A stretch of DNA of 64,000 nt from Armillaria gallica (taxonomy: Eukaryota; Basidiomycota; Agaricomycetes; Agaricales; Physalacriaceae), in the NCBI GenBank assembly GCA_037576215.1, contig JBANDB010000015.1, positions 1,550,001 to 1,614,000 on the forward strand, written 5' to 3'. The notes under the pieces are model-generated. The model ran no database searches. It was given only the letters and a program-made list of their open reading frames with translations, and was not told the origin of the DNA. The position numbers were made by a program, and so were the translations under genes. This document shows positions 1-64,000 of the stretch, piece by piece. The first letter of the stretch is position 1. Every line of letters starts with the position of its first letter.

Positions 1-2818
1 ATTATGCTGGATAGAGATGTAGGGGGTATAGGTGTCTTCTGTTCTTCGGGGTATTCGACGCAACTCGGCGACGGCGACGGTTTTCAGACCTCGGATGTGA
101 GATGCAGCATACATGAAGCTGAAGGCTATAACATGCGCATCCCATAACCCTCAGATGGCGCGTTCGCCACCACGGACGCATACTGCACTGATGCATCCGT
201 GCTCGCCATGCACCTGTTTGTGTGGATGATAGTCACCGCACCACTCTTGTCCGCCCCTTCCCTTCCCCTTGTCGGGGTCAGAGTTGTCCGCGCCGTCTGG
301 TAAGGCTTTCATCCGCACCAAGTACGTCTCTCCTCCTTCTCTCCATCAGCTCACAACTTCCCAGTCTCGCCAAATCGGGGGGGCACACGTTACCGTACTC
401 CCAATCGGCGCATTCTAGCTCCTTTATTTTATTATACCTCCGTTCGTTGTACACTTTCTCATCATGGCGTGTCATCCACTCCACGCGTCCTTTGTAATTC
501 TAATCATTGTTTATAATGATAACAAGTGCTACGATTATAATACTTACAGTAATACGAGACCATACTGGATCTACAAATATCACGAGCACTGTACTCCCTC
601 TGCAAGTACACTAAAAACTCCAGTCCCATCTAGACAATGTATCTCGACTGTACAAGTAAGCCGCTAATTCTCTCCGTGTCCTAAGCCAGACTGAGAACGT
701 TTCAAGAACGCGACAGCGCCCGCCCACATACTAATCCAGCATGGTATGTCACTATTACATCGGATATGCCTCTAGTTGACACTCGTAGGTCCACCTCTCC
801 CGATCACACGTCACTTTTGCAGATCCTCCAATTTAGACATCCGCCCCTCCGGCTGAACATTGTCCCCTGCGGCGGCGAGTCGGCTTGGATGTGGGGAAAC
901 AGACGTTACTCTGCTGTTGACTTGGCGTCAAGAAGCAGGGGCTGATGCTATATGTACCGCGCTTAGCAGGGAACGCTTTGGGAAAGGTGCCGACTCCAGA
1001 TGGTCCTGACCTGCGTAATCCTCGAGTTCCTCTCTCTTGCAGTACTACTCTTGCTGGTTGAACCGCGCAGAAAGGTACCTCGTCTTCGGGAATGTTCAGC
1101 ACTCGCTCAGCAGTGTGTCCACGAAAGACCTGACTATACGAATGGTGGATAGGTGCGTGCCTCAGGAATAGAAAATGAAGCCAAACAGCGGCTGTACGTC
1201 TTGGGGTTGAGTTCACCGTCCGCCATTTCTCTTGACAGATACGAACCGACAAGGGAGAGCCACGATTCTCGAGGGCAAATCAGAAGAAGGATGTAGATGG
1301 TGTCTCTTCGGCACCTCTATTTCCCACGAATGGCTCGGGGAACGTTGAGCTACCATACGCGTCTTTGTTGGTGGACTGGTCGAGATTAATAGCCAGGACC
1401 TGGGAGGAGATTGTTTGGATCGCAGTACCTCCGACCGTCAACTGAGTGCGTAGATTACGCAGAAGTCGAGCAAACGAGCGCATCCCCTGATAGGCTGACC
1501 CGTACCTCTCTCAGAACGGAAGTGGTTTCCCGGGTCCCTTCTGTCCAAGTTGGTCCATATGTAGTAGTGCCGCTGCCCAGGACCAAGATGAACCGAGATG
1601 AAGATCTACGGTTCCGTGCTTTCCTTATATCCATCTCGCTGAGCATCGAGATGAACGGCGTGGAGGAAAGAAGCAGGAGTATAGTCTCCATCAACAATTC
1701 CGTGGTCATCGCTGTCGTTTCATTGAACCATTTACTGAGTTATGTTCGCAGCACTGATGATACTGCGTGCCACGTGAGTAATGACGACAAGTATGAACCT
1801 GAGAGTACTTACGGATTCTCAGTTCTTTTCCTTAGCGAGCCTCCGCATCGTAGAGATCAAGAGCGGACAACTCTTGTTCTAGTTTTACGGGGTGGCCAGT
1901 GCTCTATGGACTGTCGACTTTCCCAGACTCACTGTGTTCCTTCGGTGATCTAGTGACAGCGGCCAAAGTCAGACGAATCTGCGGCCATGAAATACCAGAG
2001 GTGCTTACATTATACCCTCATATAGTCCCTGCGCATGCTATGTATCCTTTGACCAAAGCGCTCAGGCAAGCAGTACGGCCTGTTAAAACAAAAACAATCT
2101 GTTTGGGGCGTTAATCAATATCCTCCTCCTGACACATTCTCAAATTACTTTGCCGTCTTCTATCCGTCGTACTGTGTTGATTCCGAGGAGAAGGGACAAA
2201 CATAAAGTGGCTGCATTGAAGTGTTCATGCTACAAGTGCTACGAAGTTGGCGTGAACAATTCGGATAGTAAAGGCGAGTAGCATGGTCCGACGACAGAGA
2301 AGTATTGAAGGCATAAAGCAACTTCTATGCTGTTAAACCTGGACCTACAAGGTTAGATTTATTACCGAGTAAAGAGCATAGCCAGCGTGCAGCCCTTGCG
2401 CTTTAGCGTATATACGTCCTCTAGCAACGCTAAGGAGTAAGCCAAGAATATTCAGAAATAAAGGTCCTTGTGACGCAGAATACAGTAACCGAAAACGAGG
2501 CGGAGATGGAGGACAGAAGTCAAGATGATGAGTCAGCGTCATTGACGCTTCAGTTTCAACGATCACGTTCGTCCTGATACAATGTCATGTCTTCTCCTTG
2601 CAATTATTATTGGACTACCTTGAGGCTGTTCCTGATTGCGAACTTCAATATTTTTTACGGAACGGCACAACACGAGCATACAGCGCCAATGTTCAATCAA
2701 ACAGCACGAGCAAGCGCTTGGCTCCTTTCCCTCCTTGACAGCCACTGTATCTTCCAAAGTGAGTCGTTTTCACTATCGACGTCGGTCATACTAATTTGAT
2801 TTCTATCGCTTTACCAGC
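1..2818. other. Repeat-module sequence without a supported gene
   Basis: Apart from short open frames that shift between copies, I see no convincing gene here. The block around 830-1,260 has three relatives in the window (also about 41,560-42,130 and 56,860-57,285), and none keeps one long frame in all copies. That argues for decayed or noncoding repeat material. A cytosine-rich tract ending at 2,818 lies directly before the DUF6535 start and may hold its promoter; I see no clear TATA box. Confidence 0.5.
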
Positions 2819-3463
2819 ATGGCAGGCACCCATGAGAATAGAGCAGAAGCACGCACGAACCAACCTTCAGCAACGGGGATAATGTCCGTTCAACAACTAT
2901 CCCTGAAGATCCTGGAGCTCAGAGAAACCCTCCAAGCGGCACGTTTTTTGACTGAACAAGAATCAGATGCATTCGTGGGGAGTCGGTGCGTGTGGTTACT
3001 TCCGGGCTTTTTCGCCGTGATACTTAAATGGCTTCAGGTGCTGCTCCACGCGATTACAAGGCCCGGTACCCTCTCGATCCTTACGGCCAAGAGATGTCCG
3101 AGAATGCACGAATATGGTCCATCTACCTCGATGAGGCGGCAGATTTCGACGCCAATATGTTGGCAGAGTGGAGGGATACTATTGATGTCCTACTCGTTTT
3201 TGTGCGTCGAACGTTTCCTATAAGAACGGGTTCTAAAATCTAATACCATCATAGGCCGGTCTCTTCTCTGCGGTGCTCACAACATTTGTGGTACAAACGT
3301 CGCAAAATATGCAACCAGATTACAACCAGGCATCCACGTTTATTCTCTTCGAAATCCTCAAGGCCACAGCGTCGAATTGCTCCCAAATATCTATCCCTTC
3401 CTCTCTGACCGCCTTCTTTCCTTCCAGCCCCGGGCCTTCCGACGAGTAGTTGAACAGTTAATT
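2819..3463 (+). pseudogene. DUF6535 copy 1, truncated and frameshifted
   Basis: DUF6535 proteins are basidiomycete membrane proteins of unknown function. The usual three-exon plan is present: an N-terminal exon from ATG 2,819, a second exon encoding the conserved EMSENARIWSIYLDEAADF stretch and the AEWRDTIDVLLVF motif, and a third starting AGLFSAVLTTFVVQ. Compared with its twin at 58,837, one G is missing in the run near 2,876-2,880, which shifts the frame in exon 1, and TGG has become TAG at 3,447-3,449. Homology to the intact paralogue (46,723) stops just after the DEWLNS motif, before the long membrane region, at the same point as in the twin. The truncation therefore predates the segmental duplication. 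Confidence 0.85.
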
Positions 3464-3870
3464 CCCACTCGTTAGAAGGGATATCTCCTCCTGGTCGATT
3501 TACGAGTCTTTGGGCTTGTTTGACTCACGTGGCGACCCAGAGATTTGTCCGCAAGCACACCAAGAGTAAGTCCAAACATTCTCCCAACTCGTATCTCCTC
3601 CTCGGCTGATCCTGATTTATGCCTAGAGTCGTACTTCAAATGTCTTCTGGTGACAATCTTCCAAATTTCGGCATGCGCAGGTGTGTGTTTCATGCCGACA
3701 GTTTTGACAGCGTGTAGGTAATGGTTTCGGCACCAAAGATTTGCCGGAGAGGTTTAAAACGAGGTGCGTATTCCCCAAGAATATCCCATCCATCCCATTC
3801 CCCCCCTCTCCTCTCCTCTCCCCCTCGCCCTCGCCCTCTTTTCTTATCTCGTCTTCAGTTATTGTCTGCT
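3464..3870. other. Spacer after truncated DUF6535, pyrimidine-rich tract
   Basis: No supported gene. A strongly pyrimidine-rich tract (about 3,785-3,860) precedes the ATG at 3,877 and looks like a fungal promoter or leader region. The tract is shorter in the sister copy (about 59,820-59,875). Confidence 0.4.
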
Positions 3871-3876
3871 CGCTAT

Positions 3877-4960
3877 GCTAGACGACGAGTATGGCGTGCT
3901 CGTTGTTGTGCATGACGAGTTTCTCGCCTGGAGCCTAACTCGCGTCTTTGGCGCGTCGTGATCCCGTGACGTGAATCCTGCTCGTTTGGGCAGGATCTGA
4001 TCATCGATGGGTTTCTTCACCACCACGCCGTTGGCCATCAAGCTCAATGGTGAGCTCGTTTCTTCGTCGATCTCTTGATACCTTTCTCATTCCTTTTCTT
4101 CAGTCTTACCGTCATCGTCATCTCGGCAACAGTGGACGTGTTCTCTGCTGGACCAATGAACATGGTAAGTCTTCTGTATCTCGGCATTCTACCCGTTTGC
4201 TAACTGATTTTCGTGCAGAGTAGCTCAGACTTCAAATTTGATGAAATTTAGAGGGAAGTAGAAATGGCTGGAAGTGCGTATACTGACTATTGGCCATTAT
4301 ATCCTTGCTAACCTTGTCTAGAAATCTTGCGATCCCTTTTGCGGCATGGCGAACGCGGCGACGGCGAGCCCAACAAATTGCTCCGCACATCCAACAGTCC
4401 GCCCTCTCCTCCAATCAACCCATATTTGGTCACTGCATTTCTAGAGGGAGGGTGGGATCGATAATGGAGATCAAGCAGGTGACGCTTGACTGGAAGCTGG
4501 AACAAGCAGACGAAGGGCAAGTAGGTACGTGATCCTTCCTACCACTCGGCTCTTGCTGACGGTACCTTCCCAGAGGGCGGGTCACCGAATTTGAGGTGCT
4601 CGTTGGGGTGTTGGGACAGTCTGACATCGACTATTTCACCACTGAGATGGCTGGCGAGCAGGATCGATGGGTGAATAAGGTCGTTGGGGCACCACCAGGG
4701 TACGTGTATTGACCTTGTAGGCTTTTTGCATGGCTGACTCGTGTCCTTGTAGGGTTTCATTGGATGCGCGGAGGGATTTTTGGGTTAATAAGGTAAGGTA
4801 TTTTTGATAACACCTCTATTCGATACTAACGGCACCCCCAAGACTACGGATAGTGCGAGATAGATGTATCAGGTAAGAGTTTTCTCACCGATTTTGCTTA
4901 CGTTTAGCTAATTGGGACTCGCGCAGGTAGTGAAATAAAAGTTTATATTTTGTTAACACG
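3877..4960 (+). other. Candidate multi-exon gene, function unknown
   Basis: Several short open segments bounded by plausible GT-AG sites are conserved in the sister block (59,888-60,965). In order they are a segment from ATG 3,877 (MLDDEYGVLVVVHDEF), a segment from ATG 4,009 (MGFFTTTPLAIKLN), and a spliced pair reading about DWKLEQADEGQ then VTEFEVLVG...SDIDYFTTEMAGEQDRW (about 4,464-4,700). In the right copy the last junction keeps phase, which supports real exons. I do not recognise the family. In-frame stops lie between some segments, so it may be a decayed gene. Confidence 0.3.
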
Positions 4961-5304
4961 GTGAGAGTGTGAAGCGAGAGCAAGACTTGAAGGGGTATAG
5001 CAAATGGAACGGAACGGTACGTGCACTGGACATATCCTTTGGATGCAGCTAACACGTGGATGGCAGGTGTGCACGAGTAGCGGAGGACGCGTTGAGGGTC
5101 GGTGTGGAGACGGGATGGAGGGACCTAATCTATTATTAGCATGCAAGGATGGGGGACGGTCGCATGGTCGGGAGTTGGCGGAGGGAGGGACATTTTGGCA
5201 GGCGTCAGACCAGGTCGTGGAAGTGAATTTCGCTACTCGGATGCATGCTAGTTTGTCGACGGAAGCGGTTTGCAGACATCGGATGCGAGGTCAAGCAGTC
5301 ACGA

Positions 5305-6500
5305 AAGATGCGGGACAAGGGATTTCCAGCAGCATGATTTGATTACCGGGTAAGGGAATGTGCACCGATTCTCGTTCTACGTGGCTTAGCGTTCCTTTTC
5401 TTTCCCTAGGCTCGCCCTGCAATGCGCTGCCGATGATTTCTTCCATAGCTCGTTCATTCACGTCGCCTACGCAACAGTACGCAAATATCTCTATTTTTCT
5501 CACGTTTTGCTCATGCAGCATTCATCGGAAGGGCCCCGCACGCTGGCGATAATGACGAGTTCCGTCGGATGGCGACAGACGTGCACGAATTGAAGAGATT
5601 ACTGGGAGCGGGGTCGTTAGACTCGGTAAGTCCTTTCTCAAACTGACTTGAGCGCGGCTAATCAATCCTCTGGCCACCACTCAGGATTTCAAGGGAGGGT
5701 CGGCGGACGTTATTCCCAAGGTAGCGCTAGATATATGGGCGGAGGTGTGTGTATTGCTTTTTGAACGATCTGGCCTTGCTAATGTTGATCAGGTTCCCTC
5801 TCACTTGTTGCAGCTCAACTCCGTGTCAACGTCCCCCACAGTACGTGAAAACAGTACGTGAAATTCGTACCTCCCCTTAGGCCATCTTTTCAGAGGGCCG
5901 GTTCACACGTTTTGCGGTATCGATAAGGGTGATGGGAGCTCGATACAACAGGCAGCAACTCGGGCGGTGTTTGGGATGGGCTCGCCAGGGTACGTAGGCT
6001 TGCTTCCCGCAACGTTTTCATCACTGACTCGAGCGTGTGCAGAATATGTTACGGTGGATAGACATGCAGGGGTGCGGGTGTCTTCCATTCTTAGCTAGGA
6101 TAGGAGAGAGTGCTCATTACTAGGGAGACGTGACTCGGATGAGCCCGTCGACAGCGATAGTTTTCAGACCTCGGATGTGAGATGCAGCATACATACAAGA
6201 TGCATACGGCACTGATGCAGCCGTGTGCCTCTACGTGGATGATCGTCACAGTTCTATTCTTGTTCGTTCCATCCATTTGCCTCACTGCTTATCGCTAACC
6301 CCGGTGTACGCAGCATCACCTCGCTCCATCATCCGCACTGAGTACCTCTTCTCTCCTTCTCTCCCTTAGCTCACACTTTCCCAGTTTCGTCAAATCAGTG
6401 CTCGCGTTTGGCATCATCGCCGCCTTCATCACATACTACGTTGGCCTCTCCGAATTGCTCACATCAGAAGTACTGTGCTCCCAATCAGCGCATTCTAGCT
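5305..6500 (+). other. Candidate multi-exon gene with ALQRAADD exon, function unknown
   Basis: Phase-consistent exons are visible: one ending QHDLITG, one reading LALQRAADDFLHSSFVHVAYAT (split by this sentence only in description), a segment DVHELKRLLGAGS, a segment like VALDIWAEVCVLLFERSGLA, and a hydrophobic segment AFGIIAAFITYYVGLSEL near 6,405-6,460. Related exon sets occur at about 39,890-41,180, 55,260-55,900 and 61,325-62,900. Repeated conservation of splice-site positions suggests a real gene family with a membrane segment. I do not recognise it, and each copy has frame breaks, so boundaries are approximate. Confidence 0.3.
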
Positions 6501-6862
6501 TCTTAATTTTACTATACCTCATTCGTTGTACGCTTTCTCAGCATCAAATACCACAACCTATCATAACGTGTCGTCCATTCCACATGTCCTCAATTCCAAT
6601 CATAGTTTCCAATCATGACCTGTGCTATGATTATAATACGATAATCTTACGTGTTGGTGTCATCGGTTACGAACTTCGATGGTTCTTCGGGACAGCACCG
6701 TGAACACGAGCATACAGCGCTTTGACAGCGTAGTGTTCAACCAAACAGCACCAACAAGTACTCGGCGCCTCTTTGTTCTTGACAGCCAATATATTCTTCC
6801 AAGTGAGTCCTTTGTGCTTTGGATATCAATGATACTAACTTGATCTCTATCGATTTTCGAGC

Positions 6863-8443
6863 ATGGCTAACACTGACAGGAATGGCGCAGAGTCACCTCC
6901 AAACCAACCTTCAGCAACTGGTAGTCGTGTTTCCGCACCTGACCTGGGAGCTCAGAGAAACCCTCCAAGTGGGACGTTTTTCGGACTGAACAAGAATCAG
7001 CTGCATTTGTGGGGAGTCGGTATATTCAATTTGCTTCAACTGCTCTGCTACGATGGTATTTAATTTCAAATGGTATCAGGCGCTGCTCCACGCGACTATA
7101 AGGCGCACTACCCTCCCGATCCTTATGGCCAAGAGATGTCCGACAAAGCACGAATATGGTCCATCTACAACGAAGAAACGGCCGATTTCGACGCCAATAT
7201 GTTGGCAGAGTGGAGGGATACCATCGATGTCCTACTTGTTTTTGTGCGTAACACGTCGCCTTTCAGTATCGGGCTCTAAAATGTCTAACATACCATGATA
7301 GGCTGGTCTCTTCTCCGCAGTGCTCACGACATTTGTGGTGCAAACATCGCAAAGCATGCAACCTGATTACAACCAGGTATCCGCATTCCTTCTCCTCGAA
7401 ATCCTCAAGGCCACGGCATCGAACGGCTCCCAAATCTCTATTCCTTCCTCCCCCACCAACTTCTTTTCCCTGAGCCGTTCCGATGAATGGGTGAACAGCT
7501 TGTGGTTCGTGAGTTTGACTCTCAGTCTCATCACTGCCCTGGTTGCTGTTTTGGTCAAGCAGTGGCTCCACCAATACATCACCATCGTCTCCGACAGCTC
7601 CGCACGCGATCGTGCAAGAATCCGACACTTGTGATATGCTGGACTACAGGTGTGGCAAGTGCCAATGATCATAGGAATGCTACCTGTCCTCCTACACATT
7701 TCATTGGCACTCTTTTTTGCTGGCCTCACTGTTTTCTTGTTCTCTCTAGGCATGAAAGTGGCCTGGCTAGTATCTATCATTGGTGCCGCAACATATGTGG
7801 CCTACACCATTGCCCTAATCCTCCCCCTCGTCTATCCCTATTGTCCATTCAAGGTACCCTTGACACTTTATGTCCACTCTCTTATCCTACGTATCGCCCT
7901 CATACGACACTATCCGTATACCCATGTGTTTGGCCACGGTACTTATCGCCTGTACGAGTACTGGCAAAGACGCGAGAGCGCTGTCCAACGTACTCTGAAG
8001 GAAATTGAGCGTGCTCATGTTCAAAAGTGTGCTGCTGAAGTAGATGCGCAATCACTACAATGGCTGCACTCCTCCACATCTAATGCCTCCGTGCATCAAA
8101 GCGTGCTGCAGGCCATGGCTGGAATGTCCTCCGCCACTTTAAAATGGCTACCGGATGAATATAGATCTGCTTTTATTGTACATCTGGAGCAGCAGATACA
8201 GCAAATTGAACCGCTTGTGCCATCTCCTGATGTTGAGAGAGAGTTGGAGCTCTACTATAGAGCATGTATACTCCTTCGGCCTAATTATTTCCGATTTGGT
8301 GGCGAATTCCGCGACCATGATCCCATGGCAGATCGGTGTTGCAACGAGCAGCTGAAAATGACACTGTCCTCCGTAGCAAGTAGCCAGAAGGCATCAGCTG
8401 TTTTTCTCGGAATCCTTCAAGGCCCGCAACAGTCTTCCCTCAC
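6863..8443 (+). pseudogene. DUF6535 copy 2, 5' part, split by the giant element
   Basis: Exons at 6,863-7,019, 7,080-7,243 and from 7,302 match the intact paralogue at 46,723 in splice phase and length (exon 2 is 164 nt in both). Exon 3 encodes AGLFSAVLTTFVVQTSQSMQ, then predicted membrane segments around SLWFVSLTLSLITALVAVL and MIIGMLPVLLHISLALFFAG. A TGA at 7,632-7,634 replaces the CGA found in the intact gene, so it carries a nonsense change as well. The homology breaks off at 8,443, exactly where the giant element begins, and resumes at 36,976. Confidence 0.95.
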
Positions 8444-8469
8444 TATGGTGTCATTTTAGAGACAAAAAT
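8444..8469 (+). repeat. Left terminal inverted repeat
   Basis: It reads TATGGTG, a 7-nt variable spacer, then AGAGACAAAAAT. The reverse complement of 36,944-36,969 has the same two blocks with the same 7-nt spacing, for 20 of 26 matching positions. The outer block starts directly at the DUF6535 break point. Confidence 0.88.
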
Positions 8470-8499
8470 CACCAACCACTCACTTTTTTCACATATTGA

Positions 8500-8569
8500 G
8501 GTATTGAGCGGTATTCCCCGGTATTGGGAAGTATTACCCGGTAGTACTCGGTAGTACAGGGTATTAGAC
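8500..8569 (+). repeat. Left subterminal array, seven 10-bp units
   Basis: Seven consecutive units begin at 8,500, 8,510, 8,520, 8,530, 8,540, 8,550 and 8,560, each starting with GGTATT or a one-base variant (AGTATT, GGTAGT) followed by four free bases. A 10-bp period puts every motif on the same face of the helix. By analogy with other transposons, these are candidate binding sites for the element's integrase. Confidence 0.9.
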
Positions 8570-9800
8570 TCTTTTTATAGTGTCCGACTCGACTGTCCTC
8601 CACAGCCACCAGTCCCTGATCGCCAATCCCCATACCTACCATTACCTGACCCCCATCCTTTTCCCTACCACATAATACCGCGTGCTACCACACAATACCG
8701 CGCCACTGACAGTTATCGGCCGCCTCCTCGGCACAATCATGGCTTGGGTTCCGGGGTCCTACCACGCTCGCACTCAAGCCTAAGTCCGAACCTACCACAG
8801 CTTCTGGCAAGACTGTTATTGATGTAGTCGACTCACTACATATGTATTTGCCTTGCAAGGCCAGGGTTCGATTATCCTCACATTTACGCGTAGCTAACAA
8901 ACCAACTATATGTTCGACTGCATCTTTTCATTCAGATGGCCCAACTCATGGCGCAAGTACCTCACTTGTTCGCTCGGCTATTCTACACTCGCACCGACCC
9001 TCCGAGTTTGCTAGCATTCGTAGCATGTATGTTACTACAAAAGAAACATACGTCTAGTCGCACAGGTAACAAAAACAGATCCTCACCTGAAGAGATCAAC
9101 TCAAACGTGCTCTCCGGCTTTCATTTTTTCAGCATACGCATAGTGATCCCCAAGCCCCGAAGCCACCTATGGTCGTAGACAGCTGAACATAAATGAGTGC
9201 CAGCCATGATGAATGAAAGCTACTACATACTTGGTGCCTTTAAAACTTCAAGGTTAGCACTCGCTCCTTTCAATAATGCTCTCTGACTTCAAGATAGATC
9301 CTCTCCACCCCGCGGCATAACAACGGACCCACGACCAACATTCCCAGTCCGTCCTTTCACGAGATTCTCCCGAGGGGACCGAAAAGACAGTGACGGTAAG
9401 TGAATTTATGAGCTATTCACTCTCAGTCCAGCAAAGGACGCACACCCCTCACACACTAGTGAACAAAGGGCAGATCCTCAAGCGTAGGTGTTTGTCTCGA
9501 AGAGTGGCTGACAGATAGTGACCCGTAGGTGGTGAAAAAGTTCCGCCATCAGGACGGCCTTTGCCGGGTGGCAGTACGATAAGATTATCTGTGGTTCCTA
9601 GCTACTATTGTTGTCCCATATATTTTTCAAATGTATAAGATCCTGCCAGAGCCCTTTAGACGTTCAGAAATTTCAGGAAACAAGCCGTAAATTTACCTCT
9701 CAGTAACAACTCACTCTACTACTATTGTAGGCGAACATTCTGTGTGACCAACTGGTCACACCAATACTTTAATCTTTTCTCTTTTTCCCAAGCTATCATC
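8570..9800. other. Left element end, no supported gene; tRNA-like promoter remnant
   Basis: No convincing coding frame. At 8,848-8,875 there is an inverted pair TGCC/GGCA around TTGCAA and then GGTTCGATTAT, close to the B box of RNA polymerase III tRNA-type promoters; an A box upstream is weak. Two ACCGCG-containing copies of AATACCGCG lie about 20 bp apart near 8,675-8,703. Direct evidence for a functional RNA gene is lacking. Confidence 0.35.
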
Positions 9801-9803
9801 TGC

Positions 9804-10523
9804 ATGGTGCGTCTTTCCCTCAGAGTACCTCTATCTCTCCATTGTACTACCAGGTGAGCCTATTCTTTGCGTCGTCTCTGGACATCGAAATGCTGACCAA
9901 TCTCCCCAGGTATTCCGCACTCAACCTCACAACAATGTCACTCTGAGCCACCACCACTCTCATTCTTCGAATTCTAGGCTCTTGCATGTATGCCGCCATC
10001 CCATCGGACTCTCCAATGATTAGGGCTGATGGGCCTGCTAGTACAATGGTCATGTTCGCTCTCGTGGGTCTGGGGCGAATGGCTATGCAAGGGTGTGTGT
10101 CACTCCCTTACTACAGGAGGACTCGCTTCACTTTGTCGCAGTGCATACTTCAATATTGGTGTGGGGAACCCTGTCACCTCCCCATTCTTTTGCCCGCCTC
10201 ATACCCCAGCCAACCGCCTCTGCACCATCGTTTACCTCACACTCAATACGACAGCGGCTTCACACTCGGTCACTCTTGCATTGTATGTTCTTGGCCTGGT
10301 TCTCATCAATGAGGTTCGATGTGCCACCATGCGAACCATGCATCATAGCATCGTCCTGGGTCCCACGGCTGGTCGCCCATTCCCTCTGAGGCCCAACAGA
10401 ACCATTTCTGGAGTATTTCTGCTTTTCCAGACCAATAACTGCATTTTCGTGGTGGAGATTCACGTTTGCATCGTATGGAATGGCATCACTGTCGTCGGTG
10501 TCTTCATCCCCGGGTGGATGTAA
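9804..10523 (+). other. Possible spliced hydrophobic protein, unrecognised
   Basis: A 164-codon open frame at 10,029-10,523 contains hydrophobic runs (for example VTLALYVLGLVLINEV near 10,280 and FLLFQTNNCIFVVEIHVCIV near 10,430). A short ATG-led segment at 9,804 followed by a GTGAGC donor could be its first exon. No motif identifies a family, and other frames are also open here, so this may be noncoding. It lies in the left third of the element, away from the main gene block. Confidence 0.25.
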
Positions 10524-11929
10524 ATGACCATGCTTCTATTCATCCCAGTCAGTCTTCCCATTGCCATATTGCCATCAAGCTATAACTGACATGTATTCCA
10601 TGCATGCTTTGCGGTTTTTTGTGTCTTCTCATAACTGCTAGTTACATATCATCCATTTGTATGCTCCATACCTCTTATACCAGTCATTGTATTGTCTTGT
10701 TCTCAAAGCTATCTTCTTGCGATACCAGCGTCGTCAGTCTCAGCCTCCACTTCCTTGACGTCTGGTTTGATCTGCAGGAGGGTCGAAGCTATGTGTGTAG
10801 GGGCATAGAACTGAAAGTTATCTGCTCCTGAACAGCGGCATCTTTTCTTTCAGACACAGAACCAAATCTATCGTCCTGATGCCAAACGACATTGAGTTTG
10901 AAGCTACGCCTATCGAGTACTTCAGCACACGAGCTCAGAGCAAGGAGATAACATACTATACACCTTCCCTGTGTAAAACCCGTGCCAAGCGTCGCTGCCC
11001 ACTTTGGCGAATGACCATTGAGCAACCACAAGAACGAAATGCACGCTGAACTCTGTTTACATAGGACGTTCTGAGCATGGTCAACCAATCCTCCCCACAT
11101 CGTGTGCCAGCAGCCAAGCCTCCAAGTTCTCGTGACACATCAGGTGTGTTGTTGGTTGCCAGAACACGATACATTAAATCAGAATAAAGTTGGAGCTGCC
11201 CTACTGAGAATGAACGACGTAGACTGAAGGGACGGTAAGCACAAAGATACTGTGGTACTAGAAACCTGTCATATTGATGTTAGCCATCAAAGCCAAGGGC
11301 CGTTCTCTCCATCAACGAAGGGTTACACCGATTCTTTCAAGTCCTTCCCTCTGGCCACCCAAAAACCAGTTGCCCCGAACTTGGTCGTTGTCACCTTCTA
11401 GTTATCCTATCCTTTCCACTCATAGGAATGTCTTGAACTCAAATTTGTTGAAACACAGTGTTAGTCAAGGGAAGACGCAGGTCCACTAAACGGATTGGCA
11501 GATGGAAGGAGTGGGTATTGGAATGCCGGCAAGCCTTAGACAATCGAAAATGTGGTGGTGGAGATGAAAGAGCTGGTTGGCGCCAAGAATAGACACGCTG
11601 GAACATCCATACCCTTCACCATCTATCACAGAAGCATTGGCATCCACCAGACATCTAGCAGATCGATATCAGCTCAGCATCAGTCAGCAAGCATCAGCAT
11701 CAATCAGGCAAATATCAGCATCGAACGATGGAAAGATGTGCCGAGCCATTTGTCAGCTGTTGAATAGGCATAGCAGCGTCGGCATGGGAAATGGAATGGT
11801 GTGCTGGACAGCCCCCGCCGTTTGAGCTGTCGGGCATGCCTCTAAAGAGAAGCATCGGGCATCGGGGGGCGGCCCTCAAACTCCCTTCACAGCATCTGCC
11901 TAGTCCACCCTAATCTCACATCATCAACT
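10524..11929. other. Spacer within element
   Basis: Only short, mutually overlapping frames are present. The last 350 bases (about 11,575-11,830) share the SITEAL-type stretch with about 35,330-35,400 on the other strand, so the inverted similarity with the right end starts upstream of the gene at 11,930. I see nothing else supportable. Confidence 0.4.
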
Positions 11930-12508
11930 ATGCCACCCTCCACTCATACCTCCCCTGCTAACACCGCCAAAGCCCGCCGCGACGCTGTTCCTTATCCGGC
12001 GCAACCCCACTCCCACACAAAAACCAACTCTCTTAATCTCGGCCATGACAAACCACTTCCACCAATCCCTTCCATCCGTGATGCAAATGCTCTTGAAGTG
12101 TCTCTGCAATCCCAACGCGATGTCCTCCATCCCTCCTTCCAGACAACCGTGCTCACTGTTCAGACCAAGAGGCAACTCATTCACCTCAGCAAATTTTTGC
12201 ATCCTGGTTATCACACCTACGCTGAGCCTCACGAATTATCGTGCAACCAACGATCTCTCCCTCCCCCATACACTGCTGTTGATCCAACCGTGCCTCCATG
12301 CTCCTCTCGGACTGTCCGATGGGTCCATCGACCCATCAACAATCCTCACAAATGTCGCGGGAATATAGGCCTTGGTCTTGGTTATCCATTGGATGCGTTG
12401 TCCAATACCAACCATGTCGCCTCTACTCACGGACAAGCTCCAGTCGGCCGTCTCTGTTGCTTCTTCCGCAGGTGCAAGAAATGGCTCCAGGGCACCCGCA
12501 ACACATGA
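11930..12508 (+). CDS. Proline-rich protein with Cys/basic C-terminus, intact copy
   Basis: A single-exon frame of 192 codons starts MPPSTHTSPANTAKARRD. It has the proline motif DKPLPPIPS near residue 40, a second proline stretch RSLPPPYTAVDP near residue 110, and a C-terminal cluster GRLCCFFRRCKKWL near residue 175. A clear homologue lies inverted at 34,451-35,119, where the same three landmarks recur (DKPLPPIPH, LPPPYSAQDP, GRVCSFFCKCRQWL). Conservation of spaced landmarks between diverged copies supports coding. The PPxY motif (PPPY) is the class recognised by WW domains of ubiquitin ligases, and the Cys/basic tail could bind membrane; both points are inference. Family unknown to me. Confidence 0.7.
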   Translation: MPPSTHTSPANTAKARRDAVPYPAQPHSHTKTNSLNLGHDKPLPPIPSIRDANALEVSLQSQRDVLHPSFQTTVLTVQTKRQLIHLSKFLHPGYHTYAEPHELSCNQRSLPPPYTAVDPTVPPCSSRTVRWVHRPINNPHKCRGNIGLGLGYPLDALSNTNHVASTHGQAPVGRLCCFFRRCKKWLQGTRNT

Positions 12509-13166
12509 ACAGGTAAGGACGAGCCTCACTTGCGCTTGTCATGCTCTGACCATGGGTCACTAGATTCCGTATTGACGTCCATCCCACCACATCATCATCC
12601 ATACCAGCCGTTTTGATTCACATTACACTGTATCATATCCGTCGTCTTTACCTTGTAGTCAATGAAACCAGGGCAACCCGTCAAGGATACAGCGACATCT
12701 ACCGAATGTCCTGTCCATAGCCTAACATCACAAAATACTGAGGGTTTAGGTCACCTTGTTATTCAATAATCGTCATCGATTTGCTAATTCTATGCCAGCT
12801 TGTTAGTATTGCACTGATGTCATAAGACGGGGGAACTCACCAAGTACGTCAAGAGCCCTAGTTGCCAGCGCCGTGATAACCACATGCCTGCTAATGGAAG
12901 TTGGAAGAACATGGACATCTCTTTGCCCTGATCCATATCCTGAGCTGCATAGAGAAGATCAACATGTGGAACTTGTGCGCTGCATTCGGGGAACAGCTAT
13001 GTTAGACATCAGTACCAGATCAATCACAAAAATCATACAAAATCTTACACTATCTTACCTGTATTGTCAACGCTCACGTACCTGCCGAGCCTTTGGCAAC
13101 CTGAATGATAATGATCTTGGGTTCTACCACACATCAACACGGACCAACGAAGAGCTTCTCTCAGGG
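12509..13166. other. Spacer within element
   Basis: No frame here shows motifs, homology to other copies in the window or a consistent splice pattern. Nothing supportable beyond a possible shared 3' region between two converging genes. Confidence 0.4.
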
Positions 13167-14514
13167 TTACAATAGTTCGTACGAGTAGCTTACAACCTCT
13201 CTGGCTACCTTCACATTATTCCATTGTTGCCTCACCTCCATGAAACATGACCAGTACACCTCTGCGACCTCCTTGTGGTAACTATCCTCGTAGAAATAGA
13301 GGATGAGGTTGACCTGGCGAAGACTCGGGCATGCATTCCAGCGGATCTGACAGTCTACTCGCGAAATCCCCACCTGCGTCTCCAATGAGGGTCCTATCCA
13401 AGCCGCTGCCACAATGACATATGTATTCGTTGTATCCAAATCGAAAGCCCGTACGGTCTGGGACCAGATGTGAATGCCGACAGTTAGCGAAACCAGTCGC
13501 GGTGAATCCAAGTGGCCCAGTAAGTCACCCAGATGCTCCAGGTCCACCGCAGTGTCGGTGACCGACAAGCTGACCTCGGTCAAAGCTACACAGTCTGTCA
13601 TGTCATAGTAATGATTCCACTGCTGCCACTGGTGTTCTGTGGGATCCATTAGCCCTCTAACACAGCTCGACAGATGAATACAGACTCACCCAGAGCCAAG
13701 GTCAAGACCTCCAGGCACTCCTGGCTATCATCCACAATGTTAGTCCCAGGGTACCACCCCACAGCACCTGTCATTCCCACACACAGCTCCATCAGCCCTC
13801 TCGCATTGCGAAACCAATACAAAGCCCATTCACCTTCGGGCACATGTCTGGCATCCACCTCCAACCGACTCAACGTCGCTGGAAGCGTCAACGCTGACTC
13901 GTACTCTGCCTCCACTCCTACGCCCCTCTCAAAAATGGTTCCATGGCCCTCAATCACCAGCATCTGCAGGGCAGGTAGTGCAGCCAGGAACAAATCCAGC
14001 TCCGGGAACCAGAGCATGCAATGCTCCAACACGATGCTCTCCATCTGTGGCATCAGCAAGACATCCCTGACCCTCGTATTTACCAGTCTCATCGAACAAA
14101 TATTAGGTAGCTGAGCCAGCACCACTGCCAGCCCATCGGCTCGCAATGTACCAGCCTTCCATTGCAGCCACCTTGCGGCCGACGTGTCTCCCAAGTGGTC
14201 AATGTGAGAGAACCAGCAGACAGCCACCTCCAGGGAATGATACTCCCCTTCGTAATCTACTACCTCCACCAATTGCACTGCAATCTCCTCCGCCATTGCA
14301 TAGAAACACGCGGAAACTGGCAGTAACAGCCTTCCACCCTGAGGATCACCGTCACACACCTCCGCTACGATTCTCTTCAAGATATTGTCGGGTAGCTGCT
14401 GCAGTGAACATTAGCCTGCCTGTCACAACCCGCAGTTCGGACACTCACCTCTATCCAACTCTTGGAATGTATGGGACCGTTTCCTGCAGGCAGTTGACTA
14501 GCGGTCACGTTCAT
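13167..14514 (-). CDS. F-box/LRR-like protein, intact
   Basis: Three exons join in phase: 14,514-14,449, 14,398-13,690 and 13,654-13,167, giving 420 codons without a stop. The N-terminus has an F-box-like segment, QLPDNILKRIVAEV followed by LLLPVSACFYAMAEE (about residues 23-55). The rest is leucine-rich in the irregular way typical of Agaricomycete F-box proteins, for example LNICSMRLVNTRV-like and ALTLPATLSRLEVDARH segments. F-box proteins recruit substrates to SCF ubiquitin ligases through Skp1; the substrate here is unknown. It is head-to-tail with a second, broken F-box gene (14,632-15,911). One of four open cargo genes. Confidence 0.8.
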
Positions 14515-14631
14515 GATACACTATGAAAGCAAGGAAAGAAAGAGCCAACAAACGGCGCAATCCAGCAGCCCCCGCACGACCCAGCCCCACAGTCATGACA
14601 CATCTGTGCCAGCGCTCATCTGTTACGATTT

Positions 14632-15911
14632 TCACATCTCATATTGACTAAAGTAGGTACAACTGCACAGCATAATCACCCTAGTCTTCCGCAGGCCCGA
14701 TGTCCGCCTCATGTACTCCTCCGTAGATCGCAGCTGTTCACAGTTGCAGTAATAAAATGCGAAACCTAGTTCCTCCACCTGTGACCGGGTCAAGAGGTCA
14801 TGCAAAGCCTTCAACAACTTGTCAAAGGACTCCAGGCTCTCCATGGATACACTGCTGTCGATGCTCTGTGTCACGATGTGGATCTCCAACCACAATGTCT
14901 TCAGCCTGGCAGCCTCAAAGTCCTGTATCGCTGGCACTAACAGATGGACCATTGGATCCATGGCACCTAACACCAAAGACTCCAGCTTTGCACAAACGTT
15001 GACACTCAAGTCCGCCTCCTCAAATCCACCATCACATCCTGCAGCTTAGTCAGTCTGCATACATATGCAGATCCCCTCTCACTCACCAGTGTTGTACTCC
15101 AGATGTGTCAACATGTTCATGTTACGTTCCAGCAGCCCATCGACTACCAGCATCATGCTCTTAGACTGTGCCCTGACCGACAATGACTGCAGCCCTCTCA
15201 CTCTTGCCAACCAAGGTTCCAGCATTGCACACAATTTTTCAGACAACCATGTGCAGCACAGCCAGTCATCCAACCCCCACACCAAGGAAGTTTCAAGATC
15301 CAGACTCAAGTCTAGCAGGGTGCCCGGTAGACCAAACTGACCAGGTGAAAGATGCACCTACAGACCATCCCACAAATGCACTTCTGTCAAGGATGACAGC
15401 GCCTCAGTGATATATGCCAGCCCCCCTGTCGGAAACATGGCCTGCTCAACTTCGAGTTTTGTGATTGTTGGAAAGGTAGACTGGCCCAGCATTGTGACTG
15501 GCCAGTCCTTGCATGCCCAGAGACACAGAGTCGAAACTCGGGAGAAGAAATCGATGATTGGTCCCACGAGAGCGAGGTCAACTGGACCACGCCACTTGAT
15601 ACGATGTACATGCATCCGCAGATGTTGGTGGGAGCCATGCATGAACCAGCCTTGCACTGCCAAGCTGTCGCAATCCTCACGATCTGCCACAACCACCACC
15701 ATCTCAACCAGTCGGACCCTCGATCACGGTAACGTAGCCTTGCACACCAACCCGATTGCGCCTGCCCTGGATGGTTGTCCCCACTCTCCGGGGTCATCTT
15801 CACATGCCCAATCTATGATGGCATCCACCAATTCCGTACATAGTGCCTGCTTGTAATGCGTGAACAAACTAATCGCCCACTAACGTGAGCCCACATTACC
15901 TGGAACGACAT
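14632..15911 (-). pseudogene. F-box/LRR-like gene with two nonsense codons
   Basis: Exons 15,911-15,900, 15,879-15,087 and 15,038-14,632 join in phase to 403 codons. The N-terminal segment CTELVDAIIDWACEDD followed by GAIGLVCKATLP is F-box-like. Two stops interrupt exon 2: TGA at 15,726-15,724, where family members usually have Arg (LP-R-SR), and TAG at 15,360-15,358, most simply from CAG. Both fit C-to-T changes on the coding strand. Splice sites and length are otherwise intact, so decay is recent relative to insertion of the exon structure. It is a tandem neighbour of the intact F-box gene and probably its diverged paralogue. Confidence 0.8.
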
Positions 15912-16830
15912 GCTACTCAAGCACGAGCAATTTGGCTGGGCTAACCTCGCGAATGCCAAGCTAGGCGCATCATGCTTTGTCACCTATTTAGCAGGCACGC
16001 TGTCTTCCCAAATCTGCTCAGGTACCTATCCTCCTCAACCAGATCTATCCCATCCCAGATCGTGGGCATGTTGCTCAGCACAGTAGGTTCCTGAATCAAT
16101 CATCATTTGGCATGCGTCTGCTAATGTCAGTCCCCCAATACCAAGCCAACGTCTTCGAACGTTCTGTTGCTAGGTACTAAAATTCAGCCTCCATCGTAAA
16201 TCCAATTCGAGAGAGTAAGACAGGCCCGACTCCACACGAGTTCTCTTGGGTTGAGCAGAGCAATGATGTCAACTCTGACTCCTCCACGGCAACCGTCAGG
16301 TTCAACTGTGCCCAGTCTGCACTTGCAAGGAGGGGGTCTCATGCATCCGTCTTGACCAGGGGAAGGCCACCTACAGGGGTCTGGATCAATTTAATCTGTT
16401 GATAAATTGAGTATGTGGAACAGTCAGTAATAGCCACGAACCTTAATGTCAAAGTACAATGTTTTTGTTAAATTGGACTTGATAGGGTCAATATTCCTTC
16501 ACACAGGCATGGTGATTTGACACCTTCCTGAGAGCTGTGTTTGTGAGTGAGGGCTCCCTTAGTGGTAGGATGGCCGCCTGCCCGTGAGTGAGAGTGACTT
16601 CGTGAGAATACCGCCGTGCCATGGGAGGTAGAGGCGACCCGTCAGTTTCAGTCAGAGCCGCATTTCAGTCTCCACTCCCAATCAAAGGCATGCCACCGTG
16701 TGATTATACATCCACCTCAATAAGCACTGGTAGGCGCCGAAAGGCCTGAGATCCGAATTGCAATTATCGCACTGCCACTGATCTCTCTACCATTGCGACC
16801 AGACCTTCCATCTCCTCCCCCACCCACCCT
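15912..16830. other. Divergent intergenic region
   Basis: This 0.9-kb stretch separates the minus-strand F-box genes from the plus-strand RING gene, so it likely holds promoters for both. I see no coding frame with support. Pyrimidine-rich sequence lies just before the ATG at 16,831. Confidence 0.45.
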
Positions 16831-17671
16831 ATGCCCTCCCACATGCCAGGCTCTCCCGATCCCAGCACCGACCCCAACGGCACTTTGACTGTTGATGTTG
16901 CCACCGCTTTTGAGGACCTTTTGAAGGTGCAAACTATATGAAGTTACACACATTCGTGAACTGATCTTCGACCCAGGATAACCGCCATCTCGCCAACCGT
17001 GTATTGGAGCTTGAGAGGGAGCTTGGTATGCACTACCTGAGGCTGCATGTTGGGGACCATTTTCTGCGTCGCCTCGTCAGTATGGTCACTTTCAGCTTGC
17101 GGTTCACAATAACTAACCTGATCTCGCAGGTGCAATCCATCACTGAGCCCTTGGAATGTCCACACTGCCACTCCTTAATGTGGGAGCCCTACCAGTAAGT
17201 GCCCCAGTCAGCGCGTTCTGCTGTGATCGGCAATGACAACAACTTTCTAGGATGGATTGTGGACACTCCGTTTGCGCCCGCTGTTCACATGCTTGGTTTA
17301 ACCAGATCGACAACACCTTTCTGGTTCAACATCCAGGAGTTAATCCCCGCAGTCCCATGGTGCTCCCCCAGCTGTTGTTTGACTTCGCTTCCAGGTCGCA
17401 AGCCAAGCTATGGGAGGTTAGCATTCTATATCACCATCTTGTTCATCCCCCTCATGCCAAACATCCGTGGTACACCTGTCCTGCCTGCAAACGTGAACTT
17501 CACTCTGCACCCACTAAGAATCTGGGTCTCAAGGCGGCTGTTCAAGCATGGGCGACAAGTCGTGGAATCCCTCCACCTCCGGCAGGAGTGGGCAGTGATC
17601 ATGATGGACGAATTACAATTCGTCCATGGCCCCATCTACTCCAATACCTCGGCCATCACAGACGGTCTTGA
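16831..17671 (+). CDS. Coiled-coil/RING-finger protein, intact (probable E3 ligase)
   Basis: Four exons (16,831-16,926, 16,977-17,075, 17,130-17,194, 17,251-17,671) join in phase to 226 codons. A short heptad-like segment (NRHLANRVLELERELG, residues 34-49) precedes a RING finger: LECPHCHSLMWEPYQ, MDCGHSVCARCSHAWF, a long insert, then YTCPACKRE. The ligands are CxxC, CxH, CxxC and CPxC in RING order; the loop between the second and third pairs is longer than usual (about 60 residues). RING proteins act as E3 ubiquitin ligases with an E2 partner. No stops interrupt it. A related gene lies at 21,424-22,224 on the minus strand. Confidence 0.82.
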
Positions 17672-18133
17672 CGCTGACATCACAGTTGCTACCATGTAGG
17701 ATGTACTGTACTTCAACCAGAACGGAACATTCACGTTGCTACACGCTGAAATAGTTTAAATGTGTGTGTGATTGATAGAACTTGAGGGGACGGTATTACA
17801 ACCTTAAGTACCATTTTGTGCATTGCCGCCAGAGCTTATCCTCAGCCGGGGGTGGTCCAAGTAATCCCAAAAACTGCAATGTTAAGTCTTCACTGAGCTT
17901 TTGACCCTGGGCTGTGGCATGCCCTCATTCACACGGTGGTGAAAAGGTTATCTTGGTTGATTATATACCATCACTGTCAAAGATCAGTCGCCTGCAGCCT
18001 ATATTCTGGCCCATCCCTGTCGTTCCTCACTGACTCGCTTTCAAAGTGGCCATCCACTTGTCGTATCATATCAAGCATGTTTTGTTTGCATCTGTCCTTC
18101 CGATGGCTGTGAAGAGGGTCCAGAACAGACCAA
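17672..18133. other. Intergenic region
   Basis: No supported coding frame. It separates the RING gene from the coiled-coil gene on the same strand and probably contains the terminator of the first and the promoter of the second. Confidence 0.4.
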
Positions 18134-18521
18134 GTGTTGGAACTGGAGGGCATATCAATGGAGAGAGTAGGTCACTCGTTTTGGCTATCATTCGAGAGGC
18201 TGAGGGGAGCACAGTGCTGGGAGCTGGCGATGATAGACTTACAGTTTGCCAAATGGCACATGGCCCAGTTACGTGAACAACTGGCGATGGAAGTTGCTTT
18301 CTCTTGGGTGGTAGGTGCCGTCCTCCATGTCGTCTCTCCTGCTTAACTAAGTGTGTTCATAGTTGGCCAGACGCTGTCGGAATGCTGCCCATCAAGCTGG
18401 TCTTGCGCAGGAAGCACTCTTCCAGACCAAAAAGTTGCTCGAGCAGGCTCTACTCAGTCTGGAGAAGCAGCAAGACATAAACAGCCATTTGATGATGCAG
18501 CTGGAGGCACTGGAAACCTGA
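18134..18521 (+). CDS. Small coiled-coil protein, partial model
   Basis: Two segments join across an intron at about 18,311-18,361 (donor GTAGGT, acceptor CATAG). The first includes LRGAQCWELAMIDLQFAKWH and AQLREQLAMEVAFSWV; the second LARRCRNAAHQAGLAQEALF, then a heptad-like tail with KKLLEQALLSLEKQQD, ending at TGA 18,519-18,521. Strong Leu/Ala/Gln heptads argue for a coiled coil. The 5' start is unresolved; another exon may lie upstream near 18,100. It could pair with the neighbouring coiled-coil RING proteins, which is inference. Confidence 0.5.
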
Positions 18522-18748
18522 CGCATGGATAGCCATAACAATGATGTTGACGGTAGTGCGTTATAGCCTTTTGGTTGATTCCACTGGTCCACGTGAAGTA
18601 GGATCCTGGTGCTCCAATGTCAAGGACACAAAATGTATTGTTGCATATGGTTTCCTGTTACCGCATAGCTTGGAATCACACCGGATCTCTGATCCATTAG
18701 ATATCAATTCGCGAAAGGAACAAGATTATATGACAATATGTTAACATA

Positions 18749-18847
18749 ATGGCGAGAAGGCCGGGCATTCAACTGCCATTGACTGACTACGAGCGGATGT
18801 TTCTTAGACATCTCCAGCAAGCTCTGCCGGATCCTCCCATGCCGTGA
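18749..18847 (+). other. Short open frame, 32 codons
   Basis: ATG 18,749 opens a short frame (MARRPGIQLPLTDYERMF...) ending at TGA 18,845-18,847. It might be a small gene or the last exon of one; there is no homologue in the window and no further support. Confidence 0.2.
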
Positions 18848-18887
18848 CACCTGCATACACCCCCGAGTGTTTCCCTAACATGGTGTC

Positions 18888-20999
18888 TCATGGCTGAGGT
18901 TCCCACCCCATCTTCAAGGGGTGCTCGAGGTGGTGAGGTACGATAGGTGCCCGACCGAATTTCAGGAAGAACGTGTCACAATAATACCTCATAACCGCCA
19001 ACTCCAGGTGCTCTAGCTGCTCAGGGTCATACGTCTCGCGTTTGCGGGTGATCTCTGGAGGAGGATGGACCCACGATGCCATTACACGTCAAAGCGCACA
19101 CACGTACGGTGCACGATTCACCCAGATGGGATTGCCAAGGCCATGATTCGCACTTCCCGGGTCTATGATCCAACACAGATCTAGTTTATGAGTGGGGAAG
19201 CACAGGCCCAGGTGACGACTGTGTGCAGTTTGCTGAGCTTCTTCGTCCGAAGCTATCCCACACATGCGCACGTCCAAGGCTAGTAATTCCAGACAAAAGT
19301 TGAGCTTGCTCAGTTCCCACAAGATCGCTTGGATGTCATCTTGCAACAGGCGGTCCACGTTGATGTCTTGCCACTTTGCTTTCGCAGGCTGGTCCTGTCT
19401 GAGAGTCAACTCTCCTTGGCAGCCTGCTAAAAAGATGGACGCTCGCTCCTGTCTTTTTGCCTCTCTGTTGTTAACCTGGCTCGAGGCAGGGTCGTGATTG
19501 GTGGGGTTTTGCAGCCAGTCAAATTGAAGGAGCATTCGCCACGTCTGATGCAGAAGGACTGGCAGGTTAAAAGGAGGTGCCAGCAGCACGATCAGTCCCA
19601 CTTGTAATCGAAGCCATGCCAGCAGTACGATTTTCTGCTTCTCCAGGGTTTGGACACTTACAAACAGTTTGGGCTTGGGGAATGCATACCCAGACACGGC
19701 TACATCGGTGTGCGAAGGGTCAGCGTTGACTGCTAACAAACCCGCTTTCCAGGAGGGAATTATGGGGGCAGGTATGCATGTTCCGCAATGTCAAAGCTCG
19801 TTGGTAATGTGCGCACTTTCGATGCATGCTGGCCATGCCATCCATGACTAGGGACTGCGTCTGAGAAGGAGGTATGAGTATGCACATATTTTTGATGAAA
19901 TCTGGGTCCTACTCACAAGGCTGATATTGATGCGCTGTCTCTTGTGGTGGTGTCAGTAGAACAGGATGTTGCTGATGTACTCCAGGCATCCATAAGAATG
20001 GATTGGGCACGGTAAAATGTGATCGTGTGAATCTTTCAAAAGCTTGGTATTTTTTCTCGTCAGTAGCTGCACCGACATATACCTCTTGCAGGCACAGAGG
20101 GCAAGGCTCTAGGTCTACACACTCTGTACAAGGCGTCACTTTCACCGCACGATCAATCCGAGTCGCAGGGAGCACAGAGAGGGAGCGGAGGAGCCACACA
20201 GGAATTCCCGCCTTGAATAGCTCTTGCGCAACTGTGGTACTGGTGGTAAACGTGCTGGCGAGGTCGAATTTCGGCGCCAAGGGGGGGACCGCATTGGGAG
20301 AGTCTATGCATGGATGATAGAGTAGGTAATAATCCAGATATGCCCTTAACTCTAGTGCTAGTCTCTGTGTTTCCACCACACACAGACATAGACACTCGAA
20401 AGTCAGGGGAGAGCTTCCAGCTGCTCAAGAAACATGGGCAGCAGGCGGTGCTTTTCATTCAGGAAGGGAGTGACAGGAAGGTCGGGTCCCCTGACCACGT
20501 CCAAGAGAAGCTGGCAGCATGTCTTGAGTTTTTCCAATTCTTGCTTGTCCCATAGTCCTGGCCCAAGGATGAGAGATGAACCATCCAGCTCTTCAAAGTG
20601 GACACGGCTTGGTAATCCATAAAGAGGTCGGTAGGCGTTGCTGCCATGTGCAGGTTGGGTTGTAATGCATGCGAGATAAGGTCGTGTATTCATGTAGGGT
20701 TGGGGCCAACAGCACGGATCGTCATCCGCATAACAGTAGTTCTGATACATCGCCATCTCCTGGTTGACCCCCAGGGGCGGCGCGTATATGACTGAAGCAT
20801 TGGGCGACATGATTAACAGATCTTCCAGTTCGGTTGACACAGCTCCACATAGTCCATCCCAGGTGTGTAACACTATGGCACACATCAGAGACGTAGGAAA
20901 CGACGAGGCCTCTGCTCTGCCCCATGCACCTTCATTGGGAGCTCGACGATGCGTCAACAAGTCTGGGTTCTTGAGTATGTCTTGTAGAGTAGCTTCCAT
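18888..20999 (-). pseudogene. Large conserved mushroom protein of unknown function, broken
   Basis: From ATG 20,999 the frame reads EATLQDILKNPDLLTH... to FLEQLEALP (about 20,407). One C is missing there; restoring the phase continues LTFECLCLCVVETQRLALEL, so a 1-nt deletion is the simplest reading. The frame goes on through PVWLLRSLSVLPATRIDRAV and an intron near 19,915-19,760, then SGYAFPKPKLFVSVQTLEKQ, ILWELSKLNFCLELLALDVR, and RYYCDTFFLKFGRAPIVPHH. A TGA at 19,091-19,089 interrupts before RVMASW. These landmarks resemble a large family of Agaricomycete proteins I know only as hypothetical. Function is unknown; its place beside the integrase in this element suggests a role in the element's life cycle. 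Confidence 0.65.
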
Positions 21000-21423
21000 C
21001 TCCACTGGTCAGAGGTAGATACACCGAGTCTGTCTCAGCTGACAATGTCACATCTGAGAGAAGGAAATGACTGGGCTGTTGAATCCCGACAAGAGTGATG
21101 ATGAGTGGAAGACAGTGGTGAGCTATGAGAACGGGCTGATCCCTGAGACATGGCAGCGGCTGCACCGCCACAGCCATGGCATTGGTCGGCCGGGTGGCAT
21201 CTGAAATTTCACTTTGGATCCTCGGACCGGAGGCACTCAGAAAGAAATGGTAAGAAATTCGTCAGATTCTATCTCATTGCAACAGGTGTAGATACGACAT
21301 AATGGTTCTGTACCAGATGACTATCACTCTCAACTGGATGTGACTCCACCAGGCCCTTCACTTTTACCCGTGTGTGATCGATTATCACACCTGACTCTCT
21401 GTTCCTAGCTCTGGGGTCAGAAA

Positions 21424-22224
21424 TCATGTGTCCCAGTACGTGTTGTGTCTGTCTGTGAGCGCTTCTGCATCAGGCAGAAACCTGCTGATATCCTCAAGCA
21501 CCCGGTTGCAGATGGGGCGACAGAGTACAGGCTTTCTGCACGACAGACAAAGTGCTGGCATCCCCCTACCATTACTACGGTCTGCCACCTCAAACCGGCA
21601 GATCAAACATTCGATGTGGAAACTATGGCTGCACTCCAAACTGTGGTCGGGTCAGCTCATCCCCTCAGTAGTGCAAAGCCACTCACATGCATGCCTCTGT
21701 GGCCGGCATCTCACACATGAAGCATCATATAGCGTCAAAAATTTGGTCTCGTCTCTGTCACGAAATGGAGGGGTGGTTAGGTTAGTACAGCCAGGAGACA
21801 TGTCACTTGCAATGTACTCACCTGGCGCTTCTCCTGACACTCAGCTATGCCTTCTCGCGAGTGGCAGCTAGCTTGAATGTTCTCCTCCTTCAAGGCATTG
21901 ATCTCATCTTCAAGATCACGTACTTGCTGGTGCATACTATATTGTTCCTGGTGATTGGCCAACTGTCAGATGGACCTTACTAAGACTAGGCTGGTCTGCC
22001 TGACCTGGTAGTGCTTTACTCGCCACCAGTCTGCCTCGTTTTGACCTGCTTCTGCCTGTTCTTTTGCCTTCTTGAGCTCGTCCTTCAGGTCATCGACTTC
22101 CTGGGGATGAAAGTCAATATCAGGTCTGTCCTTCCAGTTTGTCTTGACTTCTCCTTGTACTCACCTCTAATAACTCACCTGCTCGGATCCACAATAGGTC
22201 CAGCTCAGATGTGGTATGGAACAT
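21424..22224 (-). CDS. Coiled-coil/RING-like protein, second copy
   Basis: From ATG 22,224 (MFHTTSELDLLWIRA) exons lead into a strong coiled coil: VDDLKDELKKAKEQAEAG and, after an intron, HQQVRDLEDEINALKEEN. Then come TKFLTLYDASCVRC and, after a further intron, LECSHSFHIECLIC and ALCLSCRKPV, ending at 21,424. CxxC, CxH, HxxC and CxxC match a RING order. The last intron does not keep phase with the simplest donor, so the model may contain a frameshift or an unusual splice site. It is a paralogue of the RING gene at 16,831 in the opposite orientation. Probable E3 ubiquitin ligase if functional. Confidence 0.6.
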
Positions 22225-22896
22225 TCCTTCTTGTGGGATAAGTGTTGGTGGGTGAATTGAAATGTTCTACTGCAATGTCTCAGTTGAATAGATGGCATGA
22301 ATACCAGGGGGATAGCGTACGAGTTGATTGTTGGTAGGTAGGGTGCAAGTGTGGAGGGTTTTGAGGATTGAAGGACTAAGCATGTTTGACATTTTCCACT
22401 GGCACTACAATGTCGTTGGCTGGACATGAACATTCCACTGGGCAACCATGATGGAAGCCCAGTGGCACTAGATAGAATACACTATTTTGGTACATCAAGC
22501 TTCTCACTGATGGGACCATTCTGTCTCTATTCGAGGACATCAGGCCAGGGATCGACAGCGCAAGCCCCCAGTGGCTCGTCAGACAGTTTCGTTGGTTTTT
22601 CAAGGGCAGGTGTGAATAGTGGTGTAGAACCCACAAAGACATGGAGAAAACTATTCATTCTTTGGATGTTCGGGATGCATATGTAGGGAAGGTAGTAGGT
22701 CATAGGTCATATGGTGTATTGTACCTAATTTTCACTGTATATGGCACTGATGCCTGGTCGCGACTTCTGTTTACACCGCTAAATGACAATACAACCGACT
22801 GCTGCCCTCTCATGAGGCATTGTTCTCTCTATTTTTTTACATTTCAATGGGGCCAGTCCTGTATAACCGTCACTATAAACTCTATACACAGTGACA

Positions 22897-24756
22897 TCAG
22901 AAGATAGCGGTGTCTGAGCCTGCATTTTGAGTCCTCAACAAGTAATTGCACAAATTCATGGCCTCCAACCATACCAGGTGATGCACATCCATCTGTCTCG
23001 ATGTAAGGTCCACTCGTTCGGCCAAAGCGGCAGCCAGAATATCCATACTCTCCCGGTTGAAAGGACATTCAGGCGGATCTACTGGTATGTGCGCCATCTT
23101 GGGGGGTGCCGCTGAAAATGGATTGGTTGCATCCCACTCATCTGGATTGTGCCGCCGGAGATGGTCCATGTATGTGGCATCGTCAATCACATCCCAGTCA
23201 ATACCAAACTCTTCGATGTCCTCCACTTCATCATCCACCAGCCACGCAAAGAGATCTGCAAGTCCTCATGGCCCATCTGCGATCATGCTGCTGCGAAACA
23301 TTTCTCTGGGAGTCCGGGGCGAAGAACAGGGCAATGTCATTTGATGGCTGTTCCACATCCCCATCCAATCCTGCGCATCCCTGTTGATCGCGTCCAACCA
23401 GAGATAGTGAACCAGCCAAATGTGGTGATGTTTGGACAGATCAAGACCGTAATGTACTTCCAGCTTGAGGAAAAAATCCTTCCACTTCATGCCAAAATCA
23501 TGCATGACGTCATACCAGAGTCGCTCAATCCAAATGTTGTGAATGCTCCTGCAACCGAGCCGTGTGAATGTTAATAAAGATGGCGCGAAAGCATGCCATG
23601 TACTTACCAGCCAAAGATGTACAAGCCGCAGCCGGGCCCTCGATTCTCCAACATCCATTCAGCGACACATAGATTCTCTGTACTGTGATCTCCGTGCAGG
23701 CGACTGGGAGTTCCATGTTTGGAGTGGCAGTGATGAAACAGTAACAAGACTGTGGTACCATGGTTGTTGTTGCTGGCCTGGATCCCGGTGACTAGGTGTG
23801 ATTTCCCGTCGACAAAGGTGTGGATGACAATCTTGTATCTGATCAGACCTACCGCCCAAGGCAGGTCAGTCATTGTAACCCTCGTTGCCATGGAACCAGA
23901 CTCACCGTGTTGACCATCATGGTGCCATAAAGAATTAGCACCGGCGACATGATAGCGTTTCCTATGAATATTGCGATCACCAAAGATGGCTGGGGCACCG
24001 TGCACATGAACGTAGGACTCTCTGAGGTGACGGTCAGGAACATGGTGCCCTCGATCATGTAAATACCCTGCAATTTTTCATTGTCCAAACTTGGGGAAGT
24101 CTTGCAGACATTGGCTGAGGAGCGCATCCAGTTGTTCATCGGTAAGTGTAGACATTGGTGGTCTGCCCCTACCATGGAAGTGTCAGCAAAGCTCACCATC
24201 CTCTCTGGCTGGTGCCTCATCTGTATAAACGGGATCGCCCCACGGGAGATGGCCATAGTCTTGATGTCATCGCCGAACACTGCGTCCACTGCAGTCGGCC
24301 ACCACGGAGACCTCTCGATAGGCACTGTCACCGGACTCCCTGAAGCTCTGCAACAGATAGTTCGGCTCGATCTCGATACACGGTCGACCCCGCTTTCCCA
24401 TGCGTACACGCCTACCTGCGGTGAGAACAGGTCTGGAGTCTGGCGGGTCGTTACACTGGTGAACGGCTGTGTCGAGGGCCTCCACCATGTAGTGGATGTT
24501 CTCTTGCAAGGTCGCATACTCAGCTGCAGGAAATTGTGCTTGGTGCTGACATAGGATAGGATCCTTGGCATCAGCCAACTTCCAGCTCACAGGAAGGACG
24601 ACGTACCATGGCAGCATCGTCCATGAAGCAGAGGACATCATTTCTGGCTCAGTCCAGTTCTTCCCATTGACTGCTTTGAGTACATACAGTCACAGTGGTC
24701 CATCAATGGAGGTCTATATAACCCTGTCGCAGGTGGCTGAGGGGGTCATTCAACAT
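22897..24756 (-). pseudogene. Integrase with rva_4/rve-type DDE core (element transposase)
   Basis: Exons 24,756-24,607, 24,518-23,906, 23,848-23,608 and 23,548-22,897 join in phase to 551 codons. In order: a helix-turn-helix-like part (GRPCIEIEPNYLLQSF ... VADCSGRSVRR), a linker with DEQLDALLSQCLQDFPKFG, HVPDRHLRESYVHVHGAP, then the catalytic core: NSLWHHDGQHG (first Asp, 23,918), VIHTFVDGKSHLVTG, SRLHGDHSTENL (second Asp, 23,690) and SIHNIWIERLW (Glu, 23,526), 34 residues between second Asp and Glu. The tail has HIWLVHYLWLDAINRDAQDW and PREMFRSSMIADGP. Such integrases cut and join DNA ends. Six in-frame TGA codons (24,705; 24,651; 24,269; 24,185; 24,080; 23,268) make this copy dead; several replace Arg in relatives. 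Confidence 0.92.
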
Positions 24757-25426
24757 GATGGAAGAGAGGGGAGGTCCATGTCCAGTGGTGGTGGAATATA
24801 AGTAAGGGAGCCCGACAGATAGGAGGGCGATCCAGAGTCCGCTAGGCCGAACGAGTGTGACGCCGTCATAACCGGGCCGTCCTCACCAATGATGTCGAAT
24901 GAGAACCTCGCAAGACAGTACTGTATTGCGGTGCCCAAGGCTGGGGGGGAACCAGGCAGAACGGCACTGAGGAGGGGGTCGCTGTGCGATCTGATGAGTC
25001 AGCAGTGGTCATATGGTGCTGCCAGCACACGAGCATCAAGGGTCACCATGATTCATTGAATCAAATTGTCACTATGGCCATTCTCCAACCATCATACAGG
25101 ATGGTGACAGTCCTGTCACCCTCCCTTGGCTCAACGACATCGATGTAGCCAAGCAACATCTTCAATCATATATGCACATGTGACTACACTCAACTTCAAC
25201 ATCGTCGTGACCCAGCAGCTCACATTTAGCATACTCGCTGTTGTTCACAGAAGATAATTGCGACATCCAACACTCACACACAAGAAGAAAACTGGACTTT
25301 TCATTGCAATGGGGCCTGGGCCAAATGCCTTACTTAACCTGGACTTCACCATCCCATTCCTGCGCTCCTCTCCCCCAAGAACAGCAAGGTCAGTTCATTT
25401 ACTTGTTACCTCTGGTCGATTGAGCC
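24757..25426. other. Intergenic region upstream of the integrase
   Basis: No supported gene. The region lies before the integrase start and after the stop of the next minus-strand gene, so it should hold the integrase promoter. A short minus-strand open frame at 24,750-24,938 has no homology support. Confidence 0.45.
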
Positions 25427-27284
25427 TCACACTTCACCCAGCCTCTTTCGTATTTCCTTCCCAGTGTCATTCATGTGCCCCAAGAGCATGGTGACAGTAT
25501 TGTACTCTGCCGATGAGGTATTGCAGTATGTCAAACGAGGACCCAAGACGGTATCCCCTAGGAGAGCCTTGAGGTGTTGCTTGAAGGTTTTGTCCTGGGG
25601 GGTAAGTTTATCCTCTGCGGCGGCGCACAAGGAATGGAGGGTGTGGTGGGCATTGCTGATATGGGACATGTGATTATTGGTGGTATTGAATGAGCCAATG
25701 AGCGTGTGACCTATATTATGGCGGTGGATCCAGTACGATTTCTTCTGGAATGTGAACTCAATCGTCTGGTTCCCAGTAGGGTAGAGAGCTTTGTAGATGA
25801 TATGGAGCAAACGATCGTTGAGGAAGGCCATGTAAGCAGTGCCATACTCTCTGCTTTCCTTGTGTACCCTATGATCCTGGATGTCAGCAGCAAAATGATC
25901 GGTCAGCAGTTCATCCAACCAGTTGATGAACAGTTGATGAACTTGGGGTCCTCTGGTACTGCCTGTGTGGATGACAATGACGATGCCTGGGCTGGGCCGG
26001 GCCTGAACGCTTGTGCCGAGTGGTGCTGAACGTGCGTCTTCTGTGGCTTAGCCATTGTCACATTGGATCTATGCAAGATTTCTGAGTTGACGTGGGACTC
26101 TTGCAATAGAGGAAGCTCCAACAAATTGGGGGTCAACATCTGAAGAGATGAATGTAAGTGACATTACCCAACCTGATTCAACCTGGACTGAACTGACCTG
26201 AGGATAGATATACATGGCATACATCATTCATGGTGCCTCCGCACCGATCTCTGTCAGCATGGCAGGCGGGGTAGTGAATCTGGGAAGGTGACTCATCATA
26301 CCACGGGCAGGATTCTCCACCAGGCCGAGTTGCATGAAAAACATGCTGCTCATGAAATTTTGGTGCACCCCGAAGACTCGATGACAAGTACCCACACAGT
26401 ATTCGACTGGGTTGTCGACCACAGCATCATTGAGCCAGCCACCCAAAGTGGTGTCGGGTCACCTCATATAAGAGAGGACCTCTGCATATTCGGGACTGGC
26501 CTGTGAGGGAGTGAAGCGTTCTGTGAGGACATAGCACTTCAAATGGGTTACGTAGAAGAGGACAAAAACCAGGGCTTCGCCAGGTGTTTTGAGGTGTGCT
26601 AGGTGGGAATCAAGAGCTGCTGGAGATGAGGAATGGGAGGCTGTGAAACTGTCCGGGAGCCAGTGTAGCACCACGTCATGGTCAAAACTATACCCTTCAT
26701 ATGTGTCCATCCAATTCTCTTCATCAGCGGCAACTGAGGAAGGGGGAGAGGGAGTATGCACTCAACGATCCACGAGCGGATGCAGGGTAGCTTGCACAAG
26801 GTCGCAGAGCTGCGCCACACCCATCGTTTCGGTAATGCTCCAGTTTCTCACTACAAGTGAGTGTCAGCCAAACACACCCCCATGGTTTCATCAGTCTAGC
26901 GCTTACAGTGATGTGGTACCTCTCCAGTGAACTCGGGAGATTGTTCATCCTCGGTATCGCTTGCGATCTCGATGGGAGTTGGACCTGTGAGAACTAGTCA
27001 GATCAGAACGCTCGATGTGTAATCAATACCCCGTCTGCAGCTGTGGTACCACCATCCTCAGTTGTGGCCTCGATGCCTGACAGGGTTGCACCCGATGTGC
27101 TCAGGTCATGGAGCGTCTCTGCGTAACTCACCATCTCATCGGCCAGCTGGGGTGGCCTAATGGTGCGTTGACTATGACAGGGTCCTGGAGGCACCTCAGG
27201 AGCTGATGGGAGCGGCTCCTTTTTCTTTCTCATGCGCTTAGGTGGGGTAGAGCATGCTGCATTGGTGGAGTGTCGTTTGGCCAT
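25427..27284 (-). pseudogene. Nuclear-type protein of unknown function, broken
   Basis: ATG 27,284 starts MAKRHSTNAACSTPPKRMRK with a clear basic nuclear-localisation-like cluster. A phase-consistent intron (donor GTACCA) leads to PTPIEIASDTEDEQSPEF, a hydrophobic-acidic stretch resembling a SUMO-interaction motif. The next exon runs through ENWMDTYEGYSFDHDVVLHW and PGEALVFVLFYVTHLKCY, and the last exon ends KEIRKRLGEV. Three TGA codons interrupt the third exon (26,764; 26,461; 26,230). A perfect 11-bp tandem duplication at 25,920-25,941 shifts the frame; counting it once restores a continuous frame KFINWLDELLTDHF. I do not recognise the family. It is a neighbour of the integrase on the same strand. 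Confidence 0.65.
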
Positions 27285-27592
27285 GGTGGGCGGTTGCAAT
27301 AGGAGGAGAGTTTGGTCGCTGTCAAGCTTTTAATATATGTGGCCCACGAAGGCATTGCAAATTCTCAGAAATGTCTGTGCAAAATATCCGCCACAAAGTC
27401 GTGCTGGCTGGTGTGCCCCCTAGATTGGGTGTATATGAGTTCACATTTGGGGTGTGTCAGTAGTGCCCCCATTCCTGTTTCTGGTTTCTGAGAAGTCACT
27501 CCATGTACCACAGCATTCCATCACGGGACGTGTGATCAATCTTAATAAATCTCCCATCTAATCATTTTATTCGGTCCCCAACTACGATTGCT

Positions 27593-30500
27593 TTAAGCTA
27601 CTATGTAGGTAAGCAGACTGACACAGCATCCACTGGCGCATTCAAGCTGACAAATACTGTTTGATTGAACACAGACATTGCGCATGAAAGAAATGGTAGG
27701 AAGGATGATCCATGTCGGAGTCTTTTGAGAGAGCATATCGGCTAGCTCAGGAGTGAAGTAGATGTCAGCCGACCCCAAACACATATGCAGATGCATTGAT
27801 GTTTCTCACTGGGAACGTACAGAGACCGTAGGGTTAGTAGAGGAGGGTGAGTGAGGGAGGTCAGGCATACCGCGTCATTTTGTTTAGCAAAGGTGCAATC
27901 GAACTGGACAAAACCCAGGTGAGCCTGCCTCCTAGCACACATGTACTGTATTGTGAAGACTCACTCGAATCTCCCACATAGGTGCTGCTGGGGGTCAGGG
28001 CAGAGCTCAAGCAGCATCCAGCAACAGGCAGGCCTGCACCAAGGGATCGTCTTTCTCTTGCTCCCATTGTTCCGTGGTCACTAGCTCCCTCTTGCTTGCG
28101 AGTGGATGCCTGACACCCCAAAGATAGGACTCCAGGCAACTCTTGAAGAGTAGGATGAGCGAACATTCATAGATATCCACAGGCAGGCTGCGGCGACTGT
28201 TCAACTGGTAGACTAGGTGGGGAATAACATCCTCGACCATTACAAACAGTTGAAACAATCGCTGCAGCAACGGTATGGTTGCAAAATGGTTTGTTATCTG
28301 AGAGCAAAACAGGGGATCGGCGTTTAGCAGGAACAGAACAGATGCATCAGCCACGGCCGGCTCACATCAATAAGTTTGTTTGCAGGAGTGCCTGCACTCT
28401 CTCATGCTAATTCCCAGTCAAAGCCACGACGCAATGCCTCCAGATCAGGGTGTGGCCAATAGATGTCATCATTGAGAAGCATACGGGCATTTAGGCAGGC
28501 AGTCAGAGCGCGGTGGGATATCTCGTTGTGAGGCTCCACAAAGTCCACGAGCTACAGACATGCGCTCAATGGTCCAATTCGCTAGATGCATTTGATAAAA
28601 GGCTTACCTCTACAGAGAGAGGTTCCACGAAGAGTCCTTGGATTGCGGCGCATTGGGCACAGTGGTGATCTATGTGAGTTTCACGACCCACTTGATACCA
28701 ACAAGCTACCGTGTTCGTATCAGATTCAGAGAACGCGCGGATCTGGTCGAGACTTAATTGTCCAAAGGCATCCAACCCATCAATCAAGGCTAACACCACC
28801 CACAGGGACACCACAAAACCTTGTCCCAACTGGATGAGAGACAGGGCTAATAATCTGCCTGAGACAGTCATATAGTGGGTGCGAGCATCAATAGGCATGC
28901 GGGTACTCCCGAGTATGAATGTGTACGTCCCATCGCCTCGTTGTTTCCAGTAACGTTTACCCTGAACCATGAGCTGCAGAGTGGCCAACAAACAGCTATG
29001 CTCCAGTCCCAGACTGAGAGCTGGACCTCCTCCTCTATCTGATCCTTCCCTACTGTCAATCATCAACTGAGTGAGTTACAGAACACCTGCAGAGACAGAG
29101 GAGCTTACGTGTTATAGAGTCACATATATGCCTGCTGTTCAAAGAGTTGCAGTATATGGAAGTCTCCATCGCTCAGACTGAATCGTTGAATCGATGGGAA
29201 GGGGCAAAGATCAAAACTCCCAGGAGGCCGCTCGACTGTGTGCTGGAACCAAGACCATAGCACCTCCGCGATGTCCTCCATGGTGTCACCTGCTATCCTG
29301 TAGCCAAGATCAGTGTAGCACTGATCGACTGTGAGGTGACAGGCTCTCTGCCAATTGAAGATAATCATGTGATGAGCATCATGCGTCCTAGGCATGGGAG
29401 ATGGCTGTCGAGTCATCCGCTCAGGGCCATTAGGAGTTGAATGTCTCCATGCGGGTGTATGTGGGCCTACTGTGAGTGTGACCTTGATGGGTGGTGGTGA
29501 CCAAGAGGGGAAGCGAGGGCTAGCATGATGGGTGGGAGTGTTAGGTAGTGCTCTGCCGATCTCATCGTCAGAACTGTCGAGAGGCTCCGCCTGAGGACAT
29601 CCTGGTAGGCACTTAACCTGTTGGGGCCAGGCAGGTGGTGCATCCTTGCCGCGACTGGCTTTGCGGTAGAATCCCATGCCTGCTGCGTGCAATACACGAT
29701 AGCAGAAGCACGCGTGCAGTTCGTCCTGTTCGACAATTTCTTTGTTGGGTCTCACAAAGTACTGTATGGACCCTTTGATGTCGCTGAAACAAGGAGCTAA
29801 TAGAGTCAGATCAGTAGACACTTGACGAAACATCACCGTGAACATACCAACAATGAGGAAGAATCTGTTCTCCTGGCTGGCGGGCAGTGGCTGGAACATC
29901 CGGGTCAGGTTCACCAAGGCCAAAGGCATGATGACGGCGCCGCTGAGACTTCTGGCTGGTTGGAAGGAGTACATATTGCCCCTTTGCTGGGGAGCCAGCC
30001 AAACCCATGGATAGCTAGAGTTATAAATGACGTCCTCCTTGTTGGCAATGAACTCGTCGAGTCCTGGAACCTCCAACCTACCCACTTTGACTGCTCTACA
30101 AAGTTCACTATCAATTTGCTGCAACAGTGGCAGTATTGGCATAAGGGTAATGCGATGCCCCAGGTGGTTAGGAATGAACACCTTGTCATAGGCAGTCCTG
30201 ATTTGGTCTGCACGCAAAGCTAACTGATGGTAACCCCACACGTCGTCCGCGTGGTCCGGTTCTTCCTAAAGGAGTGACTCAGCTATGATAGCAATGGCCA
30301 CGAGGGCGCGAAAGGACGTGCTTACAATGTTGGGTGCAATCATGATGTCAAGTTCGATGCGACTCTTTTGGGGATTGATGCTGGCCGGACGAGCTTTGCG
30401 TTTACCTTTGGCATTGGCTGATGGAGGGCCTGTTTGGGAGGCAGTCTGGTGCTGGGGTAGTGTTCGTTGTGCCATGTCCATTCGTAGGGTGTTGGCGTCT

Positions 30501-31203
30501 GTAGTGTCCATGACAGTGAGGCTCCGGATTGCCTGAATAGGTGGTGGCAGCCCGGTGACACGCTCGGTGGCACGCTCAGCGACAGCTCTTGCAGTTGGCA
30601 AAGGCAGAACCGTGTCAGTGGGTGCTAGAGGGGGAGGTGTGGCAGGCGGAACAGCGGGTGCCACTGAGAGGATGCTAAAAAATCCAGTCAGACTATAGAA
30701 GAGTGAAGGGGGGAGCGACCAACGGTGACGCCGAAGGAACAGGAGGAGAAACACTGACAACAGCAATGAGGTGAGTGATGGCGACTAGAGAGATGAGAGA
30801 TACATGTGACTGACCTGGCATGGTAGGACATGTGAGCTTTCCACTCACCGCCGCATACACACAGAGTGTGAGGATTCCAGTGGTTCATCAAAAGTGTCTA
30901 GAAGAGGAACGTTAGATGACACAACAGATTGATGAAGGTTCATGAAGTGAGCAGACGTACAGCACACAGGTTGGGAACAAAACCTTAGCAGCGACTTTTG
31001 AGCAGCCCTCGGCGGCGGTGCAGGTACAGTGCGTCTGTCTCGAGGATGTCCAGCGCCAGATGGGAGAACCACGGGTGGCCGCAGCTGTCACATTTCAAGT
31101 GCTGTAATTGCGTAGGCCCATGCAGGCTCGAGCCATCAGAGTAGAACTCTGCACAATCACAGGGGGGAAGGCACTGTAGATGAATGGGAATGTGGGTGCT
31201 CAT
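27593..31203 (-). pseudogene. Large HECT-like ubiquitin-ligase protein
   Basis: The N-terminus (ATG 31,203) has a cysteine/histidine cluster: LPPCDCAEFY and LKCDSCGHPWFSH. A proline-rich exon (about 30,660-30,310) carries a basic KGKRKA stretch. A long open exon (30,267-29,120) follows with YPWVWLAPQQRGNMYSFQPA. The C-terminal exons read RYWKQRGDGTYTFILGS, SGRLLALSLIQLGQGFVVS, LVDFVEPHNEISHRALTAC and finally MHLHMCLGSADIYFTPEL, ending at 27,593. The last motif resembles the active-site loop of HECT E3 ligases (HTCFNxLDLP); the Cys lies at 27,781-27,779. HECT enzymes form a thioester with ubiquitin at that Cys. A TGA at 27,808-27,806, at the start of the last exon, breaks the frame; intron positions near the N-terminus are unresolved. 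Confidence 0.62.
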
Positions 31204-31536
31204 GGAAAGGTGGGGGCAGAACACAGAGTAGATGGGTACAGTGGGTACTTAACGATTATTATCAATTGTGAGTCCTTTCCATTAAGGAAGGAGATCTGGG
31301 ATCTTGGCTGACTTAGAGGCACCCAGGGACCGGCCGAGGTTTGCAGCAGATGTCTCAGTCAAATCAGAGCACAACGGTTATTTTTAAGTAAATTAAAATC
31401 ACACTGGAGATGGACGAGATCTAAAAGTACGATTGAGGGCGAGTGTCATTGCAAAGGGATTTGAAATGACAGGTCTATTACACATGCCATTCGGATCCGC
31501 AAGCCTCCTCCCAAATATTCACCTCGTGGTTGACCC
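31204..31536. other. Divergent intergenic region
   Basis: This 333-bp stretch lies between the starts of the HECT-like gene (minus) and the 142-aa gene (plus), so it likely works as a bidirectional promoter. It contains an A/T-rich patch near 31,376-31,402. No coding frame. Confidence 0.45.
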
Positions 31537-32070
31537 ATGATGAGCGAATCCCTCAACAGCATTCCTGACGCCTCCGCACCAACTAGTAGTGCCAATCCGG
31601 TGGTCGATGAGGACCATGGTCCTGTACGCTATTCCCCACATTAATGCTGTATGGTTCTTATCCCCCTTCAGTGTCTCTACAGTGAAGATCAAGTCGGATT
31701 CTTGCGCCATATAGGGCACCTCTTTGAGAATGTGCTCTACATGGAGCAAACCAAATGTTTCATGGAAGAACTCTTTGTACTTTGGTTTTGCGATTGGCCA
31801 GAGGCACCAGAGCATGTGGAGCGACGTAAAAATGTGAGTGTTGCTGGCCTGTCGACACAGCTGAGATCAAAACTCACCATTCACTTTCAGAGCCTCCAAC
31901 AAGCGATGCTGGCCATCAGCCACGAATGCACTCCCGACCTCACGTTCATCCAGCAGGGTATTACCCCTCATTTCACCCCCATCTCTAGCGAAAATGCAGA
32001 CACTGTGATGACGAGCACTGCTGGAGCAACTTCTGCTGCTAGTGCGAGCACCCCAGCTCAGAATGCGTAG
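31537..32070 (+). CDS. Small conserved mushroom protein, 142 aa, intact
   Basis: Exons 31,537-31,623, 31,672-31,833 and 31,891-32,070 join in phase, all with GT-AG introns of 48 and 57 nt, giving 142 codons with no stop. The middle exon encodes YSEDQVGFLRHIGHLFENVL and CFMEELFVLWFCDWPEAPEH; the C-terminus is a Ser/Thr/Ala-rich tail. The FMEELFVLWF segment resembles small Agaricomycete hypothetical proteins; I know no function. It is one of the few cargo genes kept open and is divergently arranged with the HECT-like gene. Confidence 0.72.
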
Positions 32071-33100
32071 AGCAAGCATAGAGGAGATTATACATATGGA
32101 TATCGCGTAGAATATGAACAAAATCCCATCGGAATGCTATTCACATTGATGCACCCCCTCTCATTCACTTGCATTCCTCGACTGAAGACACGTACACGGA
32201 GCGAAACTGCTTGTTTAGTTGTGGATTTGTTCAAATTGTGCAGTTATTCCCTTTGAAGGAAGTGCACGAGCCATTTTGTCATCTACGATGATGGGGGGGG
32301 GGGGGTAGTATGAATGGCCGATTTTGACTTGATTGAGGTGTCCACCTGGAGCGTCTGGTTTGGTTTCTTGAGTGTACAACTCTGTATGTGAACTTGCTAC
32401 GATATTAAATCAAGCTCTCACACCAGTTTTCAGTGAAATCTATGACATGGAATATCTAGACTATTCGCAGCCTTCTTGCCATGCTGCCTCAGTGCAGTAT
32501 GATCACCTCGGTGAGGCAGTCGTGCAGGCGTATCCTGCTAAGACTGCTGGGATATGAACACTGGCTCTTTTACTTTCGAATAGGTGAATACAGATTCGTT
32601 GGCACTCCATAATCAAGGAGATTCTGAATCCTAGTGTTCATTTACCCACCTCGTTGGTGCCTCGGTAATTGAAGACCATATATTTCGTGATTACTGAAGA
32701 GAGAAAGGTATTCGTTGCCAGTTTGGAGCCCGGAGATTCGTGTCTGCTGACGTTGTTGATCGTAGTGGGAAACCAATGTACATGAGAGATGCACAAGGTA
32801 GGATATCTTCACAGTCTCATGCATGTAATAGATCAATCCCGATCACAACAAATGACAACATTCCAACCACAAACTGGTCTCAAATACACTATAGGATTGA
32901 CACTCAGAGAAGCAGGTGCCTGCCACAACATTTTAGCTTCAACAGTTCCACTCAGTGAGATACTGGCAGACGAGGGATAATGGAAGACACCATGAGAATG
33001 GTCCTATCATTTGAGGTATCGGCATCCTGAAATATGGAAGAAGCAAGGTAACGAGACTTGTGTTCACTGGACACATATTGAATGCTGACATATGCTCGTC
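32071..33100. other. Spacer with a 13-G homopolymer
   Basis: No supported gene. A run of 13 G lies at 32,293-32,305, a site prone to slippage and sequencing error. The 32.4-33.0 kb part may contain decayed 5' sequence of the GT32 remnant that follows, but I see no motif proving it. Confidence 0.4.
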
Positions 33101-33470
33101 CTCCATTATACCTTCTCCTCACATATCCCATCATTCTCCCTTAAACCATCCCAATCGGCGTCTTCAACAACTTCATATTCTCAACAAAAGGGCACCCATT
33201 TTTTGCTCAGCTCGTCCACAACCTCATGACATTTGATCATTCCTGGTTCCTCAGCTGCCTCACCATTATGTTCTCTACCAGACTTATGTTGCTTTCCCTA
33301 CAATACACCATCTGGACTTCCTCCCCCGCTCAGCGACCCCATCCGTATCTTGCTGAACTCCCTCTACAGGAAGAATGCCAAGGATGGTGAAGTGCTGCAT
33401 TCATTTTTCTCACACTACTTCACCAGATGGCCAAGACGAAACCTAAAGCCAGACTAGTATGTCTATCTTC
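33100..33470 (+). pseudogene. GT32 glycosyltransferase, C-terminal fragment
   Basis: In the right frame this reads TIPIGVFNNFIFSTKGHPFF, then AQLVHNLMTFDHSWFLSCLT and IMFSTRLMLLSLQYTIW, matching the part of OCH1-like (GT32) mannosyltransferases that follows the DXD motif. The related segment 33,676-33,780 repeats its first 105 bases in direct orientation. The fragment lacks the catalytic part and has frame breaks. GT32 enzymes add mannose to sphingolipid or glycan acceptors in the secretory pathway. Confidence 0.7.
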
Positions 33471-33499
33471 ATGGTACCAACACTGTCAAGCTAACCTCC

Positions 33500-33790
33500 A
33501 GACAGTGAATACGTGTTCTGGACAGACGAATCTTCTTGAAAAGTTATAAACGAATAGTACCACTGGTTTCTATGGACGTACAATGGATATCATTTTCTGG
33601 TACAGTGTGATCCAGTACTTTGTCTTGCACCACTACGGAGGTGTATACTACGATGTCGACATTGGCTGCTAGCATCCATTATACCTTCTCCTTGCATATC
33701 CCATCATTCTCCCCTAAACCATCCCAGTCGGCATCTTCAACAACTTCATGTTCTCAACAAAAGGGCACCCATTTTTTGCAACGCATGCTG
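33500..33790 (+). pseudogene. GT32 glycosyltransferase, catalytic-core fragment
   Basis: Reads EYVFWTDESS, a stop, WFLWTYNGYHF, then VIQYFVLHHYGGVYYDVDIGC and, after a stop, TIPVGIFNNFMFSTKGHPFF. The YYDVD segment is the DXD metal-binding motif of GT32. In-frame stops make it nonfunctional. The two fragments suggest a tandem duplication of part of one gene followed by loss. It is the only metabolic-type gene remnant in the element and may be captured host sequence. Confidence 0.75.
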
Positions 33791-34119
33791 TGTCACGGTA
33801 TACTGAATATACCGGGTGTCTGGTAGTTCGGAAATTTGATAAGCTCAATATGATAGCTGTACTCTCAAGTGCAAACTGGAATCTAGATCGACACCCGATT
33901 TATCTGGGCAATTTAGCAGTTTCATGGAGGAGTTGATATGACTGGTTACACCTCGGTCATTCACTATGAAGAAATTGATATTTGCGTATCTTGGGACTCT
34001 CATGTCTCATATAAGTTGGGTCTATGTGCGCGATCCGAAAGAAGACGAGGATGGTTGGTTGGGAATGGGGTACGTATACTGGCTTGAATAAGGGTACGCA
34101 ACTTGCTGATGAGTACTAA

Positions 34120-34390
34120 CTTCAAGAAATGTGTTGGATGCTAAAAATGTACAGTAGATATCAATTGGACTGGAGCAAATATACTGCAGGTGAAGACATG
34201 GTGATAAAAATACAGGTGTGTACATCCTTGATTGGTGGGAAACGAGTGGCTAACGAAAGGAGAGTGATAAACAGGTGTGAGGTTACTGACTTCAAGATAC
34301 GTGTAGGAGGGGAAACATGTACAGTAGAGATGAACTGGACTGGAGGAATATACTACAGGTAAAGACATATTTATGATACAGGCATGCAAG
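34120..34390. repeat. Diverged direct repeat, two units
   Basis: Two units, about 34,122-34,225 and 34,289-34,390, share the order ACTTCAAG, ATGTACAGTAGA, ACTGGA, TACTGCAGGT or TACTACAGGT, and a trailing ATACAGG. They are about 165 bp apart. No function is visible. Confidence 0.6.
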
Positions 34391-34450
34391 TGGGATCAAG
34401 ATGTTAGGATGGGGAATATGACTGGTGGGATGCGCTTAGGGCGACTCTGG

Positions 34451-35119
34451 TTAAGGGTGATCAGAGGATGAGGCTACCAAACGTGGCTGGCTCTGACATG
34501 AACATTGGTTGCGGGTGCCTTGACTGCGAAGCCATTGCCTACACTTGCAGAAGAAACTGCAGACACGACCGCCTGCACCCTGTCCATGGTTGGATGCGAA
34601 GCGGCTGCTGTTGGATAACACGTCCAATGGATAATAGGGGGCCAGGACTATTGCAGGATAGCTCACATTGCCGCGATGTTTGTTTGGGTTGTTGACGAGT
34701 TGATGGAGGAAGTGGATGGCACAAGAGGAACATGGAGGCATGCCAGGATCCTGTGCACTGTATGGTGGAGGGAGCAATCATCAGTTGCAGGGGCACTCGC
34801 GAGGCTGAATGAGGGTATGAGGAAGAGGGTATCGATGTTTGCCTCCCTGAAGAAGATTCGTCTTGGTCTCAACGCTGTAAGGGGATGGGTAGAAGGAGGG
34901 ATGGATGATGTCGCATTGCCGTTCGAGAGATGTTTGAAGGTCGAGCGCACACTGGACATGTGGAATGGGTGGAAGTGGTTTGTCGCGCCCCGAATTGAGA
35001 GGACAGGAATCGGTTTGGGAATGGGTTTGAACTTGGACACGATGTTTCTCCGGAAAAGGTGCATTGTTGGGCAGGACAGTGGTGACATTTGCAGGGTAGG
35101 GATTAGTTGAGGGTGGCAT
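34451..35119 (-). pseudogene. Proline-rich protein with Cys/basic C-terminus, decayed copy
   Basis: From ATG 35,119 (MPPSTNPYPANVTT) the frame keeps the landmarks of the gene at 11,930: DKPLPPIPH, LPPPYSAQDPGMPP and GRVCSFFCKCRQWL. Two adjacent TGA codons occur just before LLPPPY (about 34,785-34,780), where the intact copy has an Arg codon CGA at the matching place. The copy is in opposite orientation to the intact one and lies 1.9 kb from the right end, mirroring the left copy 3.5 kb from the left end. Confidence 0.72.
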
Positions 35120-36815
35120 GATTGACGATGTGAGGTTGGGGGTGGTCTGGGGAGAGGCGGTGAAGGGAGTTTGATGCCCGCTCCCCAATGCCTGAAGCTT
35201 CTCTTTCGATAAATGCCCGGTGGCTGAAATTGTGGCGGCTGTCTGGCTCATTATGCTGTCTGCGATGCTGATGAACTTTGTGAGATGCCGCAGTTCCTCT
35301 GTAACAGGCCGAAGTTTTTTGAGAGATGCCGATGCTTCCGGGATTGATGCTGATATCTATCTCCAATGCTTCTGTGATGGAAGCATGGTGCATCTGTGAT
35401 AGAGGGTGGAGGGTATAGGTAATTGAGCCTGTTTTCTGCACTGCCATGGCAATAGGTGGTGTAGTGCTAAAGGATGAGCTAACTTTGTCCTATTGAGCAC
35501 ATTCTGACGTTCATTCAGTGCAGGATCGTTGAGGAGGGTTGGATGGAGGACAACATGGTACATACACTGATGCGTTGGGCCTTGCCTCATGATATTTGCA
35601 TTCAGATCCGTTGCTCGACTGACACACATGACACAACAGAGTATGTATGCAATGGGAGAACTCAAGGCTACCAGACCAAGGCACGCACAGATTGGCTACA
35701 CTCAGTGAGCAGGTCAAGTTCGGGTTCGTAATGCCATCACAACGCGCCGTCTAAGCATCCAGAAGAGGAACAAATGTGGGCCTGAGACAGCATATCAACA
35801 TCCAGCGAGCGAGGAAGGATGTGAGCGAGAGCTCGTGGATAGGTGTTCCAGTTGCATTCTGAGGGCCAATAAGGTGGGTGACCCAGTTTTATATGTCTGA
35901 GTCTTATATTGTGTCTCATGGTCAACTAAGACGCTAAGTTACTGGGTCGAGGTTTCACTTCATACACACTGAGGAGGTTGGCACCCAGCCTGTTGGGTCG
36001 TTTCCAATGTTGGCAACATGTTGAGACATTGGAGGTAAGTATGTACTACGTTCACTCTGGGAGACTCAAACTAGAATGTGGCTGTTTGGTTGAAGGGACG
36101 TGGTCGTGTGAAGGTGCCTTTCAGAGACCGACCAACAAGTTGTGTTGTGACGGCATGGCACAGGCGAGTCCTGGCAAGAACACTGGTTCATAAGTGTTTG
36201 GAATGTGTTTGGTTGACGACATGTTCATGGACTTGCTAGGGTTGAAATCAAGGCTGGATCATGAAGACTATGATTAGTAAGGTTGGGTGTGATTTAACAC
36301 TGGTTTTAATGGTGCTAAGGATCACTGATAAGAAGTTCTTTTCTGCTTCTCCATTGTCAAAGGGACAGACAGACTAGACTTCATGGATCAATATCGGGCT
36401 CTTCACGGTTGATACACAACTCGACGAGATATCAGATAGATGGGAGTGGGACATCTAAGTCAGCAAGTTTGTTTTGTAGGCTCGGGTGGAACAAAATGAA
36501 AATTTGAAGAGATTTTGATACGTATGGCCTACGTAAGGAGCGGTGATGGGGCTGACAGTCAACTATGGATGCGATGAGGACTCACCGACAATGTTGAGCA
36601 AGAAGAGCCATAGATGGGGGTTGTCATTATGGGAGAACAGGCACAACAGTGGTGGTCAGGATAAGGGGAACAGTGTTGAAGGAAGATAGCAGTCTAGGCC
36701 TGGGACCCCAGATACTCAGGGGCATGGCCGGCGGAGTTATGTCAAGAGATGGGAAGATAAACAAGGTAGGTGGTAGTGAGAGGTATTGGGAGGGTGAGGG
36801 TTTTTTTTCCTTGAG
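35120..36815. other. Right inner flank of element, no supported gene
   Basis: Part of 35,330-35,400 resembles sequence upstream of the left proline-rich gene. The remainder shows only short unsupported frames. Likely noncoding terminal sequence. Confidence 0.45.
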
Positions 36816-36940
36816 TGATACCTTATAATACTTGCGAATACCAGCCAATACCGGAGAATACTGAGTAATCCCACACAATACCCGGTAATACTCAGTAATA
36901 CTTGGTAGTACCTGGTATTACCAGGTATTATCAGGTATTT
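36816..36940 (-). repeat. Right subterminal array, about thirteen 10-bp units
   Basis: AATAC or a close variant recurs on the plus strand every 10 bp from about 36,817 to 36,907 (ten units), the reverse complement of the left GGTATT motif. Three more units next to the end (36,914, 36,924, 36,934) carry GGTATT on the plus strand at the same 10-bp spacing. The array therefore faces inward like the left one, with an outer group in the other orientation. Confidence 0.9.
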
Positions 36941-36943
36941 GGC

Positions 36944-36969
36944 ATTTTTGTCTCTGTACCAGCACCATA
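36944..36969 (-). repeat. Right terminal inverted repeat
   Basis: The reverse complement reads TATGGTG, seven variable bases, AGAGACAAAAAT, matching the left repeat at 20 of 26 positions with equal spacing. The six bases outside (CTACAC) resemble the left flank (CTCAC). Confidence 0.88.
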
Positions 36970-36975
36970 CTACAC

Positions 36976-38049
36976 CTTGCACTCAGTGGTGTGGAAGAAG
37001 CTAGTTCATTGCACCTTTGATGACCTGACCTACTCTGGCAACGGTGCTTTGGAATTAGAGCGTGAACTTATGAAAATCATTGCAAGACCCTTGTCTAAAG
37101 GAGAGAGTGGGGAGCTCAATACTATCAACAAGCCTACAGATGAGATGAGGGAGTACATTTTTGACATTTTATCTGAATACCGGCCGCTCCCCATTACAAC
37201 ATCTACCGACACCAGTTCCTTCACCCTTGATCTGCGTATCATCCTTGCATTGATCTTCCGAATGGAGCAGAGACTGTGTGAATCAGCACATGCCTCAAAC
37301 TGAAAACAGTTAATCGAAACTTCCCTTACCATCATTGAATGCACTGACATTCTTGTCCATAATCTTGTCCCGGAGGGCCAGGCAATCAGGCCTGTCCTGG
37401 ATATGTTATACCAATTGCCTTCCTCCAAGGCTTTTGTCATCGTCAGCCCAGACCTTCAAACACTTGTATGCAAGATATTCATCATTCTTGATAAATACCA
37501 CTCTCATCTGAAACCTGTACCTCCAGACATACGGTTCTATTCTGTTGCATATCAGTGTTTCCTCAATTCACTTGCAGCCGGTGGCAAGAGCTCGAAGAAT
37601 GATGTGACGCCTCATGCCCTGGGACATCTCATATCATCTTCCCTGAACCTGTCTCCAGCTTTATCTATGGACTACAACAAAATCTATGGAACTTCCCTCA
37701 ACCTGTTACAATGTCCCCTCTTTTTGGCCCACTCACTCTTCCAGGTTATGTTGCTTCTCATTAAAGAACATCATGAAAGTGTTCTCTACGAGTGGGTGTG
37801 ACATCCCGCCATGCAAAATGTCTGGCCAGAGTGCCTCCCACGATTAACGTGGTGGGCTTCACTGGGGGAGGAATTTGTCAATGGGACTTTCTCAGGCATG
37901 TTCTGGCCATCTTTGTAATCGGAGAGCTGCAGAATATCCTGGGCCATAGCAATGACAATGGGTCTCTCCCACAGTACAATTATGACGCATATAAAGATGT
38001 AGACCAACTGCCCTGGTTAGTTGAAGTTGCCGGTTCATCTAGGCAGTGA
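36976..38049 (+). pseudogene. DUF6535 copy 2, 3' part, beyond the element
   Basis: Directly after the element the sequence aligns with codons downstream of the break in the intact paralogue: VVWKKLVHCTF with EVWKILFDVAI, then ALELERELMKIIARP and NKPTDEMREYIFDIL. Further homology continues to the C-terminal DQLPWLVEVAG segment, which matches NQLPWLLDIYS. The frame is broken by a TGA near 37,301, another at about 37,799, and shifts after 37,900. This half would have been freed from selection after the insertion. Confidence 0.9.
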
Positions 38050-39500
38050 GTCCATTCTTCTTTATTGATTTATATTCTTGATCTGACAGTATGACAGTAA
38101 CGGAGAGCCCATTGTATTGAAATATTCACAGGTACAGATTTTCACAGTGTGGTCAATCTCTTGGGCTCATAAGGATAGATCACAAAACACCCTAAGTTCC
38201 AGGAATTCCTGCATCCTCACCTGCGCATCACAAGAAGACACAATTAATGAATAAGCGACGCAGAATCAGACACTACGAAACTAGGATAAGGTGTAAGGAC
38301 TGTAGAAGGGGACCACTTTGAACGTGTTTTGAAACAAGAACAGTGGGGCTTCACAGAACCTATTGCTGATACTAGTCTCTCATAGACAGACAGACGATAC
38401 ATACCTGATGAGAGAGGGAGGGATGGTATGTATGTAGTCTGTTTTTTTTCCCAGGGGGTCTTGCTATAACCATCGCTTCCGTTATGTAAAACTATCACAT
38501 GCTCAAGGAACATGTCCATTTATTTTTCCATCTTGACGTGATTTTGCTCTCATTTCTCTGCTATCGACGTGCTGTACTATACGTAAAATACTAATATAAA
38601 ATTCCATGTTCTAAAAATGCTCCATAAGCAAAGGTCTTGAGGCACGTTTCCTCAAAACACCGGTATCCCTGCTATCCCACCCGATGCAGAGTGAAAATCA
38701 TTTTTGATACTGGATGCCTTGCCTGACGACTTTCATGTAACTCCCAAGAAAAATTTGGGGCCACGGTATGGCAGAGGCACGAGAGTAGCAGAAATATGGG
38801 CGGTGCGATGGTGCAAGACGCAGTAGTAGCCCTTGTGGCGGTGGGAAAGTCCTTCCAAACATGGTTGCTGATGTAACGGGGCCAATGGTCATAGCAAGGG
38901 GGGCACGGTTAAAACAGGACTATGCTGATACTACGAGCCAATAAATTTCGGTAGTAGACTCTCTTGACATTTGACAGAACTTATCAACAGTACTTGAATT
39001 TCTGCAAGTTAATAAACGACGCAAAAGAGGTTTTGGATAGAGTTCCAGAGTAGCCTTTCCTTGAACCCACACGAGGTATGTTTTCTACATCACCACCCTG
39101 ATCCATACCCCATTAAGTGGTGCACATTGCTTGGAACGCGATCTCACATTCAAACTCTCAGCTCATGACATAGCTTGCAAGTTCTTGGTTAGGGAGATGA
39201 CTTGGTCGAGATAGCTTAAGGGGAGGGCGAGAGCTGAGAGGACAGTAGTAGCATGCAGTTGATAGCATACAGAACCAGGAACCCTCTGGTCACCTTGGTC
39301 CTTGAGACAACTGGAGGGAATATCGCAAGAATATTGTAGGATGTTAGCAGCAAGACAAAGGAGCTTGCAAAGTCTGCCATGTCTTGTAGTAGTTTGCAGG
39401 GCAAACTGACCAATGGCAAGGCTCACGACGGATTGACGACGATACCTCACTCTTGTAAGATAATAGGTTCAAGAAATGTTCGGAACCTGTTACCTGAGCC
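38050..39500. other. Spacer with decayed sequence
   Basis: The first 200 bases match the 3' flank of the intact DUF6535 gene (49,360-49,560), including a KFQEFL-type segment. From 38.3 kb on I see no gene with support; a minus-strand open frame at 39,163-39,450 has no recognisable motif. Confidence 0.4.
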
Positions 39501-42130
39501 CCGATGTAGAGATGAGCGTGGTTTCCATCGCGGCCGGTCTCATGCAGTCTAAACTCGCCTAGATCTTATCAGAGGCAAGCAAACAGTATCTTTCTCTGCC
39601 GAACTCGCAGGCTAATTCGGCGTGTGTAGACGCGTCGTGGTCTTGTGACCGGAAAGTGACTTGTTTGGGCGACTTTTTGGTAATTGAGTTTTTACTTCTT
39701 GACTGCCACGTCGACTGGGATCTCTTGAGTCATCAAGCTCAACGGTGTTGATTCGATTCTTCTTATCTCTTTTTTACTGTCCTCTTGCAGCTGCGTTTTG
39801 GCCATTGTCGATCCCGAAGGTAATTTTTTTTACATGTCGGCATTGACAGCATTTACTAACGAGATTTGCAGCAGTATGATTCTATTACGGGGTAAGAGCA
39901 TATGTACTTACTCTCACTCTATGTGGTTTACCATTCATTTTCTTTCCTTAGGCTCGCCCTGCAACACACCGTCAACAAGTCAATTCACGTAGCATACGCA
40001 ACGGTACGCGACTTTTCCCCATTCTTTTCATCTTTGGCTTATGCGGCGCTCATCAGAGTGGTTCTGTACTGTCAATGACACAACTTTCGCCCCGAGCACG
40101 AAGTCAACATTTATTAGGGGCATGGTAACTGGGCTCGGTAAGCCATTCCTCAAAATGACTTGAATGAGGGTTGGCGATTACTCTGGCCAAAGCTGTCAAG
40201 GTTCCAAGGGAGGGATGTCGGACAATATTCCCTAGGGAGTGGCTAGATGTATGGGCGGAGGTGCGTGTATTGCTTATTGAACCACTTATTTGGCCTTGCT
40301 CACTCCACGTCGACAGCGCGTCAACATCCCCAACGGTATGTGGCATTGCCCCCACCTTGACCTCTACTCAGGCCATCTTTCAGAGACGGCTCACGCTTGT
40401 TGCGCCATCGATAAAGGTGTTTGTGACGAGCTCGCTAAGGTACGCAGGCTTACTTCCCGCGGCGCTTTCATCGCTAACTCGAGTGTGTGCGGAATAGACA
40501 AGCGTAGGTACGGGCAACGACGAGTGGAGAGACGAGAGGGTGTGTACATGCCGAGGGAGGTGTCTATGGGACAGCTGCGGCCGTTGTTAGGGCGAATAGA
40601 GATGCAGGGGGTACGGGTGTCTTCTATTCTTAGCTAGGATAGGAGGGAGTGCTCACACGACTCGGATGAGCCCGTCGACGGCGATAGTTTTCGGACCTCG
40701 GATGTGAGATGCAGCATACATGAAGGCTATGAGATGCGTATCCTATAACCCTTCTAATACTATCACGTTCGCCACTATGGATGCATACGGCTCTGCTGCA
40801 TCCGAGCTCTCTTCTGCCCTCGCCGTGTACCTATTTGCCTGGATAGTAGTAACCGCTCCACCCTTGTCCGTCCCTTTCCTTCGCCTCACCGCTTTGTACG
40901 CAACATCACCTCGCTCCGCAACTTGCAAGCCTACCTCGTTCTTCGGCTGTCTTCCTATCACGTCTATGCTTCCCGCCTGTTAGGAATTGTCCGCGCTGTC
41001 TGCAAGGTTACCATCCGCACCAAGTATGTCTTCTATCTCCTCCTTCTCTCCATCAGCTCACACTTTCCCAGTCTCGCCGAATCAGGGTGCGCGTTTGGTA
41101 TCATCGCCGCCTTCATCGCTTACTATGTCGGCCTCTTTGAGTTGCGCGCATCAGATCTCAGATCTCAGAGCCCAAAGTAGTTACTGTACTCCTATTGGGC
41201 GTATTCTAGTTCCGTACTTTTACTATACTTCCATTCGTTGCATGCTTTCTCGGCATCGAATACCATGACCTACCATAACATGTCATCCATTCCACGCGTC
41301 CTTGATCGATTCCAACCGTAGTTTACAATTATGCCCGTGCTATCATTATAACACAATAATACGGTGTCTACAAAAGTCATAAGCACTGTACTCCCTCTGT
41401 AATTACACTAAAACCTTTGGTCTCATCTAGATTATGTATCTCGACTCGAGTACAAGCTAAATCTCTCCGTGTCCTAAGCCAGACTAAGAACGTCGCCCCA
41501 CGCACATACTAACCCAGCACGTATATCACTATCACGTCGAATATGCACTCTAGTTGATACTTGTAGGTCCACCTCTCCCGATCACACGTCACTTTTGCAG
41601 ATCCTCCGATTCAGACATCCGCCCTCCAGCTGAACATTGTCCTCTGCGGCGGCGAGTCGGCTTGGATGTGGGGAAACAGACGTTGCTCCGCTGTCCAGTT
41701 GGCGTCAAGAAGCAGGGAATGATGCTATATGTACCGCGCTTGACAGCGAATCCATATAGGGCATGGTGGAAAAGGTGCCGAGTCCAGACGCCCGTATATC
41801 TCCAACCTAACATTTGGAGGCTACGGCTTGGCGCCGACACCCTTTCCAGTGGGTACAGCTCCGCGACGGTGGGGAGAGAAGAGCGAGAAGCTTTGCTCGT
41901 ATCGTATATTTCTACCAATAGAGGCCGGAAATCAACAAGATCTGACACACGAGACGCGAGGGTACCTGTCCAGGTGAGATGGAGCGCGAGGTTGTCCTCT
42001 CTGACTTGGTGTGTGTACCGTGAAGCCAGATATGGTGCACTGGGAAAGATAACGAGTCCCAAGCTCGTAAACACATCACTGGTGAGAGGGCAACAAACTT
42101 TGCTTGTATCCCCGACCAACAGAGCATTCT
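39500..42130. repeat. Third, partial copy of the outer repeat module
   Basis: Segments match the outer duplication in order: ALQ-type exons (39,890-40,620; compare 55,260-55,900 and 61,330-62,400), the membrane-segment exon with CAFGIIAAFIAYYVGLFEL (about 41,080-41,140; compare 62,805-62,860), and the block 41,560-42,130 (compare 833-1,260). The copy is more diverged than the other two and lacks the DUF6535 gene at its end. Confidence 0.7.
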
Positions 42131-43050
42131 AGCTCAAATTTGGTATTCAGAGCTAGGATACCTGCATATGGGTGCCTCGAGACGAAAGAGGTGGGTGGGA
42201 GATATCTTTCTCGCTTACTGAAATTCTGAACGGAGTTCAACCGCGACACCTGTATAGATCGGAAACACGGAATGGCAATGCAATATGGGTCCATGTTTGT
42301 CGTGAACGAGACGGAGATAAAGCAGGAGGGCGGGATGTAGTCTCCTGCGCGTCAGGCAAAGGCGTGTGTTTATCCACCGTGCTTCATAGATGGCGCGTTG
42401 AGACTGGCACCGAGTTCGAAGGATGCCAGCCCGCCTAACTGGAGGAGAGTGCCCATGGATCTCAGCTCTTGCGTGCACGTCATCATCCTCTCTGATGTGT
42501 CCATGCCAAGGCTGAGAGATGCGTCTCGGGAATCGAAATTGAAGCCAAGCATTCGTAGGGGTTCTTCTGTTGTTCATCGGAATCGAGTTCAACCGCCCCG
42601 CCGGTTCTTCTATGCCGTGATCTACAATAGTTCATATTGAGATGAGATTGTACAGACAGATCTGAAACACGAACGAGGGCGCCTATGGGTCCATGTTTCT
42701 CGTGTCTAAGATGAACGAGGTGGGATATTTCTCTTGGGACGCTCCCGTCGGCGACTCCATCAGACGGTGCCGGCGCCTGTTTATAGAAGGACTTGCACCT
42801 GCGCCTCGTCGACTCGGTGACGGTTGTGTACAGAGAGAGCCGGCACCGAATTACTGGTCAACATCCAAGAAGTAACGATACACCGGGACCCACAAGATTG
42901 GAGATCTCGACACAGGAAGTACGTACGTCGAGCCGAACCACTGGCCGTTCGGTATTGACTTTTCCCGCTCGCCGTCTTGCCGCAGTAGATCCAAGCAAAC
43001 CCAGAGATATGGCCAAGAGCTAAGACCGACACGGGTGAATACCTCGGACG
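42131..43050. other. Unexplained spacer
   Basis: Short frames on both strands with partial internal similarity (GAGATATCTTTCTCG-like and GAACGAGG-like phrases repeat near 42,200 and 42,720). Nothing supports a gene. Confidence 0.35.
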
Positions 43051-44130
43051 TTAGGTGGATGCGAGTTAGCTTACTATTCCCGACACGTCCGTGGTCATCC
43101 TCCTTCCTGCAGCCCTTTGTTCTGACCGTCGCATCCTAGGGCCTGCTCGCCGGATGACGTTACTAGGCATCGACGTCGGAGGAATTCGGCGGCACCGTAT
43201 AGTGCTCCCCAATGCTACCGCCGTGCTGATCAGAGAGATCAATATCTCTGGGGAGAGTGAGCACCTTTAAGCGTAAGCGAGAAGTGGGCGACCTTACCCT
43301 CTCGCATGTTTCCCCGTCGGTCGAGAACGACGACGATGTCCTGCCCTCCACAACAAGTATGTGATACTGTCGTCGTCTCGGGGCAAAATTCGGTCCTTGC
43401 ACTTGCGAGAACTCAATTGACATCATGTCATCGCTGGCTGGGGTGCAGGTCGGTTGGACTGTTGTCGATTCGGATGTTGATGAGACTCAGCAAGGAAGAG
43501 TATGCTGTGGAAGGAAGGTTTAGAAAAAATGGATCACTCAGCGAGTAAATGAACCTCTGAATCCATGCTCCGTATGCCAGATGTCAATACCATATTGAAG
43601 TCCTCCTTGTCAGCGTGGTCTTGATCTCGAGGCCTAGGTTTCGGGCGGCTGGAATGAACGTTAGATATACCACCTTCAGCAGGCGCCAGAATACTTACAG
43701 GGCATCAAGAAGAAGGCCAGAATAATCTTGAAGAGCCTTGGAAATCGTTGGTGAAAAGGAGGAATGGAACGATGAAAAGAGCTAGCGGTGGTGGCGGCGA
43801 GAAACTGGGAGAGGAAAAGGACAACTCGGCTTAGACTCGGCTGTATCCGAGTTTTCTTATTTTGGGCATCGACGTCCATCTCGCGATGAGTCAGTGCCGT
43901 GCTTTGTGACGCATATTACACCAGCACGGGCACGATCTCGGGATGAAGTAGAGTGCAAAGGTAGGAGAGTCCAGATGTACCGTGATACAGCACCCTTCTT
44001 TATATTCATGACTGACTGTGCTTCGCTAGGTTACACAGCCAAGAACGCGCCATCTGCCGTTCAAACCAAGGAACTATTTCTCCCAAATCGCTGTAAATAA
44101 AGTATTTGAAGTGTACCAATGTCAAATTTG
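43050..44130 (-). repeat. Second repeated module, copy 1, with candidate gene
   Basis: Collinear with 51,880-52,985. On the minus strand a start at 43,879 (MDVDAQNKKTRIQPSLSR) leads to a hydrophobic segment (FKIILAFFLMP), a GTAAGT donor, and downstream exons containing QDHADKEDFN and an acidic FSQVQGPNFAPRRRQ-type segment. A third piece of the same family lies at 45,600-46,220. The repeated exon layout suggests a small gene family whose product starts with a signal-anchor-like helix. I do not recognise it, and frames differ between copies. Confidence 0.4.
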
Positions 44131-45600
44131 ACGTGACTTCAGGCACTGAAGCTTCGAGGATGGATATTCTCACCGCCACGGGGCCCTTCAAGATTGAATA
44201 GGAAGAAAAAAGAGAAAAAAACGACCTTGGGAACTACGCAAGAAACGGTTGATGGGAGGCCTTCCAAAACAGCGTGAGGTGTTGATCTTGAAAGTTTTGA
44301 GGTAGGATATTCGGTCCACCCATGCCTATCCCATTTCTTATGGTAACAACTCTAGACCTGTCATAGCCGTCTTCGAAGCCGATATAATTATACAGCAAAG
44401 GGCCCGGAAGATTCTTGACAATCGAATTCCTGGACGGATAACCAGAGTCAGTGTTTACACATCGAACCCTGTCGTTTTTTGTGTCCATAGCTTTGACGAT
44501 CTCGGTGAGCTCTAACTATCATCTGTTAAACTAACTAGGCTGTCAGAGGTCTTTTTTCTCTTTCCATGCCACTTGAGAGTCAACGCACCAGCAAGAAATA
44601 ATACTACAATCCTCTGAATCCTGATTCTTATGTCCTCGACATCTTTCAAAATTCATAAGCGAGGGATCTTGTTGGTGCGTGGGTCGTCAAATGCGCCTTG
44701 CGACGGTCGCAGGATTGTTTCCTCTCAAAATTCCCGTCCAATGGAGGGGATACGACTTCCTCCCAGTCGATTGACGAGCTCTTAGATTTGTTGGCTTTGG
44801 GCGACATCATGCCCGAGTGCCATTATACAGTTGGCGCCAGGCCGTTCGGTCGCTTTAAAACTCACGAAACCTCAATAGGGTGTTACAGACTTGCAGCTTG
44901 ACCGCTGAAAAGGGTTACTGCATCGCCGCCTCTATCCAAACCTTTCCCATTAATCGGATGCTCTCAGAGATCTTATTGACTACCAAAACTCTAGCTCGTC
45001 TTCTTAGACTGGAATCCGAAGATGCTTCGTCGCTAGAGAGTATATTATTTCAGTGAACAACTACGTCTGATGTAATTTTCAGACTTACAACACTGATGAG
45101 ACTACACACGCCAGAGTACTATGCTTTTCTTGTCGTCGAGATCTTACGACATACCGAAGGCTTCCTTTCCCATCTTGCTTCGGGCTGGCCCTGCATCGTG
45201 CGGAGTAAACGTGGGTTGAATAGTGTTCAGCCAGAAGCGCGCGCTGGTGCGATCGCGGCTCTTTGTACACGACCAGACAACATTGCATGTATATCTATCG
45301 TACTTGAACGATCACCAAAAGAAATTTGCAGGAAAGGCGCTTGTTGAGGCGCGTAGCCGTACATCACTGCAAAGGTGAAGTGAGCATACGAAAACGAACG
45401 TCAATCAGAGGAATACCGAGCTACTTGTCCGATGTCGTCCTCATCTCCGCTTGAGTCACGGTTAGAGTGGAAGCTTTGGTAGCAGTGGGTATATAACGTA
45501 CCAAAAAATGCCTCTTTGATAGTGTGACCCGATGTTCATACATGGTGTTGGGACAAATTTCCCCCAACGACGCCGGTTTCTCACTGTGTTCGAAGGACAT
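44131..45600. other. Spacer without supported gene
   Basis: Only short frames are present, none repeated elsewhere in the window with frame conservation. Confidence 0.4.
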
Positions 45601-46220
45601 CCTTGGAGCGCAAAAACCTTGTGTTCGGGAGTTGTCTGAGGAATGAAATTAGGGAGCAGGATCAGGCTAAGGGGGGGTTTAGGGCTCCTTGCTGTTCGAG
45701 AAACTGGCGGAACTTACCGTCCTTGTTGCCGTCTCCTCCATCACAGCCGTCTCCTTCAATCCTTCCTCCGACCTGCACCAGGTACTTGGCGGGACGACAA
45801 TACGTCGTCCTGAAGCAAAAAAAGGTTTCGGCACACGGACGTCGACATCGCTCAAGACTTGAGCTTGAGCTTGAGCGCTGAAGCGCTGACGCGCTGAGGC
45901 CTGAGGCCTGCCCTCCACAACAAGTACGCGATGCTTGTCGTCCTCTCGGGGAAAAATTTGGCCCCTACATTTGCGAGAGCTGAATAGATATTATATCATC
46001 ACTGGCAGGGATGCAGGTAAACGGACCTCTGACCATGCCTCGTACACCAGACATCAATACCACATTAAAGTCCTCCTTGTCAGCGTGGTCTTGATCTTGA
46101 GGCATTGGACAGCTGCCAGGAGGTACGGTATTCCGGCAATGGTAATACACACCTGAGGACTCTGTGTCTCGATGTGGTCGCGGTAAAAAATTATCAGGCC
46201 AAGTACCATCAAACACTAAT
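45600..46220 (-). repeat. Partial third piece of the second module
   Basis: This stretch joins a part similar to 51,590-51,830 (DVDVRVPKP followed by an acidic segment) with a part similar to 52,160-52,450 (QDQDHADKEDFNVVLMSGV). The order differs from the other copies, so it is a chimera or an internally deleted copy. Confidence 0.45.
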
Positions 46221-46722
46221 GGTCATGCGCAGGACGCGGGAGACGGCGTGGCGGAAGTTGTAGGCTTCGCCTGGAGGCCTCGGACCGTACTCGTAACCCT
46301 GACCATCTAAGCTCTTGCTTGCGAGACACACAAGTCTACTCGGACGTCTTATTACTTACCTGAATTATTTCTTCATCGGCTGCTACTCTTCCGAGCCTTC
46401 CGTTTTTCTTTTCTGTGGCTTTGCTTTGGCTCCTTAAAGACGTTGTGACGACTTCCCATCGAGGTTTCCAGAGTGAATTATATCCGCCGGATATAATCTC
46501 ACGAATGGCACTCGCCTCACACCTTCGAGTTCCTTTGGTTATCTTTAGAAGGTATCGGACCGTCGACGGATCTCTTCGGCATCATTAAAACACGGTGCTG
46601 TGTTCGAACATGCGACAAGCGCATTTTTTTCTGTGACAGCTACCATCGCCATTGACAGTGAGCTCTGTTGTCGTCAAACGCTGGATGCCAGCTTAACCGC
46701 CTGATTTTTCAGCTGATACGTT
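46221..46722. other. Upstream region of the intact DUF6535 gene
   Basis: No gene is supported. It should contain the promoter; I see no clear TATA box. The sequence differs from the upstream regions of the other DUF6535 copies, which share repeat-module sequence. Confidence 0.4.
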
Positions 46723-49357
46723 ATGAGCTTTTCTCAGAGCACCTGGGTCCCGCCTCATCCACCCGTGGGTGAGACTCGTGCCCCTGCAGCGGCTGCCGGT
46801 GAAGGTGCTCATTCCCAATACAACGGTCCAAGTGGGATCTTTTTTGGACTGAGGAAGAATCAGCTCTATTTTGGGGGAGTCGGTGTGTTCGGTTACTTCA
46901 ACTTTTCTACCGTGATATTCAAATGGCTTCAGGTGTTACTCCGCGCGACTATAAGGCCCACTACCCTCCCGATCCTCACGGTCAAGAAATGTCCGCCAAT
47001 GCACGAATATGGCCTATCTACCTTGAAGAAGCAGCCGATTTTGACGCCAATATGTTGGCAGAGTGGCGGGATACCATCGATGTCCTACTTGTTTTTGTGC
47101 GTCCCAGGTTTCCATTCAAAATTGGTCTCTAAAAAGTCTAATATCATCATAGGCTGGTCTTTTCTCTGCGATACTAACAACATTCGTGGTCCAAACATCG
47201 CAAAACATGCAGCCAGATTACAACGAGGCATCCATGCGCCTTCTCTTCGAAATCCTCAAGGCTACCGCATCGAACGGCTCCCAACCCTCTATCCCTTCCT
47301 CCCCTACTGCCTTCTTTTCTCCCAGCCGTTCCGATGAGTGGATGAACAGCTTGTGGTTCGTGAGCTTGATGCTCAGTCTCATCACTGCCCTAGTCGCCGT
47401 TTTGGTCAAACAATGGCTGCACCAATACGTCGCCATTGTCTCCGACAGCTCGGCGCGCGATCGTGCCAGAATCCGACACTTGCGATACGCTGGACTACAG
47501 ACGTGGCAGGTACCGATGATCATCGGCTTGCTTCCGGTTCTCCTTCATGTATCGCTGGCATTCTTTTTCGCTGGCCTCGCTATCTTCCTCTTCTCTTTGG
47601 GCATGAAAGTGGCCTGGCTAGTATCTATTATTGGTGCAGCCACGTTCATGGCCTATGTTATAGCCCTAATCCTCCCCCTCGTGCATCCCTACTGTCCATA
47701 CAAGGTCCCGTTAACACTTTACGTCCACCATCTGTATCAATACATCCACCATCTGTGTCGATACGGCAACAGCTATCTTATTCCATCTATCCGATACTGT
47801 ATCGTCTTCGTGCGACACTATCCGTATACCCACATGTTTGGCCGCGCATGCTGTTATTACCTAACCAGGCACCGGCAAATGCTGGAAGCATGGAAGCAGG
47901 AAGGGCAGGAGAATTCAATCCCTTTCCGCCAAAAGTTGTCCACTCTGAAAGAAATCGAGGACAATCACGTTCAGCAATATGCCACGATGACAGATGCGCA
48001 ATCGCTACAATGGCTGCATTCCTCCACCTCTAATGCATCGGTGCACCAAAGTGTGCTGCAAGCCATTTCTGGGATGACACTCGACACTGTGAAATGTCTT
48101 CCGGACAAATATGTATCTGCATCTGTGATGTCTCTGCGCCAGCAGATAGAGCCCATAAAAGCACTTTTGTCATCTCATGACAATGAAAGTGAACTGGCAG
48201 AATTGGAGGTCTACAGTAGAGCATTGTGGATGCTTAGCAGTGATCCGATGGATAAATCCTTCGATGAGCAACTAACAATGGCGCTGTCCATGATCACTAC
48301 CGAGAAAGCATCGACTTCTGTTCTCGGAATTCTTCAAGGCCCGCAACGCTCTTCCCTCACCTTACACCCAGAGGTGTGGAAGATACTATTCGATGTCGCC
48401 ATCTCCTCCCCACCCCTCAGCGATATTGCTCTGGCATTAGAGCTCGAGCTTATGAAAATCCTTGCGAGTCCCTCAACTACAAGTGAACATGAGGACCCCA
48501 CCACTATTGACAACCCTACAGATGAGATGAGGAGGCACATTTGCGATAAATTATTGGGTCACTGTGGGTATGATCAGACTCAAACCTCTAGTACTATCCG
48601 CACTGCTACCCACCTTGGCATCATGCTTTCACTTATCCCTCGGATACATCAAAGATTGCTTGACTCATCGCATGCCTCAGATCTAATGGAGGTAATTGGA
48701 ACTGCTCTCGCCGTTATGACCGGCATTGCTTTTGTCATCCATCCTTCTCCGGCAGTGCTAGACAAGATTCTAGAAACCTACACTATCCGTCTCTCCTTGC
48801 TTCGCTCCCAGCGCTGTTATGAAGCTTTTGATGTTGATATTGAAGCATTGGCATGCGGGATATCGTTGATTTTTAACCCGCACCAATCTCAGTGGATTCA
48901 AACCATATCAGAACAGCCTGAGATGGAGCTATCTGTCAATTCAGAGGCAGACAGTGACACTGGCATGAGGACACTGAAGCATTTGCATTATATGATACAA
49001 AAATCAATTGAGCCAGATATTGACACACTTGTTGATATGATGCGGCTTCTCATTAATGGACACTGTGAGCGCATCCTCTATGCATGGATGCATCCCTCAA
49101 GCCATCTCCGAAGCCACCCCCCTGTGCCTTGGCAAGAGTGTGTTTTGCGATTAATACGGTGGGCATCAGGAGAGAAATTCCACCAATGGACCTTTCTCAA
49201 ACGTGTCCTGGCTATTGTTGTAATCAAAAGATTGCAAGGGCAGTTTTATGATACCGATATCAATGTGTCTCTACCACAGTATGATAAATGGGCATATATG
49301 GAAGTAAACCAGCTGCCATGGCTGCTTGATATATATTCTCCTGGTTTGTCTAGGTGA
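46723..49357 (+). CDS. DUF6535 domain-containing membrane protein, intact
   Basis: Exons 46,723-46,882, 46,933-47,096 and 47,153-49,357 join in phase to 842 codons. Exon 2 holds EMSANARIWPIYLEEAADF and AEWRDTIDVLLVF; exon 3 starts AGLFSAILTTFVVQTSQN. The DUF6535 domain spans roughly residues 60-250, with membrane segments around LWFVSLMLSLITALVAVL, MIIGLLPVLLHVSLAFFFAG and VSIIGAATFMAYVIALIL. The long C-terminal part is soluble-looking and helical, without a motif I know. Function of the family is unknown. Small extra exons may follow, since sequence after 49,357 (KFQEFL-type segment near 49,510) is conserved with 38.2 kb. It is the only complete copy in the window and serves as reference for the others. 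Confidence 0.92.
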
Positions 49358-49960
49358 GCCAGTTTCCCTTTGATACTTTAGATTCCTGATCTAACAATGC
49401 TATAGTGATGGAGTACCCAACCCATTGGAATATTCACAGGTATGTTGAAGTTTGACACCATGGTTGACCTCCTGGGCTCATTGAGGATAGATTGAAGCAC
49501 ATCCAAAATTCCAGGAGTTCTTGAATTCTGGTCATCTATCATAAGAAGATGTAGCAAGCAATATGCATTGAGAATTGACTCAGTGGTAACAGCTGTAGAA
49601 GGCAAGTAAGTCAGAAGTCTGCTGGACCATCAGAAAATTACTGGCAGTACTATTAATCAGTAATGATGTTATGTATTATGGAATCCCATTGTTAATCCCT
49701 ATCATATTTATGAAAGAGCATAAGAACCATATGCACTCAAAGTTGAAGATAGCAAAGACAATCATGGTAAAAACACAGATGTATGCTCATTCAATGGAGA
49801 AGAAACAGCTGGTTTGCTTGATCATACGGTATCGAGTCAAGTCTCGCAGATTCTAGTAGTACCATTAGCCCTGTTATCTCAGTACAAGTACACCGACATC
49901 TTCTGCTCTTGCAGGCTCTGAATTATGGCCAACATACCCTCCTTAAGCTCTTCTCCACCT
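49358..49960. other. 3' flank of the DUF6535 gene
   Basis: The first 200 bases are conserved with 38,043-38,240 and may hold short terminal exons (a VPNPLEYSQ segment followed by a GT donor at about 49,441). The rest is A/T-rich and has no supported gene. Confidence 0.4.
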
Positions 49961-49961
49961 C

Positions 49962-51107
49962 TCACGCCACCACGTTTATGCATCCCAATCGTCCTTTGTA
50001 CCTCCTTGAGTTATGCATGTGCATTCTATCGGCCGTGTGGTGTTTTCGCACTCCACAGCGCTTTGGAAGAGGATCGCCTCTGCGTACACGCCTTCCACGC
50101 GCCGCAATATACCAGTGCTCGCATACACTCCTTCGCGGATAAACGCAAGTATGCATTAAAATAGTGCAACTTCCCTCTTCTACAGTCTTCACCCAACGAC
50201 CCAGGAATTCCAACTTGTAATCAAACAGTCCAAAATGTGCCACCATGGACAGCTCTTCCAGTCGTGGCTCCTGACTCTCGACGTTGACTTCCGGCTTGGA
50301 TTCGGATAGCCTATGCTTCGCAGATAACTTGGGAGCGACCGACATTCGTCTCGCCAAGTATTACCTCGTTCGACACGTACAATTGGAAGCTATGCAATAA
50401 TGCTGTAAGACCTTGTCCACAACTACCCCAGGTCCAAGAACAGGTCAGAACATCAAAGCGTGAAAGTGTCGAAGTAGACGCCTGTAAGAGCTGTAAGTAG
50501 ATTGTATCAAAACAGAATCAGAGCACGAACCCTAACGGAAATATGCTGTAGAGGCTGAATACTCAAAAAACGGATACGCTATCATGGAGTATGCCATCTT
50601 CAAGGCATCAGAGAAAATTGCCCCATCAGCAGCAGATCCCCGGGAACGTCGTTTACGTAGGCGAGGAAAACGGCAGTGTAGCGCGTCTGGGTTTCGATGT
50701 CGAAGCTTTAGGTTTCTCGCGGTACTGGAAATGTGAAGGGAAGGTTGGAAGGTAGAGAAAGGTGTTTCTTGTGCATGCTGAGGGTCGTAGTCACACCTCC
50801 TTCGTAAATGGGGGCAAGTGATGGTGGTAGTCAAACAGTAGCGCCGTCCGGACCGATTGCCAAATTCGGGCCTTGTGAGTCGAACTGTCGAAGGGTAACA
50901 ACTTCTTTGCACTAGACATTACCCTTCCATTCGCGCCCGATCCTGGACATACTTCAAGTGTTGCCTTGTCAGGGGGCTCAGGGCGAGGACTATCAACAGA
51001 GCGGCTACGGAAAAAACAGTGCAACACGTTATTCCTTTTCCACGGACGGACTTGACATGATGGCGGAGAGAGTAAAAGGTACGTTGAACGTTGAACTTGC
51101 GACGCAT
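49962..51107 (-). other. Candidate type II membrane protein gene, unresolved
   Basis: ATG 51,107 starts MRRKFNVQRTFYSLRHHVKS, followed by a strong hydrophobic segment (CCTVFSVAALLIVLALSPL) and a basic/acidic stretch, a type II anchor layout as in Golgi enzymes. Later minus-strand segments with possible splice sites (AIFSDALKMAYSMIAYPFFE near 50,600; LSMVAHFGLFDYKLEFLGRW near 50,230) could be downstream exons. I cannot assign a family or exact exons. Confidence 0.3.
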
Positions 51108-51879
51108 GGTGTGTAAGAGACCGAGGGACGGTAGGTGAGAACGGCGTTCATTCATGACACGCCACTCCACCTGGATTCGACTGGGAATGGCCTCCGCCGG
51201 AAAGTGGCAGCGGAGTTGAGTTCCTCCAGCCTCCAGGGAGAGCACAGTGGGACGGGGCAGGCGCCGATCGGAAGACAGAAAGTCGAGGCTGCAACCTCTT
51301 GCGCCGTCTTTATCATTTTCTGACTGAAGGAGGAGACAAATCCGCCCATGTCACGATAGGAGACACACCCGAACCCGCGGCAAGGCGATGTGATTGGACA
51401 GTTTGATAATGGCCGGCGAGCAGTCGTTGTGGAAAGTTCGATGCCTTTTACAACAAAGATTCGAAGGCTTAAGTTTGGAACTAGGTAGATCATTGCTTCT
51501 GGAGTAAAGGAAAATAAGCTTATATGATTATGTACCTCCGCCGCAGCCTTCTCTTGTTTGAATAACATCGTTGGAGCGCGAGGTCTTGTGCTTGGGGTCC
51601 AATGAAAGAGAGTAGGAGGCTGAGGAGGGCTTTAGGGCTCGGCGTTATTTGAGAAACTGGCGGGACTTACCATCCTCGTCGCCGTCTCCTCTGTCATCGC
51701 CATCTCTTTCAATCCCTCCTCCGGCCTGCACCCGGTGCCGACCTTGCTCGCAGTACTGTCCTGAAGTAACAACAGGTTTCGGCACACGGACGTCAACATC
51801 GCCGGCGACTCGAGGATTACGCACGCGCGCAGAACGGAAGATTATTGTGCTAAGAATGGGTGAATATCTTATAGGGATG

Positions 51880-52985
51880 TCGGCTAGCGAGGAACTTACC
51901 ATTTCCAACGCGTCCGTGGTCATCCTCCTCCCCGCGGCTCTGCGTCCCCTTGTTCCGACCGTTGCATCCTGACGATACTCGTCTTAGCACAAAATCTGGA
52001 TCCTGAGGCATCGACGTCGGAGGAATTCGGCAGCACCGTAAAGACTCAAGAGCTCCCCAATACTACTGGTTGATCAGAGAAACGGATATCTCGGAGGAGC
52101 GAGCAGAATTACCCTCTCGCGTGTTCCCTCCCTGCTCCGATACAATCCGCATCTCGTCGAACGAAGAAGTCCTGCTCTCCACAGCAAGTGCGCGTGCTCG
52201 TCGCCTCGGGGCAAAATTCGGACCTTCCGCTCGCGAAAAGTCGACATACATCATGTCACCACTGGCAAAGGTGCAGATCGGTTACAACGTTGTTGATTCA
52301 CGTTGACGTTGATGAGACTTGGTTGGGAAGAGCACACTGGGGAAAGAAGATTAGAATAAATGTAACACTCAGCAAGTAAGCAGACCTTTGAATCCATGCC
52401 CCATACACCAAGCGACATAGATATCACGTTAAAGTCCTCCTCAGCGCGGTCTTCATCTTGAGGTTTCGGGCGGTAGAAAGGCGGCTGGAATGAATGGTAA
52501 ATGTAGCACCTCGAGCGGGTACCAAAAACACTTACGGGGCGTCAAGAAGGAGGTCAGAATTGTCTTGAAAGTTTTGGAACTCGTTGATGGACAGGGGGAA
52601 AGGAGTGATAGTGATGGCAAGAGAAAAGGGACGACTCGGCTGTATCCGAGCCTTTTTCTTATTTTGGGCATCAACGCCCATCTCGCGACGACGATGCCAA
52701 GTCAGCACTGTACTTTGCGATGCATATTCCAGTACGAGCATGCTCTCTTGATAAATCAGAGTGGTAACAAAAGGTGGTGATGGTAAGAGCGGTCAGATTA
52801 GCTGTGACGCAGTACCCTTCCCTATACTTCTGCATTCTGTACGCTCAGCATTCAATACTCATGACTGATCGTGTTTCGCTATGTTACACAGCCGAGAATA
52901 CGCAGTCTGCCATTCAAACTGAGGGATTATTCCTCTGATATCGCGGTATGTAAAGTATTTGAAACGTTAGATTTGACGCGACTTT
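51880..52985 (-). repeat. Second repeated module, copy 2, with candidate gene
   Basis: Collinear with 43,050-44,130. The start (MGVDAQNKKKARIQPS, ATG near 52,681) is followed by a shifted frame carrying the hydrophobic part; then, after a CATTCCAG acceptor, RPKPQDEDRAEEDFNV, and after another intron YVDFSRAEGPNFAPRRR. The internal frame difference from copy 1 suggests at least one is decayed. Function unknown. Confidence 0.4.
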
Positions 52986-53311
52986 GGCCACCGAAGCACT
53001 GAAGCTTCTCTAATCCTGAATCATTCTACATGTGTACCTGTCATTGAATCAGGAACATCGCTAACCTGCGTGTAATCGGTGAGGATTGCGGAGAACAGGT
53101 GATGTCATTTTGAGACAGAAAACGTATGCGATAGAAGATATTTTATACATAGGTTGGAGATACTCTGTGCGTGTATTGCAACTGGACCAGTGATATCATT
53201 CAGTAAAATCTGCAATCGAGCCCGAATCAATTCCTCTGCAAGTAATGAAACAGTACGACACATCCACTCCAAACGGGTTCGTCGTCGGAATTGTCGTACA
53301 GCTTGAACTAG
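52986..53311. other. Spacer without supported gene
   Basis: I see no coding or repeat signal here beyond a short A/T-rich stretch. Confidence 0.35.
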
Positions 53312-53623
53312 TTAGGAATGACCCCACGTCTTGATAGTTCGTAATCTCTTCACGCCGATAGAAGACGTCCATCGCACCATATCCACGCCTTTGTTGCTGC
53401 CGCGATGCCTCCGCTCCGCAAGCTTGAGGACAGTTTTCTCGTCGCCCGAGTGTCTCTTAACTAGTAGGACAGTGCTAAGGTGATGGGTTCGAAGCGTTCG
53501 ATCTTGAACCAGTCCGGGTGGCAGCAGCTCAGAAAGTAGTCGTCGTCTCTGCCACTGCAGTGAGGTTTTAGAAACATCGTGGTACGTTGGTCTTATGGTA
53601 ATGAGTTGAAACGAACTTTGCAT
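53312..53623 (-). pseudogene. Kinase-like gene, N-terminal fragment
   Basis: A frame with the segment HSGDEKTVLKLAERRHR matches the corresponding part (HSDNEKTILKFADQLGYR) of the kinase-like gene immediately upstream on the minus strand. Only this N-terminal part is present; the frame ends at 53,312. It looks like a partial tandem duplicate. Confidence 0.5.
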
Positions 53624-54055
53624 GTGTCAAAAACGCGGAGGAGAAGAATAAGAAAGGATCGTACGACTGTGATGACCACCGCGCTAGTGCGTCTTCGTTT
53701 TTGGACCCGAGTCTCGCGACAAGAAACACGACGGTATGCAAGATAGTCGGCATATCAGATGTGTTGCAAGCGACGTCGACCATTGATATACAGAAAGACC
53801 CGCGAATATGATCGCGTCATTTCGAGATGGGTCATAGGACGGAGTCATGTCCTAGTCATAGATAGGCCTGCAACAGGCTCCCGGTCGTATCTTCCACTGG
53901 TACATCTTCTCTCCCGCCCTTTCCCAGTCCGTATCCAAAATTCTCTCAAACGTCTCCCTACGAAAGTCCTCAGGTATACTTTCAACGTATTCGTTGAATA
54001 CCAGAGGATTCGTATAGTACGGGCCCGACATCTAATACGGCATCACACTCCGCTT

Positions 54056-54850
54056 CTAAGGCCCATCCTCAGGATTCACCATATGATTCCTCATGCGACA
54101 TGTATCTTCTGGAGACCCCCAGACGACACTCGACCACTCTTCATCAGGCTCTCTAATGTCCGCTTGTCCAAAGTCGATGATGACGGGAGAACGGTTCCCA
54201 TCCCGCAGAACGACATTCCCGATGTGAATGTCATTGTGCAAGATGCAGTTCCCGGTCTCAATAGCACGGAGCCCCTCCATGACTTGGCTGGAGATCATGT
54301 CTGCTTGCTCCGAGACGTCGACACCAGGTTTCCATGTTAGCTCCAGGGTTATACTCGAAAACGAGTCCTTGCACGACGTCGGTGATGGGATGAAGAGTAG
54401 AATCGAGTGTGATACGAAGACGAACGACGCCGAAAAGACGGGGAATGTATTGGCCTTGCAGTCGGTGCAAAAATCGGTATGCAGCAAGTTCAGTGTTGTG
54501 GTTCGACAGCTTGCAACGCCAAGTGGAGACCTCCCACATCCAATCCTCCTAAAGCTCAATGTCGGGTCGGTTCTCGTCATTGCGTATAAGCTCGAACCAG
54601 TTAGGCGCCACGCCCTCCTGGGTTTCACGTACGGCGTGTTGTAGATGTCCTTCGAGGGAAGGTGACCACCGCGATATCCCAGCTGATCTGCGAACTTTAG
54701 AATAGTCTTCTCGTTATCGGAGTGTTGCCGAACGAGCAGCAGGGCGGCAGATGTGAAAGGCTCGAAACACCGTGACGGCTAGCTGAGGTTCAAGGTATTG
54801 CAGCCTTCTGCTTGGAATTGAAGGTCGAGGGTCGTTCCGGGTATATAAAG
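54056..54850 (-). pseudogene. Fungal protein-kinase-like gene, frameshifted
   Basis: The order of motifs is that of small fungal kinase-like proteins: HSDNEKTILKFADQLG (about 54,710-54,650), LAAYRFLHRLQGQYIPRLFG (54,480-54,420), DVVQGLVFEYNPG, then in another frame NCILHNDIHIGNVVLRDG with the catalytic HNDxxxxN and PVIIDFGQADI with DFG (about 54,230-54,160). The change of frame near 54,340 needs one indel. A stop also lies before the first motif block. If it were functional it would phosphorylate a small molecule or protein; here it is decayed. An extra fragment of the same type follows at 53,312. Confidence 0.7.
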
Positions 54851-55984
54851 TTCATCGCCGCTGCAAAACGCAAATTAACACGCGTATTTAAAGAAAATCA
54901 ACGACGTACCTCTGAACAGAAATCCGGCGTCGCCTGTGGTTTACCGTGGTAAAATGTCTTGCATGTCGCGTCAGACAGCGGTGCGTGGATTTAAGCGATG
55001 CGCGTCGATGGCCGCGTCAGTGTGGACTGGTTGCGCCATGCTAGTGTTATCGATGCCGCTTAATAGTCGCCGTCGCAGTGCAAGAATGGCACGTGTTCGG
55101 GATCGACCATGACCACAACCTACTCGATTCATTCCTTGCTCTGCTATCCTTCAACAATGCTCGTCTCTGCCATTCCGTCTCAATACCACAATCTCGGCAA
55201 GTTTGATGAACGAATCCCTATCTTTGGGAGGGTCCAACGAGGGCTCAAATTCGTAGCAGCATAATTTGGTCACCGGGTAGGAGAATGTGCACTGACTCTC
55301 GTTCTACGTGGCTTACCATTCCTTTTCTTCCCCTAGGCCCTGCAACGTGCCGCCGACAAGTCCGTCCCCGTAGCATACGCAATGGTACGCGACGTTTCCC
55401 CTTTCTTTTCACATTTCGCTCAGGCGGCGGTCATCACGTACGTTGTCGATGACACGAATTGAACAGATCTCTGGGAGTATGGTCATGAGGCTCGGTAAGC
55501 CATTCCCCAAGCTGATTTGAATGAGGGCTAACGAATCCTCTAGACACCTGTCCCAGGATTCCGAGGGAGAGATGGCGGACGATGTACCGAAGCGAGTGCT
55601 TGGTAGATGGCGCAGGTGCGTGCATTGCTCTTTGAACGATTCGGCGTTCCTCATTTTCATCAGGTCCCTCTCAATCTTGCAAACCACATCGACGGCGCGT
55701 TAACATTACCAACGGTACGTGTCATTGACCTTACTTTGCCATCACTCATGCCGTCTTTTCAGAGGGAGGGTTCACACATGTTCCGCCATCGACAAGGGCG
55801 ATGGTCCTCGATTCGACAGGTAGAAGCTCGAGTGGGGTACGTAGGCTTGCTTCCTGCGGTGCTTTCGTCACTGACTCAAGTGTGTGCAGAGCAGACAAGC
55901 GCATGAACAGGAACCGACGAGCGGAAGAGACGGGAGGTGTGTGCACGCCGAGGGAGATGGCTGTGGCAGATGTGGCTATTATTA
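54851..55984. repeat. ALQ-type exon module, extra copy
   Basis: From about 55,190 the exon set seen at 5.3 and 61.3 kb recurs (QHNLVTG, ALQRAADKSVPVAYAM, and a segment with the FAIDKGDG-type run). It sits directly before the right segmental copy, matching 39.9-40.6 kb best by eye. Upstream of 55,190 I see no gene. Confidence 0.45.
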
Positions 55985-58836
55985 TGCTTGATAGAGATGT
56001 AGGGGGGTGTCTTCTGTTCTTCGGGGTATTCGACGCGACTCGGCAACGGCAACGGTTTTCAGACCTCGGATGTGAGATGCAGCATACATGAAGCTGAAGG
56101 CTATAACATGCGCATCCCATAACCCTCAGATGGCGCGTTCGCCATCACGGACGCATACTGTGCTGGGTAGTCACAGTTCTATTTTTGTTCGTCCCTTCCC
56201 ATCCCCTTGTCGCTGATTGCTGACCCCGGTGTATGCAGTATAACCTCGCTCACGGCTCCGCAAGTCCGCATCGTTCATGCATTCTTCGGTTGTGCTTCTT
56301 GCCTGTTCAGAGTTGTCCGCGCCGTCTAGTAAGGCTATCATCCGCACCAAGTACGTCTCTCCTTCTCTCCATCAGCTCACACCTTCCCAGTCTCGCCAAG
56401 TCGGGGGGCGCACGTTACCGTACTCCCAATCGGCGCATTCTAGCTCCTTTATTCTATTATACCTCCGTTCGTTGTACACTTTCTCATCATGGCGTGTCGT
56501 CCACTCCACGCGTCCTTTGTAATTCTAATTATTGTCTATAATGATAACAAGTGCTACAATTATAATACTTACAGTAGTACGATACCATACGGGATCTACA
56601 AATATCATGAGCACTGTACCCCCTCTGCAAGTACACTAAAACCTCCAGTCCCATCTAGACAACGTATCTCGACTGTACAAGTAAGCCGCTAATTCTCTTC
56701 GTGTCCTAAGCCAGACTGAGAACGTTACAAGAACGCGACGTTGCCCTGCCCACATACTACCCCAGCGCGGTAGATCACTATCACGTCGAATACGCCTCTA
56801 GTTGATACTCGTAGGTCCACCTCTCCTGATCACGCGTCACCGTTGCAGATCCTCCAATTTAGACATCCGCTCCTCCGGCTGAACATTGTCCCCCTGCGGC
56901 CGCGAGTCCCTTTGGATGTGGGGAAACAGGCGTTGCTCTGCTGTTGACTTGGCGTCAAGAAGCAGGGGCTGATGCTATACGTGCTGCGCTAGTAACAGGA
57001 GATACTTTGGGAAAGGTGCCGACTCCAGATGGTCCCGACATGCGTAATCCTCGGGTTCCCCTCTCTTGCAGTACTAGTCTTGTTGGTTGAACCGCGCACG
57101 AAGAAAGCTCGTCTTCGGGAATGTTCAGCGCTCGCTCAGCGGTGTGTCCACGAAAGACCTGACTATACGAATGGTGGATAGGTGCGCGCCTCGGGAATAG
57201 AAAATGAAGCCAAACAGCGGCTGTACGTCGTGGGGTCGAGTTCACCGTCCGCCGGTTCTCTTGACAGATGCGAACCGACAAGGGAGAGCCACAATTCTCG
57301 GGGGCAAATCAGAAGAAGGGTATAAATGGCGTCTCTTCGGCACTACCTCTATTTCCCACGAATGGCTCAGAGAACGTTGAGCTACCATACGCGTCGTTGT
57401 TAGTGGACTGGTCGAGATTGATAGCAATGACCTGGGGGAGTTTGTCTGGATCGCAATACCTCCGACCGTCAACTGAGTGCGTAGATCGCGCGGAAGCCGA
57501 ATAAACGAGCGCATCCCCCGGCCCGTACCTCTCTCAGAACAGAAGTGGTTTCCTGGGTCCCTTCTGTCTAAGCTGGTTCATAGCCCAGGACTGAAATGAA
57601 CCTCAACGAAGATCTACGGCTCTATGCTTTCCCTATATTCATCTCACTGAGCATCGAGATGAACGGCGTGGAGGAAAGAAGCAGGAGTATAGTCTCCATT
57701 AACAATTCCGTGGTCATCGCTGTCGTTTCATTGAAGCATTTACTGAGTCAAATTCGCAGCACTGATGATACTGCGTGTGATTAATGACGGCAGGTATGAA
57801 CCTGAAAAAAGTACTTACGGATTCTCAATTCTTTTCCTCCGCGAGTCTCCACGCCATAGAGATCGAGAGCGGACAGTTCTTGCTTCAGTTCTACGGTGTG
57901 GCCTGTTCTCTATGAGCTGTCGACTTTCCCGGATTCACTGTGTTCCTTCGGTGATCTAGTGACAGCCGCCGAAGTCAGACGAATCTGCAGCCATGAAATA
58001 CCAGAGATGCTTACATTATAACCCCATACAGCCTGCCCCTGCGCATGGCTATGCATCCTTTGACCAAAGCGCTCATGCAAGCAGTACGGCCTGTTGAACC
58101 AAAAACAATTTGTTTGGGGCATTAACCAATTTCCTCCTCCTAACATATTCTCGAATTACTTTGCACTCTGCTATCCGTCGCACGGTGTTGAATCCGAGGA
58201 GAAGAGACAAACATAAAGCGGTTGCATTGAGGTGTTACGTTCATGCTGCAAGTGCTACGAAGTTGGCGTGAACAATTTGGATAGGAAAGGCGAGTATCAT
58301 GGTGTCCGACGACAGAGAAGTTCTGAAGGCGTAAATCAGCTTCTACGCTGTTAAACCTGGACCTACAAGGTCAGATTTTATTACTGAGTCAAGAGCATAG
58401 CCAGCGTGCAGCCCTTGCGCTTTAGCGTGTATACGTCCTCCAGCAACGCTAAGGAGTAAGCCAAGAATATTCAGAAATAAAGGTCCTTGTGACGCAGAAT
58501 ACTGTAACCGAAAACGAGGCGGAGATGGAGGACAGAAGTCAAGATGATGAGTCAGCGTCATTGAACGGCTTCAGTTTGAACGATCACGTTCGTCCTGATA
58601 CAATGTCATGTCTTCTCCTTGGAATTATTATTGGACTACCTCGAGGCTGTTCCTGATTGCGAACTTCAATATTTTTACGGAACAGCACAACACGGGCATA
58701 CAGCGCCAATGTTCAATCAAACCGCACGAGTAAGAGCCTAGCGCCTTTTCTTCCTTGACAGTCGCTATATCTTCCAGAATGAGTCGTTTGCTATGAACAT
58801 CGATTGTACTAACTTGGTTTCCATTACTTTACCAGG

Positions 58837-59482
58837 ATGGCAGACGCCCATGAGAATGGAGCAGAAGCACCCAGGAACGAACCTTCAGCAACGGGGGATA
58901 ATGTCCGTTCAACAGCTATCCCCGAAGATTCTGGAGCTCAGAGAAACCCTCCAAGCGGGACGTTTTTTAGACTGAACAAGAATCAACTGCATTTGTGGGG
59001 AGTCGGTGCGTGCGGTTACTTCCCGGGCTTTTTCGCCGTGATACTTAAATGGCTTCAGGTGCTGCTCCACGCGATTACAAGGCCCGATACCCTCTCGATC
59101 CTTACGGCCAAGAGATTTCCGAGAATGCACAAATATGGTCCATCTACCTCGATGAGGCGGCAGATTTTGACGCCAATATGTTGGCAGAGTGGAGGGATAC
59201 TATTGATGTCCTACTCGTTTTTGTGCGTCGAACGTTTCCTATAAAAACGGGTTCTAAAATTCTAATACCATCATAGGCCGGTCTCTTCTCTGCGGTGCTC
59301 ACAACATTCGTAGTACAAAAGTTGCAAAATATGCAACCAGATTACAACCAGGCATCCACGTTTATTCTCTTCGAAATCCTCAAGGCCACAGCGTCGAATT
59401 GCTCCCAAATATCTATCCCTTCCATTCCGACCGCCTTCTTTTCTTCCAGCCCCGGGCCTTCCGACGAGTGGTTGAACAGTTA
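58837..59482 (+). pseudogene. DUF6535 copy 4, 3'-truncated
   Basis: Exons 58,837-59,005, 59,059-59,222 and from 59,277 join in phase without a stop until a TAA directly after DEWLNS (about 59,480). Exon 2 is again 164 nt with AEWRDTIDVLLVF. All membrane segments after the truncation are missing, so a 130-residue-scale soluble remnant would result if expressed. The truncation point is shared with copy 1 at 3,463. Confidence 0.82.
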
Positions 59483-59887
59483 ATTCCCACTCGTTAGAAG
59501 GGATATCCCCTCCTGGTCGATTTACGAGTCTTTGGGCTTGTTTGACTCACGCGGCGACCCAGAGATTTGTCCGCAAGCACACCAAGAGTAAGTCCAAACA
59601 TTCTCCCAACTCGTATCTCCTCCTCGGCTGATCCTGATTTATGCCTAGAGCCGTACTTCAAATGTCTCCTGGTGACAATCTTCCAAATTTCGGCACGCGC
59701 AGGTGTATGTTTCATGCCGACAGTTTTGACAGCGTGTAGGTAATGATTTTGGCACCAAAGATTTGCCGGAGAGGTTTAAAACGAGGTGCGCATTCCCCAA
59801 GAATATCCCATCCATCCCATTCCCCCCTTCTCCTCTCCCCCTCGCCCTCTTTTCTTATCTCGTCTTCAGTTATTGTCTGCTCGCTAT

Positions 59888-60965
59888 GCTAGACGACGAG
59901 TATGGCGTGCTTGTTGTTGTGCATGACGAGTTTCTCACCTGGAGCCCAACTCGCGTCTTTGGCGCGTCGTGATCCCGTGACGTGAACCCTGCTCGTTTGG
60001 GCAGGATCTGATCATCGATGGGTTTCTTCACCACCACGCCGTTGGCCATCGAGCTCAATGGTGAGCTCGTTTCTTCGTCGATCTCTTGATACCTTTCTCA
60101 TTCCTTTTCTTCAGTCTTACCGTCATCGTCATCTCGGCAACAGTGGACGTGTTCTCTGCTGGACCAATGAACGTGGTAAGTCTTCTGTATCTCGGCATTC
60201 TACCCGTTTGCTAACTGATTTTCGTGCAGAGTAGCTCAGACTTCAAATTTGATGAAATTTAGAGGGAAGTAGAAATGGCTGGAAGTGCGTATACTGACTA
60301 TTGGCCATTATATCCTTGCTAACCTTGTCTAGAAATCTTGCGATCCCTTTTGCGGCATGGCGAACGCGGCGACGGCGAGCCCAACAAATTGCTCCGCACA
60401 TCCAACAGTCCGCCCTCTCCTCCAATCAACCCATGTTTTGTCGCTGCATTTCTAGAGGGAGGGTGGGATCGATAATGGAGATCAAGCAGGTGACGCTTGA
60501 CTGGAAGCTGGAACAAGCAGACGAAGGGCAAAGGTACGTGATCCTTCCTACCACTCGGCTCTTGCTGACGGTACCTTCCCAGAGGGCGGGTCACCGAATT
60601 TGAGGTGCTCGTTGGGGTTTTGGGACAGTCTGACATCGACTATTTCACCACTGAGATGGCTGGCGAGCAGGATCGATGGGTGAATAAGGTCGTTGGGGCA
60701 CAGGGTACGTGTATTGACCTTGTAGGCTTTTTGCACGGCTGACTCGTGTCCTTGTAGGGTTTCATTGGATGCGCGGAGGGATTTTTGGGTTAATAAGGTA
60801 AGGTATCTTTGATAACACCTCTATTCGATACTAACGGCACCCCCAAGACTACGGATAGTGCGAGATAGATGTATCAGGTAAGAGTTTTCTCATCGATTTT
60901 GCTTACGTTTAGCTAATTGGGACTCGCGCAGGTAGTGAAATCAAAGTTTATATTTTGTTAACACG
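59888..60965 (+). other. Candidate multi-exon gene, right copy, function unknown
   Basis: Matches 3,877-4,960 segment by segment. Here the exon junction after LDWKLEQADEGQ (donor GTACGT at about 60,533) keeps phase into RVTEFEVLVGFLGQSDIDYF, whereas the left copy has a small insertion at the donor. The right copy is therefore the better template, though internal stops remain. Confidence 0.3.
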
Positions 60966-61324
60966 GTGAGAGTGTGAAGCGAGAGCAAGACTTGAAGGGG
61001 TATAGCAAATGGAACGGAACGGTACGTGCACTGGACATATCCTTTGAATGCAGCTAACACGTGGATGGCAGGTGTGCACGAGTAGCGGAGGACGCGTTGA
61101 AGGTCGGTGTGGAGACAGGATGGAGGGACCTAATCTATTATTAGCATGCAAGGATGGGGGACGGTCGCATGGTCGGGAGTTGGCGGAGGGAGGGACATTT
61201 TGGCAGGCGTCAGACCAGGTCGTGGAAGTGAATTTCGCTACTCGGATGCATGCTAGTTTGTCGACGGAAGCGGTTTGCGGACATCGGATGCGAGGTCAAG
61301 CAGTCACGAAAGATGCGGGACAAG

Positions 61325-62900
61325 GGATTTCCAGCAGCATGATTTGATTACCGGGTAAGGGAATGTGCACCGACTCTCGTTCTACATGGCTTAGCGTTCC
61401 TTTTCTTTCCCTAGGCTCGCCCTGCAACGCGCCGCCGATGATTTCCTCCATAGCTCGTTCGTTCACGTCGCCTACGCAACGGTACGCGAATGTCTCTATT
61501 TTTCTCACGTTTTGCTCATGCAGCATTCATCGGAAGGGCCCCGCATGCTGGCGATAATGTCGAGTTCCGTCGGATGGCAACAGACGTGCACGAATTGGAG
61601 AGATTACTGGGAGTGGGGTCGTTAGGCCCGGTAAGCCCTTCCTCAAACTGACTTGAACGCGGCTAACCAATCCTCTGGCCACCACTCAGGATTTCAAGGG
61701 AGGGATGGCGGAGATATTCCCGAGGTAGCGCTAAATATATGGGCGGAGGTGTGTGTATTGCTTTTTGAACGATCTGGCCTTGCTAATGTTGGTCAGGTTC
61801 CCTCTCGCTTGTTGCAGCTCAACTCCGCTTCAACATCCCCCACGGTGCGTGACATTCCACATAGCTTTATCTCCACTTATGCCGTCTTTTCAGAGGGACG
61901 GAAATCTTGCGACTCGGATGCATGTTAGCTCATCGATCATCGACGGAAGCAGTTTGCGGACGTCGGATGCGAGGTCGAGCAGTCGCGAAGGATGCGGGAC
62001 AAGGGTGTTTTGGCGGAGGACGGCTCTAAGTGTCCGCCGTCGTGAGCCTGGACATACGCCTTCCATGGACGATCACCTATGGTGTGCCGGTAAGCCCTTC
62101 CTCAAACTAACTTGAACACGGCTAACCAATCCTCTGGCCACCACTCAGAATTCCAAGGGAGGGATGGCGGATGATATTCCCGAGGTAGCGCTAGATGTAT
62201 GGGTGTGTATATTGCTCTTTGAACGATTCGGCCTTGCTCATGTTGATCAGGTCCCCTCTCGATTGCTGCAATGTGACATTGCCTACCTTGATCTCCACTC
62301 AGGCTGTCTTTCAGAGGAACGGTTTACGCGTGTGCCACCATCGATAAGGGTGTTTGGGACAAGTTTGCTAGGTACGCAGGCTTGCTTCTCGCGGTGCTTT
62401 CGACACTAACTCGAGTGCATGTAGAGGGAGGTACCTATGGGACGGATGTGGCAGTCGACGGCGACGGGTTTGGGACCTCGGATCTCAGATGCAGCATACA
62501 TGAAGGCCCTGAGACGTGTATCCGATAACCCTCATATGCCGTGTTCGCGGTGCCGCACTAATGCATCTGAGCTCTCTTCTGCCCTCGCCGTGTACCTGTT
62601 CTCCTGGATGATGCTCTTGTCCGTCCCTTCCCGCCGCAAGTCCGCCTCGTTCTTCATCCGCTTCGGCTGTCTTCCTGTCACGGTCTATGCTTCCCGCCTG
62701 TTAGGAGTTGTCTGTGCTATCCACAAGGCTACCATCCGCACCACGTACGTCTTCTCTCTCCTTCTCTCCGCTAGCTCACACCTTCCCAGTCTCGCCAAAT
62801 CAGGGTGCGCGTTTGGCATCATCACTGCCTTCATCGCTTACTACATCGGCCTCTCCGAGTTGCTCGCATCAGAGGCCCAAGCAGTTACCGTACTCCCAAT
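61325..62900 (+). other. ALQ-type candidate gene, right copy with internal duplication
   Basis: Exons QHDLITG, LALQRAADDFLHSSFVHVAY and DVHELERLLGVGS are followed by two versions of the IWAEVCVLLFER exon (about 61,690-61,800 and 62,160-62,245). Between them lies a second copy of about 61,240-61,325 (at 61,908-62,000). The 3' part has a long frame with VYLFSWMMLLSV and a membrane segment CAFGIITAFIAYYIGLSELL (62,805-62,865). Unrecognised family. Confidence 0.35.
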
Positions 62901-63451
62901 CCGCGCATTCTAGCCCCTTAATTTTACTATACCTCGTTTGTTGTACGCTTTCTCAGCATCAAATACCACGACCCATCATAACGTATCGTCCATTCCACCC
63001 GTCCTCAATTCCAACCGGAGCTTACAATTATCCCCGTGCTATCATTATAATACAATAATATGGTGTGTACAAATATCATAAGCACTGTGTTCCTTCAGCA
63101 ACTACCTTCGTCTCATCTAGATTATGTATCTCGACTCGAGCACAAGTAAGCTGGTAAATCGTAATTCTCTCCGTGCGATAAGTCAGACTGAGAACGCCGC
63201 GAGGGGCGCCGCTCTTGGCACAAACAACTACTACCTTACGTGTTGGTGGTGTCATCAGTTACGAACTTTGATGTGTTTCCGGGACCGCACAACACGAGCA
63301 TACAGCGCTTTGACAGCGAGAATGTTCAATCAAACGGCACCAGCAACCACTTGGCGCCTTTTTGTTCTTGATAGTCACTATACTCTCCCAAGTGTGTCCT
63401 TTGCGCTTTGGATGTCAATGATACTAACTTGATCTCTATCGATTTTCAAGC

Positions 63452-64000
63452 ATGGCAGACACTGACAGGAATGGCGCAGAGTCACCTCCAAACCAACCTT
63501 CAGCAACTGGTAGTCATGTTCCTGCACCTGACCTTGGAGCTCAGAGAGACCCTCCAAGCGGGACGTTTTTTGGACTGAGCAAGAATCAGCTACATTCGTG
63601 GGGAGTCGGTATGTTCAATCTGCTTCGACTGTTCTGCTACGATGGTATTTAATTTTAAATGGTATCAGGTGCTGCTCCACACGACTATAAGGCGCGCTAC
63701 CCTCTGGATCCTTATGGTCAAGAGATGTCCGCCATGGCACGAATATGGTCCATATACCTTGACGAAGCGGCCGGTTTTGATGCCAATATGTTGGCAGAGT
63801 GGCGGGATACCATCGATGTCCTACTTGTTTTTGTGCGTCTCACGTTTCCTTCCAAAATCGGGCTCTAAAAAGTCTAATATCATCAAAGGCTGGTCTTTTC
63901 TCCGCTGTGCTTACAACCTTTGTGGTACAAACATCGCAAAACATGCAACCGGATTACAACCAGGCATCTGCATTCCTTCTCCTCGAAATCCTCAAGGCCA
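63452..64000 (+). CDS. DUF6535 copy 5, partial (runs off the window)
   Basis: Exon 1 63,452-63,608, exon 2 63,669-63,832 and exon 3 from 63,889 keep the family's phases and lengths (157 and 164 nt, identical to copy 2). The encoded AEWRDTIDVLLVF and AGLFSAVLTTFVVQTSQNMQ motifs are intact and no stop occurs before the window end. By start sequence (MADTDRNGAESPPNQPSATG) it is the closest relative of copy 2, the gene hit by the giant element, and so may supply the exact empty-site sequence beyond the window. Confidence 0.85.

Follow-up and report, generated by a model that had tools for sequence, protein, structure and literature searches.

Giant transposons that carry cargo are well described in Ascomycota, where the Starships combine giant size and cargo with insertion into or beside genes and a tyrosine recombinase. 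Mavericks/Polintons are likewise large, use an rve-type integrase and have ends that start AG; Tn7/IS21-type transposons are characterised by multiple transposase sites at their ends. The marks of the IS3EU superfamily of Repbase, in the portions of PMC12730594 (on TET-carrying IS3EU of rusts) and PMC10045372 (on IS3EU/GingerRoot) drawn on here, are TAYGG..CCRTA ends, 6-bp target duplications and an IS481/IS3-like DDE enzyme; the first D of the transposase is placed 100-300 residues from the N-terminus. From the same portions, Polinton target duplications are also 6 bp (PMC10045372), and the TET-carrying IS3EU families of rusts have terminal inverted repeats of more than 30 bp and an alpha-kinase gene, the latter not being a superfamily-wide mark (PMC12730594).

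The element compared with these systems lies in the window (the whole stretch analysed, 64,000 nucleotides of Armillaria gallica JBANDB010000015.1), inside a gene of the DUF6535 family, and is delimited as follows.

8444 to 36969, no strand: whole element, 28,526 bp, set by termini, duplication and paralogue junction
7635 to 8456, plus strand: interrupted host gene, left part (DUF6535 match, then element start); right part from 36976
8438 to 8443, plus strand: left copy of the target duplication, CCTCAC
36970 to 36975, plus strand: right copy of the target duplication, CTACAC, 4 of 6 positions alike
8444 to 8469, plus strand: left 26-bp terminal inverted repeat
36944 to 36969, minus strand: right 26-bp terminal inverted repeat

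A first-pass annotation had described a giant integrase-type transposon within a host gene, and this is borne out by the exact ends, the paralogue junction and the rva_4 domain. TATGGTG begins at 8444 and CACCATA runs up to 36969, both exact to the base; the inverted terminal repeats it had claimed are 26 bp long, left and right being identical at 20 of 26 positions by eye. The DUF6535 gene is split at 8,443/36,976 as had been stated, and its joined flanks are in register with the intact paralogue near 48.36 kb (CCTCAC+CTTGCAC versus CCTCACCTTACAC), with zero bases lost when one 6-mer is counted as the duplication. A degraded target duplication, read earlier from CTCAC/CTACAC flanks as fitting the 4-6 bp of rve-family integrases, is present; it is 6 bp long, CCTCAC/CTACAC, and neither of its two mismatches is a CpG change.

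The first-pass annotation also proposed searching for further copies with the same termini and gene set, 5-6 bp target duplications and empty sites. The same genome yielded five other independent insertions that have matching ends and 6-bp duplications, six including that of the window (C15); the duplications are alike at 6 of 6 positions in four of the five and at 5 of 6 in C2. Because such ends and duplications occur in five other independent insertions, the pairing of this element's ends is not due to chance. The terminus-pattern search gave 30 matching places, with 12 that have two mismatches being excluded (8 of those 12 are one sequence, AATGGTGGGAATTAAGAGACAAAAAA). One further insertion is a 28.5-kb copy that is 94% alike, the C4 element (C4:3049820-3077603) is a diverged large relative of 27.8 kb and is less decayed in the parts inspected, and short relatives with the same kind of ends measure 2-6 kb. 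Empty sites exist within this genome for two insertions, with 40 of 150 candidates scored: the joined flanks of C4 have 39 matches that span the junction (best 97%), and those of C1 have one (95%). The joined flanks of C2-small, C12 and C2 have no empty site among those 40 of 150 candidates, which is not to be read as absence because of that scope. A near-identical copy on the C7 contig was rejected as a second insertion and left out of the counts, because its flanks are shared with the window (99.9% over 1.5 kb on each side) and it is therefore not independent; the segment of the window from 1500 to 53000 is matched on that contig at both ends with equal spacing, at least 51.5 kb including flanks.

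Between its ends the element contains the following genes and frames.

22900 to 25008, minus strand: decayed integrase gene, rva_4 at 23278-23954
21388 to 21651, minus strand: RING-like frame, 28% over 76 residues (E 9e-9) to a frame of the C4 element
19912 to 20681, minus strand: protein B, a companion with no assigned function, in the C4 element at 50% identity
25430 to 26863, minus strand: two unnamed frames upstream of the integrase (25430-26163 and 26231-26863)
29123 to 30265, minus strand: longest open frame of the element, 381 aa, no assigned function, 4 relatives found
13652 to 14410, minus strand: frame F-box/LRR-like by eye, no Pfam match

The rva_4/rve DDE integrase, already named as rva_4/rve-type in the first reading of the locus, is the sole recognisable transposition enzyme of the element. 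Its rva_4 domain (PF24764) is divided between two frames (E 2.3e-18 and 1.5e-14), and the three catalytic motifs are still readable near 23924, 23693 and 23529. For full-length relatives IS481 (E to 9.4e-13) scores above IS3; the best NCBIfam score, 48 bits, is far under the curated cut-off of 224, and IS481 followed by IS3 is best, far under the cut-offs, in three of four relatives, the fourth being a fragment with no match. Catalytic spacing in the full-length relatives is D-56-D-32 to 34-E, with the first D at residue 234-256 in six of the seven checked; the seventh is without the motif. The structure model of these relatives matches retroviral intasomes, IstA and TnsB; the integrase profile gave 0 matches to PDB sequences, and no relative was confirmed on viral contigs.

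The core common to the window element and the C4 element, in the same order, is the integrase, the RING-like frame and B; the C4 RING-like frame has a RING match under the Pfam cut-off. The gene set shared by these two elements extends to this core; the four other cargo frames searched were found in copies of the window element's own family only, and not in C4. The large cargo noted earlier exists as DNA; however, its frames are broken because of CpG mutation, and almost none match Pfam. The predicted structure of B has a mean pLDDT of 64.4, and its profile found one match only among PDB sequences (E 0.36).

Subterminal arrays adjoin both termini.

8500 to 8569, plus strand: left array, 7 decamer units GGTAWTnnnn or variants, 10-bp phase
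36823 to 36939, minus strand: right array, about 12 decamer units, both motif orientations interleaved, 10-bp phase

The existence of these arrays is confirmed, and their regularity exceeds what was first reported, with GGTAWTnnnn decamers keeping an exact 10-bp phase at either end. They are not simply inward-facing: the right end interleaves two orientations, and the reverse-type motif is phased more loosely than the forward-type. Phased-array matches number 97 genome-wide versus 1 in a backwards control, 86 of them lie within 300 bp of 17 of the 18 termini, and their register relative to the terminus is nearly one across diverged families.

Differences between copies fall at CpG in 1405 of 1589 cases (ts/tv 44), versus 99 of 324 (ts/tv 3.15) in a control host duplication of similar identity. 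A codon-position test between the C15 and C2 copies gave one frame at P < 0.01; it was abandoned as evidence of coding frames because nearly all changes are CpG transitions.

The element is probably an IS3EU-type DNA transposon of giant size with a cargo, rather than a new chemistry, and this copy of it is dead. Membership is strongly indicated, not proven, because the comparison rests on published marks, without a tree against named IS3EU enzymes. As the superfamily is described in the portions cited, TATGG..CCATA in six insertions fits the TAYGG..CCRTA (TA..TA) termini, the usual 6-bp duplication recurs (perfect in four insertions, 5/6 in another and 4/6 in the window), and the DDE transposase is akin to IS3/IS481 with its first D in the expected range; given these termini, duplication length and transposase type, the proposal of a distinct class of giant basidiomycete transposon is not supported in the form first put forward. 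Distinctive relative to IS3EU as described there are the 28-kb size (with sizes of published families outside the comparison), the gene set and the phased decamer arrays; CpG-confined hypermutation between copies is a further distinctive trait. The terminal inverted repeats, 26 bp with 20 matching positions, lead into related arrays and may or may not correspond to the longer repeats of the rust TET-carrying families. An alpha-kinase partner for the integrase, as in those rust families, was rejected; the genome has three alpha-kinase matches, none near any rva_4 locus. Tn7/IS21 types (TnsB, IstA) offer an analogy only, through an rve-fold transposase and multiple putative transposase sites at the ends; no ATPase partner was identified in the element, and its array units are 10 bp.

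A broader reading is tentative, and a little more apt to fail than to hold: a widespread, undescribed Agaricomycete guild of giant DDE-integrase transposons would form the mushroom counterpart of Starships. Its conserved core of integrase, RING-like protein and B, together with helical-turn-phased end arrays, would assemble into a nucleoprotein filament at both termini, and the hosts would respond by hypermutation restricted to CpG, a process that has been said to be absent from Agaricomycotina. It is unlikely that these giant transposons of Agaricomycetes instead make up a superfamily of their own with IS3EU-convergent ends, defined by integrase, RING-like frame, B and phased arrays; the literature searched yielded no published giant IS3EU, the gene set is unlike that of rust IS3EU in the portions cited, and 15 of the 21 other B loci have an rva_4 locus within 40 kb, where uniform placement predicts 0.48; however, the ends, 6-bp duplications and IS481/IS3-like enzyme jointly match the IS3EU marks given there. 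Highly improbable is a degraded Maverick/Polinton or other virus-derived element that lost its polymerase and structural genes, as its size, rve-type integrase and 6-bp duplications might suggest: six-frame Pfam scans detected neither protein-primed polymerase B nor any other Polinton or virus-like gene, though in these scans the integrase, just as decayed, reached 67 bits, and the ends start TATGG versus AG. Maverick identity was rejected on these scans, as was Starship identity, no tyrosine recombinase (DUF3435, the Starship captain) being found in the element; both absences had been noted at first pass, and a DDE integrase, terminal inverted repeats and fixed 6-bp duplications further set the element apart from Starships. 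An assembly artefact in which the gene is not truly interrupted has next to no probability, for although the C7 contig places the region twice in the assembly, the ends agree to the base with those of five insertions that lie in other flanks and have duplications, empty sites being found for two of them.

For the preferred IS3EU-type transposon, it is proposed that the TATGG..CCATA ends were recognised by the rve-fold DDE integrase, probably with help from binding-site arrays spaced by one helical turn, and that this enzyme inserted the element into staggered target DNA, which produced the 6-bp duplications; movement would be cut-and-paste. The RING-like gene, protein B and further genes without assigned function would have travelled between the ends, and the short relatives presumably moved in trans. 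Afterwards the copies would have accumulated C-to-T changes restricted to CpG, with cytosine methylation as the most likely cause.

The CpG-confined divergence bears on the possible existence of a RIP-like process in Agaricomycetes. The end arrays, in 10-bp phase and nearly one register across diverged families, are a clean handle on the biochemistry of IS3EU transposases; if mushrooms hold a chemically different giant kind of transposon, the six insertions and the empty sites of this single genome would allow gene movement by such elements to be tested directly in basidiomycetes.

The element begins with TATGGTG at 8444 and ends with CACCATA at 36969, spanning 28,526 bp with a 26 bp terminal inverted repeat; its contig, C15, belongs to an 86 Mb genome of 28 contigs. 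The claimed insertion within a DUF6535 gene (match E 1.8e-8) is borne out: when the host-gene halves are joined at 8443|36976, their alignment to the paralogue (near 48.36 kb) stays in register. The first-pass annotation gave the target duplication as degraded CTCAC/CTACAC; a duplication is present, but its left copy is the 6-mer CCTCAC, identical to CTACAC at four of six positions, and the two differences are not CpG changes.

A genome-wide search for the terminus TATGGTG-7N-AGAGACAAAAAT with up to two mismatches matched 30 places, versus one for the pattern read backwards; the 18 termini with zero or one mismatch were used and the 12 with two mismatches were set aside. Further copies with these ends, proposed as a check by the first-pass annotation, do exist: five more insertions lie in the same genome, each with a 6 bp duplication.

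Insertions and single termini located by the terminus search
C2:6611789-6640267, large copy (C2), 28,479 bp, about 94% alike to the window copy, duplication CGCCAG/TGCCAG
C4:3049820-3077603, large element, 27,784 bp, duplication GCACAC twice
C12:675580-681702, short element, 6,123 bp, duplication GTATAT twice
C1:1902486-1906153, short element, 3,668 bp, duplication CCCTAT twice
C2:1392335-1394372, short element (C2-small), 2,038 bp, duplication GCCACC twice
C2:6195951, C15:1005178 and C18:1287734, three single termini

C7:6018123-6046654 is the same insertion as the one in the window and was dropped from the count, its flanks being 99.9% alike to the window's and differing mainly by short indels; C1:2035196 was left out of the count, its right flank being that of the C1 element. 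Two stretches of the window, 1500-5000 and 50000-53000, align to C7 at about 100% and the same distance apart, and the segment 1500-53000 is present twice at about 100%, on C15 and at C7:6002097-6053597, the latter within about 62 kb of the contig end; the C7 counterpart could be allelic, duplicated or the product of an assembly overlap. Empty sites were sought by joining the flanks with the duplication counted once (45 rows; 40 of 150 candidates scored). Within these, the same genome holds 39 places matching across the C4 junction (best 97%) and one matching across the C1 junction (C1:1778726-1778921, 95%), while no empty-site row appeared for C2-small, C12 or C2. In the terminus-pattern search AATGGTGGGAATTAAGAGACAAAAAA also occurred exactly at eight places on seven contigs, and is perhaps part of an unrelated repeat.

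The ends carry phased arrays of decamer units. Across 12 ends belonging to six insertions (those of C4 and C1 covered for 100 bp), every one of the 68 matches to the forward-type motif (GGTAWT or close variants, chosen after the data were seen) keeps, end by end, to a single phase of 10. Counted from the terminus, the offset is 7 mod 10 in nine ends and 6 mod 10 in three related left ends (C15, C2 and C12); reverse-type motifs keep mostly, not wholly, to one phase. Lag-10 identity exceeds all 5000 shuffles at six of six ends tested (C15, C2, C12), and the left array of the C2 copy is longer by 30 bp, or three units. Genome-wide, a phased pattern of four units was matched 97 times and its backwards control once; of the 97, 86 are no more than 300 bp from a terminus (17 of the 18 termini being represented), nine sit in two right-end-like clusters (C2:6690 kb, C5:5505 kb) and two are elsewhere. 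The units are inferred to be binding sites on one helix face. Positions 178-218 of C2-small hold a second array inside the left array, with a reverse-type motif at 10 bp spacing.

Frames considered within the element
23278-23954, - strand, rva_4 integrase domain in two frames
21388-21651, - strand, RING-like frame
19912-20681, - strand, protein B
29123-30265, - strand, longest frame
near 33604, + strand, Gly_transf_sug stretch barely at cut-off (23.1 vs 23 bits)

Scanning the element in six frames (stops as X) against Pfam yielded no family besides rva_4 and Gly_transf_sug at E <= 0.01, in agreement with the annotated rva_4/rve-type integrase and the lack of visible PolB or tyrosine recombinase. 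All three catalytic motifs remain legible in the window copy, spread over different frames. The genome has 45 rva_4 matches; the C4 integrase piece matched 197 proteins, and among the 120 listed the best is an Armillaria gallica protein (85%) and the named ones are presumably from Agaricomycetes fungi. For three full-length relatives IS481 scored above IS3 (E to 9.4e-13, all far below curated cut-offs), and for a 267-residue C5 piece neither scored. All seven relatives checked have the D-32 to 34-E spacing, and six have D-56-D; the seventh is without the first motif. A sequence-profile search of the PDB with the integrase gave no hit; the predicted structure of one relative (mean pLDDT 75.7) gave 11 PDB hits at E <= 0.001, among them retroviral intasomes, IstA and Tn7-like TnsB. 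Another rva_4 group includes three full-length genes that closely resemble one another, L033 (C18:860971), L035 (C4:1837151) and L036 (C2:6396757); each has one TGA inside the domain match, perhaps an intron or decay.

The RING-like frame and protein B, which matched no Pfam family, lie downstream of the integrase on the same strand, and the C4 element has the identical order, with 3.06 kb from integrase match to protein B start (3.16 kb in the window) and a RING match under the Pfam cut-off. The proposed shared gene set thus holds for this core; four other cargo frames matched only the C15, C7 and C2 copies and not C4 (37 of 96 candidates scored), so that outside the core the cargo is either different or too diverged to be matched. 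Outside those three copies, 15 of 21 protein B loci have an rva_4 locus no more than 40 kb away, against a mean of 0.48 and a maximum of 4 in 2000 draws of uniform placement, which ignores repeat clustering; most of these loci belong to other rva_4 groups with differing spacing and orientation. Among the 10 relatives of protein B, those with names come from Desarmillaria and Armillaria, and the longest frame has four relatives, two of them named, both A. nabsnona; one relative of each lies on a contig of 37,729 bp, probably a single contig carrying a further copy. These relatives make Armillaria the probable host. A 105 bp direct repeat (33102-33206 and 33675-33779) is 94% alike and 573 bp apart, and the C2 copy is without 573 bp from window position 33107 on, as if one repeat and the intervening stretch had been lost or duplicated. 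A 0.7 kb stretch in inverted copies (11807-12525 and 34485-35243, about 66% alike) seems to be a cargo gene that was duplicated.

The C15 and C2 copies differ by 1589 mismatches (1554 transitions, 35 transversions), 1405 of them at CpG; between the two halves of a host duplication within the window (94.2% alike), transitions number 246 and transversions 78, with 99 of 324 differences at CpG, and ts/tv is 1.69-2.04 in three shorter pairs of host paralogues. The observed/expected ratio of CpG is 0.57 for the window copy, 0.69 for C2, 0.93 for C12, 0.80 and 0.85 for two C4 pieces and 0.22 for C2-small, versus 0.94-0.98 in the window outside the element; since C2-small is the most depleted yet has a perfect duplication, depletion does not track age in any simple way. 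The decay is compatible both with slow deamination of methylated CpG and with an active RIP-like process. The genome has five DNA_methylase matches; in the mushroom Marasmius oreades, PMC9674265 describes repeats with about 0.75 of reads methylated per CpG site. Depletion also runs beyond the right end, from 36970 to about 39.5 kb, and occurs at 48-50 kb around the 3' part of the paralogue, either as spread from the element or as a property of the DUF6535 gene and its paralogue themselves.

No earlier description of a giant IS3EU or similar element from Agaricomycetes or Basidiomycota was found in the open-licence PMC literature, judged partly by title; in Phlebopus, PMC12411881 reports 11 and 34 IS3EU pieces totalling 7 and 30 kb. 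PMC10045372 gives IS3EU termini TA..TA with duplications usually of 6 bp, and PMC12730594 gives rust IS3EU 6 bp duplications, ends TAYGG..CCRTA and inverted repeats >30 bp. The ends and duplication length of the element match these marks, and its inverted repeat is 26 bp long; TET-carrying rust families carry alpha-kinase (PMC12730594), whereas none lies near the element (three matches genome-wide). The distinct class first claimed is not supported in that form, the ends, duplication length and transposase type being those of IS3EU; the size, gene set and phased end arrays are distinctive. This is a real giant transposon family whose ends carry phased arrays and whose core recurs in two large, diverged elements, and its copy in the window is decayed; that the family is of IS3EU type is strongly indicated.
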